Of a stretch of DNA of 47,876 bases, positions 1 through 47,876 are shown in pieces. Within the stretch, counting starts at the first letter, position 1, and the number at the start of each line of letters is the position of its first letter. The notes beneath the pieces were generated by a model. The model had not been told where the DNA came from. It worked only from the letters and a program-made list of their open reading frames with translations, and searched no databases. The translations under genes were made by a program, and so were the position numbers. Source of the stretch: Piscinibacter sp. (GTDB taxonomy: Bacteria > Pseudomonadota > Gammaproteobacteria > Burkholderiales > Burkholderiaceae_C); assembly GCA_017983795.1 (NCBI GenBank), contig JAGOAS010000028.1, positions 1 to 47,876 of the forward strand. The letters run 5' to 3'.

Positions 1-105
1 CCCAAGGTCGTCATCACTGCATGCATGCGCAAGCTATTGATCGTGATGAACACGGTGCTCAAGACCGGCCACGCCTGGAACGACTCGCCCGTCGTCCAAG
101 CTTGA
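1..105 (+). mobile_element. IS110-family transposase, C-terminal fragment (cut by window edge)
   Basis: Reading frame 1 is open from the window edge to a TGA at 103-105 and encodes 34 residues containing ACMRKLLIVMNTVLKTG and ending in SPVVQA. This is the usual C-terminal signature of IS110/IS1111-type DEDD transposases (CMRKLL.I.N..L..G..W). Only this tail is visible, so the element's state cannot be judged. Just after the stop lies a small hairpin, GAGCA-CGGT-TGCTC at 110-123, which may be part of the element's right end and overlaps the stop codon of the convergent chrA. Assignment rests on recognising the conserved tail; the insertion boundary is inferred. Confidence 0.7.
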
Positions 106-121
106 CTTTGAGCACGGTTGC

Positions 122-1480
122 TCAGGCGCCGGCCAGCATCCGCCAGGCCAGCCCCGCCGCGGCGCTGGCGGCGATCACCGGAATCACGCCCGCCTTGAGG
201 CGGAACAGCGCGAAGCCGGCCGCCGCTCCGATGAGGGCCGAGGGCCATTCGAAGCGGCCGCCCCAGCCTTGCGGCCACAGCACGTGCCAGGCGAAGAACA
301 CCGCGAGGTTGACGATGACGCCGACCACGGCCGCGGTGATGCCGGTCAGCGGCGCGGTGAATTTCAGATTGCCGTGGGTCGACTCGATGAAGGGCGCGCC
401 GAGCAGGATGAAGAAGAACGAGGGTAGGAAGGTGAAGAAGGTGACCACCGTCGCCGCCGCGGCGCCGGAGAGGAAGAGCGCGTCGCTGCCGAATACGGCC
501 TTGGTCCAGCCGCCGACGAAGCCGACGAAGGCCACCACCATGATGAGCGGGCCGGGCGTCGTCTCGCCCAGCGCGAGGCCGTCGATCATCTGCGCCGCAT
601 CCAGCCACTGGTGGTGCTCGACGGCGCCCTGGTACACGTAGGGCAGCACCGCATAGGCGCCGCCGAAGGTGAGCAGCGCGGCCTTGGTGAAGAACCAGCC
701 CATCTGCGTCAGCACGCCCTGCCAGCCGAACAGCGCCGCCAGCGCGCCCAGCGCCAGCGCCCACAGCGCGAGGCAGACCAGCAGCACGGTGCGCAGGCGC
801 GCCCAGCTGAAGCGTGCATGCGCGGGCACCGGCGTGTGATCGTCGATCAGGGCCGGGCCGTAGGCCTTGTGCGCCTGGCCGTGCGCGCCGCCGACGCGAA
901 ACTTGTCGGGCGCGAGCCGACCGCCGGCGTGGCCGATCAGCCCGGCCGCGAGCACGATCAGCGGGAAGGGCAGATCGAGCGCGAAGATGGCCACGAAGGC
1001 ACCCGCGGCGATGGCCCACAGCCAGGCGTTCTTGAGCGCGCGCGAGCCGACGCGCCAGGCCGCATGCACCACCAGCGCGGTGACGGCCGGCTTGATGCCG
1101 TAGAACAGGCCGGCGATCACGGGCAGGTTGCCGTAGGCCATGTAGACCCAGGACAGCGCGACCAGGATGAACAGCGAAGGCAGCACGAACAGCCCGCCGG
1201 CGACGATGCCGCCCCAGCTGCGGTGCATCAGCCAGCCGATGTAGGTGGCGAGCTGCTGGGCTTCCGGCCCGGGCAGCACCATGCAGTAGTTGAGCGCGTG
1301 GAGGAAGCGGCGCTCCGAGATCCAGCGGCGCCGCTCGACCAGCTCCTCGTGCATGATCGCGATCTGCCCGGCCGGCCCGCCGAAGCTGATGAAGCCGAGC
1401 CGCAGCCAGTAGCGCAGCGCCTCGGCGCGCGTCGGCATGGCGGGGGGTTCGCGGCTTTCGACGGCGGGCTCAGGACTCAT
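122..1480 (-). CDS. chrA: Chromate/anion transporter, CHR family (long form)
   Basis: A 452-aa inner-membrane protein with the two tandem CHR domains of long-chain CHR transporters. The N-terminal domain shows RLGFISFGGPAGQIAIMHEE and MVLPGPEAQQLATYIG; the second domain repeats the pattern with LLTFGGAYAVLPYVYQG and GLALGETTPGPLIMVVAFVG. About 10-12 hydrophobic segments are visible. The family exports chromate, an analogue of sulfate. Lying 61 bp downstream of soxZ on the same strand, it could serve sulfate or related oxyanion export in this sulfur oxidiser, which is inference. The start is ATG at 1480; a second ATG 14 codons in is also possible. The last codons touch the end of the neighbouring IS110 fragment. 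Confidence 0.9.
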   Translation of the reverse strand: MSPEPAVESREPPAMPTRAEALRYWLRLGFISFGGPAGQIAIMHEELVERRRWISERRFLHALNYCMVLPGPEAQQLATYIGWLMHRSWGGIVAGGLFVLPSLFILVALSWVYMAYGNLPVIAGLFYGIKPAVTALVVHAAWRVGSRALKNAWLWAIAAGAFVAIFALDLPFPLIVLAAGLIGHAGGRLAPDKFRVGGAHGQAHKAYGPALIDDHTPVPAHARFSWARLRTVLLVCLALWALALGALAALFGWQGVLTQMGWFFTKAALLTFGGAYAVLPYVYQGAVEHHQWLDAAQMIDGLALGETTPGPLIMVVAFVGFVGGWTKAVFGSDALFLSGAAAATVVTFFTFLPSFFFILLGAPFIESTHGNLKFTAPLTGITAAVVGVIVNLAVFFAWHVLWPQGWGGRFEWPSALIGAAAGFALFRLKAGVIPVIAASAAAGLAWRMLAGA

Positions 1481-1541
1481 CGGGCACCCTCGGGGCGCCG
1501 CAGTGTAGCCGCCGGCCCTGCGCCGCGTGCCGCGTGAGTGC

Positions 1542-1853
1542 TCAGCTCACGACAGCTTCGTCGCTGCGGCTGTCGCCCTTGTTGTCCTTCCAGCTGATCG
1601 CGACCTTGTCGCCGGCCTTGGCGCCCTTGATGACGAACTGCAGGAAGGGGTTCTTCGCCACCGAGGGGCCCCATTGCGCGGTCATCACGGTCTTGCCGTT
1701 GTGCGCGGCGCTGACTTCCTGGATGAACCACGCCGGCACGGTCTTGCCGGCGCTGTCCTTGCGCTGGCCGGTTTCCATCTCGTGGCTCATCAGCACGCGC
1801 ACGGTGGTCTTGTCGCCCTGCGCCTGAGCGCGGATGCGCATCGGGTCTGCCAT
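1542..1853 (-). CDS. soxZ: Sulfur carrier complex subunit SoxZ
   Basis: A 103-aa protein with the SoxZ immunoglobulin-like fold signature: RVLMSHEMETGQRKD near the N-terminus, AWFIQEVSAAHNG, then FVIKGAKAGDKVAISWKDN. SoxZ is the periplasmic partner of SoxY; together they hold sulfur intermediates during thiosulfate oxidation. I chose ATG 1853 because AGGAG lies about 7 bases upstream and homologues begin near MADPMRIR. The gene starts 17 bp after soxY, so the two form one transcript. No soxXA, soxB or soxCD are in the window, as expected for organisms in which Sox feeds sulfane sulfur to the Dsr pathway, though they may lie elsewhere in the genome. Confidence 0.94.
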   Translation of the reverse strand: MADPMRIRAQAQGDKTTVRVLMSHEMETGQRKDSAGKTVPAWFIQEVSAAHNGKTVMTAQWGPSVAKNPFLQFVIKGAKAGDKVAISWKDNKGDSRSDEAVVS

Positions 1854-1870
1854 GTCGTCTCTCCTCGCCT

Positions 1871-2329
1871 TCAGCCGCCACAACCCCCGAGGGTCACCTT
1901 GATCTCCTTGACGGCGTAGAGCACCTTGTTGTCGGCCGTGATCGCCACCGCAAAGACGTTGGACGACTGGCCCATCTTCACGCGCGTGGAGATGTTGGGC
2001 TCGACGGCATCGCTCAGGTCGAACGCCGCGGCCAGCATGGCGGGGTTCTTTTCCACCAGCAGCAGCAGGCGCTTCGCGCCGGCCAGCGTGGTGGCCGCGC
2101 CCACCGGCACCACGGCGCCGTTCTCGGCGATGTCCGGGCCGGTGATGCTGACGTCCTTGCTCTCGGCCGGGCCGGAGGTACCGAGCGCCTTCATCAGGTC
2201 ACTCATGGTCTTGGCCTCGAAGGCCGCCTGCGACCAGGCCGCCTGCGCGGCCTGCGGCAGCAGGCCCAGGCCGGCCAGCGCGGCGGCGAGCGACGCACCC
2301 TGCGCCAACACTTCCCTGCGTGTGCTCAT
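1871..2329 (-). CDS. soxY: Thiosulfate-binding sulfur carrier SoxY
   Basis: A 152-aa Tat-exported periplasmic carrier. The N-terminus has a twin-arginine motif (STRREVLAQG) and a hydrophobic stretch ending at QAAQA (about residue 30). The C-terminus ends in the SoxY swinging arm LGGCGG, whose Cys150 covalently carries sulfur substrates. The start at 2329 is preceded by AGGGGAGG; an upstream in-frame ATG at 2374 would add 15 residues before the Tat motif and is less likely. It is the first gene of soxYZ-chrA and is divergent from tusA. The control region at 2401-2470 lies between them, so both directions may be co-regulated. Confidence 0.94.
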   Translation of the reverse strand: MSTRREVLAQGASLAAALAGLGLLPQAAQAAWSQAAFEAKTMSDLMKALGTSGPAESKDVSITGPDIAENGAVVPVGAATTLAGAKRLLLLVEKNPAMLAAAFDLSDAVEPNISTRVKMGQSSNVFAVAITADNKVLYAVKEIKVTLGGCGG

Positions 2330-2400
2330 GAGCTCGCGCCTCCCCTGGTGAACGCACTTGCGGCCTGCGCGCATCGTGGGCCGGGCGGGCGCGAAACCCC

Positions 2401-2470
2401 ATTACCCAAATGGGCTATCGAGGCTCACCCATCGCGGTAATAGACGGTGCAAGCCCCGCGCCGCGCTAAT
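2401..2470. promoter_or_regulatory. Divergent soxY/tusA control region: paired ACCC element plus promoter
   Basis: Plus strand: ACCCAAATGGG at 2404-2414, then ACCCATCGCGG starting 23 bp later at 2427, then TAGACG at 2441-2446, then GCTAAT at 2465-2470. The tusA start follows 26 bp after GCTAAT. TAGACG and GCTAAT separated by 18 bp fit a weak sigma-70 promoter whose -35 adjoins the second repeat, the position expected for an activator site. The same layout recurs at 12125-12246 and 27615-27680. Read on the minus strand, bases 2401-2443 are nearly identical to bases 12151-12194 upstream of dsrA. The binding protein is unknown; the NarL-like regulator encoded at 25598-26299 is the best local candidate. 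Confidence 0.62.
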
Positions 2471-2495
2471 AGGCGCGTTTGAGCTGGAGACATGC

Positions 2496-2723
2496 ATGAA
2501 CTTCGACAAGGAATTCGACGCCTCGGGCCTCGCCTGCCCGCTGCCCATCGTCAAGACGAAGAAGTCGCTCGCCGACATGGCCCCGGGCCAGGTGCTGCGC
2601 GTCGTCGCCACCGACCCCGGCTCGGTCTGCGACATGGCGGCCTTCGCCGAGCAGACCGGCCACGCGCTGCTGCACTCGGGCAGCGAGGGCGGCAAGTACG
2701 TGTTCTTCCTGAAGAAAGCCTGA
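2496..2723 (+). CDS. tusA: Sulfur carrier protein TusA
   Basis: A 75-aa cytoplasmic sulfur carrier of the SirA/TusA family. It has the diagnostic CPLP motif in SGLACPLPIVKTKKSL, with Cys14 as the persulfide-bearing residue, and the family's DPGSV segment. TusA accepts sulfane sulfur from a rhodanese and hands it to DsrEFH and then DsrC in sulfur oxidisers. The start ATG 2496 has GGAG about 7 bases upstream. dsrE2 follows after 4 bp, the classical tusA-dsrE2 pair; the rhodanese usually found beside them is instead at 37780-38211. Confidence 0.95.
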   Translation: MNFDKEFDASGLACPLPIVKTKKSLADMAPGQVLRVVATDPGSVCDMAAFAEQTGHALLHSGSEGGKYVFFLKKA

Positions 2724-2727
2724 GCCC

Positions 2728-3198
2728 ATGACCGCCAAGAAGATGGCGATCATCGCCACCAAGGGCGCGCTGGACATGGCCTACCCGCCGCTCATCCTCG
2801 CCTCCACGGCGGCGGCGCTGGGCTGGGAGGTGCAGGTGTTCTTCACCTTCTACGGCCTGCAACTGCTGCGCAAGGATCTGAGCGGCATCGCCATCAGCCC
2901 GCTGGCCAACCCGGCCATGCCCATGCCCGTGCCCATGCCGGTGATCGTCTCGGTGCTGCCGGGCATGCAGGCCATGGCCACCTCGATGATGAAGGCCAAG
3001 ATGAAGAAGAAGGGCGTGGCCTCGCTCACCGAACTGCGCGACCTGTGCCAGGAAGCCGAGGTGAAGTTCATCGCCTGCCAGATGACGGTCGACCTGTTCG
3101 AGTTCGACAAGAACGACTTCATCGACGGCATCGAGTACGGCGGCGCGGCGACCTTCATGAAGTTCGCCGGCGAGACCGACGTCTGCCTGTTCATCTGA
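2728..3198 (+). CDS. dsrE2: DsrE2-type membrane-associated sulfur-transfer protein
   Basis: A 156-aa member of the DsrE/DsrF/DrsH-like family, subgroup DsrE2. The N-terminus KKMAIIATKGALDMAYPP opens the Rossmann-like fold, and a hydrophobic Pro/Met-rich stretch (residues 60-85, ANPAMPMPVPMPVIVSVLPG) is typical of DsrE2. Cys107 and Cys117 (FIACQMTVD) are present; the latter matches the conserved DsrE2 cysteine. In rhd-tusA-dsrE2 clusters it takes part in trafficking sulfane sulfur towards the rDsr pathway. It lies 4 bp after tusA and is surely cotranscribed. The ribosome-binding site is weak. Confidence 0.92.
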   Translation: MTAKKMAIIATKGALDMAYPPLILASTAAALGWEVQVFFTFYGLQLLRKDLSGIAISPLANPAMPMPVPMPVIVSVLPGMQAMATSMMKAKMKKKGVASLTELRDLCQEAEVKFIACQMTVDLFEFDKNDFIDGIEYGGAATFMKFAGETDVCLFI

Positions 3199-3202
3199 GG
3201 CC

Positions 3203-4078
3203 GTGAAGAAGCTGCTCGCGGCGCTCGCCGCCCTGCTGCTCGCCCCGGCCTGCCTGGCGGTCGGGCCCTACCTCGCCGGCAGCAGCATGCCGGCCGGCGA
3301 ACTGCCGGCGCTGATGGGCCGCGTCGAGCAGAAGCTGCGCGACGACGGCTTCGCCGTGGTCGGCCGCCACCTGCCGCCGGGCCTGCCCCAGCACGGCAGC
3401 GTGATCGTCACCGACCCCGCGCTCAACCAGGCCGCACGCAAGGCCGGCGGCACGGCCGTGCTGGCCACGGCCCTGCGCATCGGCGTGAAGAGCGACGGCA
3501 GCATCTCCTACATGAACCCCGACTACTGGGGCCGCGCCTATCTGCGCGAAGGCTTCGCCGGCGCCGAGCCGGCGCTGCGCTCGGTGCGCGCGCGCCTCGC
3601 CCATGCGCTCGGCGAAGGCGCGGCTTTCGGCGGCGACGTGCCCGAGGCCGATCTGCCCAGCTACCGCTACATGATCGGCATGGAGCGCATCGACTCGCTG
3701 CGCAACGAGTTGGCCAGCTTCGCGAGCTTCGGCGAGGCGCTCAAGACCGTGCGCGCCAACCTCGCCAAGGGCGTGGGCGGCACTTCGGCGGTCTACGAGG
3801 TGGTGCTGCCGGAAGCCAAGCTGGCGGTGATCGGCGTGGCGATGAACGACCCCGAAACCGGCGAGGGCTGGTGGGCCGGCAAGATCGGCCCCGACCACGT
3901 GGCCGCCCTGCCCTACGAGATCTACCTCATCGACGGCAAGGCCTACGCGCTCTACGGCCGCTACCGCATCGCGCTGTCGTGGCCGGCGCTGGGCATGGGG
4001 CAGTTCATGCGCATCGCACGCGCGCCCGACCTGATCCACGAGACCCTCGCGCGCGTCGCCGGCGCCGCAGCGCGCTGA
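3203..4078 (+). CDS. Secreted DUF302-like protein of unknown function
   Basis: 291 aa starting at a GTG 4 bp after dsrE2. Residues 1-19 (MKKLLAALAALLLAPACLA) form a clear export signal; a Cys at about 17 leaves a lipoprotein possibility, although no convincing lipobox is seen. The mature part has RVEQKLRDDGFAVVGRHLP and ALRIGVKSDGSISYMNP, which resemble DUF302 (TTHA1751-like) domains, followed by a longer C-terminal extension. No metal or haem motif is visible. Position between dsrE2 and a sulfur-compound permease suggests a periplasmic role in sulfur metabolism, which is inference. The DUF302 link is by eye only. Confidence 0.7.
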   Translation: MKKLLAALAALLLAPACLAVGPYLAGSSMPAGELPALMGRVEQKLRDDGFAVVGRHLPPGLPQHGSVIVTDPALNQAARKAGGTAVLATALRIGVKSDGSISYMNPDYWGRAYLREGFAGAEPALRSVRARLAHALGEGAAFGGDVPEADLPSYRYMIGMERIDSLRNELASFASFGEALKTVRANLAKGVGGTSAVYEVVLPEAKLAVIGVAMNDPETGEGWWAGKIGPDHVAALPYEIYLIDGKAYALYGRYRIALSWPALGMGQFMRIARAPDLIHETLARVAGAAAR

Positions 4079-4096
4079 CGCAACGGAACACTCGAC

Positions 4097-5215
4097 ATGG
4101 ACGCCGCCGCCAACCCCGCCAGCGTGGTCGTGTGGGGCGGCTTCGTGCTCGCCTTCCTGTTCGGCGCGATCGCCGCCAAGGCCAACTTCTGCACCATGGG
4201 CGCGGTGTCCGACGTGGTCAACATGGGCCACTGGGGGCGCATGCGCATGTGGCTGCTGGCCATCGCGGTGGCCATCGTCGGCGCCACCGCGCTCGCGCAG
4301 GCCGGGCTGGTGGACATCGGCAAGAGCATCTACCAGCGCAGCACGCTGAACTGGCTCTCGCTGGTGGTGGGCGGCGCGCTGTTCGGCGTGGGCATGTCGC
4401 TGGCCGGCGGCTGCGCCAACAAGAACCTGATCCGCCTCGGCGGCGGCAGCCTGCGCTCGCTGGTGGTGCTGTGCTTCCTCGCCATCTCGGCCTACATGAC
4501 GCTCAAGGGCCTGTTCGGCCAGTGGCGTGCCACCTGGCTGGACCCGGTGGCGATCGACCTGGCGCGCTTCGGCTGGAAAGACCAGGGCCTGCCCACGCTG
4601 CTGGCCTCGGTGGGCATCGCACCGCAAACGGCGCGCTGGCTCGCGGCGGGCGCGGTGGCGCTGCTGCTGCTCGGCTTCGTCTTCGCCGACAGGCGCTTCC
4701 GCGCCAACCCCGCGCAATGGCTGGCCGGCCTCGCGCTCGGCGCGCTGGTGGTGGGCGGCTGGTACGTCAGCGGGCACCTCGGCTTCGGCGAGAACCCCGA
4801 AACGCTCGAGACCGGCTACTTCGGCACCAACACGCGCACGCTCGAATCGCTCAGCTTCGTCGCGCCGCTGGCCTACGGGCTGGAGTTGCTGATGCTGTGG
4901 ACCGACAAGTCGCTGCACCTGAGCTTCGGCATCGCCAGCGCGCTGGGCGTCGCGCTCGGCTCGGCCGCCTGGGCATTGGCCACGCGCAGCTTCCGCTGGG
5001 AAGGCTTCGCCTCGCTGGCCGATTTGCGCAGCCAGCTGATCGGCGCGGTGCTGATGGGCTTCGGCGGCGTCACCGCGATGGGCTGCACCGTGGGCCAGGG
5101 CCTCACGGGCGTGTCGACGCTGGCGCTCGGTTCCTTCCTCGCGCTCGCGTCCATCCTCGCCGGCTCTGCCGCGACCTTGAAGTACATCACCTGGCGCGCC
5201 GAGCGCGAGGCCTAG
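4097..5215 (+). CDS. YeeE/YedE family sulfur-compound permease (TsuA-like)
   Basis: A 372-aa integral membrane protein with about ten hydrophobic segments and the conserved cysteine motifs of the YeeE/YedE (TsuA, Sulf_transp) family: KANFCTMGAVSD (Cys32), MSLAGGCANKNLIRLGGGS and FGGVTAMGCTVGQGLTGVS. In TsuA these half-channel cysteines pass thiosulfate across the inner membrane by transient S-H-S contacts. Here the likely role is importing thiosulfate or another reduced sulfur compound for the TusA/Dsr route. It is the two-repeat full-length form rather than a split pair. It lies 18 bp downstream of the DUF302-like gene on the same transcript. Confidence 0.88.
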   Translation: MDAAANPASVVVWGGFVLAFLFGAIAAKANFCTMGAVSDVVNMGHWGRMRMWLLAIAVAIVGATALAQAGLVDIGKSIYQRSTLNWLSLVVGGALFGVGMSLAGGCANKNLIRLGGGSLRSLVVLCFLAISAYMTLKGLFGQWRATWLDPVAIDLARFGWKDQGLPTLLASVGIAPQTARWLAAGAVALLLLGFVFADRRFRANPAQWLAGLALGALVVGGWYVSGHLGFGENPETLETGYFGTNTRTLESLSFVAPLAYGLELLMLWTDKSLHLSFGIASALGVALGSAAWALATRSFRWEGFASLADLRSQLIGAVLMGFGGVTAMGCTVGQGLTGVSTLALGSFLALASILAGSAATLKYITWRAEREA

Positions 5216-5249
5216 AGTGATGGGCTTCACGACGATGGGAGCGGATTCG

Positions 5250-5813
5250 ATGATCAAGCATTCACTGGCCCTGCTGCTGGCCGCAGCGGCGACGCACGCC
5301 GGCGCGCAAGATGCCTGGGTGGCCGAGGCGCGCCAGGTCGCGAGCTCGGTGCCGCCCAAGCTGCTTGCCGTGCTGACCGCCGAGATCGAGCGCAGCGGGC
5401 CGGCCGGCGCCATCACCAGCTGCCGCGACGAAGCGCCCAAGCTGGCTCGCGCCGCCTCGCAGGACAGCGGCTGGGCCGTGCGCCGCGTCTCGCTGCGCGA
5501 GCGCAACCCCAAGGCCGTGCCCGACGATTGGGAACGCGCCGCGCTGGAAGACTTCGACCGCCGCGCCGCGGCCGGCGAGAAGCCCGCCACGCTGGAGCGC
5601 GCCGAAGTCGTGCAGCAGCAGGGCCGCGCGGTGATGCGCTACATGCGCGCCCTGCCGGTGATCGAGCTGTGCACCGGCTGCCACGGCACGGCCGATCGCA
5701 TCAGCCCGGCCGTCAAGGAACGCCTCGCCGAGCTCTACCCGCAGGACAAGGCCACCGGCTACAGCCTCGGCCAGATCCGCGGCGCGATGACGATCAGCAA
5801 GCCGCTGCCCTGA
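5250..5813 (+). CDS. Periplasmic single-haem c-type protein (DUF3365/Tll0287-like)
   Basis: A 187-aa protein with a signal peptide (MIKHSLALLLAAAATHAGAQ) and one c-type haem site, CTGCH at residues 141-145. The preceding VRRVSLRERNPKAVPDDWE and GRAVMRYMRALPVIELC match DUF3365 (Tll0287-like) haem domains, which are often attached to sensors or act as free periplasmic cytochromes. ATG 5250 is chosen because it places the signal peptide at the N-terminus and has GGGAG upstream; starts at 5217/5220 would prepend a non-signal segment. The last 20 bp overlap the convergent gene at 5794-6852. A function in electron transfer or redox sensing is inferred. Confidence 0.83.
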   Translation: MIKHSLALLLAAAATHAGAQDAWVAEARQVASSVPPKLLAVLTAEIERSGPAGAITSCRDEAPKLARAASQDSGWAVRRVSLRERNPKAVPDDWERAALEDFDRRAAAGEKPATLERAEVVQQQGRAVMRYMRALPVIELCTGCHGTADRISPAVKERLAELYPQDKATGYSLGQIRGAMTISKPLP

Positions 5814-6852
5814 GCAGCGCGTCGATCGGCCGGGCCGCGCCCGCGCCGTGCTCGCGCCACAGGCCCAGTGCCTGCTCGGCCACCTCGGCGAAGTGGCGCT
5901 CGCCTGCAGTGCAGGCGCGTGCCAGCGCCGCCGTGCCCAGGCCATCGCACCAGGCGCGATACGCGTCGGCGAGGCCGGGGAAGAGCTGGCGCCGCACGCC
6001 GTCGTAGCCGGCGAACCAGAAGTGCAGCGAGACCGCCTCGTCGCGTTCCAGCAGCGCGGGCAGCGTAGTGCCCAGGTCGGCCAGGTGATCGCGCACGGCG
6101 CGCAGCAGCAGCTCGGTGCGGCGATCGTCCAGCGCCAGCAGCATCTCGCCCCAGGCGGGGCCGAGACGGCGGCCGGCGCGGTGCTCGCCGATCTCGTGCA
6201 GGATCAGCGTCTCGGCCTGCTCGTCGAGCATGCGCGGCAGGCCGGCGAGAAAGTCGCGCTCCAGGTCGTAGGCCTGCGCCACCGCCTTGAAGGGGCCGTC
6301 GGCGCGCTTCAGGCCGAAGACCTCGAATTTCTCCCACAGCCAGCGCGCCATCGCTTCGCGGCGCAGCACGATGGTGTCGCCGGCCAGCACCGCCGGCGGC
6401 GCGAACAGGCCGCGCGCCCATTCGCGGCCGCACAGCTGCACGCGCAGGCCCTCGGCTTCGATGGCGCGCAACTCGATCAGCTCGGCGAGAAAGAAGCCAG
6501 GCCGCCGCGCCCCGGCCCAGCCGGCGCCGTAGACCAGGCCTTGCGCCTGCAGCTGCGCGTTGAGCGGCGCAGTCTCGAAGGGCTCGCCGCCCGCGTCGTC
6601 GACACCTTCGAGCGGCAGGCGCAGGAATTCGCGCGCTTCCAGCTCCGCCCACAGCGCCTCGCGCTGCGCGATCCAGGCGCCGACCTCGGCGCGCTGCAGC
6701 GGCGCATTCAGCGGCAGGCCGCGCTCCCAGCGGTGGAACTCGCGCATCTGCAGCAGGAAGGTGCACAGGCTCAGGTCCTGCGCATGGCGTGCATCGGCGA
6801 TGTGGCAGTTGGTCTGCACCGCCTCCAGCAGTGCGCCGCTCGGGCGCGTCAC
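5794..6852 (-). CDS. Sfum_1244-like conserved protein
   Basis: 352 aa starting at a GTG that overlaps the TGA of the upstream gene (GTGA), so translation is coupled. The N-terminus AVQTNCHIADARHAQDLSLC and LQMREFHRWERGLP are hallmarks I associate with the Sfum_1244 family, found in sulfur-metabolising and other anaerobic bacteria; its biochemistry is unknown to me. A later EIGEHRAGRRLGPAWGEML segment contains conserved His/Glu residues. No signal peptide or membrane segment is seen. It is the last gene of the minus-strand accessory operon and its 3' end overlaps the c-type haem gene. The family name is from memory and needs a profile search. Confidence 0.72.
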   Translation of the reverse strand: MTRPSGALLEAVQTNCHIADARHAQDLSLCTFLLQMREFHRWERGLPLNAPLQRAEVGAWIAQREALWAELEAREFLRLPLEGVDDAGGEPFETAPLNAQLQAQGLVYGAGWAGARRPGFFLAELIELRAIEAEGLRVQLCGREWARGLFAPPAVLAGDTIVLRREAMARWLWEKFEVFGLKRADGPFKAVAQAYDLERDFLAGLPRMLDEQAETLILHEIGEHRAGRRLGPAWGEMLLALDDRRTELLLRAVRDHLADLGTTLPALLERDEAVSLHFWFAGYDGVRRQLFPGLADAYRAWCDGLGTAALARACTAGERHFAEVAEQALGLWREHGAGAARPIDALLRAAAC

Positions 6853-7295
6853 GGCCCGGGCCCCCGGTAGCGGCGGCGCGGCTGCCAGGCCGCCATCGCC
6901 AGCACCATGGGCTGCCAGGGCAGATCCATCAGGCTGCCGTGGCGCTCCTGCGCCAGGCCGACCAGCGCATGCACGTCGGCCTGCGGCTGCGCCTGCAGCT
7001 GCACGCGCAGCGCCGCGAGGCCGCCGCATTGCAGCTGCAGCGCCTTGGCATGCACCAGCGGTGCCGGCGGCCGCGGCAGGCGCAGCGCGAAGGCGGCGCG
7101 CTCGCGCATCAGTGCGGCCAGCGTGCCGCAGTTGACGCGCGCCACCGGCGAGGCGCACACCAGCGCATCACCCTCGCCGACCGACTGCCGCTGCGCCAGC
7201 TCGCAGCGCGCTGCGTGCGCCAGCAGCGCCTTGGTGAAGACGCAGGCCGCCGCACCGTGGCAGCACGAGCTTGCGCAGGCACCGGGGTCGTCCAT
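6849..7295 (-). CDS. Cys-rich conserved protein of unknown function
   Basis: 148 aa. The first half is rich in cysteines (DDPGACASSCCHGAAACVF, then RCELAQ, LVCASPVARVNCGTL), with at least eight Cys before residue 60; the second half is Arg/Leu-rich with one further Cys (LQLQCGGLAAL). The pattern suggests a Fe-S, zinc or thiol site but fits no motif I recognise. It overlaps the Sfum_1244-like gene by 4 bp and follows the 72-aa gene after 10 bp, so it is part of the same operon. Partnership with the Sfum_1244-like protein is inferred from the tight coupling. Confidence 0.7.
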   Translation of the reverse strand: MDDPGACASSCCHGAAACVFTKALLAHAARCELAQRQSVGEGDALVCASPVARVNCGTLAALMRERAAFALRLPRPPAPLVHAKALQLQCGGLAALRVQLQAQPQADVHALVGLAQERHGSLMDLPWQPMVLAMAAWQPRRRYRGPGP

Positions 7296-7305
7296 CGTGT
7301 CGAAC

Positions 7306-7524
7306 TCAATCGTCGCCCGAAGGGCCGGCCTCGCGCACCTGGCTCAGCAGGTCTTCGGCCTGCAGCTCGTTCTCGGCGAACATCACCTTGACCTTGCCGG
7401 GCGTGCCCGGCGCATCGGCGGCGCGCAGCGCCTTGGCCTGCGCCGACGCCTCGGCGAAGCGCTCGAACTGGTCGAGCTTCTTCAGCACGCCCAGCGGCTG
7501 GATGCGGTAGAGGTAGTAGGGCAT
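7306..7524 (-). CDS. Small conserved hypothetical protein (72 aa)
   Basis: A 72-aa protein beginning MPYYLYRIQPLGVLKKLDQF and continuing with an Ala-rich helix and KVKVMFAENELQAEDLLSQ. It looks like a compact alpha/beta soluble protein; there are no cysteines, signal or membrane segment. It sits 7 bp after the S24-like gene and 10 bp before the Cys-rich gene. Short proteins with this YLYRI start and a FAENELQAE segment look conserved rather than spurious, but I cannot name a family or function. Confidence 0.68.
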   Translation of the reverse strand: MPYYLYRIQPLGVLKKLDQFERFAEASAQAKALRAADAPGTPGKVKVMFAENELQAEDLLSQVREAGPSGDD

Positions 7525-7531
7525 GCGAACC

Positions 7532-7843
7532 TCAGAGGTAGCTCTTGGAAGCGCGCCGGCGACCCGGGCGCGATTTCTGGATCACCACGCCGCGCACCGC
7601 GGCGAGATCGGGCAGCGGCCGCGATGCGAACGCCGGGTTGAGCGCATGCAGCGCCCAGCGCTCGCCCTCGCGGCGCAGTTGGCGGAAGATCCACTCGCCG
7701 TCGAGCTGCGCGAGCACGAAGCTGCCGTCACGCAGCGCGCCCTCGGGCTCGATGACGATGATCTCGCCCTCCTCGAACTCGGGCGCCATGCTCTGCCCGA
7801 GCACCTGCAAGGCGAACACCTCGGCGCCAGCGCAATCACTCAT
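7532..7843 (-). CDS. S24/LexA-like protein without DNA-binding domain, probably catalytically inactive
   Basis: A 103-aa protein corresponding only to the C-terminal autoprotease domain of LexA/UmuD-type S24 peptidases. The nucleophile motif GQSMAPEF (Ser18) and the following EGEIIVIEPEGALRDGSFV strand pattern are present. At the position of the catalytic Lys (VKRL in LexA) this protein has FRQL, so Arg replaces Lys and self-cleavage is doubtful. No helix-turn-helix precedes it. It overlaps the upstream HTH/Fe-S fusion gene by ATGA, which makes a complex or a joint sensor role plausible; that is inference. Confidence 0.82.
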   Translation of the reverse strand: MSDCAGAEVFALQVLGQSMAPEFEEGEIIVIEPEGALRDGSFVLAQLDGEWIFRQLRREGERWALHALNPAFASRPLPDLAAVRGVVIQKSRPGRRRASKSYL

Positions 7844-9324
7844 GCGACCACCTCCGCGTGGATCTGCCCGGCCGGCACGCCACCCGCGCGCAGTTCGTCG
7901 TGGAGCGCTTGCACGAAGGCCTGCGGCCCGGCGAGGTAGAAGTCGCAGGCGATGTCGAACAGGTCGGCGCGCATCGCCTGCGCCATCTGGCGCGCGCCGG
8001 CGGCCGGGTCGCTGTGGTAGGCGAGCTGGTGCTCGAAGCTGTCCAGCGCGGCCGACCACGCGCGGCACTGGTTGGCCATGAAGTGGCCGTCGGGCCGCGT
8101 CGCCAGCCAGAACAGCGACAGCGAGGGCGCCTCGTCGCGCGCCAGCGCATGCTCGATCAGGCTCTTCACCGGCGCGAAGCCGAGGTCGCAGGCGGCGAAG
8201 ACCAGCGGCCGCTCGCTGCTCTCGAGCACGAAGTCGCCCTGCGGGCCCCACAGGTCGACGGCATCGCCGGGGCGCAGGGCGCCGGCGAAGACCTGGCACG
8301 CGAAGGCGTCGTTCTCGTCGCGGCCGACGATGAAGTGCAGGTTGCGGTCGTCGCAGGGGCAGCTGGCCACCGGCAGCGTGCGGTGCAGGTCGTCGCCTTC
8401 CTCGCGGCCGCTCAGGGCCAGCGTCACCGACTGGCCGGCGAGGAAGCGCAGGCGGTGGCTGCGCGGCGTCTGCAGGTGCAGCGCGCGCGTGTCGGGCGCC
8501 AGCTCGCGCACCTGGCGCAGCGTGGTGACGATCTGCTGCGGCGCGATGTCCTGCGGGCCGCTCGCCTCCAGCGTCTCCAGCGTGAGCTCGCTGCTCGCCG
8601 CCGTGTGGGCGCACAGCAGCGTGTAGCCCTGCGCCTTCTCGGCTTCGGAGAGCGGGTAGTCGGTGTGCTGCACGCGCGCCACCGCGCCATCGATCACGCG
8701 CACCTTGCACATGCCGCAGCTGCCGTTGCCGCAGCCGTAGTTGAGCTTGAGGCCGGCGCGCAGCCCGGCCTGCAGCAGCGTGTCGTGGCCCTCCACGACG
8801 AACTGGTGGCCGCTCGGGCGCACCGTCACCTGCGCACTCATCACCTTGAGCATGTCGTCCATGATGTCCAGCGGATCGACGGCCTCGGTGGCCAGCACGC
8901 GCGCCAGGCCCGTCGTCGCCTGGCCCGCCAGCCGCTGCAGGCCGACGTCGTCGGGCGCGGCCTGCGATTGCGCGCGCGCCGCGTCGCGCAGCTCCAGCAC
9001 CAGCGCGTGGTAGCGCTGCAGGTGGCGGCGCAACTCGGCGAGCTCCTGGCTCTGGCGGAAGAGGCGCTGCGCCAGCACCTCCTGGCTGGGCAAGAGGCGC
9101 TCACGCACGCGCCGCGCGAAGGCCTGTTCCTTGATCGCCGCGACCTGCTCGCTGGCGCCGCCCTCGGGCTCCAGCTGCGCCTGCGGGTACAGGCGCAGCA
9201 GCGCCTCGGTGGACACCAGCCCGTCGCTGATGGGCAGCTCGCCGCTGCGCACGCGCTGCTGCAGCACGCCGCGCGACACGCCGACCAGATGGGCGGCGCG
9301 CCAGACGGTGAGCCATTGCGACAC
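7840..9324 (-). CDS. HTH-like / 2Fe-2S ferredoxin / FNR-type reductase fusion
   Basis: 494 aa from GTG 9324 (5 bp after the previous stop). Order of parts: residues 1-50 look like a MerR/HTH_17-type helix-turn-helix (WRAAHLVGVSRGVLQQRVRS); 60-115 a charged helical linker, possibly coiled coil; 165-250 a plant-type 2Fe-2S domain with Cys198, Cys203, Cys206 and Cys238 (NYGCGNGSCGMCKVRV); then FAD and NAD(P)-binding lobes of the ferredoxin reductase family (HRTLPVAS, VFAACDLGFAPVKSLI). The combination of a DNA-binding-like module with an electron-transfer chain suggests a redox-responsive regulator or a reductase tethered to a partner. The C-terminal domains are clear; the HTH is by eye. Confidence 0.82.
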   Translation of the reverse strand: MSQWLTVWRAAHLVGVSRGVLQQRVRSGELPISDGLVSTEALLRLYPQAQLEPEGGASEQVAAIKEQAFARRVRERLLPSQEVLAQRLFRQSQELAELRRHLQRYHALVLELRDAARAQSQAAPDDVGLQRLAGQATTGLARVLATEAVDPLDIMDDMLKVMSAQVTVRPSGHQFVVEGHDTLLQAGLRAGLKLNYGCGNGSCGMCKVRVIDGAVARVQHTDYPLSEAEKAQGYTLLCAHTAASSELTLETLEASGPQDIAPQQIVTTLRQVRELAPDTRALHLQTPRSHRLRFLAGQSVTLALSGREEGDDLHRTLPVASCPCDDRNLHFIVGRDENDAFACQVFAGALRPGDAVDLWGPQGDFVLESSERPLVFAACDLGFAPVKSLIEHALARDEAPSLSLFWLATRPDGHFMANQCRAWSAALDSFEHQLAYHSDPAAGARQMAQAMRADLFDIACDFYLAGPQAFVQALHDELRAGGVPAGQIHAEVVA

Positions 9325-9329
9325 GCGGC

Positions 9330-10295
9330 CTACTCCGAAGCGATGCGGTCGAGGAAGCGCGCGCGATACAGCAGGCGCGGCGCGGCGGGGTCGTCGGTGA
9401 AGCCTTCGCGGTCGTGCAGCACGTTGTTGCACACCAGGCCCATGCCGGCTTCGAGCCGGCCCTGCAGAACGAAGGGCGAGGTGGCGAGCACGCCGCGCAG
9501 CGCCGCCACCGCGGCCTGCGTCGCCGCATCGTCCTTCCACGCGATGCTGCGCGTGCGCGCGGTGTAGCGCATGTGCAGCCGGCCCTCGGCGTCGAGGCTG
9601 AAGACCGGCCCGCCCTGCTCGGGACGCGCCACGCCGTCGTCGTCGGTGCGCGCAGGGATGCTCATCGCATCGGGGGCGGCGAGCGCCTGCACGTGAACCG
9701 GGGCCAGATCACGCAGCGCGATCCAGGCGAGCTCGTGGTCGAGCAGGCGATTCGCGCCACCGAGCGCGGCCGGCCGCACGCAGTGCAGCACCATGGCGCG
9801 GATGCGGCGTTCGGCCGGGTGGTAGTAGCCGTCGGTGTGCCACTGGATGGCGCGGTTGGTGTAGGGGATGAAGGCCGCGGCCGGGCCGGCGCCGGCGCGC
9901 ACGGTGATCGGCGAGATGCCGTCTTCGTCGGCCAGCCAGTTGGCATCCAGCCGCTCGAGGCCGAGCTGGCGGCCGAGCGCGCGCGGCAGCGACGGATCGG
10001 CGCCGCCCGGCGTGGTGCGGTAGATCGCCATGTTGAAGCGCGCGCAGCGTTGCAGCAGCGCCTTGCGCTCGTGCTCGCTGAGCGCGAACGGGTCGCGCAC
10101 GTCCACCACCAGCGCGGCGAGGCTGAGTGGCGCATCGGCCAGCTTGGCCTCGCGCCAGGCGCGGTAGGCACGTTCATCGTCGAGGTCGAAAGGGCCGCCG
10201 CTCGAGCCAAGCGGACGCCGCGGAACCGGCTTCGCCGGGCCGCTGGCGGCGCCCCCCTGGGGGGGAGCGCCGAAGGCGCTACGGGGGGGGGTCAT
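9330..10295 (-). CDS. TauD/TfdA-like Fe(II)/2-oxoglutarate dioxygenase
   Basis: 321 aa. The facial-triad motif HxD is in IQWHTDGYYHP (His153, Asp155), with the distal His in NNVLHDREGF (about 300) and an Arg in LLYRARF for 2-oxoglutarate. Family members hydroxylate or desulfonate small molecules, taurine being the classic case; the substrate here is unknown. A sulfonate or organosulfur substrate would suit the locus but is a guess. The first ~33 residues are low complexity and encoded by a hairpin-rich repeat (10226-10289), so the native N-terminus was probably altered. The ATG is 1 bp after the previous gene's stop. Confidence 0.83.
   Translation of the reverse strand: MTPPRSAFGAPPQGGAASGPAKPVPRRPLGSSGGPFDLDDERAYRAWREAKLADAPLSLAALVVDVRDPFALSEHERKALLQRCARFNMAIYRTTPGGADPSLPRALGRQLGLERLDANWLADEDGISPITVRAGAGPAAAFIPYTNRAIQWHTDGYYHPAERRIRAMVLHCVRPAALGGANRLLDHELAWIALRDLAPVHVQALAAPDAMSIPARTDDDGVARPEQGGPVFSLDAEGRLHMRYTARTRSIAWKDDAATQAAVAALRGVLATSPFVLQGRLEAGMGLVCNNVLHDREGFTDDPAAPRLLYRARFLDRIASE
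10226..10289. repeat. Intergenic hairpin repeat overlapping the 5' end of the TauD-like gene
   Basis: Three consecutive hairpins: CCGGC-TTC-GCCGG (10226-10238), CCCCCC-T-GGGGGGG (10252-10265) and AGCGCC-GAA-GGCGCT (10266-10280), followed by a G8 run. Mosaic elements of this composition are, from memory, frequent between genes in Burkholderiales genomes. Here the element lies inside the annotated 5' coding region of the dioxygenase and supplies about residues 4-24. Copy number in the genome cannot be seen. Confidence 0.6.
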
Positions 10296-10296
10296 C

Positions 10297-10911
10297 TCAC
10301 TCTCCGCTCATCGATTCGCGCCGCGCACGCCGCGGCTCGCTGGAGAACACGCCGTCCATCGAGCGCTGCAGCATGCCCACCGCCTCGGGCACCTCGACGG
10401 CCATCACCTGGTCGAGCACCCAGCGCCTGTCTTTCTCCGGCAGCAGCGGCTCGAGGCGGTGGCCGAGGTAGCGCACGAAGGCGAAGTCGGGGCCCTCGGC
10501 CTCGCTCCAGCCGAACTCGGCGTAGTGACCCGACAGCAGGTTGAACTGCTCGAGAAAACGCTCGGCGTAGCTCGCGCCCCCTTCCAGCGCACCGAGCAGG
10601 TCGGATTCGTTCTCGTCGAGGATCTCGGCGGCGCGCAGCACCAGCGCGCGCGTGAAGGGCGTGCGGCCTTCGCCACCGAGCCGCGCATAGGCGATGCGGT
10701 CGGCGCCGGCGAGCAGGAATACCAGCAGCTCGCGCAGCACGCCGAAGTAGGCCGGCCCGGCGTCGATGTCGAAGCCCGCCTCGCGCAAGCGCTTGATCAC
10801 GTGGCTGCCCACGCGCCAGGCGATGAAGGCGATCGCGCTGCCGGTCTGCGCCGGGTTCCTGGCCTGCTCGGGCTTGAACCAGTGGGCCTTGAGGCGCGGG
10901 GGCGTGGCCAT
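10297..10911 (-). CDS. Conserved helical protein of unknown function
   Basis: 204 aa from ATG 10911, 8 bp after the DsrC paralogue. The start at MATPPRLKAHWF is preferred over an upstream ATG that would overlap dsrC. Sequence is mostly alpha-helical with GSAIAFIAWRVGSHVIKRLR, a hydrophobic FGVLRELLVFLLAGADRIAY segment and HYAEFGWSEAEGPDFAFVRY. No cysteine pair, cofactor motif or signal peptide is present. I do not recognise a named family. Its place between the DsrC paralogue and the dioxygenase makes it part of the accessory operon. Confidence 0.74.
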   Translation of the reverse strand: MATPPRLKAHWFKPEQARNPAQTGSAIAFIAWRVGSHVIKRLREAGFDIDAGPAYFGVLRELLVFLLAGADRIAYARLGGEGRTPFTRALVLRAAEILDENESDLLGALEGGASYAERFLEQFNLLSGHYAEFGWSEAEGPDFAFVRYLGHRLEPLLPEKDRRWVLDQVMAVEVPEAVGMLQRSMDGVFSSEPRRARRESMSGE

Positions 10912-10919
10912 GCGAAGGC

Positions 10920-11249
10920 TCAATATCCGCCCTTGCCGAGCGGCTGCGGCAGGCCGGCGACCTTGCACGCCTGCTTGGCCGGGCCGACCGGGAAGAGGTC
11001 GTAGAGCGATTTGCTGTCGCAGCCGGGCAGGATGTCGGCCAGGCCCTTGAGCATGTTGCGAAAGTTGGGCGTGTGGCCGTGCTCGCGGTACTCGTCGCGC
11101 AGGTAGCGCACGACCTTCCAGTGGTCTTCGCTCAGCGTGATGTTCTCGGCGGCGGCGATCACGGGCACGACGGCGTCGTCGAAATCCGCTTCGAGCAGAT
11201 AGCCCTGGTCGTCGGTTTCGAGTTCGCGGCCATTGACGGTGTAGCTCAT
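10920..11249 (-). CDS. DsrC/TusE paralogue lacking the terminal cysteine
   Basis: A 109-aa DsrC-family protein. The conserved core is present (ETDDQGYLLE, EDHWKVVRYLRDEYREHG, LYDLFPVGPAKQACKVAGL). CysB is kept as Cys95 in KQACK, but the position of the penultimate CysA is Lys106 (PLGKGGY), so it cannot form the CysA-CysB trisulfide used by the true substrate DsrC at 15702-16034. An extra Cys77 occurs in LPGCDSK. Single-cysteine DsrC-like proteins have been proposed to act as TusE-like sulfur acceptors or as regulators. It lies in the minus-strand operon between the Cas6-like gene and a helical protein. Confidence 0.9.
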   Translation of the reverse strand: MSYTVNGRELETDDQGYLLEADFDDAVVPVIAAAENITLSEDHWKVVRYLRDEYREHGHTPNFRNMLKGLADILPGCDSKSLYDLFPVGPAKQACKVAGLPQPLGKGGY

Positions 11250-11271
11250 CGTTGCTGTCTCTCCTGTCGTC

Positions 11272-11886
11272 TCACTCGATCTCGCCGACCGCGGCGGCCG
11301 ACTTGTGCGGCACGAAGACGCCGCAGCCCATCAGGCGGTGCGCGCCCAGGCCGTGCTCGAGCACGCGCAGCGCCGCCGCCTCGCGCAGCCCGTGCAGCAT
11401 CAGGCTGTAGCCGTGCAGCGTGCGCAGCGGGCCGCGCACGTGTCGTTCGCGGCCGCAGATGCGCTGGCAGCGCACTTCCAGCTGCGCCAGCTCGGCGCCC
11501 ATCGCTTCGAGAAAGCCGGCCTCGTCAGCCTCGCCCGCGTCGACGAAATGGGCATACAGGGTGCCGTGCGGCAGCAGCTCGCGCGCCTGCGGCTGGCCGA
11601 GCTGCAGCTCGTGGCCGGCCACCACCAGCGTGCGCCCGGCCAGCGCGCGGGCCGCGTCGCCCGACTCGCGCGACACGCGCAGCACCAGCCGCGAGCGCGC
11701 CGAGAGCAGCGCCGGCTCGCCCGAACCGTGCACCAGCTTGACCGGGTGCACCGCCGCGAGCGCATCCTCGGCCAGCGCCGGCAGCGCCGCGCTCAAGGCC
11801 TGCGCCAGCGCCCAGTGGTGGTCGCGCGGCAGCGCGCGGCCTTGCAGCGGGAAGGCCAGGTCGAGCATCGTGGCCGCGTCAGCCAT
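11272..11886 (-). CDS. Orphan Cas6/Cmx6-like RNA-processing fold protein
   Basis: A 204-aa protein matching the pattern annotated in databases as type I-MYXAN Cas6/Cmx6: DLAFPLQGRALPRDHHWALA at the N-terminus (candidate catalytic His23/His24), a central ARSRLVLRVS strand, HGYSLMLHGL, and the C-terminal Gly-rich loop region GLGAHRLMGCGVFVPHKS. Cas6 enzymes cut CRISPR precursor RNA, but no CRISPR array or other cas gene is in this window. The gene overlaps the 74-aa gene by 8 bp and belongs to the sulfur accessory operon. RNA binding or cleavage is plausible from the fold; the target is unknown. The name is from memory. Confidence 0.78.
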   Translation of the reverse strand: MADAATMLDLAFPLQGRALPRDHHWALAQALSAALPALAEDALAAVHPVKLVHGSGEPALLSARSRLVLRVSRESGDAARALAGRTLVVAGHELQLGQPQARELLPHGTLYAHFVDAGEADEAGFLEAMGAELAQLEVRCQRICGRERHVRGPLRTLHGYSLMLHGLREAAALRVLEHGLGAHRLMGCGVFVPHKSAAAVGEIE

Positions 11887-12103
11887 CACGAAGCGCCTCC
11901 TGCGCTTCCGCCCAGCGCAACAAGGCCCGCCCCCACTCGGCGGCGGTCTGCGCATCGACCTCGAACACGGTGAAGCGACTCTTCTCGCGGATGCGCGTAC
12001 GCAGCAGGCTCATGCCGCCGCCTTCGTAGTCGATCTGCTGCAGCTCGATCTCCTGCCCGCCCAGGGGCACGCGCAGCTTGTCCAGCGGGGTCACGCGGGT
12101 CAT
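11879..12103 (-). CDS. Small conserved protein (74 aa), first gene of the minus-strand operon
   Basis: 74 aa beginning MTRVTPLDKLRVPLGGQEIE, with YEGGGMSLLRTRIREKSRFT and an amphipathic C-terminal helix (AAEWGRALLRWAEAQEALR). ATG 12103 has AGGAG 8 bases upstream. The predicted beta-rich N-terminus with a C-terminal helix suggests a small binding or chaperone-like protein, but I know no function. It overlaps the Cas6-like gene by 8 bp, so the two are translationally coupled and may work together. The promoter lies in 12125-12167, read on the minus strand. Confidence 0.74.
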   Translation of the reverse strand: MTRVTPLDKLRVPLGGQEIELQQIDYEGGGMSLLRTRIREKSRFTVFEVDAQTAAEWGRALLRWAEAQEALRDG

Positions 12104-12124
12104 CCACTTCTCCTGATCACCGGC

Positions 12125-12246
12125 ATTGGGCGCGGCCGCGGCGCGGGGGTCTATCACCGCGGTGGGTGAGCGCCGGATAACCCATTCGGGTAGTGCCCGC
12201 GCACCCATCCGGAGTGATGGCGCGCGCACCGGGCGCTACCTAGGAT
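12125..12246. promoter_or_regulatory. Divergent dsrA / accessory-operon control region: symmetrical ACCC elements
   Basis: Plus strand: ACCCATTCGGG (12180-12190) and, 23 bp on, ACCCATCCGGAG from 12203, then a TAGGAT at 12241-12246, 27 bp before the dsrA ATG. Minus strand: ACCCGAATGGGT from 12191, ACCCACCGCGGTG from 12167, TAGACC at 12153-12148 exactly 14 bp on, and CCCAAT at 12130-12125 after a 17-bp spacer, 22 bp before the 74-aa gene's ATG. The region is thus roughly mirror-symmetrical, with one copy of the promoter element facing each way around the shared central box. Bases 12151-12194 nearly match the reverse complement of 2401-2443. Confidence 0.62.
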
Positions 12247-12272
12247 GCATCCACCTCGAAGGAGACCTGCGC

Positions 12273-13565
12273 ATGGCCAAGAAGATGCACCCGACGCCGA
12301 TGCTCGACGAGCTCGAGAGCGGCCCCTGGCCCAGCTTCGTGACCGGCCTGAAGCGGCTGGCCGGCGAGAAGGACTACATGGTCGACCTGCTCGGCCAGCT
12401 CGAGACTTCCTACAAGACCAAGAAGGGCTACTGGAAGGGCGGCACGGTGGGCGTGTTCGGCTACGGCGGTGGCGTGATCCCGCGCTTCACCGAGCTGAAG
12501 GACGAGAACGACAAGCCGATGTTCCCCGACGCGGCCGAGTTCCACACCCTGCGCGTGCAGCCGCCGGCCGGCATGCACTACACCACCGAGGTGCTGCGCA
12601 AGATGTGCGACATCTGGGAGAAGCACGGCTCGGGCCTGATCGCCTTCCACGGCCAGAGCGGCGACATCATGTTCCAGGGCGCCACCACCGCCAAGGTGCA
12701 GGACGCCTTCGACGAGATCAACGAGCTGGGCTTCGACCTCGGCGGCGCCGGCCCCGCGGTGCGCACCTCGATGAGCTGCGTTGGCGCGGCGCGCTGCGAG
12801 CAGAGCTGCTACGACGAGGCCAAGGCGCACCGCCAGGTGATCAACACCTTCCTCGACGACATCCACCGCCCGGCCCTGCCCTACAAGTTCAAGTTCAAGT
12901 TCAGCGGCTGCCCGAACGACTGCATGAACTCCATCCAGCGCTCGGACATGGCCGTGATCGGCACTTGGCGCGACAACATGCGCACCGACGAGGGCCTGGC
13001 GCGCAAGTGGTTCGATGCGCACGGCATGAACGAGCTGGTCAACAACGTCATCGCGCGCTGCCCGACCAAGACCATCATGCTGAAGGAGATCAAGGACGTT
13101 GCCCGGGGCGACAAGATCTCCAGCGTGAAGATCAGCGACACCCACGCGCTGGAGATCGACAACGCCAACTGCGTGCGCTGCATGCACTGCATCAACGTGA
13201 TGACCGGCGCGCTGGCCAAGGGCACCGACACCGGCGCCACCATCCTGATCGGCGGCAAGCGCACGCTCAAGATCGGCGACCTGATGGGCACCGTCGTCGT
13301 GCCCTTCCTGCCGCTCAAGACCGACGAGGACTATGACGCGCTGGTCGAGCTGGGCCAGAAGGTGATCGACTTCTTCGCCGAGAACGCGCTCGAGCACGAG
13401 CGCACCGGCGAGATGATCGAGCGCATCGGCCTCGTCAACTTCCTCGAGGGCGTGGGCATCGAGATCGACCCGAACATGGTCGCGACGCCACGCACCAACC
13501 CCTACGTTCGCACCGACGGCTGGGAAGACGAAGTCGCCCGCATCGCCGCCAAGAAATCCGCCTGA
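12273..13565 (+). CDS. dsrA: Reverse-type dissimilatory sulfite reductase, alpha subunit
   Basis: 430 aa. DsrA with sirohaem/[4Fe-4S] ligands Cys169, Cys175 (SCVGAARCEQSC), Cys213 and Cys217 (SGCPNDC), and an inserted ferredoxin domain with Cys300, Cys303 and Cys306 (NCVRCMHCINV). With DsrB it forms the cytoplasmic alpha2-beta2 enzyme which, in sulfur oxidisers, converts DsrC-bound persulfide to sulfite. Context (dsrEFH and dsrL present, dsrD absent) argues for the oxidative direction. ATG 12273 follows GGAG and homologues start near MAKKMHPTPMLDEL. It is the first gene of the dsr operon and lies 27 bp after a TAGGAT candidate -10 box. Confidence 0.97.
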   Translation: MAKKMHPTPMLDELESGPWPSFVTGLKRLAGEKDYMVDLLGQLETSYKTKKGYWKGGTVGVFGYGGGVIPRFTELKDENDKPMFPDAAEFHTLRVQPPAGMHYTTEVLRKMCDIWEKHGSGLIAFHGQSGDIMFQGATTAKVQDAFDEINELGFDLGGAGPAVRTSMSCVGAARCEQSCYDEAKAHRQVINTFLDDIHRPALPYKFKFKFSGCPNDCMNSIQRSDMAVIGTWRDNMRTDEGLARKWFDAHGMNELVNNVIARCPTKTIMLKEIKDVARGDKISSVKISDTHALEIDNANCVRCMHCINVMTGALAKGTDTGATILIGGKRTLKIGDLMGTVVVPFLPLKTDEDYDALVELGQKVIDFFAENALEHERTGEMIERIGLVNFLEGVGIEIDPNMVATPRTNPYVRTDGWEDEVARIAAKKSA

Positions 13566-13579
13566 GGAGAGCCGAGAAC

Positions 13580-14650
13580 ATGGCCACGATGCGCACCCCC
13601 GTCGAGAGCGGCGTTCCGGACAACCGCCAATTCCTGCACCCGGCGCTGCTGAAGAACTACGGCAACTGGCGCTACCACGACCGGCCGCGGCCCGGCGTGC
13701 TGCACCACGTCGCGCATGGCGGCGACGAGGTGTGGAGCGTGCGCGCCGGCACGCAGCGGCAGATGGACGTGCACACCATCCGCAAGCTGTGCGACATCGC
13801 CGACCGCTACGCCGAAGGCCATGTGCGCTTCACCATCCGCAGCAACATCGAGTTCATGGTCAGCGACCCGGCCAAGGTCGAGCCGCTGATCGCCGCGCTG
13901 ACGCAGGCCGGCTTCCCGGTGGGCGGCACCGGCAACTCGGTGTCGATGATCTCGCACACGCAGGGCTGGCTGCACTGCGACATCCCCGGCACCGACGCCT
14001 CGGGCGCGGTGAAGGCGCTGATGGACGAGCTCTACAGCGAGTTCGTGCGCGAGGACATGCCCAACCGCGTGCACATGTCGACGAGTTGCTGCGAGATCAA
14101 CTGCGGCGGCCAGGCCGACATCGCGATCATCGTGCAGCACACCAAGCCGCCCAAGATCAACCACGACCTGGTGGCCAACGTCTGCGAGCGCCCGGCGGTG
14201 GTGGCGCGCTGCCCGGTGGCGGCGATCCGGCCGGCGCTGGTCAACGGCAAGCCTTCGCTGGAAGTCGACGAGAAGAAATGCATCTGCTGCGGCGCCTGCT
14301 ACCCCCCGTGCCCGCCGATGCAGATCAACGACCCGGAGCATTCCAAGCTGGCCATCTGGGTGGGCGGCAAGAACTCCAACGCGCGCGGCAAGCCGACCTT
14401 CATGAAGATGGTCGCCAGCGGCCTGCCCAACAACCCGCCGCGCTGGCCCGAGGTGTCGGAGATCGTCAAGAAGATCCTCTACACCTACAAGGAAGACGCA
14501 CGTTCCTGGGAGCGCGTGTCCGACTGGGTGGAGCGCATCGGCTGGCCGCGCTTCTTCGAGAAGTGCGACCTGCCCTTCACCAAATACCTGATCGACGACT
14601 GGCGCGGTTCGCGGGCGAACCTCAATGCCTCCACCCACATCAGGTTCTGA
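13580..14650 (+). CDS. dsrB: Reverse-type dissimilatory sulfite reductase, beta subunit
   Basis: 356 aa. The cofactor-binding cysteines are Cys170/171 and Cys175 (STSCCEINCGG), Cys202 and Cys211 (VCERPAVVARC), and a ferredoxin motif is at 234-244 (CICCGACYPPC). DsrB carries the catalytically active sirohaem in the DsrAB heterotetramer. A strong GAGGAG precedes the ATG 14 bp after dsrA. The next gene, dsrE, begins 1 bp after the stop. Length and motifs are normal for oxidative-type proteobacterial DsrB. Confidence 0.97.
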   Translation: MATMRTPVESGVPDNRQFLHPALLKNYGNWRYHDRPRPGVLHHVAHGGDEVWSVRAGTQRQMDVHTIRKLCDIADRYAEGHVRFTIRSNIEFMVSDPAKVEPLIAALTQAGFPVGGTGNSVSMISHTQGWLHCDIPGTDASGAVKALMDELYSEFVREDMPNRVHMSTSCCEINCGGQADIAIIVQHTKPPKINHDLVANVCERPAVVARCPVAAIRPALVNGKPSLEVDEKKCICCGACYPPCPPMQINDPEHSKLAIWVGGKNSNARGKPTFMKMVASGLPNNPPRWPEVSEIVKKILYTYKEDARSWERVSDWVERIGWPRFFEKCDLPFTKYLIDDWRGSRANLNASTHIRF

Positions 14651-14651
14651 G

Positions 14652-15011
14652 ATGAAGTTCGGCATCCTCGTCAGCGAAGGGCCTTATACGCACCAGGCGA
14701 GCGACAGCGCCTGGCAGTTCTGCCAGGCCGCCATCGCCCGTGGCCACGAGATCCACCGCGTCTTCTTCTATCACGACGGGGTCTACAACGCGACCCGGCT
14801 CACCGAGCCGCCGCAGGACGACCGCCACATCGTCAACCGCTGGTCGGCGCTGAAGGAGCAGCACGGCGTGGATCTGGTGGTGTGCGTCGCCGCCGCGCTG
14901 CGCCGCGGCATCAAGGACGAGGTGCTGGCGCCGGGCTTTCGCATCAGCGGCCTCGGCCAGCTGGTGGATTCGGGCATCAAGGCCGATCGCATGGTGACCT
15001 TTGGAGACTGA
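14652..15011 (+). CDS. dsrE: Sulfurtransferase subunit DsrE
   Basis: 119 aa. Begins MKFGILVSEGPYTHQASDSA and keeps the active Cys78 in VDLVVCVAAALRRGI, equivalent to the persulfide-forming cysteine of Allochromatium DsrE. DsrE2F2H2 is a cytoplasmic hexamer that accepts sulfur from TusA and transfers it to DsrC. dsrEFH presence is a marker of sulfur oxidisers as opposed to sulfate reducers. The start is 1 bp after the dsrB stop, in the standard dsrEFH order. Confidence 0.96.
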   Translation: MKFGILVSEGPYTHQASDSAWQFCQAAIARGHEIHRVFFYHDGVYNATRLTEPPQDDRHIVNRWSALKEQHGVDLVVCVAAALRRGIKDEVLAPGFRISGLGQLVDSGIKADRMVTFGD

Positions 15012-15014
15012 GCC

Positions 15015-15371
15015 ATGAAGAAATTCATGTTCGTCAACCGCAAGGCGCCCTACGGCACGATCTACGCGCTCGAGAGCCTGGAGGTGGTGCTGATCGCCGC
15101 CACCTTCGACCAGGACGTGAGCCTCGTCTTCCTCGACGACGGCGTCTACGAGCTGGCCAAGGGCCAGGACACCGCCGGCATCGGCATCAAGAACCACTCC
15201 AAGACCTACCGCGCGCTCGACGGCTACGACGTCGAGAAGCTCTACGTCGAACGCGAGTCGATGGAGGCGCGCGGCCTCTCCGAAGACGACCTGATCGTCG
15301 ACGTCGAGGTGCTCTCGAGCGCCGAGATGGCGGCGCTGATGGCCGAGCAGGACGTGGTCCTCAGCTTCTGA
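15015..15371 (+). CDS. dsrF: Sulfurtransferase subunit DsrF
   Basis: 118 aa, DsrE/F family. MKKFMFVNRKAPYGTIYALE and VSLVFLDDGVYELAKGQDT are the expected motifs. DsrF has no catalytic persulfide cysteine, and none occurs in this sequence, in line with a structural role in the DsrEFH hexamer. ATG 15015 is 3 bp after the dsrE stop, and GGAG lies just upstream. Confidence 0.96.
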   Translation: MKKFMFVNRKAPYGTIYALESLEVVLIAATFDQDVSLVFLDDGVYELAKGQDTAGIGIKNHSKTYRALDGYDVEKLYVERESMEARGLSEDDLIVDVEVLSSAEMAALMAEQDVVLSF

Positions 15372-15384
15372 CCGGGAGACAGCC

Positions 15385-15684
15385 TTGCTGCACATCGTCA
15401 ACAAGTCGCACCGCCAGACCAGCTCGCTCGCAAGCTGCCTGCGCCTGGCCGGCGACGGCCACGCGCTGCTGCTCATCGAGGACGGCGTCTACGCCGCCAC
15501 GCGCTCCGGCGCCGCATCCGCCGGGCTGGCCGAGGCCATGAAGCGCCTCAAGGTCTACGCCCTGCAGCCCGACCTCGCCGCGCGCGGCGTGGCGGCAACG
15601 CTTGCCGACGGCGTCACCGCCGTCGACTACGCCGGATTCGTCGACCTCGTCGCCGATCACCCCAACAACCAGACCTGGCTCTGA
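15385..15684 (+). CDS. dsrH: Sulfurtransferase subunit DsrH (TTG start)
   Basis: 99 aa with a TTG initiation codon 13 bp after dsrF, preceded by GGGAG. The N-terminus LHIVNKSHRQTSSLASCLRL carries Cys18, matching the conserved DsrH cysteine; ALLLIEDGVYAAT is the family's central strand. It completes the DsrEFH complex. Initiation at TTG may tune its level relative to DsrE and DsrF. dsrC follows after 17 bp. Confidence 0.95.
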   Translation: MLHIVNKSHRQTSSLASCLRLAGDGHALLLIEDGVYAATRSGAASAGLAEAMKRLKVYALQPDLAARGVAATLADGVTAVDYAGFVDLVADHPNNQTWL

Positions 15685-15701
15685 TTCCCAAGGAGAAGAC
15701 C

Positions 15702-16034
15702 ATGCCCATCGAAGCCGCCGGCAAGACCTACGAGACCGACGAGGAAGGCTACCTGATCAACCTCGCCGAGTGGAACGAGGACGTGGCCAACGTCATCGCC
15801 AAGAGCGAGAACGTGGAGATGACGCCCAACCACTGGGAGGTCGTCAACTTCCTGCGCGACTACTACAACGAGTACCAGATCGCCCCGGCCGTGCGCGTGC
15901 TGACCAAGGCGATCGGCAAGCAGCTCGGGCCGGACAAGGGCAACAGCAAGTACCTCTACGAGCTGTTCCCCTACGGCCCGGCCAAGCAGGCCTGCAAGAT
16001 CGCCGGCCTGCCCAAGCCCACCGGCTGCGTCTGA
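15702..16034 (+). CDS. dsrC: Sulfur-carrier and substrate protein DsrC
   Basis: 110 aa with both redox cysteines: Cys98 (CysB, in AKQACKIAGL) and penultimate Cys109 (CysA, in PKPTGCV). DsrC carries persulfide from DsrEFH to DsrAB and the resulting trisulfide or disulfide is handled by the DsrMKJOP complex. AAGGAG precedes the ATG. Of the three DsrC-family genes here (also 10920-11249 and 24074-24427), only this one has the full catalytic pair, so it is the actual DsrAB substrate. Confidence 0.97.
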   Translation: MPIEAAGKTYETDEEGYLINLAEWNEDVANVIAKSENVEMTPNHWEVVNFLRDYYNEYQIAPAVRVLTKAIGKQLGPDKGNSKYLYELFPYGPAKQACKIAGLPKPTGCV

Positions 16035-16068
16035 GCAGGCGGCACGGCGCGCGCGCGAGGCGGTTTCC

Positions 16069-16797
16069 ATGTCGGCTCTCACCATCGCCTACGCGCTGCT
16101 GTTCTATGCGGCCACGGGGATGCTGGTCGTCGGGCTGGCGCTGCGCATCCGCCTCTACCTGCGCGCCCCCGCGCCGCTGAAGATCCCGACCACGCCGGCG
16201 CCCACCACGGGCAGCGGCGTGGCGCTGCGCATGGCGCGCGAGGTGCTCTGGTTCGAGAGCCTGTTCAAGTCGAACAAGTGGACCTGGGGCCTGGGCTGGC
16301 TGTTCCACGCGGCGCTGCTGCTGGTGCTGCTGCGCCATGTGCGCTACTTCCAGGAACCGGTGTGGACGCCCATCGTGCTGGTGCAGTTTCTCGGCACCTA
16401 CGCCGGCTTCGCCATGGCCGCGGGCCTGGCCGGGCTGTGGGCGCGCCGCGTGCTGGTCGACCGCGTGCGCTACATCTCCACGCCGTCCGACCACCTGCAC
16501 CTGGCGCTGCTGCTGGCCATCGCGGGCTCGGGCCTGGCGATGCGCTTCGTCGCCCACACCGACATCGTTGCGCTCAAGGCCTTCGTGCTCGGGCTGATGC
16601 GTTTCGACTGGCAGCCGCTGCCCGCCGATCCGCTGCTGCTGCTGCACCTGTCGCTGGTGATGCTGCTGATGATCGTATTCCCGATCAGCAAGCTGCTGCA
16701 CGCGCCGGGGCTGTTCTTCAGCCCGACGCGCTACCAGGTCGACAACCCGCGCGAGGCGCGCCACGTGGCCGCCTGGGCCGCGGCTCTGGACAAGTAA
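16069..16797 (+). CDS. dsrM: DsrM, haem b membrane subunit of DsrMKJOP
   Basis: 242 aa, NarI-like, with five to six hydrophobic helices. Histidines suited to haem b ligation occur in LGWLFHAALLLVLLRHVR and LLLLHLSLVMLLMIV. DsrM exchanges electrons between the quinone pool and DsrK on the cytoplasmic side. The 34-bp gap after dsrC carries no obvious ribosome-binding site beyond a GAGG. dsrK begins 4 bp downstream. Confidence 0.94.
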   Translation: MSALTIAYALLFYAATGMLVVGLALRIRLYLRAPAPLKIPTTPAPTTGSGVALRMAREVLWFESLFKSNKWTWGLGWLFHAALLLVLLRHVRYFQEPVWTPIVLVQFLGTYAGFAMAAGLAGLWARRVLVDRVRYISTPSDHLHLALLLAIAGSGLAMRFVAHTDIVALKAFVLGLMRFDWQPLPADPLLLLHLSLVMLLMIVFPISKLLHAPGLFFSPTRYQVDNPREARHVAAWAAALDK

Positions 16798-16801
16798 GCG
16801 C

Positions 16802-18334
16802 ATGGCCACCGCCGCCTTCGAAACGCCCACGCTCAAGCCCTACCCGGTGATCCCGCTGGTCGCCGAAGGGGCGATGGCGCACAGCAAGCCCTTCGTCGCC
16901 AGCGCCGCGATCCAGGGCAACATCGGCTTTCCCGGCGAGCTGGCCGAGGGCTGGGAGCAGCGCGCCATCGCCAAGATGGGCGAGCTGCTCGGCAAATACC
17001 GCAGCCTGCAGGTCTACATGGATGCCTGCGTGCACTGCGGCGCCTGCTCCGACAAGTGCCACTATTTCCTCGGCACCGGCGACCCGAAGAACATGCCGGT
17101 GGCGCGCCAGGACCTGATGCGCGCGGTCTACCGCCGCTACTTCACCTTCGCGGGCAAGCACTTCCCGAAGCTGGTGGGCGCGGTCGACCTCACGAAGGAA
17201 GTGCTGGACGACTGGTACGCCTACTACCACCAGTGCTCCGAGTGCCGGCGCTGCTCGGTGTTCTGCCCCTACGGCATCGACACCGCCGAGATCACCATGG
17301 CCGCGCGCGAGATCATGGATTCGGTGGGCCTGGGCCAGAAGTACAGCAACGAGATCATCGGCAAGGTCCACCGCATCGGCAACAACCTCGGCCTGCCCGG
17401 CCCGGCGCTGGAAGACACGCTGCTGGGCCTGGAAGAAGACGTCAAGGAAGACACCGGCGTCGACGTGCGCTACCCGCTCGACGTGCAGGGCGCCGAGGTG
17501 CTGCTCATCACGCCCAGCGCCGATTTCTTCGCCGAGCCGCATGTCGAGAGCCTGATCGGCTACGGCAAGGTCTTCCATGCCGCCGGCATCAGCTGGACGC
17601 TCTCCAGCAAGGCCAGCGAAGCCGGCAACTTCGGCATGTTCATCGGCAACTACGAGCAGCTGCGCAAGATCGCGCTGCGCATTCGCGAGGCGGCCCTCGA
17701 GCTGGGCGTCAAGCGCATCGTGGTCGGCGAATGCGGCCACGCCTGGCGCGTGGCCTACAGCTTCTGGAACACGCTGGTGGGCATCGGCGCCGGCGGCACC
17801 GACCCGTTCGCCATCCAGCTGCAGAGCCAGCTCGACGGTCGCTACCGCCAGCCCATGCACATCTGCGAGCTGACCTGGGACCTGATCGAACGCGGCGCGC
17901 TGAAGTTCGACAAGGAGAAGAACGACGATCGCATCGTCACCTTCCACGACTCGTGCAACGTGGCGCGCGCCTCGCGCATGGGCGACCTGCCCGGCGGCCA
18001 GTTCGCCATCCCGCGCAACATCATCAAGGCGGTGGCCAACAACTTCCACGACATGGCCCCCGGCACCACGCACGAAGCCACCTTCTGCTGCGGTGGCGGC
18101 GGCGGCCTGCTCACCGACGACCTGATCGAGCTGCGCGTCAAGGGCGCGCTGCCGCGCATGGAGGCGCTGCAGCAGGTGGTCGACCGCCACGGCGTGAACT
18201 TCATGGCGACGATCTGCGCCATCTGCAAGGCGCAGTTCAGCAAGGTGCTGCCCTACTACGGCTTCGACATGAGCATGGTCGGCGGCGTGCATCAGCTCGT
18301 CAGCAAGGCGATCCGGCTCGGCGAGCCGCACTGA
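16802..18334 (+). CDS. dsrK: DsrK, HdrD-like Fe-S subunit
   Basis: 510 aa. Two 4Fe-4S motifs (CVHCGACSDKC from Cys76; CSECRRCSVFCP near 145) are followed by the HdrD-like cysteine-rich domains with FHDSCNVARASRMG, TFCCGGGGGLL and CAICKAQF. DsrK holds the special [4Fe-4S] catalytic cluster that reacts with the DsrC disulfide or trisulfide in the cytoplasm. It lies between dsrM and dsrL, the usual order in proteobacterial sulfur oxidisers. Confidence 0.96.
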   Translation: MATAAFETPTLKPYPVIPLVAEGAMAHSKPFVASAAIQGNIGFPGELAEGWEQRAIAKMGELLGKYRSLQVYMDACVHCGACSDKCHYFLGTGDPKNMPVARQDLMRAVYRRYFTFAGKHFPKLVGAVDLTKEVLDDWYAYYHQCSECRRCSVFCPYGIDTAEITMAAREIMDSVGLGQKYSNEIIGKVHRIGNNLGLPGPALEDTLLGLEEDVKEDTGVDVRYPLDVQGAEVLLITPSADFFAEPHVESLIGYGKVFHAAGISWTLSSKASEAGNFGMFIGNYEQLRKIALRIREAALELGVKRIVVGECGHAWRVAYSFWNTLVGIGAGGTDPFAIQLQSQLDGRYRQPMHICELTWDLIERGALKFDKEKNDDRIVTFHDSCNVARASRMGDLPGGQFAIPRNIIKAVANNFHDMAPGTTHEATFCCGGGGGLLTDDLIELRVKGALPRMEALQQVVDRHGVNFMATICAICKAQFSKVLPYYGFDMSMVGGVHQLVSKAIRLGEPH

Positions 18335-18357
18335 ACACATTCCGAGGAGACAAGCCC

Positions 18358-20316
18358 ATGTCCGCGCCCGCTGATTCGGTGAAGGCCCAGCCGCTCACCT
18401 TCCGACGCTTCAAGGACGGCGACGCCAAGGTCAAGCGCTGGCAGGACGAGATCTTCGACGGCGACCACTCGCACAAGTGCCCGACCTACATCCAGAGCAC
18501 GCCGCCCTGCCAGGGCTCGTGCCCCTCGGGCGAAGACATCCGCGGCTACCTCAACATCGTGCGCGGCATCGAGAAGCCGCCGGCCGGCGTGCCCTGGCAG
18601 GAATACGCCTGGCGGCGCCTCACCGAAGCGAACCCGCTGCCTTCGGTGATGGGCCGCGTCTGCCCGGCGCCCTGCGAATCGGGCTGCAACCGCAACGAGG
18701 TGGAAGACTTCGTCGGCATCAACTCGGTCGAGCATTTCCTCGGCGAGTACGCCATTGCCAACAAGCTGGGCTTCCCCAAGCCCGCGACGCTCAGCGGCAA
18801 GAAGGTGGCGGTGATCGGCGGCGGCCCGGCGGGCCTCTCGGCCGCCTACCAGTTGGCGCGCAAGGGCCACGCCGTGACCATCTTCGACGAGCGCGCCGAA
18901 CTCGGCGGCATGATGCGCTACGGCATCCCGGGCTTCCGCACGCCGCGCCCCGTGCTCGACGCCGAGATCCAGCGCATCCTCGACCTCGGCGTGACGGCGC
19001 GCATGGGCACGCGCATCGGCACCGACATCACGCTGGAGCAGATCCGCGCCGAGTTCGACGCGGTCTTCCTCGGCCTCGGCGCGCAGGCCGGCCGGCCGCT
19101 GCCGGTGGAAGGCTCGGAGGCGCCCAACGTCGTCACCGCCACCGCCTTCCTCAAGGCCTTCAACGACGGGCGCATGCGCCACGTCGGCAAGCGCGTCGTC
19201 GTGGTCGGCGGCGGCGACACCTCGATCGACGTGGCCACGGTGGCGCGCCGCCTCGGCCACATCGAGAAGATCAACGAGAGCGACCGGCCGGAGAACGCCA
19301 TCGCCGGCGTGATCGCGCACGACGTGGCCGCGGTGTCGGCGCGCCAGGGCGCCGAGGTGACGCTGACCTCGATCTTCGCGATCGACAAGATGCAGGCCAG
19401 CCGCCACGAGGTGGAGCATGCGCTGGCCGAAGGCATCGCCATCCGCGGCGGCTGGGCGCCGGTGCAGGTGATCCGTGACGCTTCGGGCCGCGCCACCGCG
19501 CTGCGCGTGATCCGCTGCGAGGCGAAGATCGTCGGCGGCCGGCTGGAGATCAAGAATATCGAAGGCACCGAGGAGAACATCGAGGCCGACCTGATCGTCT
19601 CGGCCATCGGCCAGGCGGTCGACTTCACCGGGCTCGAGGCGCTCAACAACGGCAAGGGCGGCATCGCCGCCGACAAGAACTACCAGGTGCAGGGCCAGGC
19701 CGGCATGTTCGTCGGCGGCGACGTGGTGCGCCCGCACCTGCTCACCACCGCGATCGGCCACGGCGCCATCGCCGCCGACGGCATCGCCCGCTTCCTCGCC
19801 GGCGAGCCGCTCGACAAGCGCCCCAAGATCGACGTGCACACCTGGGACATGAAGCGCAAGCTGGTCGAGAAGGGGCTGACGCTGTCGGAGGTGCACGAGC
19901 CGATCCGCGGCACCGACGGCAGCACGGCGGCGATCCACAACTTCGACAACCGCTCCGACCGCTACGTGATCCCGCACGAGGAGCTGTTCCTCGGCCACTT
20001 CCAGCACACGCTGCGCCACAAGCGCAAGGTGGTGACGCTCAACGCCGAGCAGGCGCTCAACAACTTCGAGGAGCGCGTGCTGCCGCTCAGCGAAGCCGAG
20101 GCGCAGGCCGAGGCCAAGCGCTGCATGAGCTGCGGCCTGTGCTTCGAGTGCGACAACTGCGTCGTCTACTGCCCGCAGACGGCGGTGTTCAAGGTGCCCA
20201 AGTCGAAGTCGACCACCGGGCGCTATGTCGACACCGACTACAGCAAATGCGTCGGCTGCCACATCTGCAAGGACGTGTGCCCGACCGGCTACATCCAGAT
20301 GGGCCTCGGGGAGTAG
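18358..20316 (+). CDS. dsrL: DsrL, NAD(P)H-dependent Fe-S flavoprotein
   Basis: 652 aa. N-terminal Fe-S region with Cys41, Cys51, Cys55 (PPCQGSCPSGEDIRG) and CPAPCESGCNRNEV; GltD-like FAD fold (VAVIGGGPAGLSAAYQLA) and NAD(P)-binding fold (VVVVGGGDTSIDVATVAR); C-terminal double ferredoxin (CMSCGLCFECDNCVVYC; CVGCHICKDVCPTGYIQ). DsrL is the electron acceptor for DsrAB in the oxidative direction and is essential for stored-sulfur oxidation. ATG 18358 follows GAGGAG. The sequence type (DsrL-1 or DsrL-2) should be settled by phylogeny. Confidence 0.96.
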   Translation: MSAPADSVKAQPLTFRRFKDGDAKVKRWQDEIFDGDHSHKCPTYIQSTPPCQGSCPSGEDIRGYLNIVRGIEKPPAGVPWQEYAWRRLTEANPLPSVMGRVCPAPCESGCNRNEVEDFVGINSVEHFLGEYAIANKLGFPKPATLSGKKVAVIGGGPAGLSAAYQLARKGHAVTIFDERAELGGMMRYGIPGFRTPRPVLDAEIQRILDLGVTARMGTRIGTDITLEQIRAEFDAVFLGLGAQAGRPLPVEGSEAPNVVTATAFLKAFNDGRMRHVGKRVVVVGGGDTSIDVATVARRLGHIEKINESDRPENAIAGVIAHDVAAVSARQGAEVTLTSIFAIDKMQASRHEVEHALAEGIAIRGGWAPVQVIRDASGRATALRVIRCEAKIVGGRLEIKNIEGTEENIEADLIVSAIGQAVDFTGLEALNNGKGGIAADKNYQVQGQAGMFVGGDVVRPHLLTTAIGHGAIAADGIARFLAGEPLDKRPKIDVHTWDMKRKLVEKGLTLSEVHEPIRGTDGSTAAIHNFDNRSDRYVIPHEELFLGHFQHTLRHKRKVVTLNAEQALNNFEERVLPLSEAEAQAEAKRCMSCGLCFECDNCVVYCPQTAVFKVPKSKSTTGRYVDTDYSKCVGCHICKDVCPTGYIQMGLGE

Positions 20317-20320
20317 CACG

Positions 20321-20689
20321 GTGCTGCGAAGCGTGCTGCGATGGCTGCTGGTGTCGGCTCTGGCGGCACTGGGTGTCGTCTGGGCGGCCGGCCCGGTGAT
20401 CGAGCGCGCCCAGCCCGGCACGCAGTGCGTGGCCGCGCCCGACGTGATGCGCCGCCAGCACCCGCAGCTGCTCAAGCACCAGCGTGATGCGACCGTGCAC
20501 CGCGGCGTGCGCCAGGGCCGCGACAGCCTGCAGGGCTGCGTGAGCTGCCACGCCAGCGCCGCCAGCGGCAGCGTGGCGCAGGCAAAGACGGATTTCTGCG
20601 TCAGCTGCCACGCCTACGCCGCCGTGCAGATCGATTGCTTCGAATGCCACGCCAGCCGGCCGGCACAGGCCGTGGCCGCCCGACCATGA
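20321..20689 (+). CDS. dsrJ: DsrJ, triple-haem periplasmic cytochrome c (GTG start)
   Basis: 122 aa from GTG 20321, with GGGGAG overlapping the dsrL end. An uncleaved N-terminal membrane anchor spans about residues 5-24. Three c-type haem sites follow: CVSCH at 73-77, CVSCH at 93-97 and CFECH at 106-110. Cys36 (GTQC) corresponds in position to the unusual cysteine ligand of one haem in Allochromatium DsrJ. It is the periplasmic redox subunit of DsrMKJOP. Its stop overlaps the dsrO start (ATGA). Confidence 0.94.
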   Translation: MLRSVLRWLLVSALAALGVVWAAGPVIERAQPGTQCVAAPDVMRRQHPQLLKHQRDATVHRGVRQGRDSLQGCVSCHASAASGSVAQAKTDFCVSCHAYAAVQIDCFECHASRPAQAVAARP

Positions 20690-21426
20690 GCAGCGGATCC
20701 ACCGAGGCCCTCGCCGGCCGCCGCAAATTCCTCGGCCTGGCCGCGGCCGGCGCCGGCGGCGTGCTGCTCGCGCCGGGCATCCACCTGATCGAGGTGGCGC
20801 AGGCCGCCACGCCCGAGGTGACGTCGAAAGTGCGCTGGGGCCTGCTGATCGACACCACCAAATGCAGCAGCGGCTGCACCGACTGCATCTCCGCCTGCAA
20901 CGCCGAGAACGGGCTCGACCCGACGCCCTCGCCGACCTCGGCGCAGTGGATCCGCAAGGTCGAGATCAAGGAGATCAAGACCGGCCGCCAGGCCTCGCTG
21001 CCGGTGATGTGCCAGCACTGCGCCGAGCCGCCCTGCGTGGACGTGTGCCCGACCGGCGCCTCCTTCAAGCGCGCCGACGGCATCGTGCTGGTCGATCGCC
21101 ACGCCTGCATCGGCTGCCGCTACTGCGTGATGGCCTGCCCCTACAAGGCGCGCAGCTTCGTGCACGAACCGCTCGCGAACCAGAAGCCCGAGGTGCCGCG
21201 CGGCAAGGGCTGCGTGGAAGGCTGCACGCTGTGCGTGCAGCGCATCGACCGCGGCGGCACGCCGGCCTGCGTCGAGGCCTGCGACAAGGCCGGGCACCAC
21301 GCGATGCTGTTCGGCAACCTCAACGACCCGGACAGCGCGATTTCGAAGCGCGTGCGCGAGCTGGCGACGCGCCAGCTGCGCGCCGACCTCAAGCTCGATC
21401 CGGGCGTGCGCTACCTGGGCCTGTAG
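20686..21426 (+). CDS. dsrO: DsrO, periplasmic Fe-S subunit
   Basis: 246 aa with a Tat signal (AGRRKFLGLAAAGAGG; hydrophobic core to AQAA near 41). Ferredoxin-type motifs include CSSGCTDCISACNAENG, CQHCAEPPCVDVCPTG, CIGCRYCVMACPYK and the CxxC pair in GCTLCVQRIDRGGTPAC. It relays electrons between DsrJ and the membrane subunit DsrP at the periplasmic face. ATG 20686 overlaps the dsrJ stop; the upstream in-frame ATG at 20635 would put 17 residues before the Tat signal and is rejected. Confidence 0.95.
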   Translation: MSSGSTEALAGRRKFLGLAAAGAGGVLLAPGIHLIEVAQAATPEVTSKVRWGLLIDTTKCSSGCTDCISACNAENGLDPTPSPTSAQWIRKVEIKEIKTGRQASLPVMCQHCAEPPCVDVCPTGASFKRADGIVLVDRHACIGCRYCVMACPYKARSFVHEPLANQKPEVPRGKGCVEGCTLCVQRIDRGGTPACVEACDKAGHHAMLFGNLNDPDSAISKRVRELATRQLRADLKLDPGVRYLGL

Positions 21427-21439
21427 GAAGCGTTCGACC

Positions 21440-22642
21440 ATGGCACGCATAGACCACGGCTTCTACTCGCTCGAAGAGCGCATCTTCTACGTGCTGCTGC
21501 TGCTCGGCGGCGGCATCACGGCGGCCGGGCTCTACGCGGCGCACAGCATGGAGACGCACGGCCACGCCATCACCGGCATGACCAATCAGGTGGTGTGGGG
21601 CCTGCCGCACGTCTTCGCGATCTTCCTCATCGTGGCCGCCTCGGGCGTGCTCAACGTCGCCTCGATCGGCTCGGTATTCGGCCAGGCGCTCTACAAGCCG
21701 CGCGCGCCGCTGTCGGGCCTGCTCTCGCTGGCCATGCTCGCCGGCGGCCTCACGGTGCTGATGCTGGATCTGGGGCGGCCCGATCGGGTGATCGTCGCCG
21801 CCACGCACTACAACGCCAGCTCGGTATTCGCCTGGAACGTGCTGCTGTACTCGGGCATGGCGGCCATCGTGGCGCTCTATCTGTGGACGCTGCTGGAGCG
21901 GCGCATGAACCGCTACGCCAAGGCGGCTGGCGTCGCGGCGCTGATCTGGCGCTTCGCGCTGACCACCGGCACCGGCTCGATCTTCGCCTTCCTCGTGGCG
22001 CGCCAGGCGTATCAATCGGCGGTGCTGGCGCCGCTGTTCATCGTGCTCTCCTTCGCCTGGGGGCTGGCGGTATTCCTGATCGTGCAGGCCGCCATGTACG
22101 CCTGGAACGGCCAGGCGCTGCCCGAGGCCGTGCGCGCGCGCATGGCGCGGCTGCTGGGCGTCTTCGTGGCCGCGGCGCTGTACCTCGTCGCCGTCTACCA
22201 CCTCACCAACCTCTACTTCGCCAAGCAGGCCGCCTTCGAGGCCTTCATCCTGCTCGGCCGCGGCGACCCCTCGGGCCTCTTCGCGCCGCTCTTCTGGTTC
22301 GGCTACGTGGGGCTGGGCGCGCTGCTGCCCATGCTGCTGCTGTGGCTGCCGCAGGCGGCCGGCCCACGCTCGCTGCTGGCCGCCTGCGCGCTGGTGTTGC
22401 TGGGCGCCTTCGCGTTGCTGTTCGTCTTCATCATCGGCGGCCAGGCCTTCCCGCTGGAAATCTTCCCCGGCTACACGGCCACGAGCAGCTTCGCCGACGG
22501 CACGGCCGAGATCTACAGCCCGCGCTGGCCGGAATGGCTGCTCGGCTTCGGCGGGCTGGGCGTGGCCTTCCTGCTCACCACCATCGGCGTGCGGGCGCTG
22601 GACTTCCTGCCGCAGGACGATTTTGTCGGGCGTGCGGAGTGA
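21440..22642 (+). CDS. dsrP: DsrP, NrfD-like membrane subunit
   Basis: 400 aa with about ten transmembrane helices of the NrfD/PsrC type. It begins MARIDHGFYSLEERIFYVLL; characteristic segments are NQVVWGLPHVFAIFLIVAAS and VLMLDLGRPDRVIVAATHYN. DsrP connects the periplasmic DsrJO subunits with the quinone pool. It lies 13 bp after dsrO and 4 bp before dsrN. No haem ligands are expected and none are obvious. Confidence 0.95.
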   Translation: MARIDHGFYSLEERIFYVLLLLGGGITAAGLYAAHSMETHGHAITGMTNQVVWGLPHVFAIFLIVAASGVLNVASIGSVFGQALYKPRAPLSGLLSLAMLAGGLTVLMLDLGRPDRVIVAATHYNASSVFAWNVLLYSGMAAIVALYLWTLLERRMNRYAKAAGVAALIWRFALTTGTGSIFAFLVARQAYQSAVLAPLFIVLSFAWGLAVFLIVQAAMYAWNGQALPEAVRARMARLLGVFVAAALYLVAVYHLTNLYFAKQAAFEAFILLGRGDPSGLFAPLFWFGYVGLGALLPMLLLWLPQAAGPRSLLAACALVLLGAFALLFVFIIGGQAFPLEIFPGYTATSSFADGTAEIYSPRWPEWLLGFGGLGVAFLLTTIGVRALDFLPQDDFVGRAE

Positions 22643-22646
22643 AGCC

Positions 22647-24089
22647 ATGAGCCACCCCGCCCTGCTCGTCTCCGCCGCGCACAAGTCTTCCGGCAAGACC
22701 ACCGTCACGCTGGCGCTCGCGGCGGCGCTGGCGGCGCGCGGCCACGCCGTGCAGCCGTTCAAGAAGGGCCCCGACTACATCGACCCGATGTGGCTCACGC
22801 TGGCCGCCGGCCGCCCTTGCATCAACCTCGACCCGCAGCTGATGGGTTGGGACGAGATCACGCAGGTCTTCGCGCAGCGCATGCGTGGTGCCGGCATCGG
22901 CCTGGTGGAAGGCAACAAGGGCCTGCACGACGGCCTGGCGCTGGACGGCAGCAACAGCAACGCCGCGCTCGCCGCCCAGCTCGGCCTGCCGGTGCTGCTG
23001 GTGCTGGACACGCGCGGCATGACGCGCGGCATCGCGCCGCTGATCCTGGGCTACCAGGCTTTCGACCCCAGCATCCGCATAGCCGGCGTGATCCTCAACC
23101 ACGTCGGCGGGCCGCGCCACGAGGGCAAGCTGCGCGCCGTCATCGAGCACTACACCGACGTGCCGGTGCTGGGCGCCGTGCCCAAGGATGCGCGCCTCGC
23201 TCTGGCCGAGCGCCACCTGGGGCTGATGCCCGATCACGAACTCGGCGACGCGCCCGAGCGCGTGCGTGCGATGGGCGAGCTGATCGCCGGCTGCGTCGAT
23301 CTCGATCGCGTGCGCGCGCTGGCGGCTTCGCGCCGCCATGAGGACGTCGCCGCCCCCATCGCCGACGCCACCTTGCGAGCGGCCAACGCACCGCTGCGCA
23401 TCGGCATCGCGCGCGACAAGGCCTTCGGCTTCTACTACCCCGACGACCTCGAGGCGCTGGCCGCCGAGGGCGCCGAGCTGGTGCCCTTCGACACGCTCAC
23501 CGACCGCGCCCTGCCGCCGGCGCTCGACGGCCTGTTCATCGGCGGCGGCTTCCCCGAGCTCTTCATGGCCGAGCTGGAAGCCAACGTGTCGCTGCGCAGC
23601 GCGCTGCAGCGCGCCATCGCCGCCGGCCTGCCGACCTATGCCGAATGCGGCGGGCTGATGTACCTGGCGCGCTCGATCACCTGGAAGGAGCAGCGCGCGC
23701 AGATGGTCGGCGCCATTCCCGGCGATGTGGTGATGCATGCGCGGCCGGTGGGGCGCGGTTACGTGCGCGTCGAGGAGACGGGCGAGTTCCCCTGGCAGGA
23801 CGACGGCCACGAACCCGAGCTGCGCCTCGGCCACGAGTTCCACCACTCCAGCCTGCAGAACCTCGACCCCGCGGTGCAGTTCGCCTACCGCGTGCAGCGC
23901 GGCCACGGCATCGACGGCCTGCACGACGGCGTGATGGTGAACAACCTGCTCGCCAGCTACACCCATTTGCGCCACAGCGGCGGCAACGACTGGCCGCGCC
24001 GCTTCATCGCCTTCGTGCGGCGCGTGCGCGAGGACGCGGCGGCCGCGGCACCACTTCGCGTCGGAGGAAGCACATGGTCCACACGCTGA
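22647..24089 (+). CDS. dsrN: DsrN, sirohaem amidase (CbiA/CobB-like)
   Basis: 480 aa. A dethiobiotin-synthetase-like ATPase domain (SAAHKSSGKTTVTLALAAAL; FKKGPDYIDPMW) is followed by a class I glutamine amidotransferase domain with the nucleophile in PTYAECGGLMYL. In dsr loci this protein converts sirohaem to the sirohaem amide found in DsrAB. ATG 22647 is preferred over 22623, as MSHPALLVSAAHKSSGK matches the usual start. The 3' end overlaps the next gene by 16 bp. Confidence 0.94.
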   Translation: MSHPALLVSAAHKSSGKTTVTLALAAALAARGHAVQPFKKGPDYIDPMWLTLAAGRPCINLDPQLMGWDEITQVFAQRMRGAGIGLVEGNKGLHDGLALDGSNSNAALAAQLGLPVLLVLDTRGMTRGIAPLILGYQAFDPSIRIAGVILNHVGGPRHEGKLRAVIEHYTDVPVLGAVPKDARLALAERHLGLMPDHELGDAPERVRAMGELIAGCVDLDRVRALAASRRHEDVAAPIADATLRAANAPLRIGIARDKAFGFYYPDDLEALAAEGAELVPFDTLTDRALPPALDGLFIGGGFPELFMAELEANVSLRSALQRAIAAGLPTYAECGGLMYLARSITWKEQRAQMVGAIPGDVVMHARPVGRGYVRVEETGEFPWQDDGHEPELRLGHEFHHSSLQNLDPAVQFAYRVQRGHGIDGLHDGVMVNNLLASYTHLRHSGGNDWPRRFIAFVRRVREDAAAAAPLRVGGSTWSTR

Positions 24090-24427
24090 AGGGCACGGTG
24101 CGCGTCGGCGACCGCCTCATCGAGGTCGACTCCGAGGGCTATCTGCGCCACCTGGGCGACTGGTCGGAAGACTTCGCCCGCGCACTCGCCGAGCGCGAAG
24201 GGCTGGAGCTGACCGACGCGCACTGGGAGCTGATCCACTTCCTGCGCGCGTACTGGACCGAGCACGGCGTGCAGCCGCAGGTGCGCGTGATGATCCGCCA
24301 CTTCACCGCGCGCTGGGGCGCGCAGCGCGGCAGCAACCACCACCTGCACGAGATGTTCCCGCGTGGCGGCCCGCAGAAGCAGGGCAACCGGCTGGCGGGG
24401 CTGCTGCGCACCAAGGGCGAACACTGA
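24074..24427 (+). CDS. Cysteine-free DsrC/TusE-family paralogue
   Basis: 117 aa. The DsrC fold is recognisable (EVDSEGYLRHLGDWSEDFAR, TDAHWELIHFLRAYWTEHGV, MFPRGGPQKQGNRLAGLL), but it has no cysteine. CysB is replaced by Asn105 (KQGNR) and CysA by Glu116 (KGEH). It therefore cannot carry sulfur; a structural, competitive or regulatory role is likely, as suggested for cysteine-less DsrC-like proteins (RspA-type). GGAGG lies 7 bases before the ATG, which is inside the dsrN end. Located between dsrN and dsrR on the main dsr transcript. Confidence 0.9.
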   Translation: MVHTLKGTVRVGDRLIEVDSEGYLRHLGDWSEDFARALAEREGLELTDAHWELIHFLRAYWTEHGVQPQVRVMIRHFTARWGAQRGSNHHLHEMFPRGGPQKQGNRLAGLLRTKGEH

Positions 24428-24440
24428 AGGAGTAACGACG

Positions 24441-24809
24441 ATGTTCTCTCTGACCACCAACGCCGCCACGCGCATCCGCCAGGCCGCCGTCGAAGGCGGC
24501 ATGGAGGAACTGGCGCTGCGCGTCGCCGCACGCCGCGAGGCCGATGGCTCGATCACCTACGGCATGGGCTTCGACGAGGCACACGACGGCGAACACCCGG
24601 CGCTGCTGTCCGACGGCGTGACCGTGCTGATCGCCACCGCCTCGCAGCCGCTGCTGCAGGACACCGAGCTCGATTTCGTCGAACTCGAGCCGGGCCAGTA
24701 CGGCTTCGTCTTCGTGCCCCAGGCCGTACAGGCAACGGCGCCCACAACGCGCCGCGGCGGCTGCGGCGGTTGCGGCGGCGGCAGTTGCGGCACCGGCAGC
24801 AGCTGCTGA
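24441..24809 (+). CDS. dsrR: DsrR, A-type scaffold-like protein with Cys-rich tail
   Basis: 122 aa. The A-type (IscA/HesB) fold is seen in [20 protein letters not shown] and [20 protein letters not shown], with the CxC scaffold motif missing as in Allochromatium DsrR, a protein linked to post-transcriptional control of dsr expression. Unusually, the protein continues into a Gly/Cys tail (about residues 104-122, [17 protein letters not shown]) with four cysteines, resembling the Cys-rich tails of other IscA-like proteins. The tail may restore metal or Fe-S binding. GGAG precedes the ATG 13 bp after the third dsrC-like gene. Confidence 0.88.
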
Positions 24810-24828
24810 GATGCGCGGGAGCACGAGC

Positions 24829-25617
24829 ATGAACAAGGGCAAGGTCTACCTCGTCGGCGCCGGCCCGGGCGACCCCGATCTGCTCACCCTGAAGGCCGCG
24901 CGCTTGCTGCGCAGCGCCGAGGTGGTGGTGATCGACCAGCTCGTCTCGCCGGGCGTGCTGGCCCTGATCGGCCCGGGAGCGCGGCGCATCCACGCCGGCA
25001 AGCAGCGCAACCACCACACGCTGCAGCAGCACGAGATCAACGAGCTGCTCGTCTCGCTGGCGCGCCAGGGCAAGCAGGTGGTGCGGCTCAAGGGTGGCGA
25101 CCCCTTCGTGTTCGGCCGCGGCGGCGAGGAGGCACAGGAGCTGGCCGCCGCCGGCATCGCCTTCGAGGTGGTGCCGGGCGTCACCGCGGCCTGCGGCGTA
25201 TCGGCCTATGCCGGCATCCCGCTCACGCACCGCGACTTTGCGCAGAGCTGCACCTTCGTCACCGGCCACCTGAAGGACGGCGGCGCCGAGCTCGACTGGG
25301 CCGGCCTCGCCCGGCCGCACCAGACGGTGGTGATCTACATGGGCCTGACGGCGCTGGCGCAGATCTGCGCGAAGCTGATCGCCCACGGCCTGCCGCCGAC
25401 GCAGCCTGCAGCGGTGGTGCAGCAGGGCACGACCGCATCGCAGCGCGTGGTCACCGGCACGCTGGCCGATCTGGCGCAGCGCGTCGCGGCGGCCGGGCTG
25501 TCGTCACCCGCGCTGACCATCGTCGGCGAGGTGGTGCGGCTGCGCGAAGCGCTCGACTGGTACGCCGCCCAGCCAGTGGCCGCAGCGCCGCGCGAGCTCA
25601 GCGTGGCGTTCGCCTAG
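24829..25617 (+). CDS. cobA: Uroporphyrinogen-III C-methyltransferase
   Basis: 262 aa, SUMT family: [19 protein letters not shown] (substrate/SAM loop), [19 protein letters not shown], and [21 protein letters not shown]. It makes precorrin-2, the precursor of the sirohaem used by DsrAB, and as a stand-alone enzyme needs a separate dehydrogenase/chelatase. ATG 24829 is chosen over 24811 because homologues begin close to [13 protein letters not shown]. It ends the plus-strand dsr operon; its last 20 bp overlap the convergent response-regulator gene. The symbol cobA (or sumT) is by family. Confidence 0.93.
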
Positions 25618-26299
25618 CGCCTTCGACCAGGCTGGCGCCGCCCGGCGGCGCCGCGCGCTGCTCGACCGCGAACACCGCCGCCTCGACGCGCGAGTTGAGG
25701 TTGAGCTTGGTGAGGATGTGCCGCACGTGCAGCTTCACGGTGTCGTGGCTGATGTCCAGCGCCCGCGCGATGGTCTTGTTGCTCTCGCCGCGCGCCAGGT
25801 GCTCGAGGATCTGGCGCTCGCGCTCGGTCAACGAGGCCAGCAGATCGCGCCGCTCGGGCTCGCCGCTGCCGGCCTGCAGCATGTTGGCGAGCTTGAGCGT
25901 GAGCGCCGGCGCCACCGCCAGTTCGCCACGCGCCGCGCGGCCGATGGAGGCGATCACGTCCTCGGGCTCCATGTCCTTGAGCAGGTAGCCCTTCACGCCG
26001 GCGCGCAGCGCGGCGGCGAGGTCGTCCTGCGAATCGCTCATGGTGAGGATCACTGCCGGCGTGTCCACGCCCTCGGCGCGGATGTGGCGCAAGAGGCTCA
26101 GGCCGTCGGTGGTGGGCATGCGCAGATCGAGCACCACCAGGTCGGGCCGGTGCTCGCGCAGCAGGTCGACCACGCGCGTCGGGTCGCCGGTGGCGGCCGC
26201 CACCTGCATGCCGCCGCGGTGCTGCAGCAAGTCGGTCAGGCCGTTGCGACACAGCGAGTGGTCGTCGACCAGGATCACCTTGAGGAGCCGATCGTTCAC
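25598..26299 (-). CDS. NarL-like response regulator
   Basis: 233 aa from GTG 26299, overlapping the kinase stop (GTGA). Receiver domain with phospho-acceptor Asp58 ([13 protein letters not shown]) and conserved Asp pair (LVDDH); C-terminal LuxR-type helix-turn-helix ([40 protein letters not shown]). The recognition helix VKLHVRHIL is very close to that of E. coli NarL (VKVHVKHML), whose sites are TACYYMT heptamers. TACCCAT-like half sites occur in the three control regions of this locus, so this regulator is the prime candidate for controlling sox/tus, dsr and soe transcription; this is inference. Confidence 0.93.
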
Positions 26300-27486
26300 G
26301 ACGCGGCTCCCGCTGCGTTCCAGGCCAGGCGCACGCGCGTGCCGCCGCCGGGCCGTGCGCCGACGCTGAACTCGCCGCGCAGGCGCTGGGCGCGCTCGCT
26401 CATGATGCCGATGCCGAAGTGCGAGCCTTCGTCGCACTGCTCGTCGGCCGGGCGCGCTCCGATGCCGTCGTCGTCGACGCGCAGCTCGAAGCCCAGCGGC
26501 CCGCCTTCGATGCTCAGCCAGGCATGGCGCGCCTGCGAGTGGCGCTCGATGTTGGCCAGCGCCTCCTGCACGATGTGGAAGACCTCGGTCTGCACTTCGT
26601 CCGACAGGCTCAGCGGCAAGCCGGTGTTCGCGTAGGCCAGCACGATGGTGTTGCGCTCGCGGAAGCGCGCCACCAGCGCCTCCAGCGCATGGGCGAGGCC
26701 GCGCGGGTCGATGCGCGTGCGGAAGTGCGTGACGATCTCGCGCAGGCTGCCGTGCGCGTCGCCCACCGCCTGGCGCACGTCGGACAGGTAGGCGAGCGAG
26801 CGAGCCTCGTCGCCCTCGGCCACCGCGTCCTGCAGCAGCGGCAGGCGCATCTTCACGAAGGTCAGGGTCTGGGCGATCGAGTCGTGGATCTCGGCGGCCA
26901 TGGCCTGGCGCTCCTGCATCACCGAGGCACGCACGCTCTGCGCTTCCAGGCGGGCGTTGTCCAGCGCCAGGCCAAGCAACTCGCCCACCGAGCGCAGCAG
27001 CGCCATCACCTGCGGCGAGGGCTCGGCCTCGTCGGCGAAGAACAGGTTGTAGACGCCCAGCACGCGGCCGCGGCGCTGCAGCGGCACGGCCACCATGCGG
27101 CTGCAGGTACGGCCGAAGAAGTCGTCGCCGCCACGCTCGGCGCAGACGCGCAGATCGGACGACCAGACGATGCGCCGCGCGCCGGCGGCGTCGCCGCAGA
27201 TGCCGCAGCCGCGGTCGACCGTGGCTTCGCAGCGGTGCACGGCGTTGGGCAGGCCGATGTCGCTGACCAGCTGCAGCCGCTCGCCCGATTCGCTGAGCAG
27301 GCGCACCGCGCCCGAGTGCGCGCCGGCCAGCGCCACCACCGGCTCGAGCAGGCGGTCGAGCAGGCCGCGCAGGTCGCGCCCCTCGGCCAGGCCGGCGGCG
27401 AGCTGCACGAACAGGTCCGCGCCACCCGCATGCGGCGGCGCCGCGCTGGCGTCGGGGCGAGTCCTCTCCATGGCGTGTGCATCCAT
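26296..27486 (-). CDS. NarX/NreB-like GAF sensor histidine kinase
   Basis: 396 aa, soluble (no membrane segment). Residues 25-180 form a GAF domain with five cysteines (Cys86, 94, 97, 115, 128; CEATVDRGCGICGD), a set that might hold an Fe-S cluster or sense persulfide or redox state. The HisKA_3 dimerisation motif MAAEIHDSIAQTL carries His201; the HATPase domain shows EALANIERHSQA and FGIGIMSERAQRLRG. It pairs with the overlapping response regulator. It is divergent from soeA and shares that control region. A start at Met6 (27471) is also possible; no clear ribosome-binding site distinguishes them. Confidence 0.91.
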   Translation of the reverse strand: MDAHAMERTRPDASAAPPHAGGADLFVQLAAGLAEGRDLRGLLDRLLEPVVALAGAHSGAVRLLSESGERLQLVSDIGLPNAVHRCEATVDRGCGICGDAAGARRIVWSSDLRVCAERGGDDFFGRTCSRMVAVPLQRRGRVLGVYNLFFADEAEPSPQVMALLRSVGELLGLALDNARLEAQSVRASVMQERQAMAAEIHDSIAQTLTFVKMRLPLLQDAVAEGDEARSLAYLSDVRQAVGDAHGSLREIVTHFRTRIDPRGLAHALEALVARFRERNTIVLAYANTGLPLSLSDEVQTEVFHIVQEALANIERHSQARHAWLSIEGGPLGFELRVDDDGIGARPADEQCDEGSHFGIGIMSERAQRLRGEFSVGARPGGGTRVRLAWNAAGAAS

Positions 27487-27614
27487 CCGGCTGCGATTGA
27501 AGCGCGCCGGGGCGGCCCTGTCATCGGCAACAACCCCATACCCATGGCCGTATGCGCATCGGGCTTGCGCAAACTCAAGGGAAAGCGTCGCCGCGCGAGG
27601 GATCGGCGCACATC

Positions 27615-27680
27615 ACCCAGATGGGTAGGTGGTCATTACCCGTCCCGGCTATAGACGCTGCACGGCCGGCTTGCGCTAAT
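27615..27680 (+). promoter_or_regulatory. soeA control region: paired ACCC element plus promoter
   Basis: ACCCAGATGGG (27615-27625, palindromic with flanking T), then ACCCGTCCCGG from 27638 (23 bp start to start), then TAGACG at 27652-27657 (14 bp on) and GCTAAT at 27675-27680 after a 17-bp spacer. Both spacings equal those at the tusA promoter, and TAGACG and GCTAAT are identical there. It lies in the 245-bp gap between the divergent kinase and soeA; the rest of the gap shows nothing I can name. The GCTAAT end is 52 bp from the ATG chosen for soeA and 28 bp from an in-frame GTG at 27708. Confidence 0.62.
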
Positions 27681-27731
27681 GAAGCAGCAGTCCAGACCGG
27701 CGCACCTGTGTGGGCCGCAGCACCAATACCC

Positions 27732-30641
27732 ATGCCGGCCACACCGCTCCACGACCCCACCGCCGCGCCCGTGCCGGACGCGTGCACCGAGGTGCGCAAC
27801 ACCACCTGCTACATGTGCGCCTGCCGCTGCGGCATCCGCGTGCACCTGCGCAACGGCGAGGTGCGCTACATCGAGGGCAACCCGGATCACCCGCTGAACC
27901 GCGGCGTGATCTGCGCCAAGGGCTCCTCGGGGATCATGAAGCAGTACTCGCCGGCACGCCTGACCGTGCCGCTGCGCCGCAAGCCCGGCAGCGAGCGCGG
28001 CGCCGGCGAGTTCGAGGAGATCAGCTGGGACGAGGCCTTCGCGACGCTGGAGGAGCGGCTGCGCCACCTGCGCGCCACCGACCCCAAGCAGTTCGCGCTC
28101 TTCACCGGGCGCGACCAGATGCAGGCGCTCACCGGCCTGTTCGCGCGCCAGTTCGGCACGCCCAACTATGCGGCGCACGGCGGCTTCTGCTCGGTGAACA
28201 TGGCCGCCGGCATGATCTACACGATCGGCGGCTCGTTCTGGGAGTTCGGCGGGCCGGATCTCGATCGCGCCAAGCTGTTCGTGATGATCGGCACCGCCGA
28301 GGATCACCACAGCAACCCGATGAAGGTGGCCCTGGCGAAGTTCAAGCGCCAGGGCGGCAAGTTCATCGCCATCAACCCGATACGCACCGGCTACGCGGCC
28401 ATCGCCGACGAGTGGGTGCCGATCAAGCCGGGCACCGACGGCGCGCTGCTGCTCGCGCTCATCCACGAGATCATCGCGCTGGGCCTGTACGACCGCGAGT
28501 TCCTGGCGCGCTACACCAACGCCGGCCAGCTGGTGAACCAGGACGCCGAGAGCGACGACTTCGGCCTGATGCTGCGCAACGTCGAGGGCGACGTCGTCAA
28601 CCCGCTGCGGCCGCACAACTTCTGGTGGTGGGACCGGCTCACGCACAAGCCGGTGGCCGACCACACCGAGGGCACCGACCCGGCGCTGCTCGGGCGCTAC
28701 AAGATGCCGGACGGCACTGCCGCCGTGCCCGCCTTCCAGCTGCTCGAGGAGCGCGTGCGCGAGTACACGCCCGAGTGGGCGGCGGGCATCACCGGCATTC
28801 CGGCCGCGACCATCCGCCGCCTCGCCCACGAGATGGGCATCACCGCGCGCGACCAGAAGATCGAACTGCCGATCGCCTGGACCGACTGCTGGGGCAAGCG
28901 CCACGACACGGTGACCGGCAACCCGGTGGCCTTCCACGCCATGCGCGGCCTGGCGGCGCACAGCAACGGCTTTCACACCATCCGCGCGCTGGCGATCCTG
29001 ATGAGCCTGCTGGGCACCATCGACCGCCCCGGTGGCTTCCGCCACAAGGCGCCCTACCCGCGCGCCGTGCCGCCCAACGCGCGGCCGCCCAAGGGGCCGG
29101 AGGCGGTCAAGCCCGATACGCCGCTCAATGGCGCGCCGCTGGGCTGGCCGGAGAGCCCGCAGGATCTGTTCGTCGACGCGGCCGGCGAGCCGGTGCGCAT
29201 CGACAAGGGCTTCAGCTGGGAGCATCCGCTGTCGGCGCACGGGCTGATGCACAACGTCATCACCAATGCCTGGCGCGGCGACCCGTACCGCATCGACACG
29301 CTGCTGATCTTCATGGCCAACATGGCCTGGAACTCGACGATGAATACGTCCGAGGTCCGCAAGATGCTCAACGACAAGGGCGAGGACGGGCAGTACAAGA
29401 TCCCCTTCCTGGTCGTCTGCGATGCCTTCCACTCGGAGATGACGGCCTTCGCCGACCTGCTGCTGCCCGACACCACCTACCTCGAGCGGCACGATTGCAT
29501 GTCCATGCTGGATCGGCCGATCAGCGAGTTCGACGGGCCCGTCGATTCGGTGCGCATCCCGGTGCTGCCGCCCACCGGCCAGTGCAAGCCCTTCCAGGAG
29601 GTGCTGGTCGAACTGGCCTCGCGATTGAAGTTTCCCGCCTTCGTCAACGCCGACGGCTCGCGCAAGTACCGCGACTACCCCGACTTCGTCGTCAACTACG
29701 AGACGGCGCCCGGCTCGGGCATCGGCTTCCTGGCCGGCTGGCGCGGCAAGGGCGGCGAGAAGGCCATGCGCGGCGAGCCGAATCCGCGCCAGTGGGAGAT
29801 GTACGCGAAGAACAACTGCGTGTTCCAGCACCATCTGCCACCGGCCATCCAGTACATGCGCAACTGGAACCAGGGCTACATGGACTGGGCGCAGCGCTCC
29901 GGCCTGCGGCGCGACCGCGACCCGATCGTCATCCACCTCTACTCGGAATTCCTGCAGCGCTTCCGCCTCGCGGCGCAGGGCAAGCAGCCCGGCAAGCAGC
30001 CGCCCGAGCGCTTGAAGAAGCGCGTGGCGACCTACTTCGACCCGCTGCCCTTCTTCTACGCGCCGCTCGAGCAGCAGGCCACCGACACGCAGAAATACCC
30101 GCTCAACGCGGTGACGCAGCGGCCGATGGCGATGTACCACTCCTGGGATTCGCAGAACGCCTGGCTGCGCCAGATCCACACGCACAACTTCCTGTTCGTC
30201 AACACACGCACCGCGCGGGCCGCGGGCATCGCCGACGGCGCCTGGATGTGGGTCGAGTCGCCCTGGGGCAAGGTGCGCTGCCTGTGCCGCCACAGCGAGG
30301 CCGTCGAGCCCGGCACGGTGTGGACCTGGAATGCCATCGGCAAGCAGAGCGGCGCCTGGCACCTGGACGCCGGCGCCAACGAATCGCGCCGCGGCTTCCT
30401 GCTCAACCACCTGATCCGCGAGGAGCTGCCGGCCGGGCCGGACGGCGCCACGCTCTCCAACTCCGACCCCGTCACCGGCCAGGCCGCGTGGTACGACGTA
30501 CGCGTGCGCATCACCCCGGCCGAGCCCGACGAGCCGGCCGAGAGCTGGCCGCAGTTCGAGGCCATGAAGCCGGTGCCGGGCATGCCGGCCAAGCCGCAGC
30601 GGCGCGGCTGGATGGCGGGGCGCAAGAAGGTGTCGTCATGA
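27732..30641 (+). CDS. soeA: Sulfite-oxidising enzyme, molybdopterin subunit SoeA
   Basis: 969 aa, DMSO-reductase family. N-terminal 4Fe-4S motif Cys26-Cys29-Cys33 (TTCYMCACRCGIRV) with a fourth Cys in GVICAKGSSG; molybdopterin-binding segments include HHSNPMKVALAKFKRQGG and GGFRHKAPYPRA; C-terminal MopB domain with WDSQNAWLRQIHTHNFLFVN. No Tat signal, so cytoplasmic, as known for SoeABC, which oxidises Dsr-derived sulfite to sulfate. Reading starts at 27552 are excluded by the promoter at 27652-27680. An alternative GTG start at 27708 gives a leader like the other promoters. The stop overlaps soeB (ATGA). Confidence 0.92.
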   Translation: MPATPLHDPTAAPVPDACTEVRNTTCYMCACRCGIRVHLRNGEVRYIEGNPDHPLNRGVICAKGSSGIMKQYSPARLTVPLRRKPGSERGAGEFEEISWDEAFATLEERLRHLRATDPKQFALFTGRDQMQALTGLFARQFGTPNYAAHGGFCSVNMAAGMIYTIGGSFWEFGGPDLDRAKLFVMIGTAEDHHSNPMKVALAKFKRQGGKFIAINPIRTGYAAIADEWVPIKPGTDGALLLALIHEIIALGLYDREFLARYTNAGQLVNQDAESDDFGLMLRNVEGDVVNPLRPHNFWWWDRLTHKPVADHTEGTDPALLGRYKMPDGTAAVPAFQLLEERVREYTPEWAAGITGIPAATIRRLAHEMGITARDQKIELPIAWTDCWGKRHDTVTGNPVAFHAMRGLAAHSNGFHTIRALAILMSLLGTIDRPGGFRHKAPYPRAVPPNARPPKGPEAVKPDTPLNGAPLGWPESPQDLFVDAAGEPVRIDKGFSWEHPLSAHGLMHNVITNAWRGDPYRIDTLLIFMANMAWNSTMNTSEVRKMLNDKGEDGQYKIPFLVVCDAFHSEMTAFADLLLPDTTYLERHDCMSMLDRPISEFDGPVDSVRIPVLPPTGQCKPFQEVLVELASRLKFPAFVNADGSRKYRDYPDFVVNYETAPGSGIGFLAGWRGKGGEKAMRGEPNPRQWEMYAKNNCVFQHHLPPAIQYMRNWNQGYMDWAQRSGLRRDRDPIVIHLYSEFLQRFRLAAQGKQPGKQPPERLKKRVATYFDPLPFFYAPLEQQATDTQKYPLNAVTQRPMAMYHSWDSQNAWLRQIHTHNFLFVNTRTARAAGIADGAWMWVESPWGKVRCLCRHSEAVEPGTVWTWNAIGKQSGAWHLDAGANESRRGFLLNHLIREELPAGPDGATLSNSDPVTGQAAWYDVRVRITPAEPDEPAESWPQFEAMKPVPGMPAKPQRRGWMAGRKKVSS

Positions 30642-31366
30642 CCCAGCTGGCCTTGGTCATCGACCTCAACGTCTGCGTCGGCTGCCACGCCTGCGTGACG
30701 AGCTGCAAGCAGTGGAACACCTCCGGCTCGGCCGGCCCGCTGACCGACGACAGGCCCTACGGCGAAGACCCGAGCGGCAGCTTCTTCAACCGCGTGCAGA
30801 CCTTCGAGGTCGGGCAGTTTCCGAATACGCAGACGGTGCACTTCCCGAAGAGTTGCCTGCATTGCGAGGATCCGCCCTGCGTGCCGGTGTGCCCCACGGG
30901 CGCGAGCTACAAGCGCGCCGAGGACGGCATCGTGCTGGTCGACTACGACAAGTGCATCGGCTGCAAATACTGCAGCTGGGCCTGCCCCTACGGCGCGCGC
31001 GAGTTCGACGAGGACCGCAAGGTGATGACCAAGTGCACGCTGTGCGTGGACCGCATCACCGACAAGAGCCTGCCCGAGGCGCAGCGCAAGCCGGCCTGCG
31101 TGCTGGCCTGCCCGGCCGGCGCACGGCTGTTCGGCGACATCCACGATCCGGCCTCGGCCGTGTCGGTGGCGATCAACGAACGCGCCGGCTACCCGCTCAT
31201 GCCCGAGTGGGGCACGCGGCCCTCCAACCACTACCTGCCGCGCCGGCGCACACAGATCACGCTGCACGCCGAGGATCTGCAGCGCCGCGACAACCCGCTC
31301 AAGCTCGACGGCAAAGAGCCGGAAGCCGCGCACCTCGAACCGGGGCGCGAGGACTACGCCACATGA
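30638..31366 (+). CDS. soeB: Sulfite-oxidising enzyme, Fe-S subunit SoeB
   Basis: 242 aa, DmsB/NrfC type. Four cubane cluster motifs: CVGCHACVTSCKQWN, CLHCEDPPCVPVCPTG, CIGCKYCSWACPYG and CTLCVDR with CVLACPAG. It carries electrons from SoeA to the membrane subunit SoeC. Translation is coupled to both neighbours (ATGA overlaps with soeA and soeC). The C-terminal tail RRRTQITLHAEDLQRR is typical of SoeB. Confidence 0.94.
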   Translation: MTQLALVIDLNVCVGCHACVTSCKQWNTSGSAGPLTDDRPYGEDPSGSFFNRVQTFEVGQFPNTQTVHFPKSCLHCEDPPCVPVCPTGASYKRAEDGIVLVDYDKCIGCKYCSWACPYGAREFDEDRKVMTKCTLCVDRITDKSLPEAQRKPACVLACPAGARLFGDIHDPASAVSVAINERAGYPLMPEWGTRPSNHYLPRRRTQITLHAEDLQRRDNPLKLDGKEPEAAHLEPGREDYAT

Positions 31367-32289
31367 ATCCCGCCCTCTCCGTCGTCTTCCTCACCGTGCT
31401 GATCGGCGCCGGCCAGGGGCTGTTTCTCGCGCTCTACGGCTGCGAGCTGGCCGGCTTCGGCGCCACTCCGCAAGAGCGCGACACGCTCGGCCTCGGCGCG
31501 GCGCTGGCGCTGGTATTCACCGGCCTGGGCCTGCTCGCCTCCTTCTTCCACCTCGGCCACCCCGAGCGCGCCTGGCGCGCCGCGGCGATGTGGCGCAGCT
31601 CGTGGCTGTCGCGCGAGGTGATCGCCCTGCCCGCCTTCATGGCGGCCTGCGCGGCCTGGGGCGGCGCGCAATGGCTGGCGCTGCCCGGCACGCGCGCGCT
31701 CGGCGCGATCGCCGCGCTGGCCTGCCTGGCGCTGTTCGTCTGCACCGGCATGGTCTACGCGTCGATCCGCTTCCTGCAGGAGTGGGCCAGCCCGCTCACG
31801 CTCGTCAACTACCTGCTGATCGGCTGCGCTTCGGGCGCCACGCTGGCGGCGCTGCTGGCGAGCCTGCGCGCGCCGGCGCTGGCCCCCGTGCTGGCGCTGG
31901 CCGCGCTCGCGCTGACGCTGGCGGCGCTGATCGGCCGCGCCGCTGCGCTGGCGCGCAACGCACGTCTGCGGCCGCGCTCGACGCTGCAGAGCGCCATCGG
32001 CGTCAAGCACCCGATGATCCGCCAGCGCGCGCAGGGCTTCATGGGCGGCTCGTTCAACACGCGCGAGTTCTTCCACGGCCGCAGCGCCGCGGCGCTGCGC
32101 ACGCTGAAGTGGTTCTTCCTCGCTGCCGGCTTCGCCGTGCCGGCGGCGCTGCTGGCGCTCGCCCCGGCGTCGCCCGCGCCGCTGCTGCTGGCCGTGGCGG
32201 TGCAACTGGCGGGCCTGCTGGCCGAGCGCTGGTTCTTCTTCGCGCAGGCCAATCACCCGCAGAACCTCTACTACCAGGCCATCTCGTGA
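31363..32289 (+). CDS. soeC: Sulfite-oxidising enzyme, membrane anchor SoeC
   Basis: 308 aa, DmsC family, about eight transmembrane helices. Typical signatures are SFFHLGHPERAWRA, SWLSREVIALPAFMAACAAW and the C-terminal AERWFFFAQANHPQNLYYQ. It anchors the cytoplasmic SoeAB and passes electrons to quinone. The overlap with soeB (ATGA) and with the TauE/SafE gene (GTGA) indicates one transcript for sulfite oxidation and export. Confidence 0.93.
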   Translation: MNPALSVVFLTVLIGAGQGLFLALYGCELAGFGATPQERDTLGLGAALALVFTGLGLLASFFHLGHPERAWRAAAMWRSSWLSREVIALPAFMAACAAWGGAQWLALPGTRALGAIAALACLALFVCTGMVYASIRFLQEWASPLTLVNYLLIGCASGATLAALLASLRAPALAPVLALAALALTLAALIGRAAALARNARLRPRSTLQSAIGVKHPMIRQRAQGFMGGSFNTREFFHGRSAAALRTLKWFFLAAGFAVPAALLALAPASPAPLLLAVAVQLAGLLAERWFFFAQANHPQNLYYQAIS

Positions 32290-33215
32290 AGCGCCTGCCC
32301 CTCGCCGCCGCCGCGTTGCTGCTCCTGCTGGCCCTGCCCGCGCATGCCTCCGGCGGCGCGGCCTCGGCCATGCCCTGGTGGGGCTGGCCGCTGGCGCTCT
32401 TTCTCGCCTGCTTCGTGATGGGCATCGTCGCCGTGCCGGCGGGCATCGGCGGCGGCACGCTGTTCGTGCCCATCGTCGGCGGCTTCTTCCCCTTCCACCT
32501 CGACTTCGTGCGCGGCGCCGGCCTGCTCGTCGCCCTGGCCAGCGCGCTGGCCGCCGCGCCCATGCTGTTGCGCAGCGGCCTGGCCAGCCTGCGCCTGGCG
32601 CTGCCGCTGGCGCTGCTCGCCTCGGCCAGCTCGATCGCCGGCGCGCTGCTCGGCCTGGCCCTGCCCGTCTCGGTGGTGCAGACGGCGCTGGGGCTGATCG
32701 TGCTGTCCATCGTGCTGCTGATGGCGGTGGCCAGGAAGTCGGAGTTCCCCATCGTCGCCGCGCCGGATCGCCTCTCCAGCGCGCTGGCGCTGCACGGCGT
32801 ATTCGTCGACGGCGCCACGCGCCAGCGCATCGACTGGCAGGTGCACCGCACGGCCAGCGGGCTGGTGGTCTTCCTCGGCATCGGCGTGCTGGCCGGCATG
32901 TTCGGCATCGGCGCCGGCTGGGCCAACGTGCCGGCGCTCAACCTGCTGATGGGCGCGCCGCTCAAGGTGTCGGCCGGCACCTCGGGGCTGGTGCTGTCGC
33001 TGGTCGATTCGTCGGCGGCCTGGGTCTATGTCAACAGGGGCGCGGTGCTGCCGATGATCGCCGTGCCCTCGGTGGTGGGCATGATGCTGGGCGCCAAGAT
33101 CGGCGCGCGCTTGCTCAACGTGCTCAAGGGCACGGTGATCCGCCGCATGGTGATCGCCGTGCTGCTGTTCGCCGGCCTGCGCGCCCTGCTCAAGGGCACG
33201 GGGGTGTGGGCATGA
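32286..33215 (+). CDS. TauE/SafE family sulfite/organosulfur exporter
   Basis: 309 aa from GTG 32286, overlapping the soeC stop. A possible signal or first helix (LPLAAAALLLLLALPAHAS) is followed by paired TauE/SafE repeats: MGIVAVPAGIGGGTLFVPIV and LAGMFGIGAGWANVPALNLL. The family exports sulfite, sulfoacetate and related anions, which suits removal of excess sulfite or sulfate next to SoeABC. Around eight membrane helices are visible. The stop overlaps the next gene (ATGA). Confidence 0.88.
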   Translation: MKRLPLAAAALLLLLALPAHASGGAASAMPWWGWPLALFLACFVMGIVAVPAGIGGGTLFVPIVGGFFPFHLDFVRGAGLLVALASALAAAPMLLRSGLASLRLALPLALLASASSIAGALLGLALPVSVVQTALGLIVLSIVLLMAVARKSEFPIVAAPDRLSSALALHGVFVDGATRQRIDWQVHRTASGLVVFLGIGVLAGMFGIGAGWANVPALNLLMGAPLKVSAGTSGLVLSLVDSSAAWVYVNRGAVLPMIAVPSVVGMMLGAKIGARLLNVLKGTVIRRMVIAVLLFAGLRALLKGTGVWA

Positions 33216-33658
33216 AGCCGGTCGAGCCCGGCGCGCTGAGCATCGCGCCCGAGAGCGTGGTGCAGCCGCCCGAACAGCTGCGCTACGCACGCTGGCTGGA
33301 GTGGGGCACGCGTGTCGGGCTGGTCGCGCTGATCCTCATCTTCCTCGCCTACGGCATCGGCCTGGTCGAGCCGCACGTGCCGCATTCGCGCCTGCCCGAG
33401 GTGTGGAACCTGCCGGTCTCGCAGTTTCTCGCCGCCACCGGGCTGCCCACCGGCTGGGGCTGGCTGGCTTTCGCGCACCGCGGCGACATCGCCAACCTGC
33501 TGGGCATCGCGATGCTCACCGGCGCGTCGCTGTTGGCGCTGCTGGCGCTGCTGCCGCTGTACCTGCGCCAGCGCGAGCGCCTCTACGCGGCGCTGTGCGT
33601 GGCGCAGGTGGCGGTGCTGCTGCTGGCCGCCTCGGGCCTGCTGACGGCCGGGCACTGA
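33212..33658 (+). CDS. Small membrane protein, possibly DUF1634-like
   Basis: 148 aa with three hydrophobic helices: WGTRVGLVALILIFLAYGIG, NLLGIAMLTGASLLALLALL and AQVAVLLLAASGLLTAG. A cytoplasmic N-terminus of about 30 residues precedes them. The layout resembles DUF1634 proteins that accompany TauE/SafE permeases, and the 4-bp overlap with that gene supports a shared function in sulfur-anion export. The family assignment is tentative. Confidence 0.78.
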   Translation: MKPVEPGALSIAPESVVQPPEQLRYARWLEWGTRVGLVALILIFLAYGIGLVEPHVPHSRLPEVWNLPVSQFLAATGLPTGWGWLAFAHRGDIANLLGIAMLTGASLLALLALLPLYLRQRERLYAALCVAQVAVLLLAASGLLTAGH

Positions 33659-33672
33659 GCGTGGGCACGGCC

Positions 33673-34473
33673 ATGACGCACCCCTTCTCGCGCCTGCTGC
33701 TGGCCACCGAGCACACCGCGCAGGATGCCGGCGCCGAGACGCTGGCCTTCACGATGGCGCGGCGCTGCGCCCTGCCGCTGCGCGCCGTCGTGCCGATCAC
33801 CAGCAACCCGGAATACGAGGCGATGGCGCCGCAACTGGCCGCGCATGCGGAAGCGCAGGCGGGCGAGCGCATCGCCGCGCTGCGTGGCGATGCGCAGCGC
33901 GCCGAGGTGACGCTCGAACTGCTGGCGCGCCGCGGGCCGGAGGCCTGGCGCGAGATCGTCGACGAAGCGGCTTCCAGCGGCGCCGACCTGATCGTGATCC
34001 GGCGCCGCGGGCAGCGCGGGCTGCTGGCCAAGCTGCTGCTCGGCGAGATGGTGCGCACCGTGGTCACGCACGCGCCCTGCAGCGTGCTGGTGGTGCCGCG
34101 CGAGGCGCTCATGTGGTCGCAGCGCGTGCTGGTGGCGCTCGATCCGGACAGCCGCGAGCTCGGCCCGGTGATGCGCGCCGCGGCCATCGCCGCCGAATGC
34201 GGTCTGCCGCTGACGGTGCTGTGCGTGGGCACGCGCAGCGGCGATGCGCTGCAACGCGCCGTGGCCGCGGCGCGCGCGCTCGGCGTCACGGTCGAGGGGG
34301 TGGAGCGCAGCGGCCGGCCGCACGAGCAGATCCTCGCCGCCGCCAAGGAACTCGGCGCCGACCTGCTCGTGATCGGCCGCCACGGCGACGACGCGGCGGC
34401 GCGCGCCTGGCTGGGCGGCGTCGCGCAGAAGGTGATCGGGCTGGCCGAGCGGCCGGTGCTGGTGTCGGCATGA
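33673..34473 (+). CDS. Universal stress protein with two Usp domains
   Basis: 266 aa containing two UspA-type domains (about 1-145 and 148-266). The first shows FSRLLLATEHTAQDAGAET and LIVIRRRGQRGLLAKLLLGE; the second SQRVLVALDPDSRELGPVM and LLVIGRHGDDAAARAWLGG, the G-x2-G-x9-G-type ATP-binding region being only partly kept. Soluble, with no membrane segment. A GTG 12 bp upstream is an alternative start. It is coupled to the next gene by ATGA, so it belongs to the soe transcript; a role in stress adaptation during sulfur oxidation is inferred. Confidence 0.87.
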   Translation: MTHPFSRLLLATEHTAQDAGAETLAFTMARRCALPLRAVVPITSNPEYEAMAPQLAAHAEAQAGERIAALRGDAQRAEVTLELLARRGPEAWREIVDEAASSGADLIVIRRRGQRGLLAKLLLGEMVRTVVTHAPCSVLVVPREALMWSQRVLVALDPDSRELGPVMRAAAIAAECGLPLTVLCVGTRSGDALQRAVAAARALGVTVEGVERSGRPHEQILAAAKELGADLLVIGRHGDDAAARAWLGGVAQKVIGLAERPVLVSA

Positions 34474-35096
34474 GCGCGGCACTCGACTACCTCGTCAAGG
34501 CGCGGCCGGAAGCGCTCGGCCACTACTTCGCCTTCCTCGAGGACTGCGGCAAGCACCTCGACCCGAAGACGCGCGCCCTGATCTCGGTGATCACCAAGGT
34601 CGACGCGCAGACCGAGCGCGGCTTCAAGCAGTATCTGAAGCGCGCGCTGCGCGAAGGCTGCTCGCCGATGGAGGTGCTGGATGCGCTGCTGATGGCCTTC
34701 CCGACGCTCGGGCTGGCGAAGATCGTCTGGGCCACCGACATCATCCTGGCGATGAACCTGCCCGGCTTCAGCCCGCAGGCGCTGCGCGGCGAGAGCGCCT
34801 GGCACGACCTGATGGGCACCGACGACCTCGCCAGCGGGCAGACGAAGCGCATCGAATGCGACGGCCGCGCCCTCTTCGTGCACCGCGAAGCCGACGACTG
34901 GCGCGTCTACGACAGCCGCTGCCCGCACCAGACCACCGACATCCCCCACCTCGCGCTGCAGGGCCACACGCTGACCTGCCCGAAGCACGAGTGGGCCTTC
35001 GACATCCGCAGCGGTGAGTGCATCGCCCGCGGCAACACCCCGCTCACGCGTTGGGAGAGCCGGGTCGAGGACGGGCGCGTCCTCGCACGCTGGTAG
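34470..35096 (+). CDS. CMD-like / Rieske fusion protein
   Basis: 208 aa in two parts. Residues 1-105 resemble the alpha-helical carboxymuconolactone decarboxylase/AhpD fold (DPKTRALISVITKVDAQTER; REGCSPMEVLDALLMAFPTL), with only one Cys (Cys64) instead of the AhpD CxxC pair. Residues 110-208 are a Rieske-type 2Fe-2S domain with ligands Cys151/His153 (SRCPHQTTDIPH) and Cys170/His173 (LTCPKHEWAF). No signal peptide, so cytoplasmic. A redox partner or peroxide/thiol-detoxifying role is possible. The fusion is uncommon in my experience. Confidence 0.84.
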   Translation: MSAALDYLVKARPEALGHYFAFLEDCGKHLDPKTRALISVITKVDAQTERGFKQYLKRALREGCSPMEVLDALLMAFPTLGLAKIVWATDIILAMNLPGFSPQALRGESAWHDLMGTDDLASGQTKRIECDGRALFVHREADDWRVYDSRCPHQTTDIPHLALQGHTLTCPKHEWAFDIRSGECIARGNTPLTRWESRVEDGRVLARW

Positions 35097-35150
35097 GGGC
35101 CAACGACCTTTCTCGACACGCCACACAAACCTATTACGAGGAGACAGCAC

Positions 35151-36446
35151 ATGAACCGCCTTCGCCTTCCGCTCAAGATGGTGGCCCTCGCCGCGGCGCT
35201 CGTCGCCGGCCCGGCCTTCGCGACCAACGGCTACTTCCCGCACGGCTACGGCATCCGCGCCAAGGGCATGGGCGGCGCCTCGGTGGCGATGACCGGAGAC
35301 AGCATGGGCGGCGCCAACAACCCGGCGACCATGGTGTGGGTCGGCTCGCGCCTGGACGCCGGCATCGAGCTGTTCTCGCCGCAGCGCGACGCCGAGCGCA
35401 GCGGCGCCGGTTTCCCGACGCTCAACGGCAGCGTCGACAGCGACAGCAAATATTTCCTGGTGCCCGAGCTCGGCTACAACCGCATGCTCAACAACGATCT
35501 CTCGGTCGGCGTAACCGTCTACGGCAACGGCGGCATGAATACCGACTACCCCGAGGGCAACTTCAACTGCGGCGGCGGCGCGGCCAACATGCTGTGCGGC
35601 ACCGGCGGCCTGGGCGTGGACCTGATGCAGCTGGTGGTGGCGCCTACGGTGTCGTACAAGATCAATTCCAGCCACTCGGTCGGCGCCTCGCTGCTGCTCG
35701 GCTACCAGCAGTTCAAGGCCAAGGGCCTGCAGGCCTTCGACAACGCGCCCGGCTTCCCGCCCTTCACCGGCGCGCCCGGCAGCGTCACCAACAACGGCTA
35801 CTCGCGCTCGCACGGCTTCGGCATCCGGCTCGGCTACTACGGCCGCCTGACCGACGTGCTCAGCGTCGGCGCGGCCTACGCGCCCAAGATGAACATGAGC
35901 CGCTTCAAGGAGTACGCCGGCCTGTTCGCCGACAACGGCGACTTCGACATCCCGGCGCACTTTGCCGTCGGCCTGAGCTTCATGCCCGTGCCCGCGGTCA
36001 CCGTTGCGCTCGACTATCAGCGCATCAAGTACAGCGGCGTCGGCTCGGTGGGCAACGCCAGCTCGGTGCCGCTGCCGCTGGGTGCGGCCGGCGGCCCCGG
36101 CTTCGGCTGGCGCGACATCGACGTGCTCAAGCTCGGCGTGCAATGGCGCATCGACAGCGCCTGGACGCTGCGCGCCGGCCTCAACCGCGGCCAGAACCCG
36201 GTGACCAGCGAGAACGTCACCTTCAACATCCTCGCCCCGGGCGTGATGAAGCAGCACTACACGGGCGGCTTCACCTGGGCGATGAGCCCGACCGACGAGC
36301 TGAGCGCCTCGCTGATGATTGCGCCACGTCAGTCCGTCAGCGGGCCGTCGATGTTCAATGCGGTGATGGGCGCGGGCGCCGGCGGCAACGAGACGGTGCG
36401 CATGCGTCAGTACTCGCTGGGTGCGGCCTGGAGCCGCAAGTTCTGA
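35151..36446 (+). CDS. FadL/OmpP1-type outer-membrane transporter
   Basis: 431 aa. A cleavable signal (KMVALAAALVAGPAFA) exposes a mature N-terminus TNGYFPHGYGIRAKGMGGAS, the FadL hatch signature with the GMGGA motif; the rest is beta-strand rich and ends in the outer-membrane terminal Phe (LGAAWSRKF). FadL porins admit hydrophobic compounds. In this operon it may import hydrophobic sulfur species, which is inference. A strong GAGGAG precedes the ATG, and the 54-bp gap after the Rieske gene may hold an extra promoter, but none is convincing. Confidence 0.92.
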   Translation: MNRLRLPLKMVALAAALVAGPAFATNGYFPHGYGIRAKGMGGASVAMTGDSMGGANNPATMVWVGSRLDAGIELFSPQRDAERSGAGFPTLNGSVDSDSKYFLVPELGYNRMLNNDLSVGVTVYGNGGMNTDYPEGNFNCGGGAANMLCGTGGLGVDLMQLVVAPTVSYKINSSHSVGASLLLGYQQFKAKGLQAFDNAPGFPPFTGAPGSVTNNGYSRSHGFGIRLGYYGRLTDVLSVGAAYAPKMNMSRFKEYAGLFADNGDFDIPAHFAVGLSFMPVPAVTVALDYQRIKYSGVGSVGNASSVPLPLGAAGGPGFGWRDIDVLKLGVQWRIDSAWTLRAGLNRGQNPVTSENVTFNILAPGVMKQHYTGGFTWAMSPTDELSASLMIAPRQSVSGPSMFNAVMGAGAGGNETVRMRQYSLGAAWSRKF

Positions 36447-36484
36447 GACCGCTTGCCGAAGGCAAACGCACGAAGGAGAACGAG

Positions 36485-37765
36485 ATGGCACACATCGTCG
36501 TCATGGGCGCGGGTGTCGGCGGCATGCCGGCCGCCTACGAGTTGCGCGCCCTGCTGCCGGCGGAGCACCGCATCACCGTGGTCAACCCGACCGACACCTT
36601 CCAGTTCACGCCGTCCAACCCCTGGGTGGCGGTGGGCTGGCGCGAGCGCTCGGCGGTGACGCTGCCGATCGGCCCGCTGCTCGAGCGCAAGGGCATCGCC
36701 TTCGTCGCCAGCGCCGTCAGCAAGATCGACCCGGCCGCCAACCGCGTGACGCTGGAGAACGGCCAGGCGCTGGACTACGACTACCTCGTCATCACCACCG
36801 GCCCCAAGCTCTCCTTCGACGAGGTGCCGGGCGCCGGCCCGCACGGCGGCCACACGCATTCGGTGTGCACCGTCGGGCATGCGGAGATGTTCTGGGCCGA
36901 GTACCAGAAGTTCCTCGAGGCGCCGGGGCCGATCGTCGTGGGCGCGATGCCCGGCGCGAGCTGCTTCGGCCCGGCCTACGAGTTCGCCTTCATCCTCGAC
37001 GCCGATCTGCGCAAGCGCAAGCTGCGCCACAAGGTGCCGATGACCTACGTCACCGCCGAGCCCTACATCGGCCACCTCGGCCTGGGCGGCGTGGGCGACA
37101 GCAAGAGCATGCTGGAAAGCGAGCTGCGCGGCCACGACATCAAGTGGATCACCAGCGCCAAGACCACCAAGGTCGAGCCCGGCAAGCTCTTCACCACGCA
37201 GCTCGACGATCTGGGCAACGTGATGAAGGAGCACGAGGTGCCCTTCAAGCTGGCGATGATGCTGCCCGCCTTCAAGGGCGTGGAGCCGGTGGCCGCCATC
37301 GCCGACATGTGCAACCCGCGCGGCTTCGTGCTGATCGACGAGCACCAGCGCAGCAAGAAATACCGCAACATCTTCTCGGCCGGTGTGTGCGTGGCGATTC
37401 CGCCGGTGGAGGTGACGCCGGTGCCCAGCGGCGCGCCCAAGACCGGCTACATGATCGAGACCATGGTGACGGCCATCGCCCACAACATCGCCGCCGAACT
37501 GGCCGGCCAGCCGGCCACCGCCAAGGGCACCTGGAACGCCATCTGCCTGGCCGACATGGGCGACACCGGCGCCGCCTTCGTCGCGCTGCCGCAGATCCCG
37601 CCGCGCAACGTCAACTGGTTCAAGAAGGGCAAGTGGGTGCACTACGCCAAGATCGCCTTCGAGAAATACTTCATGCGCAAGATGAAGACCGGCAACTCGG
37701 ATCCGGTCTACGAGAAATACGTGCTCAAGGCGCTGGGCATCGTGCGCCTGGCCGATCGCGGCTGA
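36485..37765 (+). CDS. Sulfide:quinone oxidoreductase-family flavoprotein
   Basis: 426 aa, FAD-dependent. N-terminal FAD fold IVVMGAGVGGMPAAYEL; Cys128 (HSVCTVGHAE), Cys160 (PGASCFGPAYEF), Cys276 (DMCNPRGFVLID) and Cys302 (SAGVCVAIPPVE). The C-terminus (KTGYMIETMVTAIAHN; GKWVHYAKIAFEKYFMRKMK) matches SQR membrane-binding regions. SQR oxidises sulfide to polysulfide with quinone reduction. Cys128 and Cys160 fit the classical pair; the third redox Cys is not at the usual distance, so subtype and activity need phylogeny. No signal peptide. GAAGGAG lies upstream. Confidence 0.88.
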   Translation: MAHIVVMGAGVGGMPAAYELRALLPAEHRITVVNPTDTFQFTPSNPWVAVGWRERSAVTLPIGPLLERKGIAFVASAVSKIDPAANRVTLENGQALDYDYLVITTGPKLSFDEVPGAGPHGGHTHSVCTVGHAEMFWAEYQKFLEAPGPIVVGAMPGASCFGPAYEFAFILDADLRKRKLRHKVPMTYVTAEPYIGHLGLGGVGDSKSMLESELRGHDIKWITSAKTTKVEPGKLFTTQLDDLGNVMKEHEVPFKLAMMLPAFKGVEPVAAIADMCNPRGFVLIDEHQRSKKYRNIFSAGVCVAIPPVEVTPVPSGAPKTGYMIETMVTAIAHNIAAELAGQPATAKGTWNAICLADMGDTGAAFVALPQIPPRNVNWFKKGKWVHYAKIAFEKYFMRKMKTGNSDPVYEKYVLKALGIVRLADRG

Positions 37766-37779
37766 GGCGGCGCGACGCC

Positions 37780-38211
37780 ATGGACAGCGCCGCGCCCGAA
37801 GAGGCTGCGCCGCCCGGGCTGGAGATCAGCCTGGGCTCGGCGCTGGAGCTGTGCCGGCTCGGGCTGGCGACGATGATCGACATCCGCCAGTCCTTCGAGA
37901 TCGAGATGAAGGGCGCGATCCCCGACACCGTGCACGTGCCACTGTTCGAGGTCAAGCTGATGCTGGGCCATGCGCTGACCGAGGACGAGCAGGACATCCT
38001 CGACGCCGGCCAGCCCAAGGACATGGACGTGCAATCGTTCTTCACGACCATCAACCGGCTGCACCACGCGCACGACCACCTGCTGCTGTGCGTGTGCAAC
38101 AGCGGCCGGCGCAGCTTGGCCGCCGCGGCGCTGCTGCGCTCGCTGGGCTACCCCAAGGCGCTGTCGGTGGCCGGCGGCTTCCAGGCCTGGAAGAAGCTGC
38201 AGCAAGGCTGA
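37780..38211 (+). CDS. Rhodanese-like sulfurtransferase
   Basis: 143 aa single-domain rhodanese. The active-site loop is CNSGRRS in LLLCVCNSGRRSLAAAALL, followed by the family's AVAGGFQAW-like ending (LSVAGGFQAWKKL). A 50-residue insertion containing FFTTINRLHHAHD sits before the loop. It would pass sulfane sulfur, for example from SQR products, to TusA or glutathione-type acceptors. It lies 14 bp after the SQR gene, and may supply the rhodanese absent from the tusA-dsrE2 cluster. Confidence 0.9.
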   Translation: MDSAAPEEAAPPGLEISLGSALELCRLGLATMIDIRQSFEIEMKGAIPDTVHVPLFEVKLMLGHALTEDEQDILDAGQPKDMDVQSFFTTINRLHHAHDHLLLCVCNSGRRSLAAAALLRSLGYPKALSVAGGFQAWKKLQQG

Positions 38212-38216
38212 CGCGC

Positions 38217-38837
38217 GTGCAATCGAAAGCCCACTGGGAGCAGGTCTACACGAGCCAGCCCGCCACGGGCGTGAGCTGGTTCCAGGAACACGCACAGCGC
38301 TCGGTGCAGCTGATCCGGCGCACCGGCATCGCGCGCGACGCGCCCATCATCGACGTGGGCGGCGGCGCCTCGACGCTGGTGGACGATCTGCTCGCGACGG
38401 GCCACTCGGCACTGACGGTGCTCGATCTCTCCGAGGCCGCGCTGAACGCTGCCCGCCAGCGCCTGGGCGAGCGTGCGCAGCGCGTCGACTGGCGAGTGGG
38501 CGACATCACGCAGGTCGAGCTGCCGCGGCACGCCTACGCGCTCTGGCACGACCGGGCGGTCTTCCACTTCCTCACCACGCGCGAGGAGCGCGAGGCCTAC
38601 GTGGCCGCCGTGCTGCACGCCGTCAAGCCCGGCGGGCACGTCATCGTCGCGACCTTCGCCGAGGACGGCCCGCTCAAGTGCAGCGGCCTGCCGGTGATGC
38701 GCTACAGCGCCGATGGCCTGCACGCCGAGTTCGGCGCGCCCTTCGCGCTGCTGCAGCAGGAAGGCGAAGAGCACCACACGCCGCGCGGCACGGTGCAGAA
38801 GTTCATCTATTGCCTGTGCCGCCGGGAGCCGAGCTGA
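38217..38837 (+). CDS. Class I SAM-dependent methyltransferase
   Basis: 206 aa from GTG 38217, 5 bp after the rhodanese. The SAM motif I is IIDVGGGASTLVDDLL, with acidic loop TVLDLSEAALNAARQRLGE and motif WRVGDITQVELP; N-terminus KAHWEQVYTSQPATGVSWFQ is typical of a small methyltransferase group found widely in proteobacteria. The substrate is unknown; a thiol or sulfide S-methylation role would suit its position at the end of the sulfide module but is speculative. It is convergent with nrdG (19-bp gap). Confidence 0.87.
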   Translation: MQSKAHWEQVYTSQPATGVSWFQEHAQRSVQLIRRTGIARDAPIIDVGGGASTLVDDLLATGHSALTVLDLSEAALNAARQRLGERAQRVDWRVGDITQVELPRHAYALWHDRAVFHFLTTREEREAYVAAVLHAVKPGGHVIVATFAEDGPLKCSGLPVMRYSADGLHAEFGAPFALLQQEGEEHHTPRGTVQKFIYCLCRREPS

Positions 38838-38856
38838 CGGGCCTGGAGTAGCCGCC

Positions 38857-39552
38857 TCACTCGCGGCGCAGGCTGAAGTTCGGAAATGCCGCGCGCAGGT
38901 GCGCGAGGGTCGCCGGCGCCGGGTAGTCGGCCGGCGGGGCGCTCATGTGATTCGCCGGCCGCGCCACCTGCAAGGCGAAGTGCGTGGCGCCTTGCGCAGC
39001 CAGGCCATCGGCGAGATGCCGCAGCTCCGCGTCGTCCAGCAACGCCGGGTGCGCGGTGGTACGCATCTCGCTGGCCACGCCGGCATCGAGCACCGCGCGC
39101 ACGCTCTCGGCCACGGCCGCGGCGGAACCGGCCACGCCGGTGATGCGCCGATGCGCCGGTTCGTCGTCCAGCGGCGCCTTCACGTCCAGGCCGATCCAGT
39201 CGAGGCGCGGCAGCAGCTCGCGCAGCCGGCGCGGGGAGATGCCCGCGCTGTGCAGCCCGACCGCCAGGCCGAGGGTGCGCACCTCGTCCATCGCATCGCC
39301 GAGCGCCGGATCCAGCGTCGGCTCGCCGCCGCTGAACACCACGGCGTCGATCAGGCCGACGCGGCGCGGCAGCCAGGCCATCACCTCGCTCCAGCTCGGG
39401 CCCGCGGCCTCGTCGCGCGCTTGCAGTTGCGGGTTGTGGCAGTAGCCGCAGCGCCAGGGGCAGCCCTGCACGAATACCACGGCGCTGAGCTTGCCGGGGT
39501 AGTCGATGCTGGTGAAGCGCGTCAGGCCGCCGACGCGCAGCGACGCGGGCAT
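38857..39552 (-). CDS. nrdG: Anaerobic ribonucleotide reductase activating enzyme
   Basis: 231-aa radical SAM enzyme with the 4Fe-4S motif Cys31-Cys35-Cys38 (CPWRCGYCHN), SGGEPTLDPAL and GLDVKAPLDDEP. It generates the glycyl radical in the class III reductase. The start ATG 39552 overlaps the stop of the 63-aa glycyl-radical gene (TGATG), giving tight coupling of activator and its target peptide. An upstream ATG at 39660 would read through that gene in another frame and is rejected. Confidence 0.94.
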   Translation of the reverse strand: MPASLRVGGLTRFTSIDYPGKLSAVVFVQGCPWRCGYCHNPQLQARDEAAGPSWSEVMAWLPRRVGLIDAVVFSGGEPTLDPALGDAMDEVRTLGLAVGLHSAGISPRRLRELLPRLDWIGLDVKAPLDDEPAHRRITGVAGSAAAVAESVRAVLDAGVASEMRTTAHPALLDDAELRHLADGLAAQGATHFALQVARPANHMSAPPADYPAPATLAHLRAAFPNFSLRRE

Positions 39553-39743
39553 CAGCCGCAGCAGCGCGCTTCCTCGAAGTGCGTGCGCTCCTGGAACTCG
39601 CCCTGCTTGCCGATGTTGAACGAGGCCACCGGGCGGTGGTAGCCCATCACGCGCGTCCACACCTCGCAGCGCTGGCGCTCCTCGTCGCGCAGCGTGATCG
39701 TGCTGGCTTGCGGGGCTTCGATCGTCACGGTCGCTTCGGTCAT
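39552..39743 (-). CDS. Split NrdD: stand-alone glycyl-radical peptide
   Basis: A 63-aa protein corresponding to the C-terminal glycyl-radical segment of class III ribonucleotide reductase. The radical Gly34 is in CEVWTRVMGYHRPVASFNIG; downstream are KQGEFQERTHFEE and a Cys-Cys-Gly end. AAGGAG stands 7 bases before the ATG. The main NrdD (39776-41788) stops 32 bp upstream in a different frame, just after its zinc site, so the two chains must assemble to give an active enzyme. The pair of separate ribosome-binding sites argues against a sequencing frameshift. Confidence 0.88.
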   Translation of the reverse strand: MTEATVTIEAPQASTITLRDEERQRCEVWTRVMGYHRPVASFNIGKQGEFQERTHFEEARCCG

Positions 39744-39775
39744 CGCTCTCTCCTTGGTTGAATTTCGAATGTGGC

Positions 39776-41788
39776 CTAGGCCAGTTCGCGCTGCTTGCGC
39801 GCCAGGATCTCGGCGTCGCACTTGGGGCAGAACTCGTGGTGCCCGCTCAGGTAGCCGTGCTGCGGGCAGATCGAGAAGGTCGGCGTCACGGTGATGTAGG
39901 GCAGGCGGAAGCGCGTCAGCGCACGCCGCACCAGGTCGCGGCAGGCCTGCGCGCTCGACAGCCGCTCGCTCATGTACAGGTGCAGCACGGTGCCGCCGGT
40001 GTACTTGCGCTGCAGATCGTCCTGCCGCTCCAGCGCCTCGAACGGATCGTCGGTGTAGCCCACCGGCAGCTGCGACGAGTTCGTGTAGTACGGATGCTGC
40101 GGCGTGCCGGCCTGCAGGATGCCGGGGAAGCGCTTGCGGTCTTCCTTGGCGAAGCGGTAGGTGGTGCCTTCGGCCGGCGTCGCTTCCAGGTTGTAGAGGT
40201 GGCCGGTCTCCTCCTGGAAGGCGACCATGCGCGCGCGCACGTGGTCGAGCAGGCGCGCGGCGAGCGCGTGGCCTTCTTCGCTGGTGATGTCGAGCGCGCC
40301 GCCGCTGAAGTTGCGGATCATCTCGTTGATGCCGTTCACGCCCAGCGTCGAGAAGTGGTTGCGCAGCGTGCCGAGGTAGCGCTTGGTGTAGGGGAACAGG
40401 CCCTGGTCCATCAGGCGCTGGATCACCTTGCGCTTGATCTCCAGGCTCTGGCGGCCGAGCTCGAGCAGTTCGTCCAGCCGCGCCAGCAGCGCCGCCTCGT
40501 CGCCCGCGTGCAGGTGGCCCAGGCGCGCGCAGTTGACCGTCACCACGCCCAGCGAGCCGGTCTGCTCGGCCGAGCCGAACAGGCCGTTGCCGCGCTTGAG
40601 CAGCTCGCGCAGATCGAGCTGCAGCCGGCAGCACATCGAGCGGATCTGGTTGGGCTTGAGCTCGGAGTTGACGAAGTTCTGGAAGTACGGCAAGCCGTAG
40701 CGCGCCGTCATCTCGAACAGCGCCGGCACGTTGGGTCCGTCCCAGTCGAAATCGGGCGTGATGTTGTAGGTCGGGATCGGGAAGGTGAAGACGCGGCCCT
40801 TGGCGTCGCCGGCGCACATCACGTCGATGTAGGCGCGGTTGATCAGGTCCATCTCGGCCTGCAGCTCGCCGTACATGAAGGGCATCTCGCGCCCGCCGAT
40901 CACCGGCACCTGCTCGCGCAGGTCTTCCGGGCAGACCCAGTCGAAGGTGAGGTTGGTGAACGGCGTCTGCGTGCCCCAGCGCGAAGGCACGTTGAGGTTG
41001 TAGATCAGCTCCTGCATGCACTGGCGCACCTGCTCGTAGCCGAGCGCGTCCTGGCGCACGTAGGGCGCGAGGTAGGTGTCGAAGGAGCTGAAGGCCTGCG
41101 CGCCGGCCCACTCGTTCTGCATGGTGCCGAGGAAGTTGACGATCTGCCCGACCGCGCTCGACAGGTGCCTGGGCGGCCCCGCCTCCACCTTGCCCGGCAC
41201 GCCGTTCAGGCCCTCGTGCAGCAGCGTGCGCAGGCTCCAGCCGGCGCAGTAACCGCTGAGCATGTCGAGATCGTGGATGTGGATGTCGGCGTCGCGGTGC
41301 GCCTGGCCGATCTCGGGCGGGTAGACGTGGTTGAGCCAGTAGTTGGCCACCACCTTGCCCGAGACGTTGAGGATCAGCCCGCCCAGCGACCAGCCCTGGT
41401 TGGCATTGGCGTTGACGCGCCAGTCGGTCTGCTGCAGGTATTCGTTCATCGACGCTTCGACGTCGACCAGGCTCCTGCGCGCGTCGCGCAGCTTGCGGTG
41501 CTGCTCGCGGTAGACGATGTAGGCGCGCAGCGTGGCGCGGTGGCCGGCATCGAACAGCGTGGCTTCCACCGCATCCTGGATCTGCTCGATATGCGGCGTC
41601 ACCGGCCCGAGCGCCTGCAGGCGCGGCAGCACGCCCTGCTGCGCCAGTTGCTGCGCGCGCGCGGCGTCGAACTCGGCAGCGGCCTGGCCCGCGCGCGCCA
41701 GCGCCACGGCGATCTTGGCCAGGTCGAACTCGCGGATGGCGCCATCGCGCTTGATGACGTGGGTCGGCGTCGGGGTGTTCACAGGCAT
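39776..41788 (-). CDS. nrdD: Anaerobic ribonucleoside-triphosphate reductase, large chain without the glycyl-radical tail
   Basis: 670 aa. An ATP-cone (about 8-95, VIKRDGAIREFDLAKIAVAL) is followed by the 10-stranded barrel domain with FPIPTYNITPDFDWDG, GVVTVNCARLGHLH and GTTYRFAKEDRKRFPGI. The C-terminus holds the zinc site Cys641, His644, Cys654, Cys657 (CPQHGYLSG, CPKC) and then stops 13 residues later, before the RVMGY glycyl-radical motif, which is encoded by the next gene. It reduces NTPs under anoxia. Two NrdR boxes lie immediately upstream. Confidence 0.95.
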   Translation of the reverse strand: MPVNTPTPTHVIKRDGAIREFDLAKIAVALARAGQAAAEFDAARAQQLAQQGVLPRLQALGPVTPHIEQIQDAVEATLFDAGHRATLRAYIVYREQHRKLRDARRSLVDVEASMNEYLQQTDWRVNANANQGWSLGGLILNVSGKVVANYWLNHVYPPEIGQAHRDADIHIHDLDMLSGYCAGWSLRTLLHEGLNGVPGKVEAGPPRHLSSAVGQIVNFLGTMQNEWAGAQAFSSFDTYLAPYVRQDALGYEQVRQCMQELIYNLNVPSRWGTQTPFTNLTFDWVCPEDLREQVPVIGGREMPFMYGELQAEMDLINRAYIDVMCAGDAKGRVFTFPIPTYNITPDFDWDGPNVPALFEMTARYGLPYFQNFVNSELKPNQIRSMCCRLQLDLRELLKRGNGLFGSAEQTGSLGVVTVNCARLGHLHAGDEAALLARLDELLELGRQSLEIKRKVIQRLMDQGLFPYTKRYLGTLRNHFSTLGVNGINEMIRNFSGGALDITSEEGHALAARLLDHVRARMVAFQEETGHLYNLEATPAEGTTYRFAKEDRKRFPGILQAGTPQHPYYTNSSQLPVGYTDDPFEALERQDDLQRKYTGGTVLHLYMSERLSSAQACRDLVRRALTRFRLPYITVTPTFSICPQHGYLSGHHEFCPKCDAEILARKQRELA

Positions 41789-41799
41789 CTCCGCTCCAT

Positions 41800-41847
41800 A
41801 CGCTACAGGTAGTGTGCGGGCGAGATGCTAGACGCTATGGCTAGCGT
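41800..41847. promoter_or_regulatory. Paired NrdR boxes upstream of nrdD
   Basis: Two 16-bp palindromic boxes, ACGCTACAGGTAGTGT (41800-41815) and ACGCTATGGCTAGCGT (41832-41847), match the NrdR consensus acaCwAtATaTwGtgt. Their centres are 32 bp apart, three helical turns, the standard spacing for cooperative NrdR binding. The first box is only 11 bp from the nrdD ATG, so binding would block initiation or the promoter. NrdR itself is not in the window. The rest of the 142-bp gap to fic shows no further feature. Confidence 0.86.
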
Positions 41848-41930
41848 TTTATGTGACAGGCGGTGAAGGCGCCCGTCTATCGGCAGGACCTTTGCGCCAG
41901 GTCAGTGTTGGCGGCGGCTGGGCGCGTCGG

Positions 41931-43142
41931 TCAGGGGCTGGCGTCGGCCTCGGCCTCGGGCCACAGCGCCGGGAAGTAGAAGCGAAGCGCGTGCAAGGGC
42001 AGCCCGAAGCGCAGCTTGCCCTGGGGCGAATCGCTGGCCAGCAGGCCCCGCTTGATCAGCGATGTCAGCAGATTGACCGCGGTACGTTCGCCCAGGCCGG
42101 TCATGCGCTTGAATTCGCCACGCTCGAGTTCGGTTCCGCTCAGGAACAGGTAGTGCAGTGGCCGCAGGGCTTCGATCCGAACGCCGGACCCGAGGGTCTG
42201 CTGCTCGAAGACCAGGCAGGCGGCGATGCGCCGTTCCATGGTCTGCAGATTCAGCGTGGATCGCATGAAGCTCACCTGGTCGAGGCAGACGTCGAGGACA
42301 TAGTCGATCCAGGCTACGAGTGCGGCTTCGCTCAGGTTGCCGCGCCCGTCCAGATCGCCGCGGCGCGGCTCGTCGGCGGCCGCCAGGCAGGTGTAGTAGC
42401 GATCCACCGTGCGCGCGAATCCGCGCAGCGGCGACCACAGGCCGCCGGTGTAGCCCAGCGCGCTGAGCAGGGTGTGCGTGTGCAATCGCATCACGCGGCC
42501 GTTGCCATCCACGAAGGGATGGATCCAGCCGAGCCGGTGGTGCGCCGCGGCCATCGCCACCAGCGCGGCCTCGCCGCGCCGGACACCGCCGTAGACCTCG
42601 CCCCAACGACCGAGAAAACGGCCGACGCTCTGGAAGGCCGGCGCGACATGCCGCCCGACGCTGACCTCGCGACGGCGGATCTCGCCCGGCACGATGGTCT
42701 CCCCTTGCCCGGTCACCCGATCGGAGACTGGCAGGCGCGAGAAGATCGCGCGGTGGATGTCGCAGACGGCAGGCAAGCCGTACAAGGCCTTGGCACCCGC
42801 CTCCCCCTGGTAGCGCTGCTCGAGCTCGGCTTCGGCGTCGATGTGCGCCAAGGCCAGGCGTTGGCGCGCTGCAAGGTTCGCATCCTGAGAGAAGTCGCGG
42901 CGAAGCGCCTGCTCCAGTTCATGAGGCCTGGTGTGCTGGCCTTCGATCCGGTTGCTGTAGTAGGAATTCATGGCCGCCAGCAGGCCGCGCATCTGGCTCG
43001 CGATCGGCTGGCTCGAGAAGGCGGTCGCCGCGGTCGCCAGGTCGTGCGCCTTGACCAGCAGCGGCTCCTGCCGCGCCGCAGAGGGCAGCAGCGGTTCGAA
43101 CTGGTGGGGGGCGTCGTAGAGGTCGGCTGACATTGCGTACAT
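41931..43142 (-). CDS. Fic domain protein with C-terminal winged helix
   Basis: 403 aa. The Fic catalytic motif HPFVDGNGRVMR is at 208-219, expected to transfer AMP from ATP to a hydroxyl of a target protein. A class II-type inhibitory motif S-x3-E-G is at 63-68 (SNRIEG), so activity is probably auto-inhibited by Glu67. The C-terminal part (about 330-395, RMTGLGERTAVNLLTSLIKR) looks like a winged helix-turn-helix. Start 43142 or Met4 (43133) cannot be decided. It sits beside a type I restriction system; target and toxin status are unknown. Confidence 0.9.
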   Translation of the reverse strand: MYAMSADLYDAPHQFEPLLPSAARQEPLLVKAHDLATAATAFSSQPIASQMRGLLAAMNSYYSNRIEGQHTRPHELEQALRRDFSQDANLAARQRLALAHIDAEAELEQRYQGEAGAKALYGLPAVCDIHRAIFSRLPVSDRVTGQGETIVPGEIRRREVSVGRHVAPAFQSVGRFLGRWGEVYGGVRRGEAALVAMAAAHHRLGWIHPFVDGNGRVMRLHTHTLLSALGYTGGLWSPLRGFARTVDRYYTCLAAADEPRRGDLDGRGNLSEAALVAWIDYVLDVCLDQVSFMRSTLNLQTMERRIAACLVFEQQTLGSGVRIEALRPLHYLFLSGTELERGEFKRMTGLGERTAVNLLTSLIKRGLLASDSPQGKLRFGLPLHALRFYFPALWPEAEADASP

Positions 43143-43170
43143 TCAGAGTTCCGCAAGCCATTGTCTCACA

Positions 43171-43219
43171 ACGATAATTCGTCACTACTGCAGGACTTTT
43201 TGCGCACTTTGTTGCGCAC
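43171..43219. promoter_or_regulatory. Possible fic operator: AT-rich inverted repeat and 12-bp-spaced direct repeat
   Basis: The gap between fic and the ygjP-like gene is clearly richer in A+T than its surroundings. It contains the inverted repeat ACGA-TAAT-TCGT (43171-43182) and the octamer TTGCGCAC twice with a 12-bp period (43200-43207, 43212-43219). Both lie upstream of the fic start on the minus strand. Fic proteins with a winged helix could autoregulate here. Low confidence: short motifs can arise by chance. Confidence 0.3.
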
Positions 43220-43283
43220 ATCGGCGCGAGGCGCAGTGGACGCAGTCTGGCCGTGGCGCGTGACGGCCACCGCCCGGATTGAT

Positions 43284-44003
43284 TCAGTTCCGCTCCCAAC
43301 GCTCGGCCGGCAACGGCAGATCGTTGAGATCCGCCCTCGCCTCTCGCCATGCCGGGTAGTGCTGCGTCAACAGTTCGACAAATCGCTCGGAGTGATTGGG
43401 CTCGACCAAGTGCAGCATCTCGTGCACCACCACGTACTCGAGCAGATCCTTGGGCTTCGTCACCAATTCGGTGTTCAGGCGGATATGCCCGGCGCGGTGA
43501 TTGCAGCTTCCCCATTTGGTCTTCATGCGCTGGAGGAAGTAGGCCGATACCCGCACGCCCAGCCGGTGCTCCCACTTCCGGATGAGCGCCGGCACCACGG
43601 CATGCAAGAGCGACTTGTGCCAAGCGTGCATGACCTCGGCGCGCTTGGCGGTGCTGGTGTCGGGCCGGATCGTGAGCGTGATGCGTCGGTGATCGAGCGA
43701 CACCGCCGGCTTGGCATCTGCGATGCGGATGGCCAGCAGGTGGCGTCGGCCCCAGAGGTAGTGTGTCTCGCGCTGAACGAAGCGCCGTGGCACCTCGCGT
43801 GCCTGCTCTCGCAGCTGCGAGCGCTGTTGCCGGATCCACGCCAGCTTCGTGATGGCGAAGGCGCGCGCCACTTCCAGCCGCGTTCCAGCCGGTGCCACCA
43901 GCGACACGCGTCCGTGCGGTGGATGGACCGACAAGTGGGCGTGTTTGACCGCCTTGCGCGTGAGCTCGATCTCGATGTCGCCGAGCCGGATGGTGTCGCT
44001 CAT
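43284..44003 (-). CDS. YgjP/SprT-like metallohydrolase (DUF45)
   Basis: 239 aa, YgjP-like family. Zinc-binding motif HEMLH at 194-198 ([18 protein letters not shown]) with His204 as likely third ligand, and the diagnostic [17 protein letters not shown] before it. Family members are frequently encoded within type I restriction loci; their substrate is unknown. The ATG overlaps the hsdR stop (ATGA), so it is translated from the hsd transcript. Confidence 0.93.
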
Positions 44004-47000
44004 GCGTAGCCGGTCTGCTGCTTGATGATCTCGAAGATGGCGCGCGTGGCCTCGCGGTCGCGCCCCATGATCGGGAACAAGGCGTTGAGAACCTGCGCCT
44101 CGCGCGCCGGATCGCCCTTCCAGCCGGCCGGAGCGCTTTCGCGCATGGCCTGGTCGAGGCGCAATGCCAGCGCCGCGCGCTGCTCGCGCTCGTCCGGTTC
44201 TTCCTCGTGCGCCACCGCCGGGCCGGAAGGCGGGAAGACGGGCAGGTTGCGGTAGAGCACGATCGCCGCCGGATGGCCGTGCAGCACCGCCGGCACCCCG
44301 GCAACGGCGTGCTTGCGCGCCAGCCGTTGCACCAGCGCCTCGGCGTCTTTGAGAAACTGCTCGTAGGCGGCGGCATCGTTCCGCGCCTGCTTGATCAGGT
44401 CTTGCAGAAGCTTGGACATCTCTTCGTAGAAGCGCGGGTCGGTCAGCTTCTCGCGGATGATGGTCTTGCGAACGTTGTTGATGATCGCCTCGGCCACCGC
44501 CTTGTTCGGCAGCTTGCCCTTGGCGTTGAGCTTGCGGGCGATGGCATCGTGGATGCCGGTCTTGATGATCAGGTCCGTCAGCGACAGCGAGCTGAGGTCA
44601 CCCAGGTCGTTCGCGGGGTCGGCCTGAACGTAGGTGTTCAGCAGGTGCCGCATGTCGGCCTCGTAGGGCTTGATGTCCAGCTCCTCGCCCGAGTGTTTCT
44701 TGATGGCGTTGCGCGTGTCGCCGTAGAACTCCGCTTCCGCCTTCAGCGCCGCCGCGTCGGCCGGGCTGTAGCCGGCAGCTTCGAGATCCGCCGCGATGTC
44801 GGCATAGGCGCGCACGAAGGTGGCGACCGACTTGTAGAAGGTGATGCGCAGCGCCTCGGTCTTGTTCAATGCGTCCGCATCGCTCGCATCGCCGCAGAAG
44901 TAGCGCAGAAACTGCTCCACCTCGCGTGTGCCGGTGGTCGACAGCGGCACCGGATCGCACAGGTAGTGCAGCGCCTCGCGCGCCGCGTCCAGCTGCGCCT
45001 TGCCTTCCTTCAGCCAGTCCTTCAGTTCGACGTTGTTGCCGCCGCCGTTGCCGGCGTCGTCGATGTCCAGCTCGTCGGAGCTGTAGACCGCGATCGCCTC
45101 CTGCACGTCCTTGAACAACTCCTTGAAGTCGACGATGTGGCCATAGTCCTTGTCGTCGCCGTCCAGCCGGTTGGTGCGGCAGATGGCCTGGAACAGGTTG
45201 TGGTCGTGCAGCTCGTTGTCGAGGTAGATGTAGGTGCAGCTCGGCGCGTCGAAACCGGTCAGCAGCTTGCTCACCACCACCAGCAGCTTCATGTTGGCCG
45301 GTTCGTCGATGAAGCGGCGCTTCGCCTCGTCCTCGTAGGCCTTGGTGGTCTGGCCCGCCTTCAGCACATGCTTCGTGTAGGTGTCGAACTTGTAGCGCTC
45401 GTCGCTGTTCGGCGGTTCGCGCGAAATCGCGTTGTGATTGGGCTCGAAGGAGGTGACGATGCCGCAGTACGGGCCGAGCGCCGTGTTCTGCAGCAGCCGG
45501 AAATAGTGGCAGGCGTCGTAGATGCCGGCCGCCACCAGGATGGCGGTGCCGCGGTCGTTGTTCAACCGCGGCTTCAAGTCGAAGTCTTCCAGGATGCTGT
45601 GCAGGATGCGCTGCTTGCGCTCGCCCGCGCTCATCAGCTCCTGCATCGTGGCCCAGCGCTTGCGCAGCACGGCCTTCTGGAAGTTGTTCAGCGCCCGCGT
45701 GCGCTTCTCGAAATAGGCCTCGATGGCAGCCGGCGCGGTGATGCGCTGCGGCACGTCGCGCGCCTCGTACTTCAGGTCCAGCACCACCTTGTCGGCCACC
45801 GCCTCGTGGAACTTGTAGGTGTGGATGTAGGTGCCGAACACCTCGCGCGTGGTCTGCCTGTCCTTACGCAGCAGCGGCGTGCCGGTGAAGCCGATGAAGA
45901 TCGCCCCCTCCAGCCAGCGCTTCATCTGCTTGTTCATGTCGCCGCCCTGGCTGCGGTGGCACTCGTCGACGAACACGTAGAAGCGGCCATGGATGGGCGG
46001 CGGCGGCCCCTTCAGGTCGGCCGGGTCGAATTTGTGCACCAGCGCGCACAGCAGCCGCGGCGTGGCCGCACCGAGCTTGGCCACGAACTCGGCGCGCGTG
46101 GTGATGCGCGGACTGGGCGCATCGGCGGCCACCACGCCGGCGTTCTTCATCACGCCTTCGATCTGCTTGTCGAGCTCGTCGCGGTCGGTCACCACCAGCA
46201 CGCGCGAGCGCGCGTCGTGCTCCAGCAGCCACTTGGCCAGCAGCACCATCAGGATGCTCTTGCCGCTGCCCTGCGTGTGCCAGATCACACCGCCTTCCAG
46301 CAGGCGGATGCGCTCCTGCGCCGCCTTGACGCCCGCGAACTGGTGCTGCCGCGGCACCTTCTTGATGCCGTTGTCGAACAGCACGAAGTGGCGCATCAGG
46401 TCCAGCAGTCGCGCCTTGCTGCACAGCTCAGCCAGCGGGCGGTCCAGCAGTGCACCGGGCGGCAGCGCGGCACCTTCCGGCAAAGGCGCCGCCTTCCACT
46501 CGACGAAGAATTCCTCGCGCGTGGTGACCGTGCCGTAGCGCAGCCCCTGCGCGTCGTTGCCCGCCAGCAGCAGCTGCACGGTCGGGAAGAACGCCAGGTT
46601 GAAGATCTCTTCCTGGTTGGTGATGAGCTGGCGGATGCCATCGGCCACCTCCACCGAGGCGCGCTTCAGCTCGATCACCGCGATGGCGATTCCGTTCAGG
46701 TACAGCACCAGATCGGGCCGCCGCTCGTGGCCGCCCTTGAGCGTGACCTCTTCGGCTAGCGCGAAGTCGTTGCGCTCAGGCTCGGCCCAGTCGACCAGGT
46801 GCACCGTATCGTGTGGCTGCCCGGCCGCCACCTGCACCGGCACGCCGTAGCGCAGCAGCTGGTAGCAGCGCAGCGAGGCCTGGTAGAGCGTGATGCCGGT
46901 GGTGTCGGTGGCGGCCAGCAGTTTCTGCAGCGCACCGGCGATGTGGGCCTCGGAGTATCCGCGTGAGCGCAGGTTGTCGCGCAGCAGCTCGGTCTCGATG

Positions 47001-47131
47001 CCGCGGTTGCCCTCTCGCTTGCCCCAGTCGCCGAGGTAGCGCCAGCTCAGGCCATCCGCGCGCGCCGCGTCGGTGAACAGCGCGACGACGCGGTTCTGCG
47101 TCTTGCGTTCCGAGCGGGCTTGTCCGGTCAT
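44000..47131 (-). CDS. hsdR: Type I restriction enzyme, motor/nuclease subunit HsdR
   Basis: 1043 aa. N-terminal PD-(D/E)xK nuclease ([20 protein letters not shown]), Walker A GSGKSILM in [24 protein letters not shown]-type box [11 protein letters not shown], motif [13 protein letters not shown], helicase motif in [18 protein letters not shown] and [20 protein letters not shown]. It translocates DNA and cuts unmodified sequences. ATG 47131 is chosen over 47245 because homologues begin near the [13 protein letters not shown] segment. No hsdM is in the window; it is expected beyond the right edge. Confidence 0.95.
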
Positions 47132-47133
47132 CG

Positions 47134-47358
47134 CTACATCTCCCACAGCGCCGCGAGCGGCATCGCCAGGGTGCGCGCGCTGCCGAGCGCGAAAGCGCTG
47201 TGGCCCGCGTAGAGCAGCACGCCGCCCTGGTAGTCCGCACCGCATTGTTCGGCCAGCCGCCGCAGGCCCTGCCCGTCGGCGGGCGTTGCCGTCAGCGCCG
47301 ACTTCACCTCCACCCCCAAGGGGCCGGTCAGCGTAACGTCCATTTGCCTATTTCGCAT
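47134..47358 (-). pseudogene. Remnant resembling the C-terminus of a DUF4143 ATPase
   Basis: A 74-codon frame between hsdS and hsd[21 protein letters not shown] and [17 protein letters not shown] followed by MPLAALWEM match the nuclease-like C-terminal end of AAA ATPases with DUF4143 (VEVKAS... LPLAALW). The ATPase and most of the domain are missing. It ends 2 bp before the hsdR start, so it may still be translated and couple hsdR. Calling it a remnant is inference; a short functional protein cannot be excluded. Confidence 0.62.
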
Positions 47359-47374
47359 GCGTCCAATTGCCGGT

Positions 47375-47876
47375 TCAGACCAGCCGCGTCCTGCCGGTGA
47401 GCAGCTCTTGCATCATGCCTTGCTTGAGCGCGCGGGTCTTGTCGCGGCGGGATTCGAGGGCGGTGAGTTCGGCGTCCATGTCGGAGAGGACGGAGGCGAT
47501 GGCGGATTGCTCTTCCACTGACGGGTAGCTGATCCGAAGTTTCTCGATGTCACCCATGCCAATATTGCCCTGTGACGATGCATTCGTGAGCAAGAGAATC
47601 TGGCCAACACAGTCGGCCGCTTGCAGTTGGTAGTAGAGAAACTTCGGTTGAAGGTGATCGCTGGTTCGCACTAACGCGATTGGCGACCAGATATTGAAGT
47701 CGAGATCGTTGTCAACGATCGCGACCTTGCCTACAGACGCTGCTTTCCCGAGTTGATGTCCCAGGAAGTGGTGTAAGTCCTTGAGTGCGCGGCAGTTCGC
47801 GGAGGGTGGAGCCCGTAGGGCGTAACCCGCAGCGAACTGCCGCGCGGCGGCGGCCGTCCCGGGTGGGGTGGTCATC
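47375..47876 (-). CDS. hsdS: Type I restriction specificity subunit HsdS, C-terminal part (runs to window edge)
   Basis: About 120 C-terminal residues are typical HsdS: KAASVGKVAIVDNDLDF, PIALVRTSDHLQPKFLYYQL, the target-recognition end TNASSQGNIGMGDIEKL and coiled-coil EEQSAIASVLSDMDAELTAL. Upstream of about 47765 the frame stays open, but the sequence is the nested palindrome at 47787-47845 and no longer looks like HsdS. Either the gene was broken or rearranged by that repeat, or the remaining recognition domain lies beyond the edge in altered form. Gene completeness cannot be judged here. Confidence 0.75.
   Translation of the reverse strand, partial: MTTPPGTAAAARQFAAGYALRAPPSANCRALKDLHHFLGHQLGKAASVGKVAIVDNDLDFNIWSPIALVRTSDHLQPKFLYYQLQAADCVGQILLLTNASSQGNIGMGDIEKLRISYPSVEEQSAIASVLSDMDAELTALESRRDKTRALKQGMMQELLTGRTRLV
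47787..47845. repeat. 59-bp nested palindrome (REP-like hairpin) inside the hsdS reading frame
   Basis: Perfect 14-bp outer arms GCGCGGCAGTTCGC (47787-47800) and GCGAACTGCCGCGC (47832-47845). Inside are GGGT/ACCC (47804-47807 / 47825-47828) and GCCC/GGGC (47811-47814 / 47818-47821) with a GTA loop, and 3-nt symmetrical bulges between the stems. Folded, it forms one long three-step hairpin, the look of a REP/RAYT-type or IS-end element. It disrupts the otherwise recognisable HsdS sequence. Confidence 0.75.

Follow-up and report, generated by a model that had tools for sequence, protein, structure and literature searches.

How bacteria turn on the reverse-Dsr pathway, a widespread sulfur-oxidation route, is a question for which we know of no account, and our searches of the open-access literature listed no paper that describes a NarL-type regulator of this pathway or a consensus for its operators. 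The window analysed here, the whole 47,876-nucleotide stretch of Piscinibacter sp. DNA, raises this question through the similar control regions that precede several of its sulfur genes, which an initial annotation had attributed to a dedicated regulon.

Architecture of the tandem element

Each site consists of a dyad, ACCC-N4-GGGY, and a second, weaker dyad, ACCC-N4-YGGY, located 23-24 bp closer to the gene. The dyads are followed by a -35 (TAGACG) and, after 17-18 bp, a -10 (GCTAAT), both of which we take to be poor relative to the sigma-70 consensus. The dyad centres lie at about -67 and -44 relative to the inferred start (-66.5 or -67.5 distal, -43.5 or -44.5 proximal), which, together with the poor -35, is the layout of an ogt-type tandem NarL promoter. 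The sites had been described as 'ACCC boxes'; two 12-bp dyads describe them better.

Promoter elements in the window:
2404..2415, + strand: tusA promoter, distal dyad ACCCAAATGGGC, centre -67.5
2427..2438, + strand: tusA promoter, proximal dyad ACCCATCGCGGT, centre -44.5
2441..2446, + strand: tusA -35-like TAGACG
2465..2470, + strand: tusA -10-like GCTAAT, inferred start 2477
12125..12130, - strand: accessory operon -10-like CCCAAT, inferred start 12118
12148..12153, - strand: accessory operon -35-like TAGACC
12156..12167, - strand: accessory operon, proximal dyad ACCCACCGCGGT
12180..12191, unstranded: central dyad common to dsrA (+) and the accessory operon (-), at about -67 from either start
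12203..12214, + strand: dsrA weak proximal dyad ACCCATCCGGAG
12217..12222, + strand: dsrA -35-like ATGGCG (poor)
12241-12246, + strand: dsrA -10-like TAGGAT, inferred start 12253
27615..27626, + strand: soeA distal dyad ACCCAGATGGGT, centre -66.5
27638..27649, + strand: soeA proximal dyad ACCCGTCCCGGC, centre -43.5
27652..27657, + strand: soeA -35-like TAGACG
27675..27680, + strand: soeA -10-like GCTAAT, inferred start 27687

Genes putatively controlled or adjoining:
1871..2374, - strand: soxY, divergent from tusA
2496..2723, + strand: tusA, 75 aa (best NCBIfam match TusA, 57.6 bits, under the cut-off of 78)
2728-3198, + strand: dsrE2, directly after tusA
11879..12103, - strand: 74-aa DUF6967 gene, leading the accessory operon
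12273..13565, + strand: dsrA (522 bits, cut-off 392.85)
27732..30641, + strand: soeA, molybdopterin oxidoreductase, start codon inferred; the name is that of the initial annotation and is confirmed by no curated family model

A sequence check finds the strings quoted in the initial annotation at all of their positions. As it described, ACCCANNNGGG is followed by ACCC 23 bp later at 2404/2427, 12180/12203 and 27615/27638, the second ACCC precedes TAGAC by 14 bp at tusA and soeA, and the -35 to -10 spacing is 17-18 bp (18 bp at tusA; 17 bp at soeA and the minus-strand promoter). The same order recurs on the minus strand at 12191 with TAGAC again 14 bp after the second ACCC, but this ACCC lies 24 bp on and not 23. 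The distances to the start codon, measured by us from the end of the -10 and given as 26, 27 and 22 bp, are by our count 25 (tusA), 26 (dsrA, TAGGAT) and 21 bp (74-aa gene). The spacing between boxes, described as constant, is near-fixed, but ranges from 22 to 25 bp in relatives, so that a strict 23 bp does not stand. The weakest site is dsrA (+), which scores 8.2 bits and carries ATGGCG where the other promoters have TAGAC.

Specificity and distribution of the element

The exact pattern ACCCN4GGGN12ACC occurs at six places in the 4.24-Mb genome, three of them inside the window. The short pattern with one mismatch allowed is not enriched in the genome (152 places vs 238 for the reversed control); specificity therefore resides in the composite, and the short pattern was rejected as a classifier. 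This count is also what would favour an origin of the element in chance or local base composition. Against it stands a model, R1, built from 32 sites chosen by DNA pattern alone inside regulator/dsr loci and containing no site from this genome, its congener or the near relative L180. On the whole 4.24-Mb genome, R1 gives three matches, namely the soeA, tusA and accessory-operon promoters (E 2.7e-10, 5.1e-9 and 8.5e-8), with the next best at 0.54, and on the congener it returns the orthologous three promoters. Hits on random sites at similar scores, which the initial annotation had named as a possible refutation, do not show up in the whole-genome scan or in the scans of DsrA+ and DsrA- genomes. 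As the DsrA- control genomes and shuffles speak against chance as well, we reject this origin on the whole-genome R1 test and the control genomes; it can hardly be credited.

Among genomes of the order, R1 at E<=0.01 matches 25/64 DsrA+ genomes (10 or more of these had contributed sites to it) vs 1/96 DsrA- genomes (0/16 in one control set, 1/80 in another); it gives no match in 39/64 DsrA+ genomes. The genes behind its 32 sites are soeA (14), the DUF6967 gene (8), tusA (3), sat (3), a yfcE-like gene (3) and an SQR-like gene (1). The sat, SQR-like and yfcE-like promoter types are therefore not independent of R1, and the only target types absent from it are soxY, a cytochrome and an orf3203-like gene. 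Fourteen of 20 additional fetched places precede sulfur-oxidation or accessory-operon genes, and in relatives the element is also found upstream of sat, soxY and the SQR-like gene. The element is thus conserved and concentrated in front of sulfur genes.

A comparison of 40 sites, two of which overlap and whose sources overlap in part, used a filter that required CCC-N4-GGG and tolerated one mismatch across A + ACCC + TAGAC; the conservation of these columns is therefore by construction. Outside the filter, the two positions of the proximal GG are conserved in 39 and 40 of the 40 sites, and a -10 follows at 17-18 bp in 39/40.

Homologous loci, the other place where the earlier proposal could have failed, carry the element before the same genes. 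The genomes of Hydrogenophaga aromaticivorans D2P1 and Ramlibacter lithotrophicus RBP-1 are among those that contain the locus. Since its scores are not matched at random and the same genes are preceded in homologous loci, there is good support for an operator that is dedicated to sulfur genes and abuts the -35. The class II contact of the earlier proposal is not provable from position alone.

The linked regulator-kinase pair and its candidate operator type

The candidate binder and its partner adjoin soeA in this genome:
25598..26308, - strand: NarL-type response regulator, candidate binder (receiver + GerE/LuxR domain)
26296..27486, - strand: partner sensor kinase, soluble, GAF + HisKA_3, conserved C94/C97/C115/C128

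A domain search identifies Response_reg (9.7e-27) and GerE (4.7e-22) in the regulator. Residues D15, D16, D61, T89 and K111, those of phosphorylation (the phospho-acceptor Asp and its partners), are invariant across 17 aligned regulators. The closest solved structure by sequence is NarL 1a04, to which the C-terminal GerE/LuxR HTH aligns. The kinase has HisKA_3 with the conserved His and HATPase_c; apart from these domains and GAF, it contains no strongly hydrophobic segment, membrane anchor or periplasmic nitrate domain.

The pair could be a nitrate sensor, NarXL, coupling sulfur oxidation to denitrification, as its best family matches are NarL (216.7 bits, under the curated equivalog cut-off of 250) and NarQ/NarX (far under their cut-offs). 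This cut-off does not discriminate, since the genome's other, narKG-linked NarL also falls short of it (214.8 bits). That NarL belongs to a separate NarXL-like pair encoded beside narG and two narK genes. The kinase of this other pair carries a strongly hydrophobic stretch at its N-terminus, which the GAF-only, sulfur-linked kinase lacks. R1 has no other genome match under 0.5, and Allochromatium vinosum is described as having NarX/NarL and no nitrate reduction genes (PMC3368242), a pair that may be the same as the present one. We therefore consider a nitrate sensor very unlikely.

The NarL heptamer half-site has the consensus TACYYMT. The half-sites here resemble it, but abut each other (7-0-7) instead of following NarL's own 7-2-7 spacing. 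We sought the latter as operator geometry and rejected it: N6 dyads are at chance (0/30 exact; 3/30 with <=1 mismatch, expected 3.6), while the same scan gives exact N4 dyads in 15/30 and N5 dyads in 5/30. A scan of the 15 kb surrounding the NarXL-narK-narG locus returned no TACCY-Nk-RGGTA (k 2-8), which leaves no operator of that pair to contrast with the one here. In gammaproteobacterial dsrA promoters, ACCC-N4-GGGT occurs in 0/29; an unbiased dyad scan upstream of dsrA, in which three other dyads score close, returns TATC-N8-GATA in 12/29 and TCCC-N4-GGGA in 9/29, giving the variant TATCCC-N4-GGGATA. Gammaproteobacterial regulators have a different recognition helix, so that helix and operator change together between the beta and gamma groups, a covariation that may reflect one single event.

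The dyads could also be a true sulfur-regulon operator to which another factor binds, either an unlinked regulator or DsrC, the NarL-type pair being merely co-inherited. A DNA-binding role has reportedly been proposed for DsrC of A. vinosum, binding by the linked regulator is something that we infer, NarL's own 7-2-7 spacing is absent, and genome G197 carries sites with no regulator match, although it is a draft in 170 contigs. The pair, on the other hand, lies beside soeA, and the regulator is co-inherited with DsrA, an orthologue being present in 59/64 DsrA+ vs 0/236 DsrA- genomes of the order, although DsrA- genomes of the class carry it in 15/251 cases at a 1e-66 cut and in 41 at 1e-50. 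Genome G024 retains the pair even though some 87 kb separate it from dsrA on the same contig. Furthermore, the half-sites resemble the NarL heptamer, the joint beta/gamma shift ties helix to operator, and the dyad positions equal those described for NarL activation at ogt (PMC7419079). Binding by another factor is accordingly unlikely.

Proposed regulon and known systems

We postulate that the element probably serves as the operator for a regulon dedicated to sulfur oxidation, bound by the linked NarL-type regulator with NarL-like tandem activation. The soluble GAF kinase, which may use its cysteines to detect a sulfur or redox signal, would phosphorylate the regulator, whose dimers would bind the two abutting-heptamer dyads near -44 and -67 and recruit RNA polymerase to promoters with a poor -35 and -10. 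The targets co-activated in this way would be tusA-dsrE2, soeABC and the dsr and accessory operons, to which relatives would add sat, soxY and the sulfide:quinone-reductase-like gene. At dsrA, the single central dyad would serve both divergent promoters.

We infer activation as the direction of control. Repression in the absence of reduced sulfur would find precedent in SoxR and sHdrR, sulfur-oxidation regulators described as repressors (PMC12423496), and the proximal dyads do abut the -35. Both dyads, however, are upstream of the -35 and leave the -10 and the start free, the -35 and -10 are poor, and NarL is reported to activate from the same positions (PMC7419079); repression thus appears quite improbable.

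E. coli NarL acts at ogt from -44.5 and, if engineered, from -67.5, and at -44.5 reportedly works via the alpha C-terminal domain (PMC7419079). The system proposed here shares with NarX/NarL at ogt the response-regulator family, a TACYYMT-like half-site and dimers in tandem, of which the one at -44.5 abuts the -35. In contrast, its dyads are 7-0-7 (N4) and not 7-2-7 (N6), its dimer centres are 23-24 bp apart and not 33, its kinase is soluble with GAF whereas NarX is a membrane nitrate sensor, and its targets are sulfur genes. NreC likewise belongs to the NarL family of regulators. NreBC of Bacillus licheniformis is described as a sulfide-responsive two-component system that activates the sulfide oxidation genes sqr-pdo (PMC9918477), and is therefore similar as a two-component system on sulfur-oxidation genes, but is Gram-positive, with a PAS sensor instead of GAF and another target pathway. 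Hyphomicrobium SoxR and sHdrR also represent dedicated regulation of sulfur oxidation, but are reported as ArsR-type, responding to sulfane sulfur (PMC12423496). RsrS-RsrR of Acidithiobacillus caldus, likened here by description, exerts two-component control of a sulfur-oxidation pathway, its reported target being the tetrathionate pathway (PMC5093147).

It is somewhat probable that the long-missing master regulator dedicated to reverse-Dsr sulfur oxidation, in Beta- as well as Gammaproteobacteria, is the GAF-kinase/NarL-type pair, whose 7-0-7 operator would have co-evolved with the regulator's recognition helix (beta, ACCC-N4-GGGT; gamma, TATCCC-N4-GGGATA). Orphan 'NarXL' pairs reported from sulfur oxidizers that lack nitrate reductase, the one in A. 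vinosum included, would be the same system misnamed; 'NarL' annotations in sulfur oxidizers may then be wrong. Element and pair together make a testable candidate master switch, for which our results supply the gene pair, an operator consensus with near-fixed geometry, predicted starts and a target list. This list reaches sat, soxY and the SQR-like gene in relatives, and its predictions are testable in cultivable strains.

Promoter architecture and gene content

The control regions of tusA, soeA and the dsrA/accessory operon share a common layout. A near-perfect dyad, ACCC-N4-GGGY, is separated by 11-12 bp from a weaker one, ACCC-N4-YGGY; 2 bp later comes a -35-like TAGACG and, 17-18 bp further, a -10-like GCTAAT. 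The strings quoted in the initial annotation are present at their places, and its constant 23 bp between two ACCC boxes holds at tusA, dsrA and soeA; on the minus strand the distance is 24 bp.

Dyad centres, counted from the start placed from the -10-like box
tusA promoter, + strand: -67.5 and -44.5
soeA promoter, + strand: -66.5 and -43.5
accessory operon promoter, - strand: -67.5 and -43.5

In the dsrA region, a central dyad (12180-12191), common to both directions, is flanked by two proximal dyads. The forward dsrA site is poor, with ATGGCG in place of TAGACG, and scores 8.2 bits with our sequence model of the composite element (R1), against 33.7-41.7 bits for the other three window sites. 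Two more TACCCAT heptamers surround the soeA operator (27539-27545 and 27727-27733, +), the latter overlapping the inferred soeA start codon.

The tusA product has TusA as its best NCBIfam match, at 57.6 bits under a cut-off of 78; dsrE2 accompanies tusA, and soxY is divergent from it. The dsrA product scores 522 bits, above its family cut-off, with further dsr genes alongside. Divergent from dsrA, the minus-strand accessory operon begins with the gene of a 74-aa DUF6967 protein. The 'soeA' product is a molybdopterin oxidoreductase, named in the initial annotation; none of the curated family models confirms that name. Divergent from soeA are the genes of a kinase (26296-27486, -), comprising GAF, HisKA_3 and HATPase domains, in which no strongly hydrophobic segment was found, and of a response regulator (25598-26308, -) with receiver and GerE domains. 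The closest family of the regulator by score is NarL (216.7 bits, under the curated cut-off of 250), as is its closest solved structure by sequence (1a04).

The second accessory gene, adjoining the DUF6967 gene, encodes a Cas6/Cmx6-family protein (11272-11955, -; 148.5 bits, cut-off 98.85) and has the same place in many fetched relatives. Elsewhere in the window, an anaerobic ribonucleotide reductase gene (39776-41788, -) adjoins those of a weak Fic-like protein (41931-43142, -) and an HsdR type I restriction subunit (44000-47245, -).

Specificity of the composite element and its target genes

The exact pattern ACCCN4GGGN12ACC occurs at six places in the 4.24-Mb genome, three of them within the window. 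With one mismatch this short pattern is not enriched genome-wide (152 places against 238 for the reversed control), and R1 was therefore built, from sequence only, on 32 sites from other genomes. No site was taken from the window's genome, from G264 (its congener) or from the near relative L180, whose regulator is 90% identical; among the other named loci, which were separated by identity and not by genus, regulator identity reaches 78% at most.

In the window's genome, R1 recovers soeA (E 2.7e-10), tusA (5.1e-9) and the accessory operon (8.5e-8), the next match standing at 0.54. The congener yields three matches, at orthologous promoters by comparison of positions. Of two family members lacking DsrA, one is without a match and the other has one at 0.62. 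At E<=0.01, matches are found in 25 of the order's 64 DsrA-positive genomes (no fewer than 10 of which had contributed sites to R1) and in none of 16 DsrA-negative genomes; among further DsrA-negative genomes, 1 of 80 matched (E 0.0067). No R1 match was obtained in 39 of the 64 DsrA-positive genomes, some of which carry dyads too divergent for the model.

The 32 sites had been chosen by DNA pattern inside regulator or dsr loci, without use of gene identity. The genes downstream are soeA (14), DUF6967 (8), tusA (3), sat (3), a YfcE-like phosphoesterase (3) and an SQR-like gene (1), and the kinase gene lies on the opposite side within 0.9 kb at 20 sites. From 61 places matched by R1, 20 were fetched and their genes read. 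Sulfur-oxidation or accessory-operon genes lie downstream at 14, with soeA at three, tusA-dsrE2 at five, and DUF6967, soxY and an SQR-like gene at one each; soxY is the sole clear sulfur gene among the types missing from R1. At the other three of these 14, sat is found 36-45 bp away on the flank that the model's direction points away from. A separate place has a c-type cytochrome gene, with sat across the site. YfcE-like genes occur at three (the kinase gene being across the site at one of them), a homologue of the window's orf3203 (32% identity) at one and an IS1595 transposase at one.

YfcE-like phosphoesterase genes of sulfur oxidizers carry the operator at six loci (L290, L303, L307, L205, L248, L251), four with the kinase gene across the site. 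Operator matches also lie upstream of sat (ATP sulfurylase) at L304, L305, L306, L100, L185 and L186; in the last three, sat takes soeA's place opposite the kinase gene.

Conservation of the tandem operator

The element is a real, conserved, sulfur-linked tandem operator. In regulator and dsr loci totalling 1.64 Mb, the full composite occurs at 40 distinct sites, and five block shuffles of that sequence gave 0, 0, 1, 0 and 0; the proximal GG and the -10, both outside the composite filter, are still present in 39-40 of the 40.

Within 300 bp upstream of dsrA in the 30 best DsrA loci (the window's among them; eight belong to one genus, g44), exact N4 dyads occur in 15 and exact N5 dyads in five (0.1 expected for each), while each remaining spacing from N0 to N10 gives 0 or 1 exact case. 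With one mismatch, an N4 or N5 dyad is found in 26 and absent in four, of which one is truncated at a contig end. When all 4-base inverted repeats in the 450 bp before dsrA are scanned without bias, ACCC-N4 ranks top (15/30; 0.35 expected), near TGCG-N4 (14), TCGA-N11 (14) and TCGA-N2 (13), which we ascribe putatively to the divergent DUF6967 coding sequence within these 450 bp; thinned to 22 loci, the scan leaves four dyads equal at eight.

With GGGC and GCCC also allowed, N4 dyads precede soeA in 12 of 18 loci, where 0.9 are expected, and the kinase gene in 18 of 75 (3.1 expected), the gap scanned there being partly the one before soeA. They were found upstream of neither of the two tusA genes in that set, nor upstream of cysG (0/42), dsrN (0/33), soeB (0/20), dsrL (0/18) or dsrP (0/29), and upstream of the regulator gene in 1 of 79.

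The linked NarL-type regulator as candidate binder

We predict that the linked NarL-type regulator most likely binds this operator and acts as an activator. Co-inheritance, a NarL-like half-site, an ogt-like position and covariation of recognition helix and operator all point to this adjacent regulator. At >=217 bits, a cut chosen after a gap down to 193 bits was seen, the regulator is present in 59 of 64 DsrA-positive and 0 of 236 DsrA-negative genomes of the order. Five DsrA-positive genomes fall below the cut (G197, G201, G241, G256, G271); G197 has element sites though its regulator is unmatched there. Across the class, the counts are 104/118 against 15/251 at 1e-66, and 110/118 against 41/251 at 1e-50.

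Strong regulator matches without DsrA occur in the class genomes G366, G392, G419, G432, G443, G488, G500, G533, G567, G596 and G661, and in the less complete G484, G535, G582 and G615. Among reduced genomes of ~1 Mb with DsrA (G338 and G584 compared with G440, G552 and G647), family f90 retains the regulator despite only two regulator-like candidates, and family f192 has no match at 1e-50.

The NarL heptamer consensus is TACYYMT, with which the half-site YACCCAN is compatible. An engineered NarL site reads TACCCCTAAAGGGGTA (PMC4549865). NarL activates E. coli ogt from -44.5 and -77.5, and can also do so from a site engineered at -67.5 (PMC7419079). A classical NarL operator was rejected: its N6 spacing, in contrast to N4 here, is only at chance level upstream of dsrA.

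In the class outside the order, dsrA promoters instead carry TATCCC-N4-GGGATA. TATC-N8-GATA lies upstream of dsrA in 12 of 29 such loci (0.05 expected), and exact TATCCCN4GGGATAG is found in 9 of 40 DsrA-positive against 2 of 40 DsrA-negative whole genomes, nine of its 12 distinct places being 125-269 bp upstream of dsrA. The recognition helix reads DGTVKLHVK in 28 of 29 regulators of this set; its last position is R in 74 of 79 regulators of the named loci (mostly betaproteobacterial, judged by title), HDTVKLHVR being most frequent. This covariation may represent a single event and is thus weaker than it appears.

The sulfur-linked pair is probably distinct from the nitrate system, because the window's genome has a separate NarXL-like pair, located next to narG and two narK genes, whose kinase has a hydrophobic N-terminal stretch. 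The Allochromatium vinosum genome paper describes NarX/NarL (Alvin_1057/1058) without nitrate reduction genes and, citing Grimm et al. 2010, extra promoters for dsrC and dsrS (PMC3368242). We found no other open-access paper naming these two loci, and, judging by titles and abstract openings, no open-access report that rDsr genes have a NarL-type regulator or operator; subscription papers may add to this.

Among 77 kinases including the window's, the GAF cysteines are kept in 75 (C94), 68 (C97), 76 (C115) and 55 (C128). From this pattern, a cysteine-based signal (redox, Fe-S or sulfane-sulfur) is plausible for this putative sensor kinase. The NreBC two-component system of B. licheniformis is sulfide-responsive (PMC9918477).
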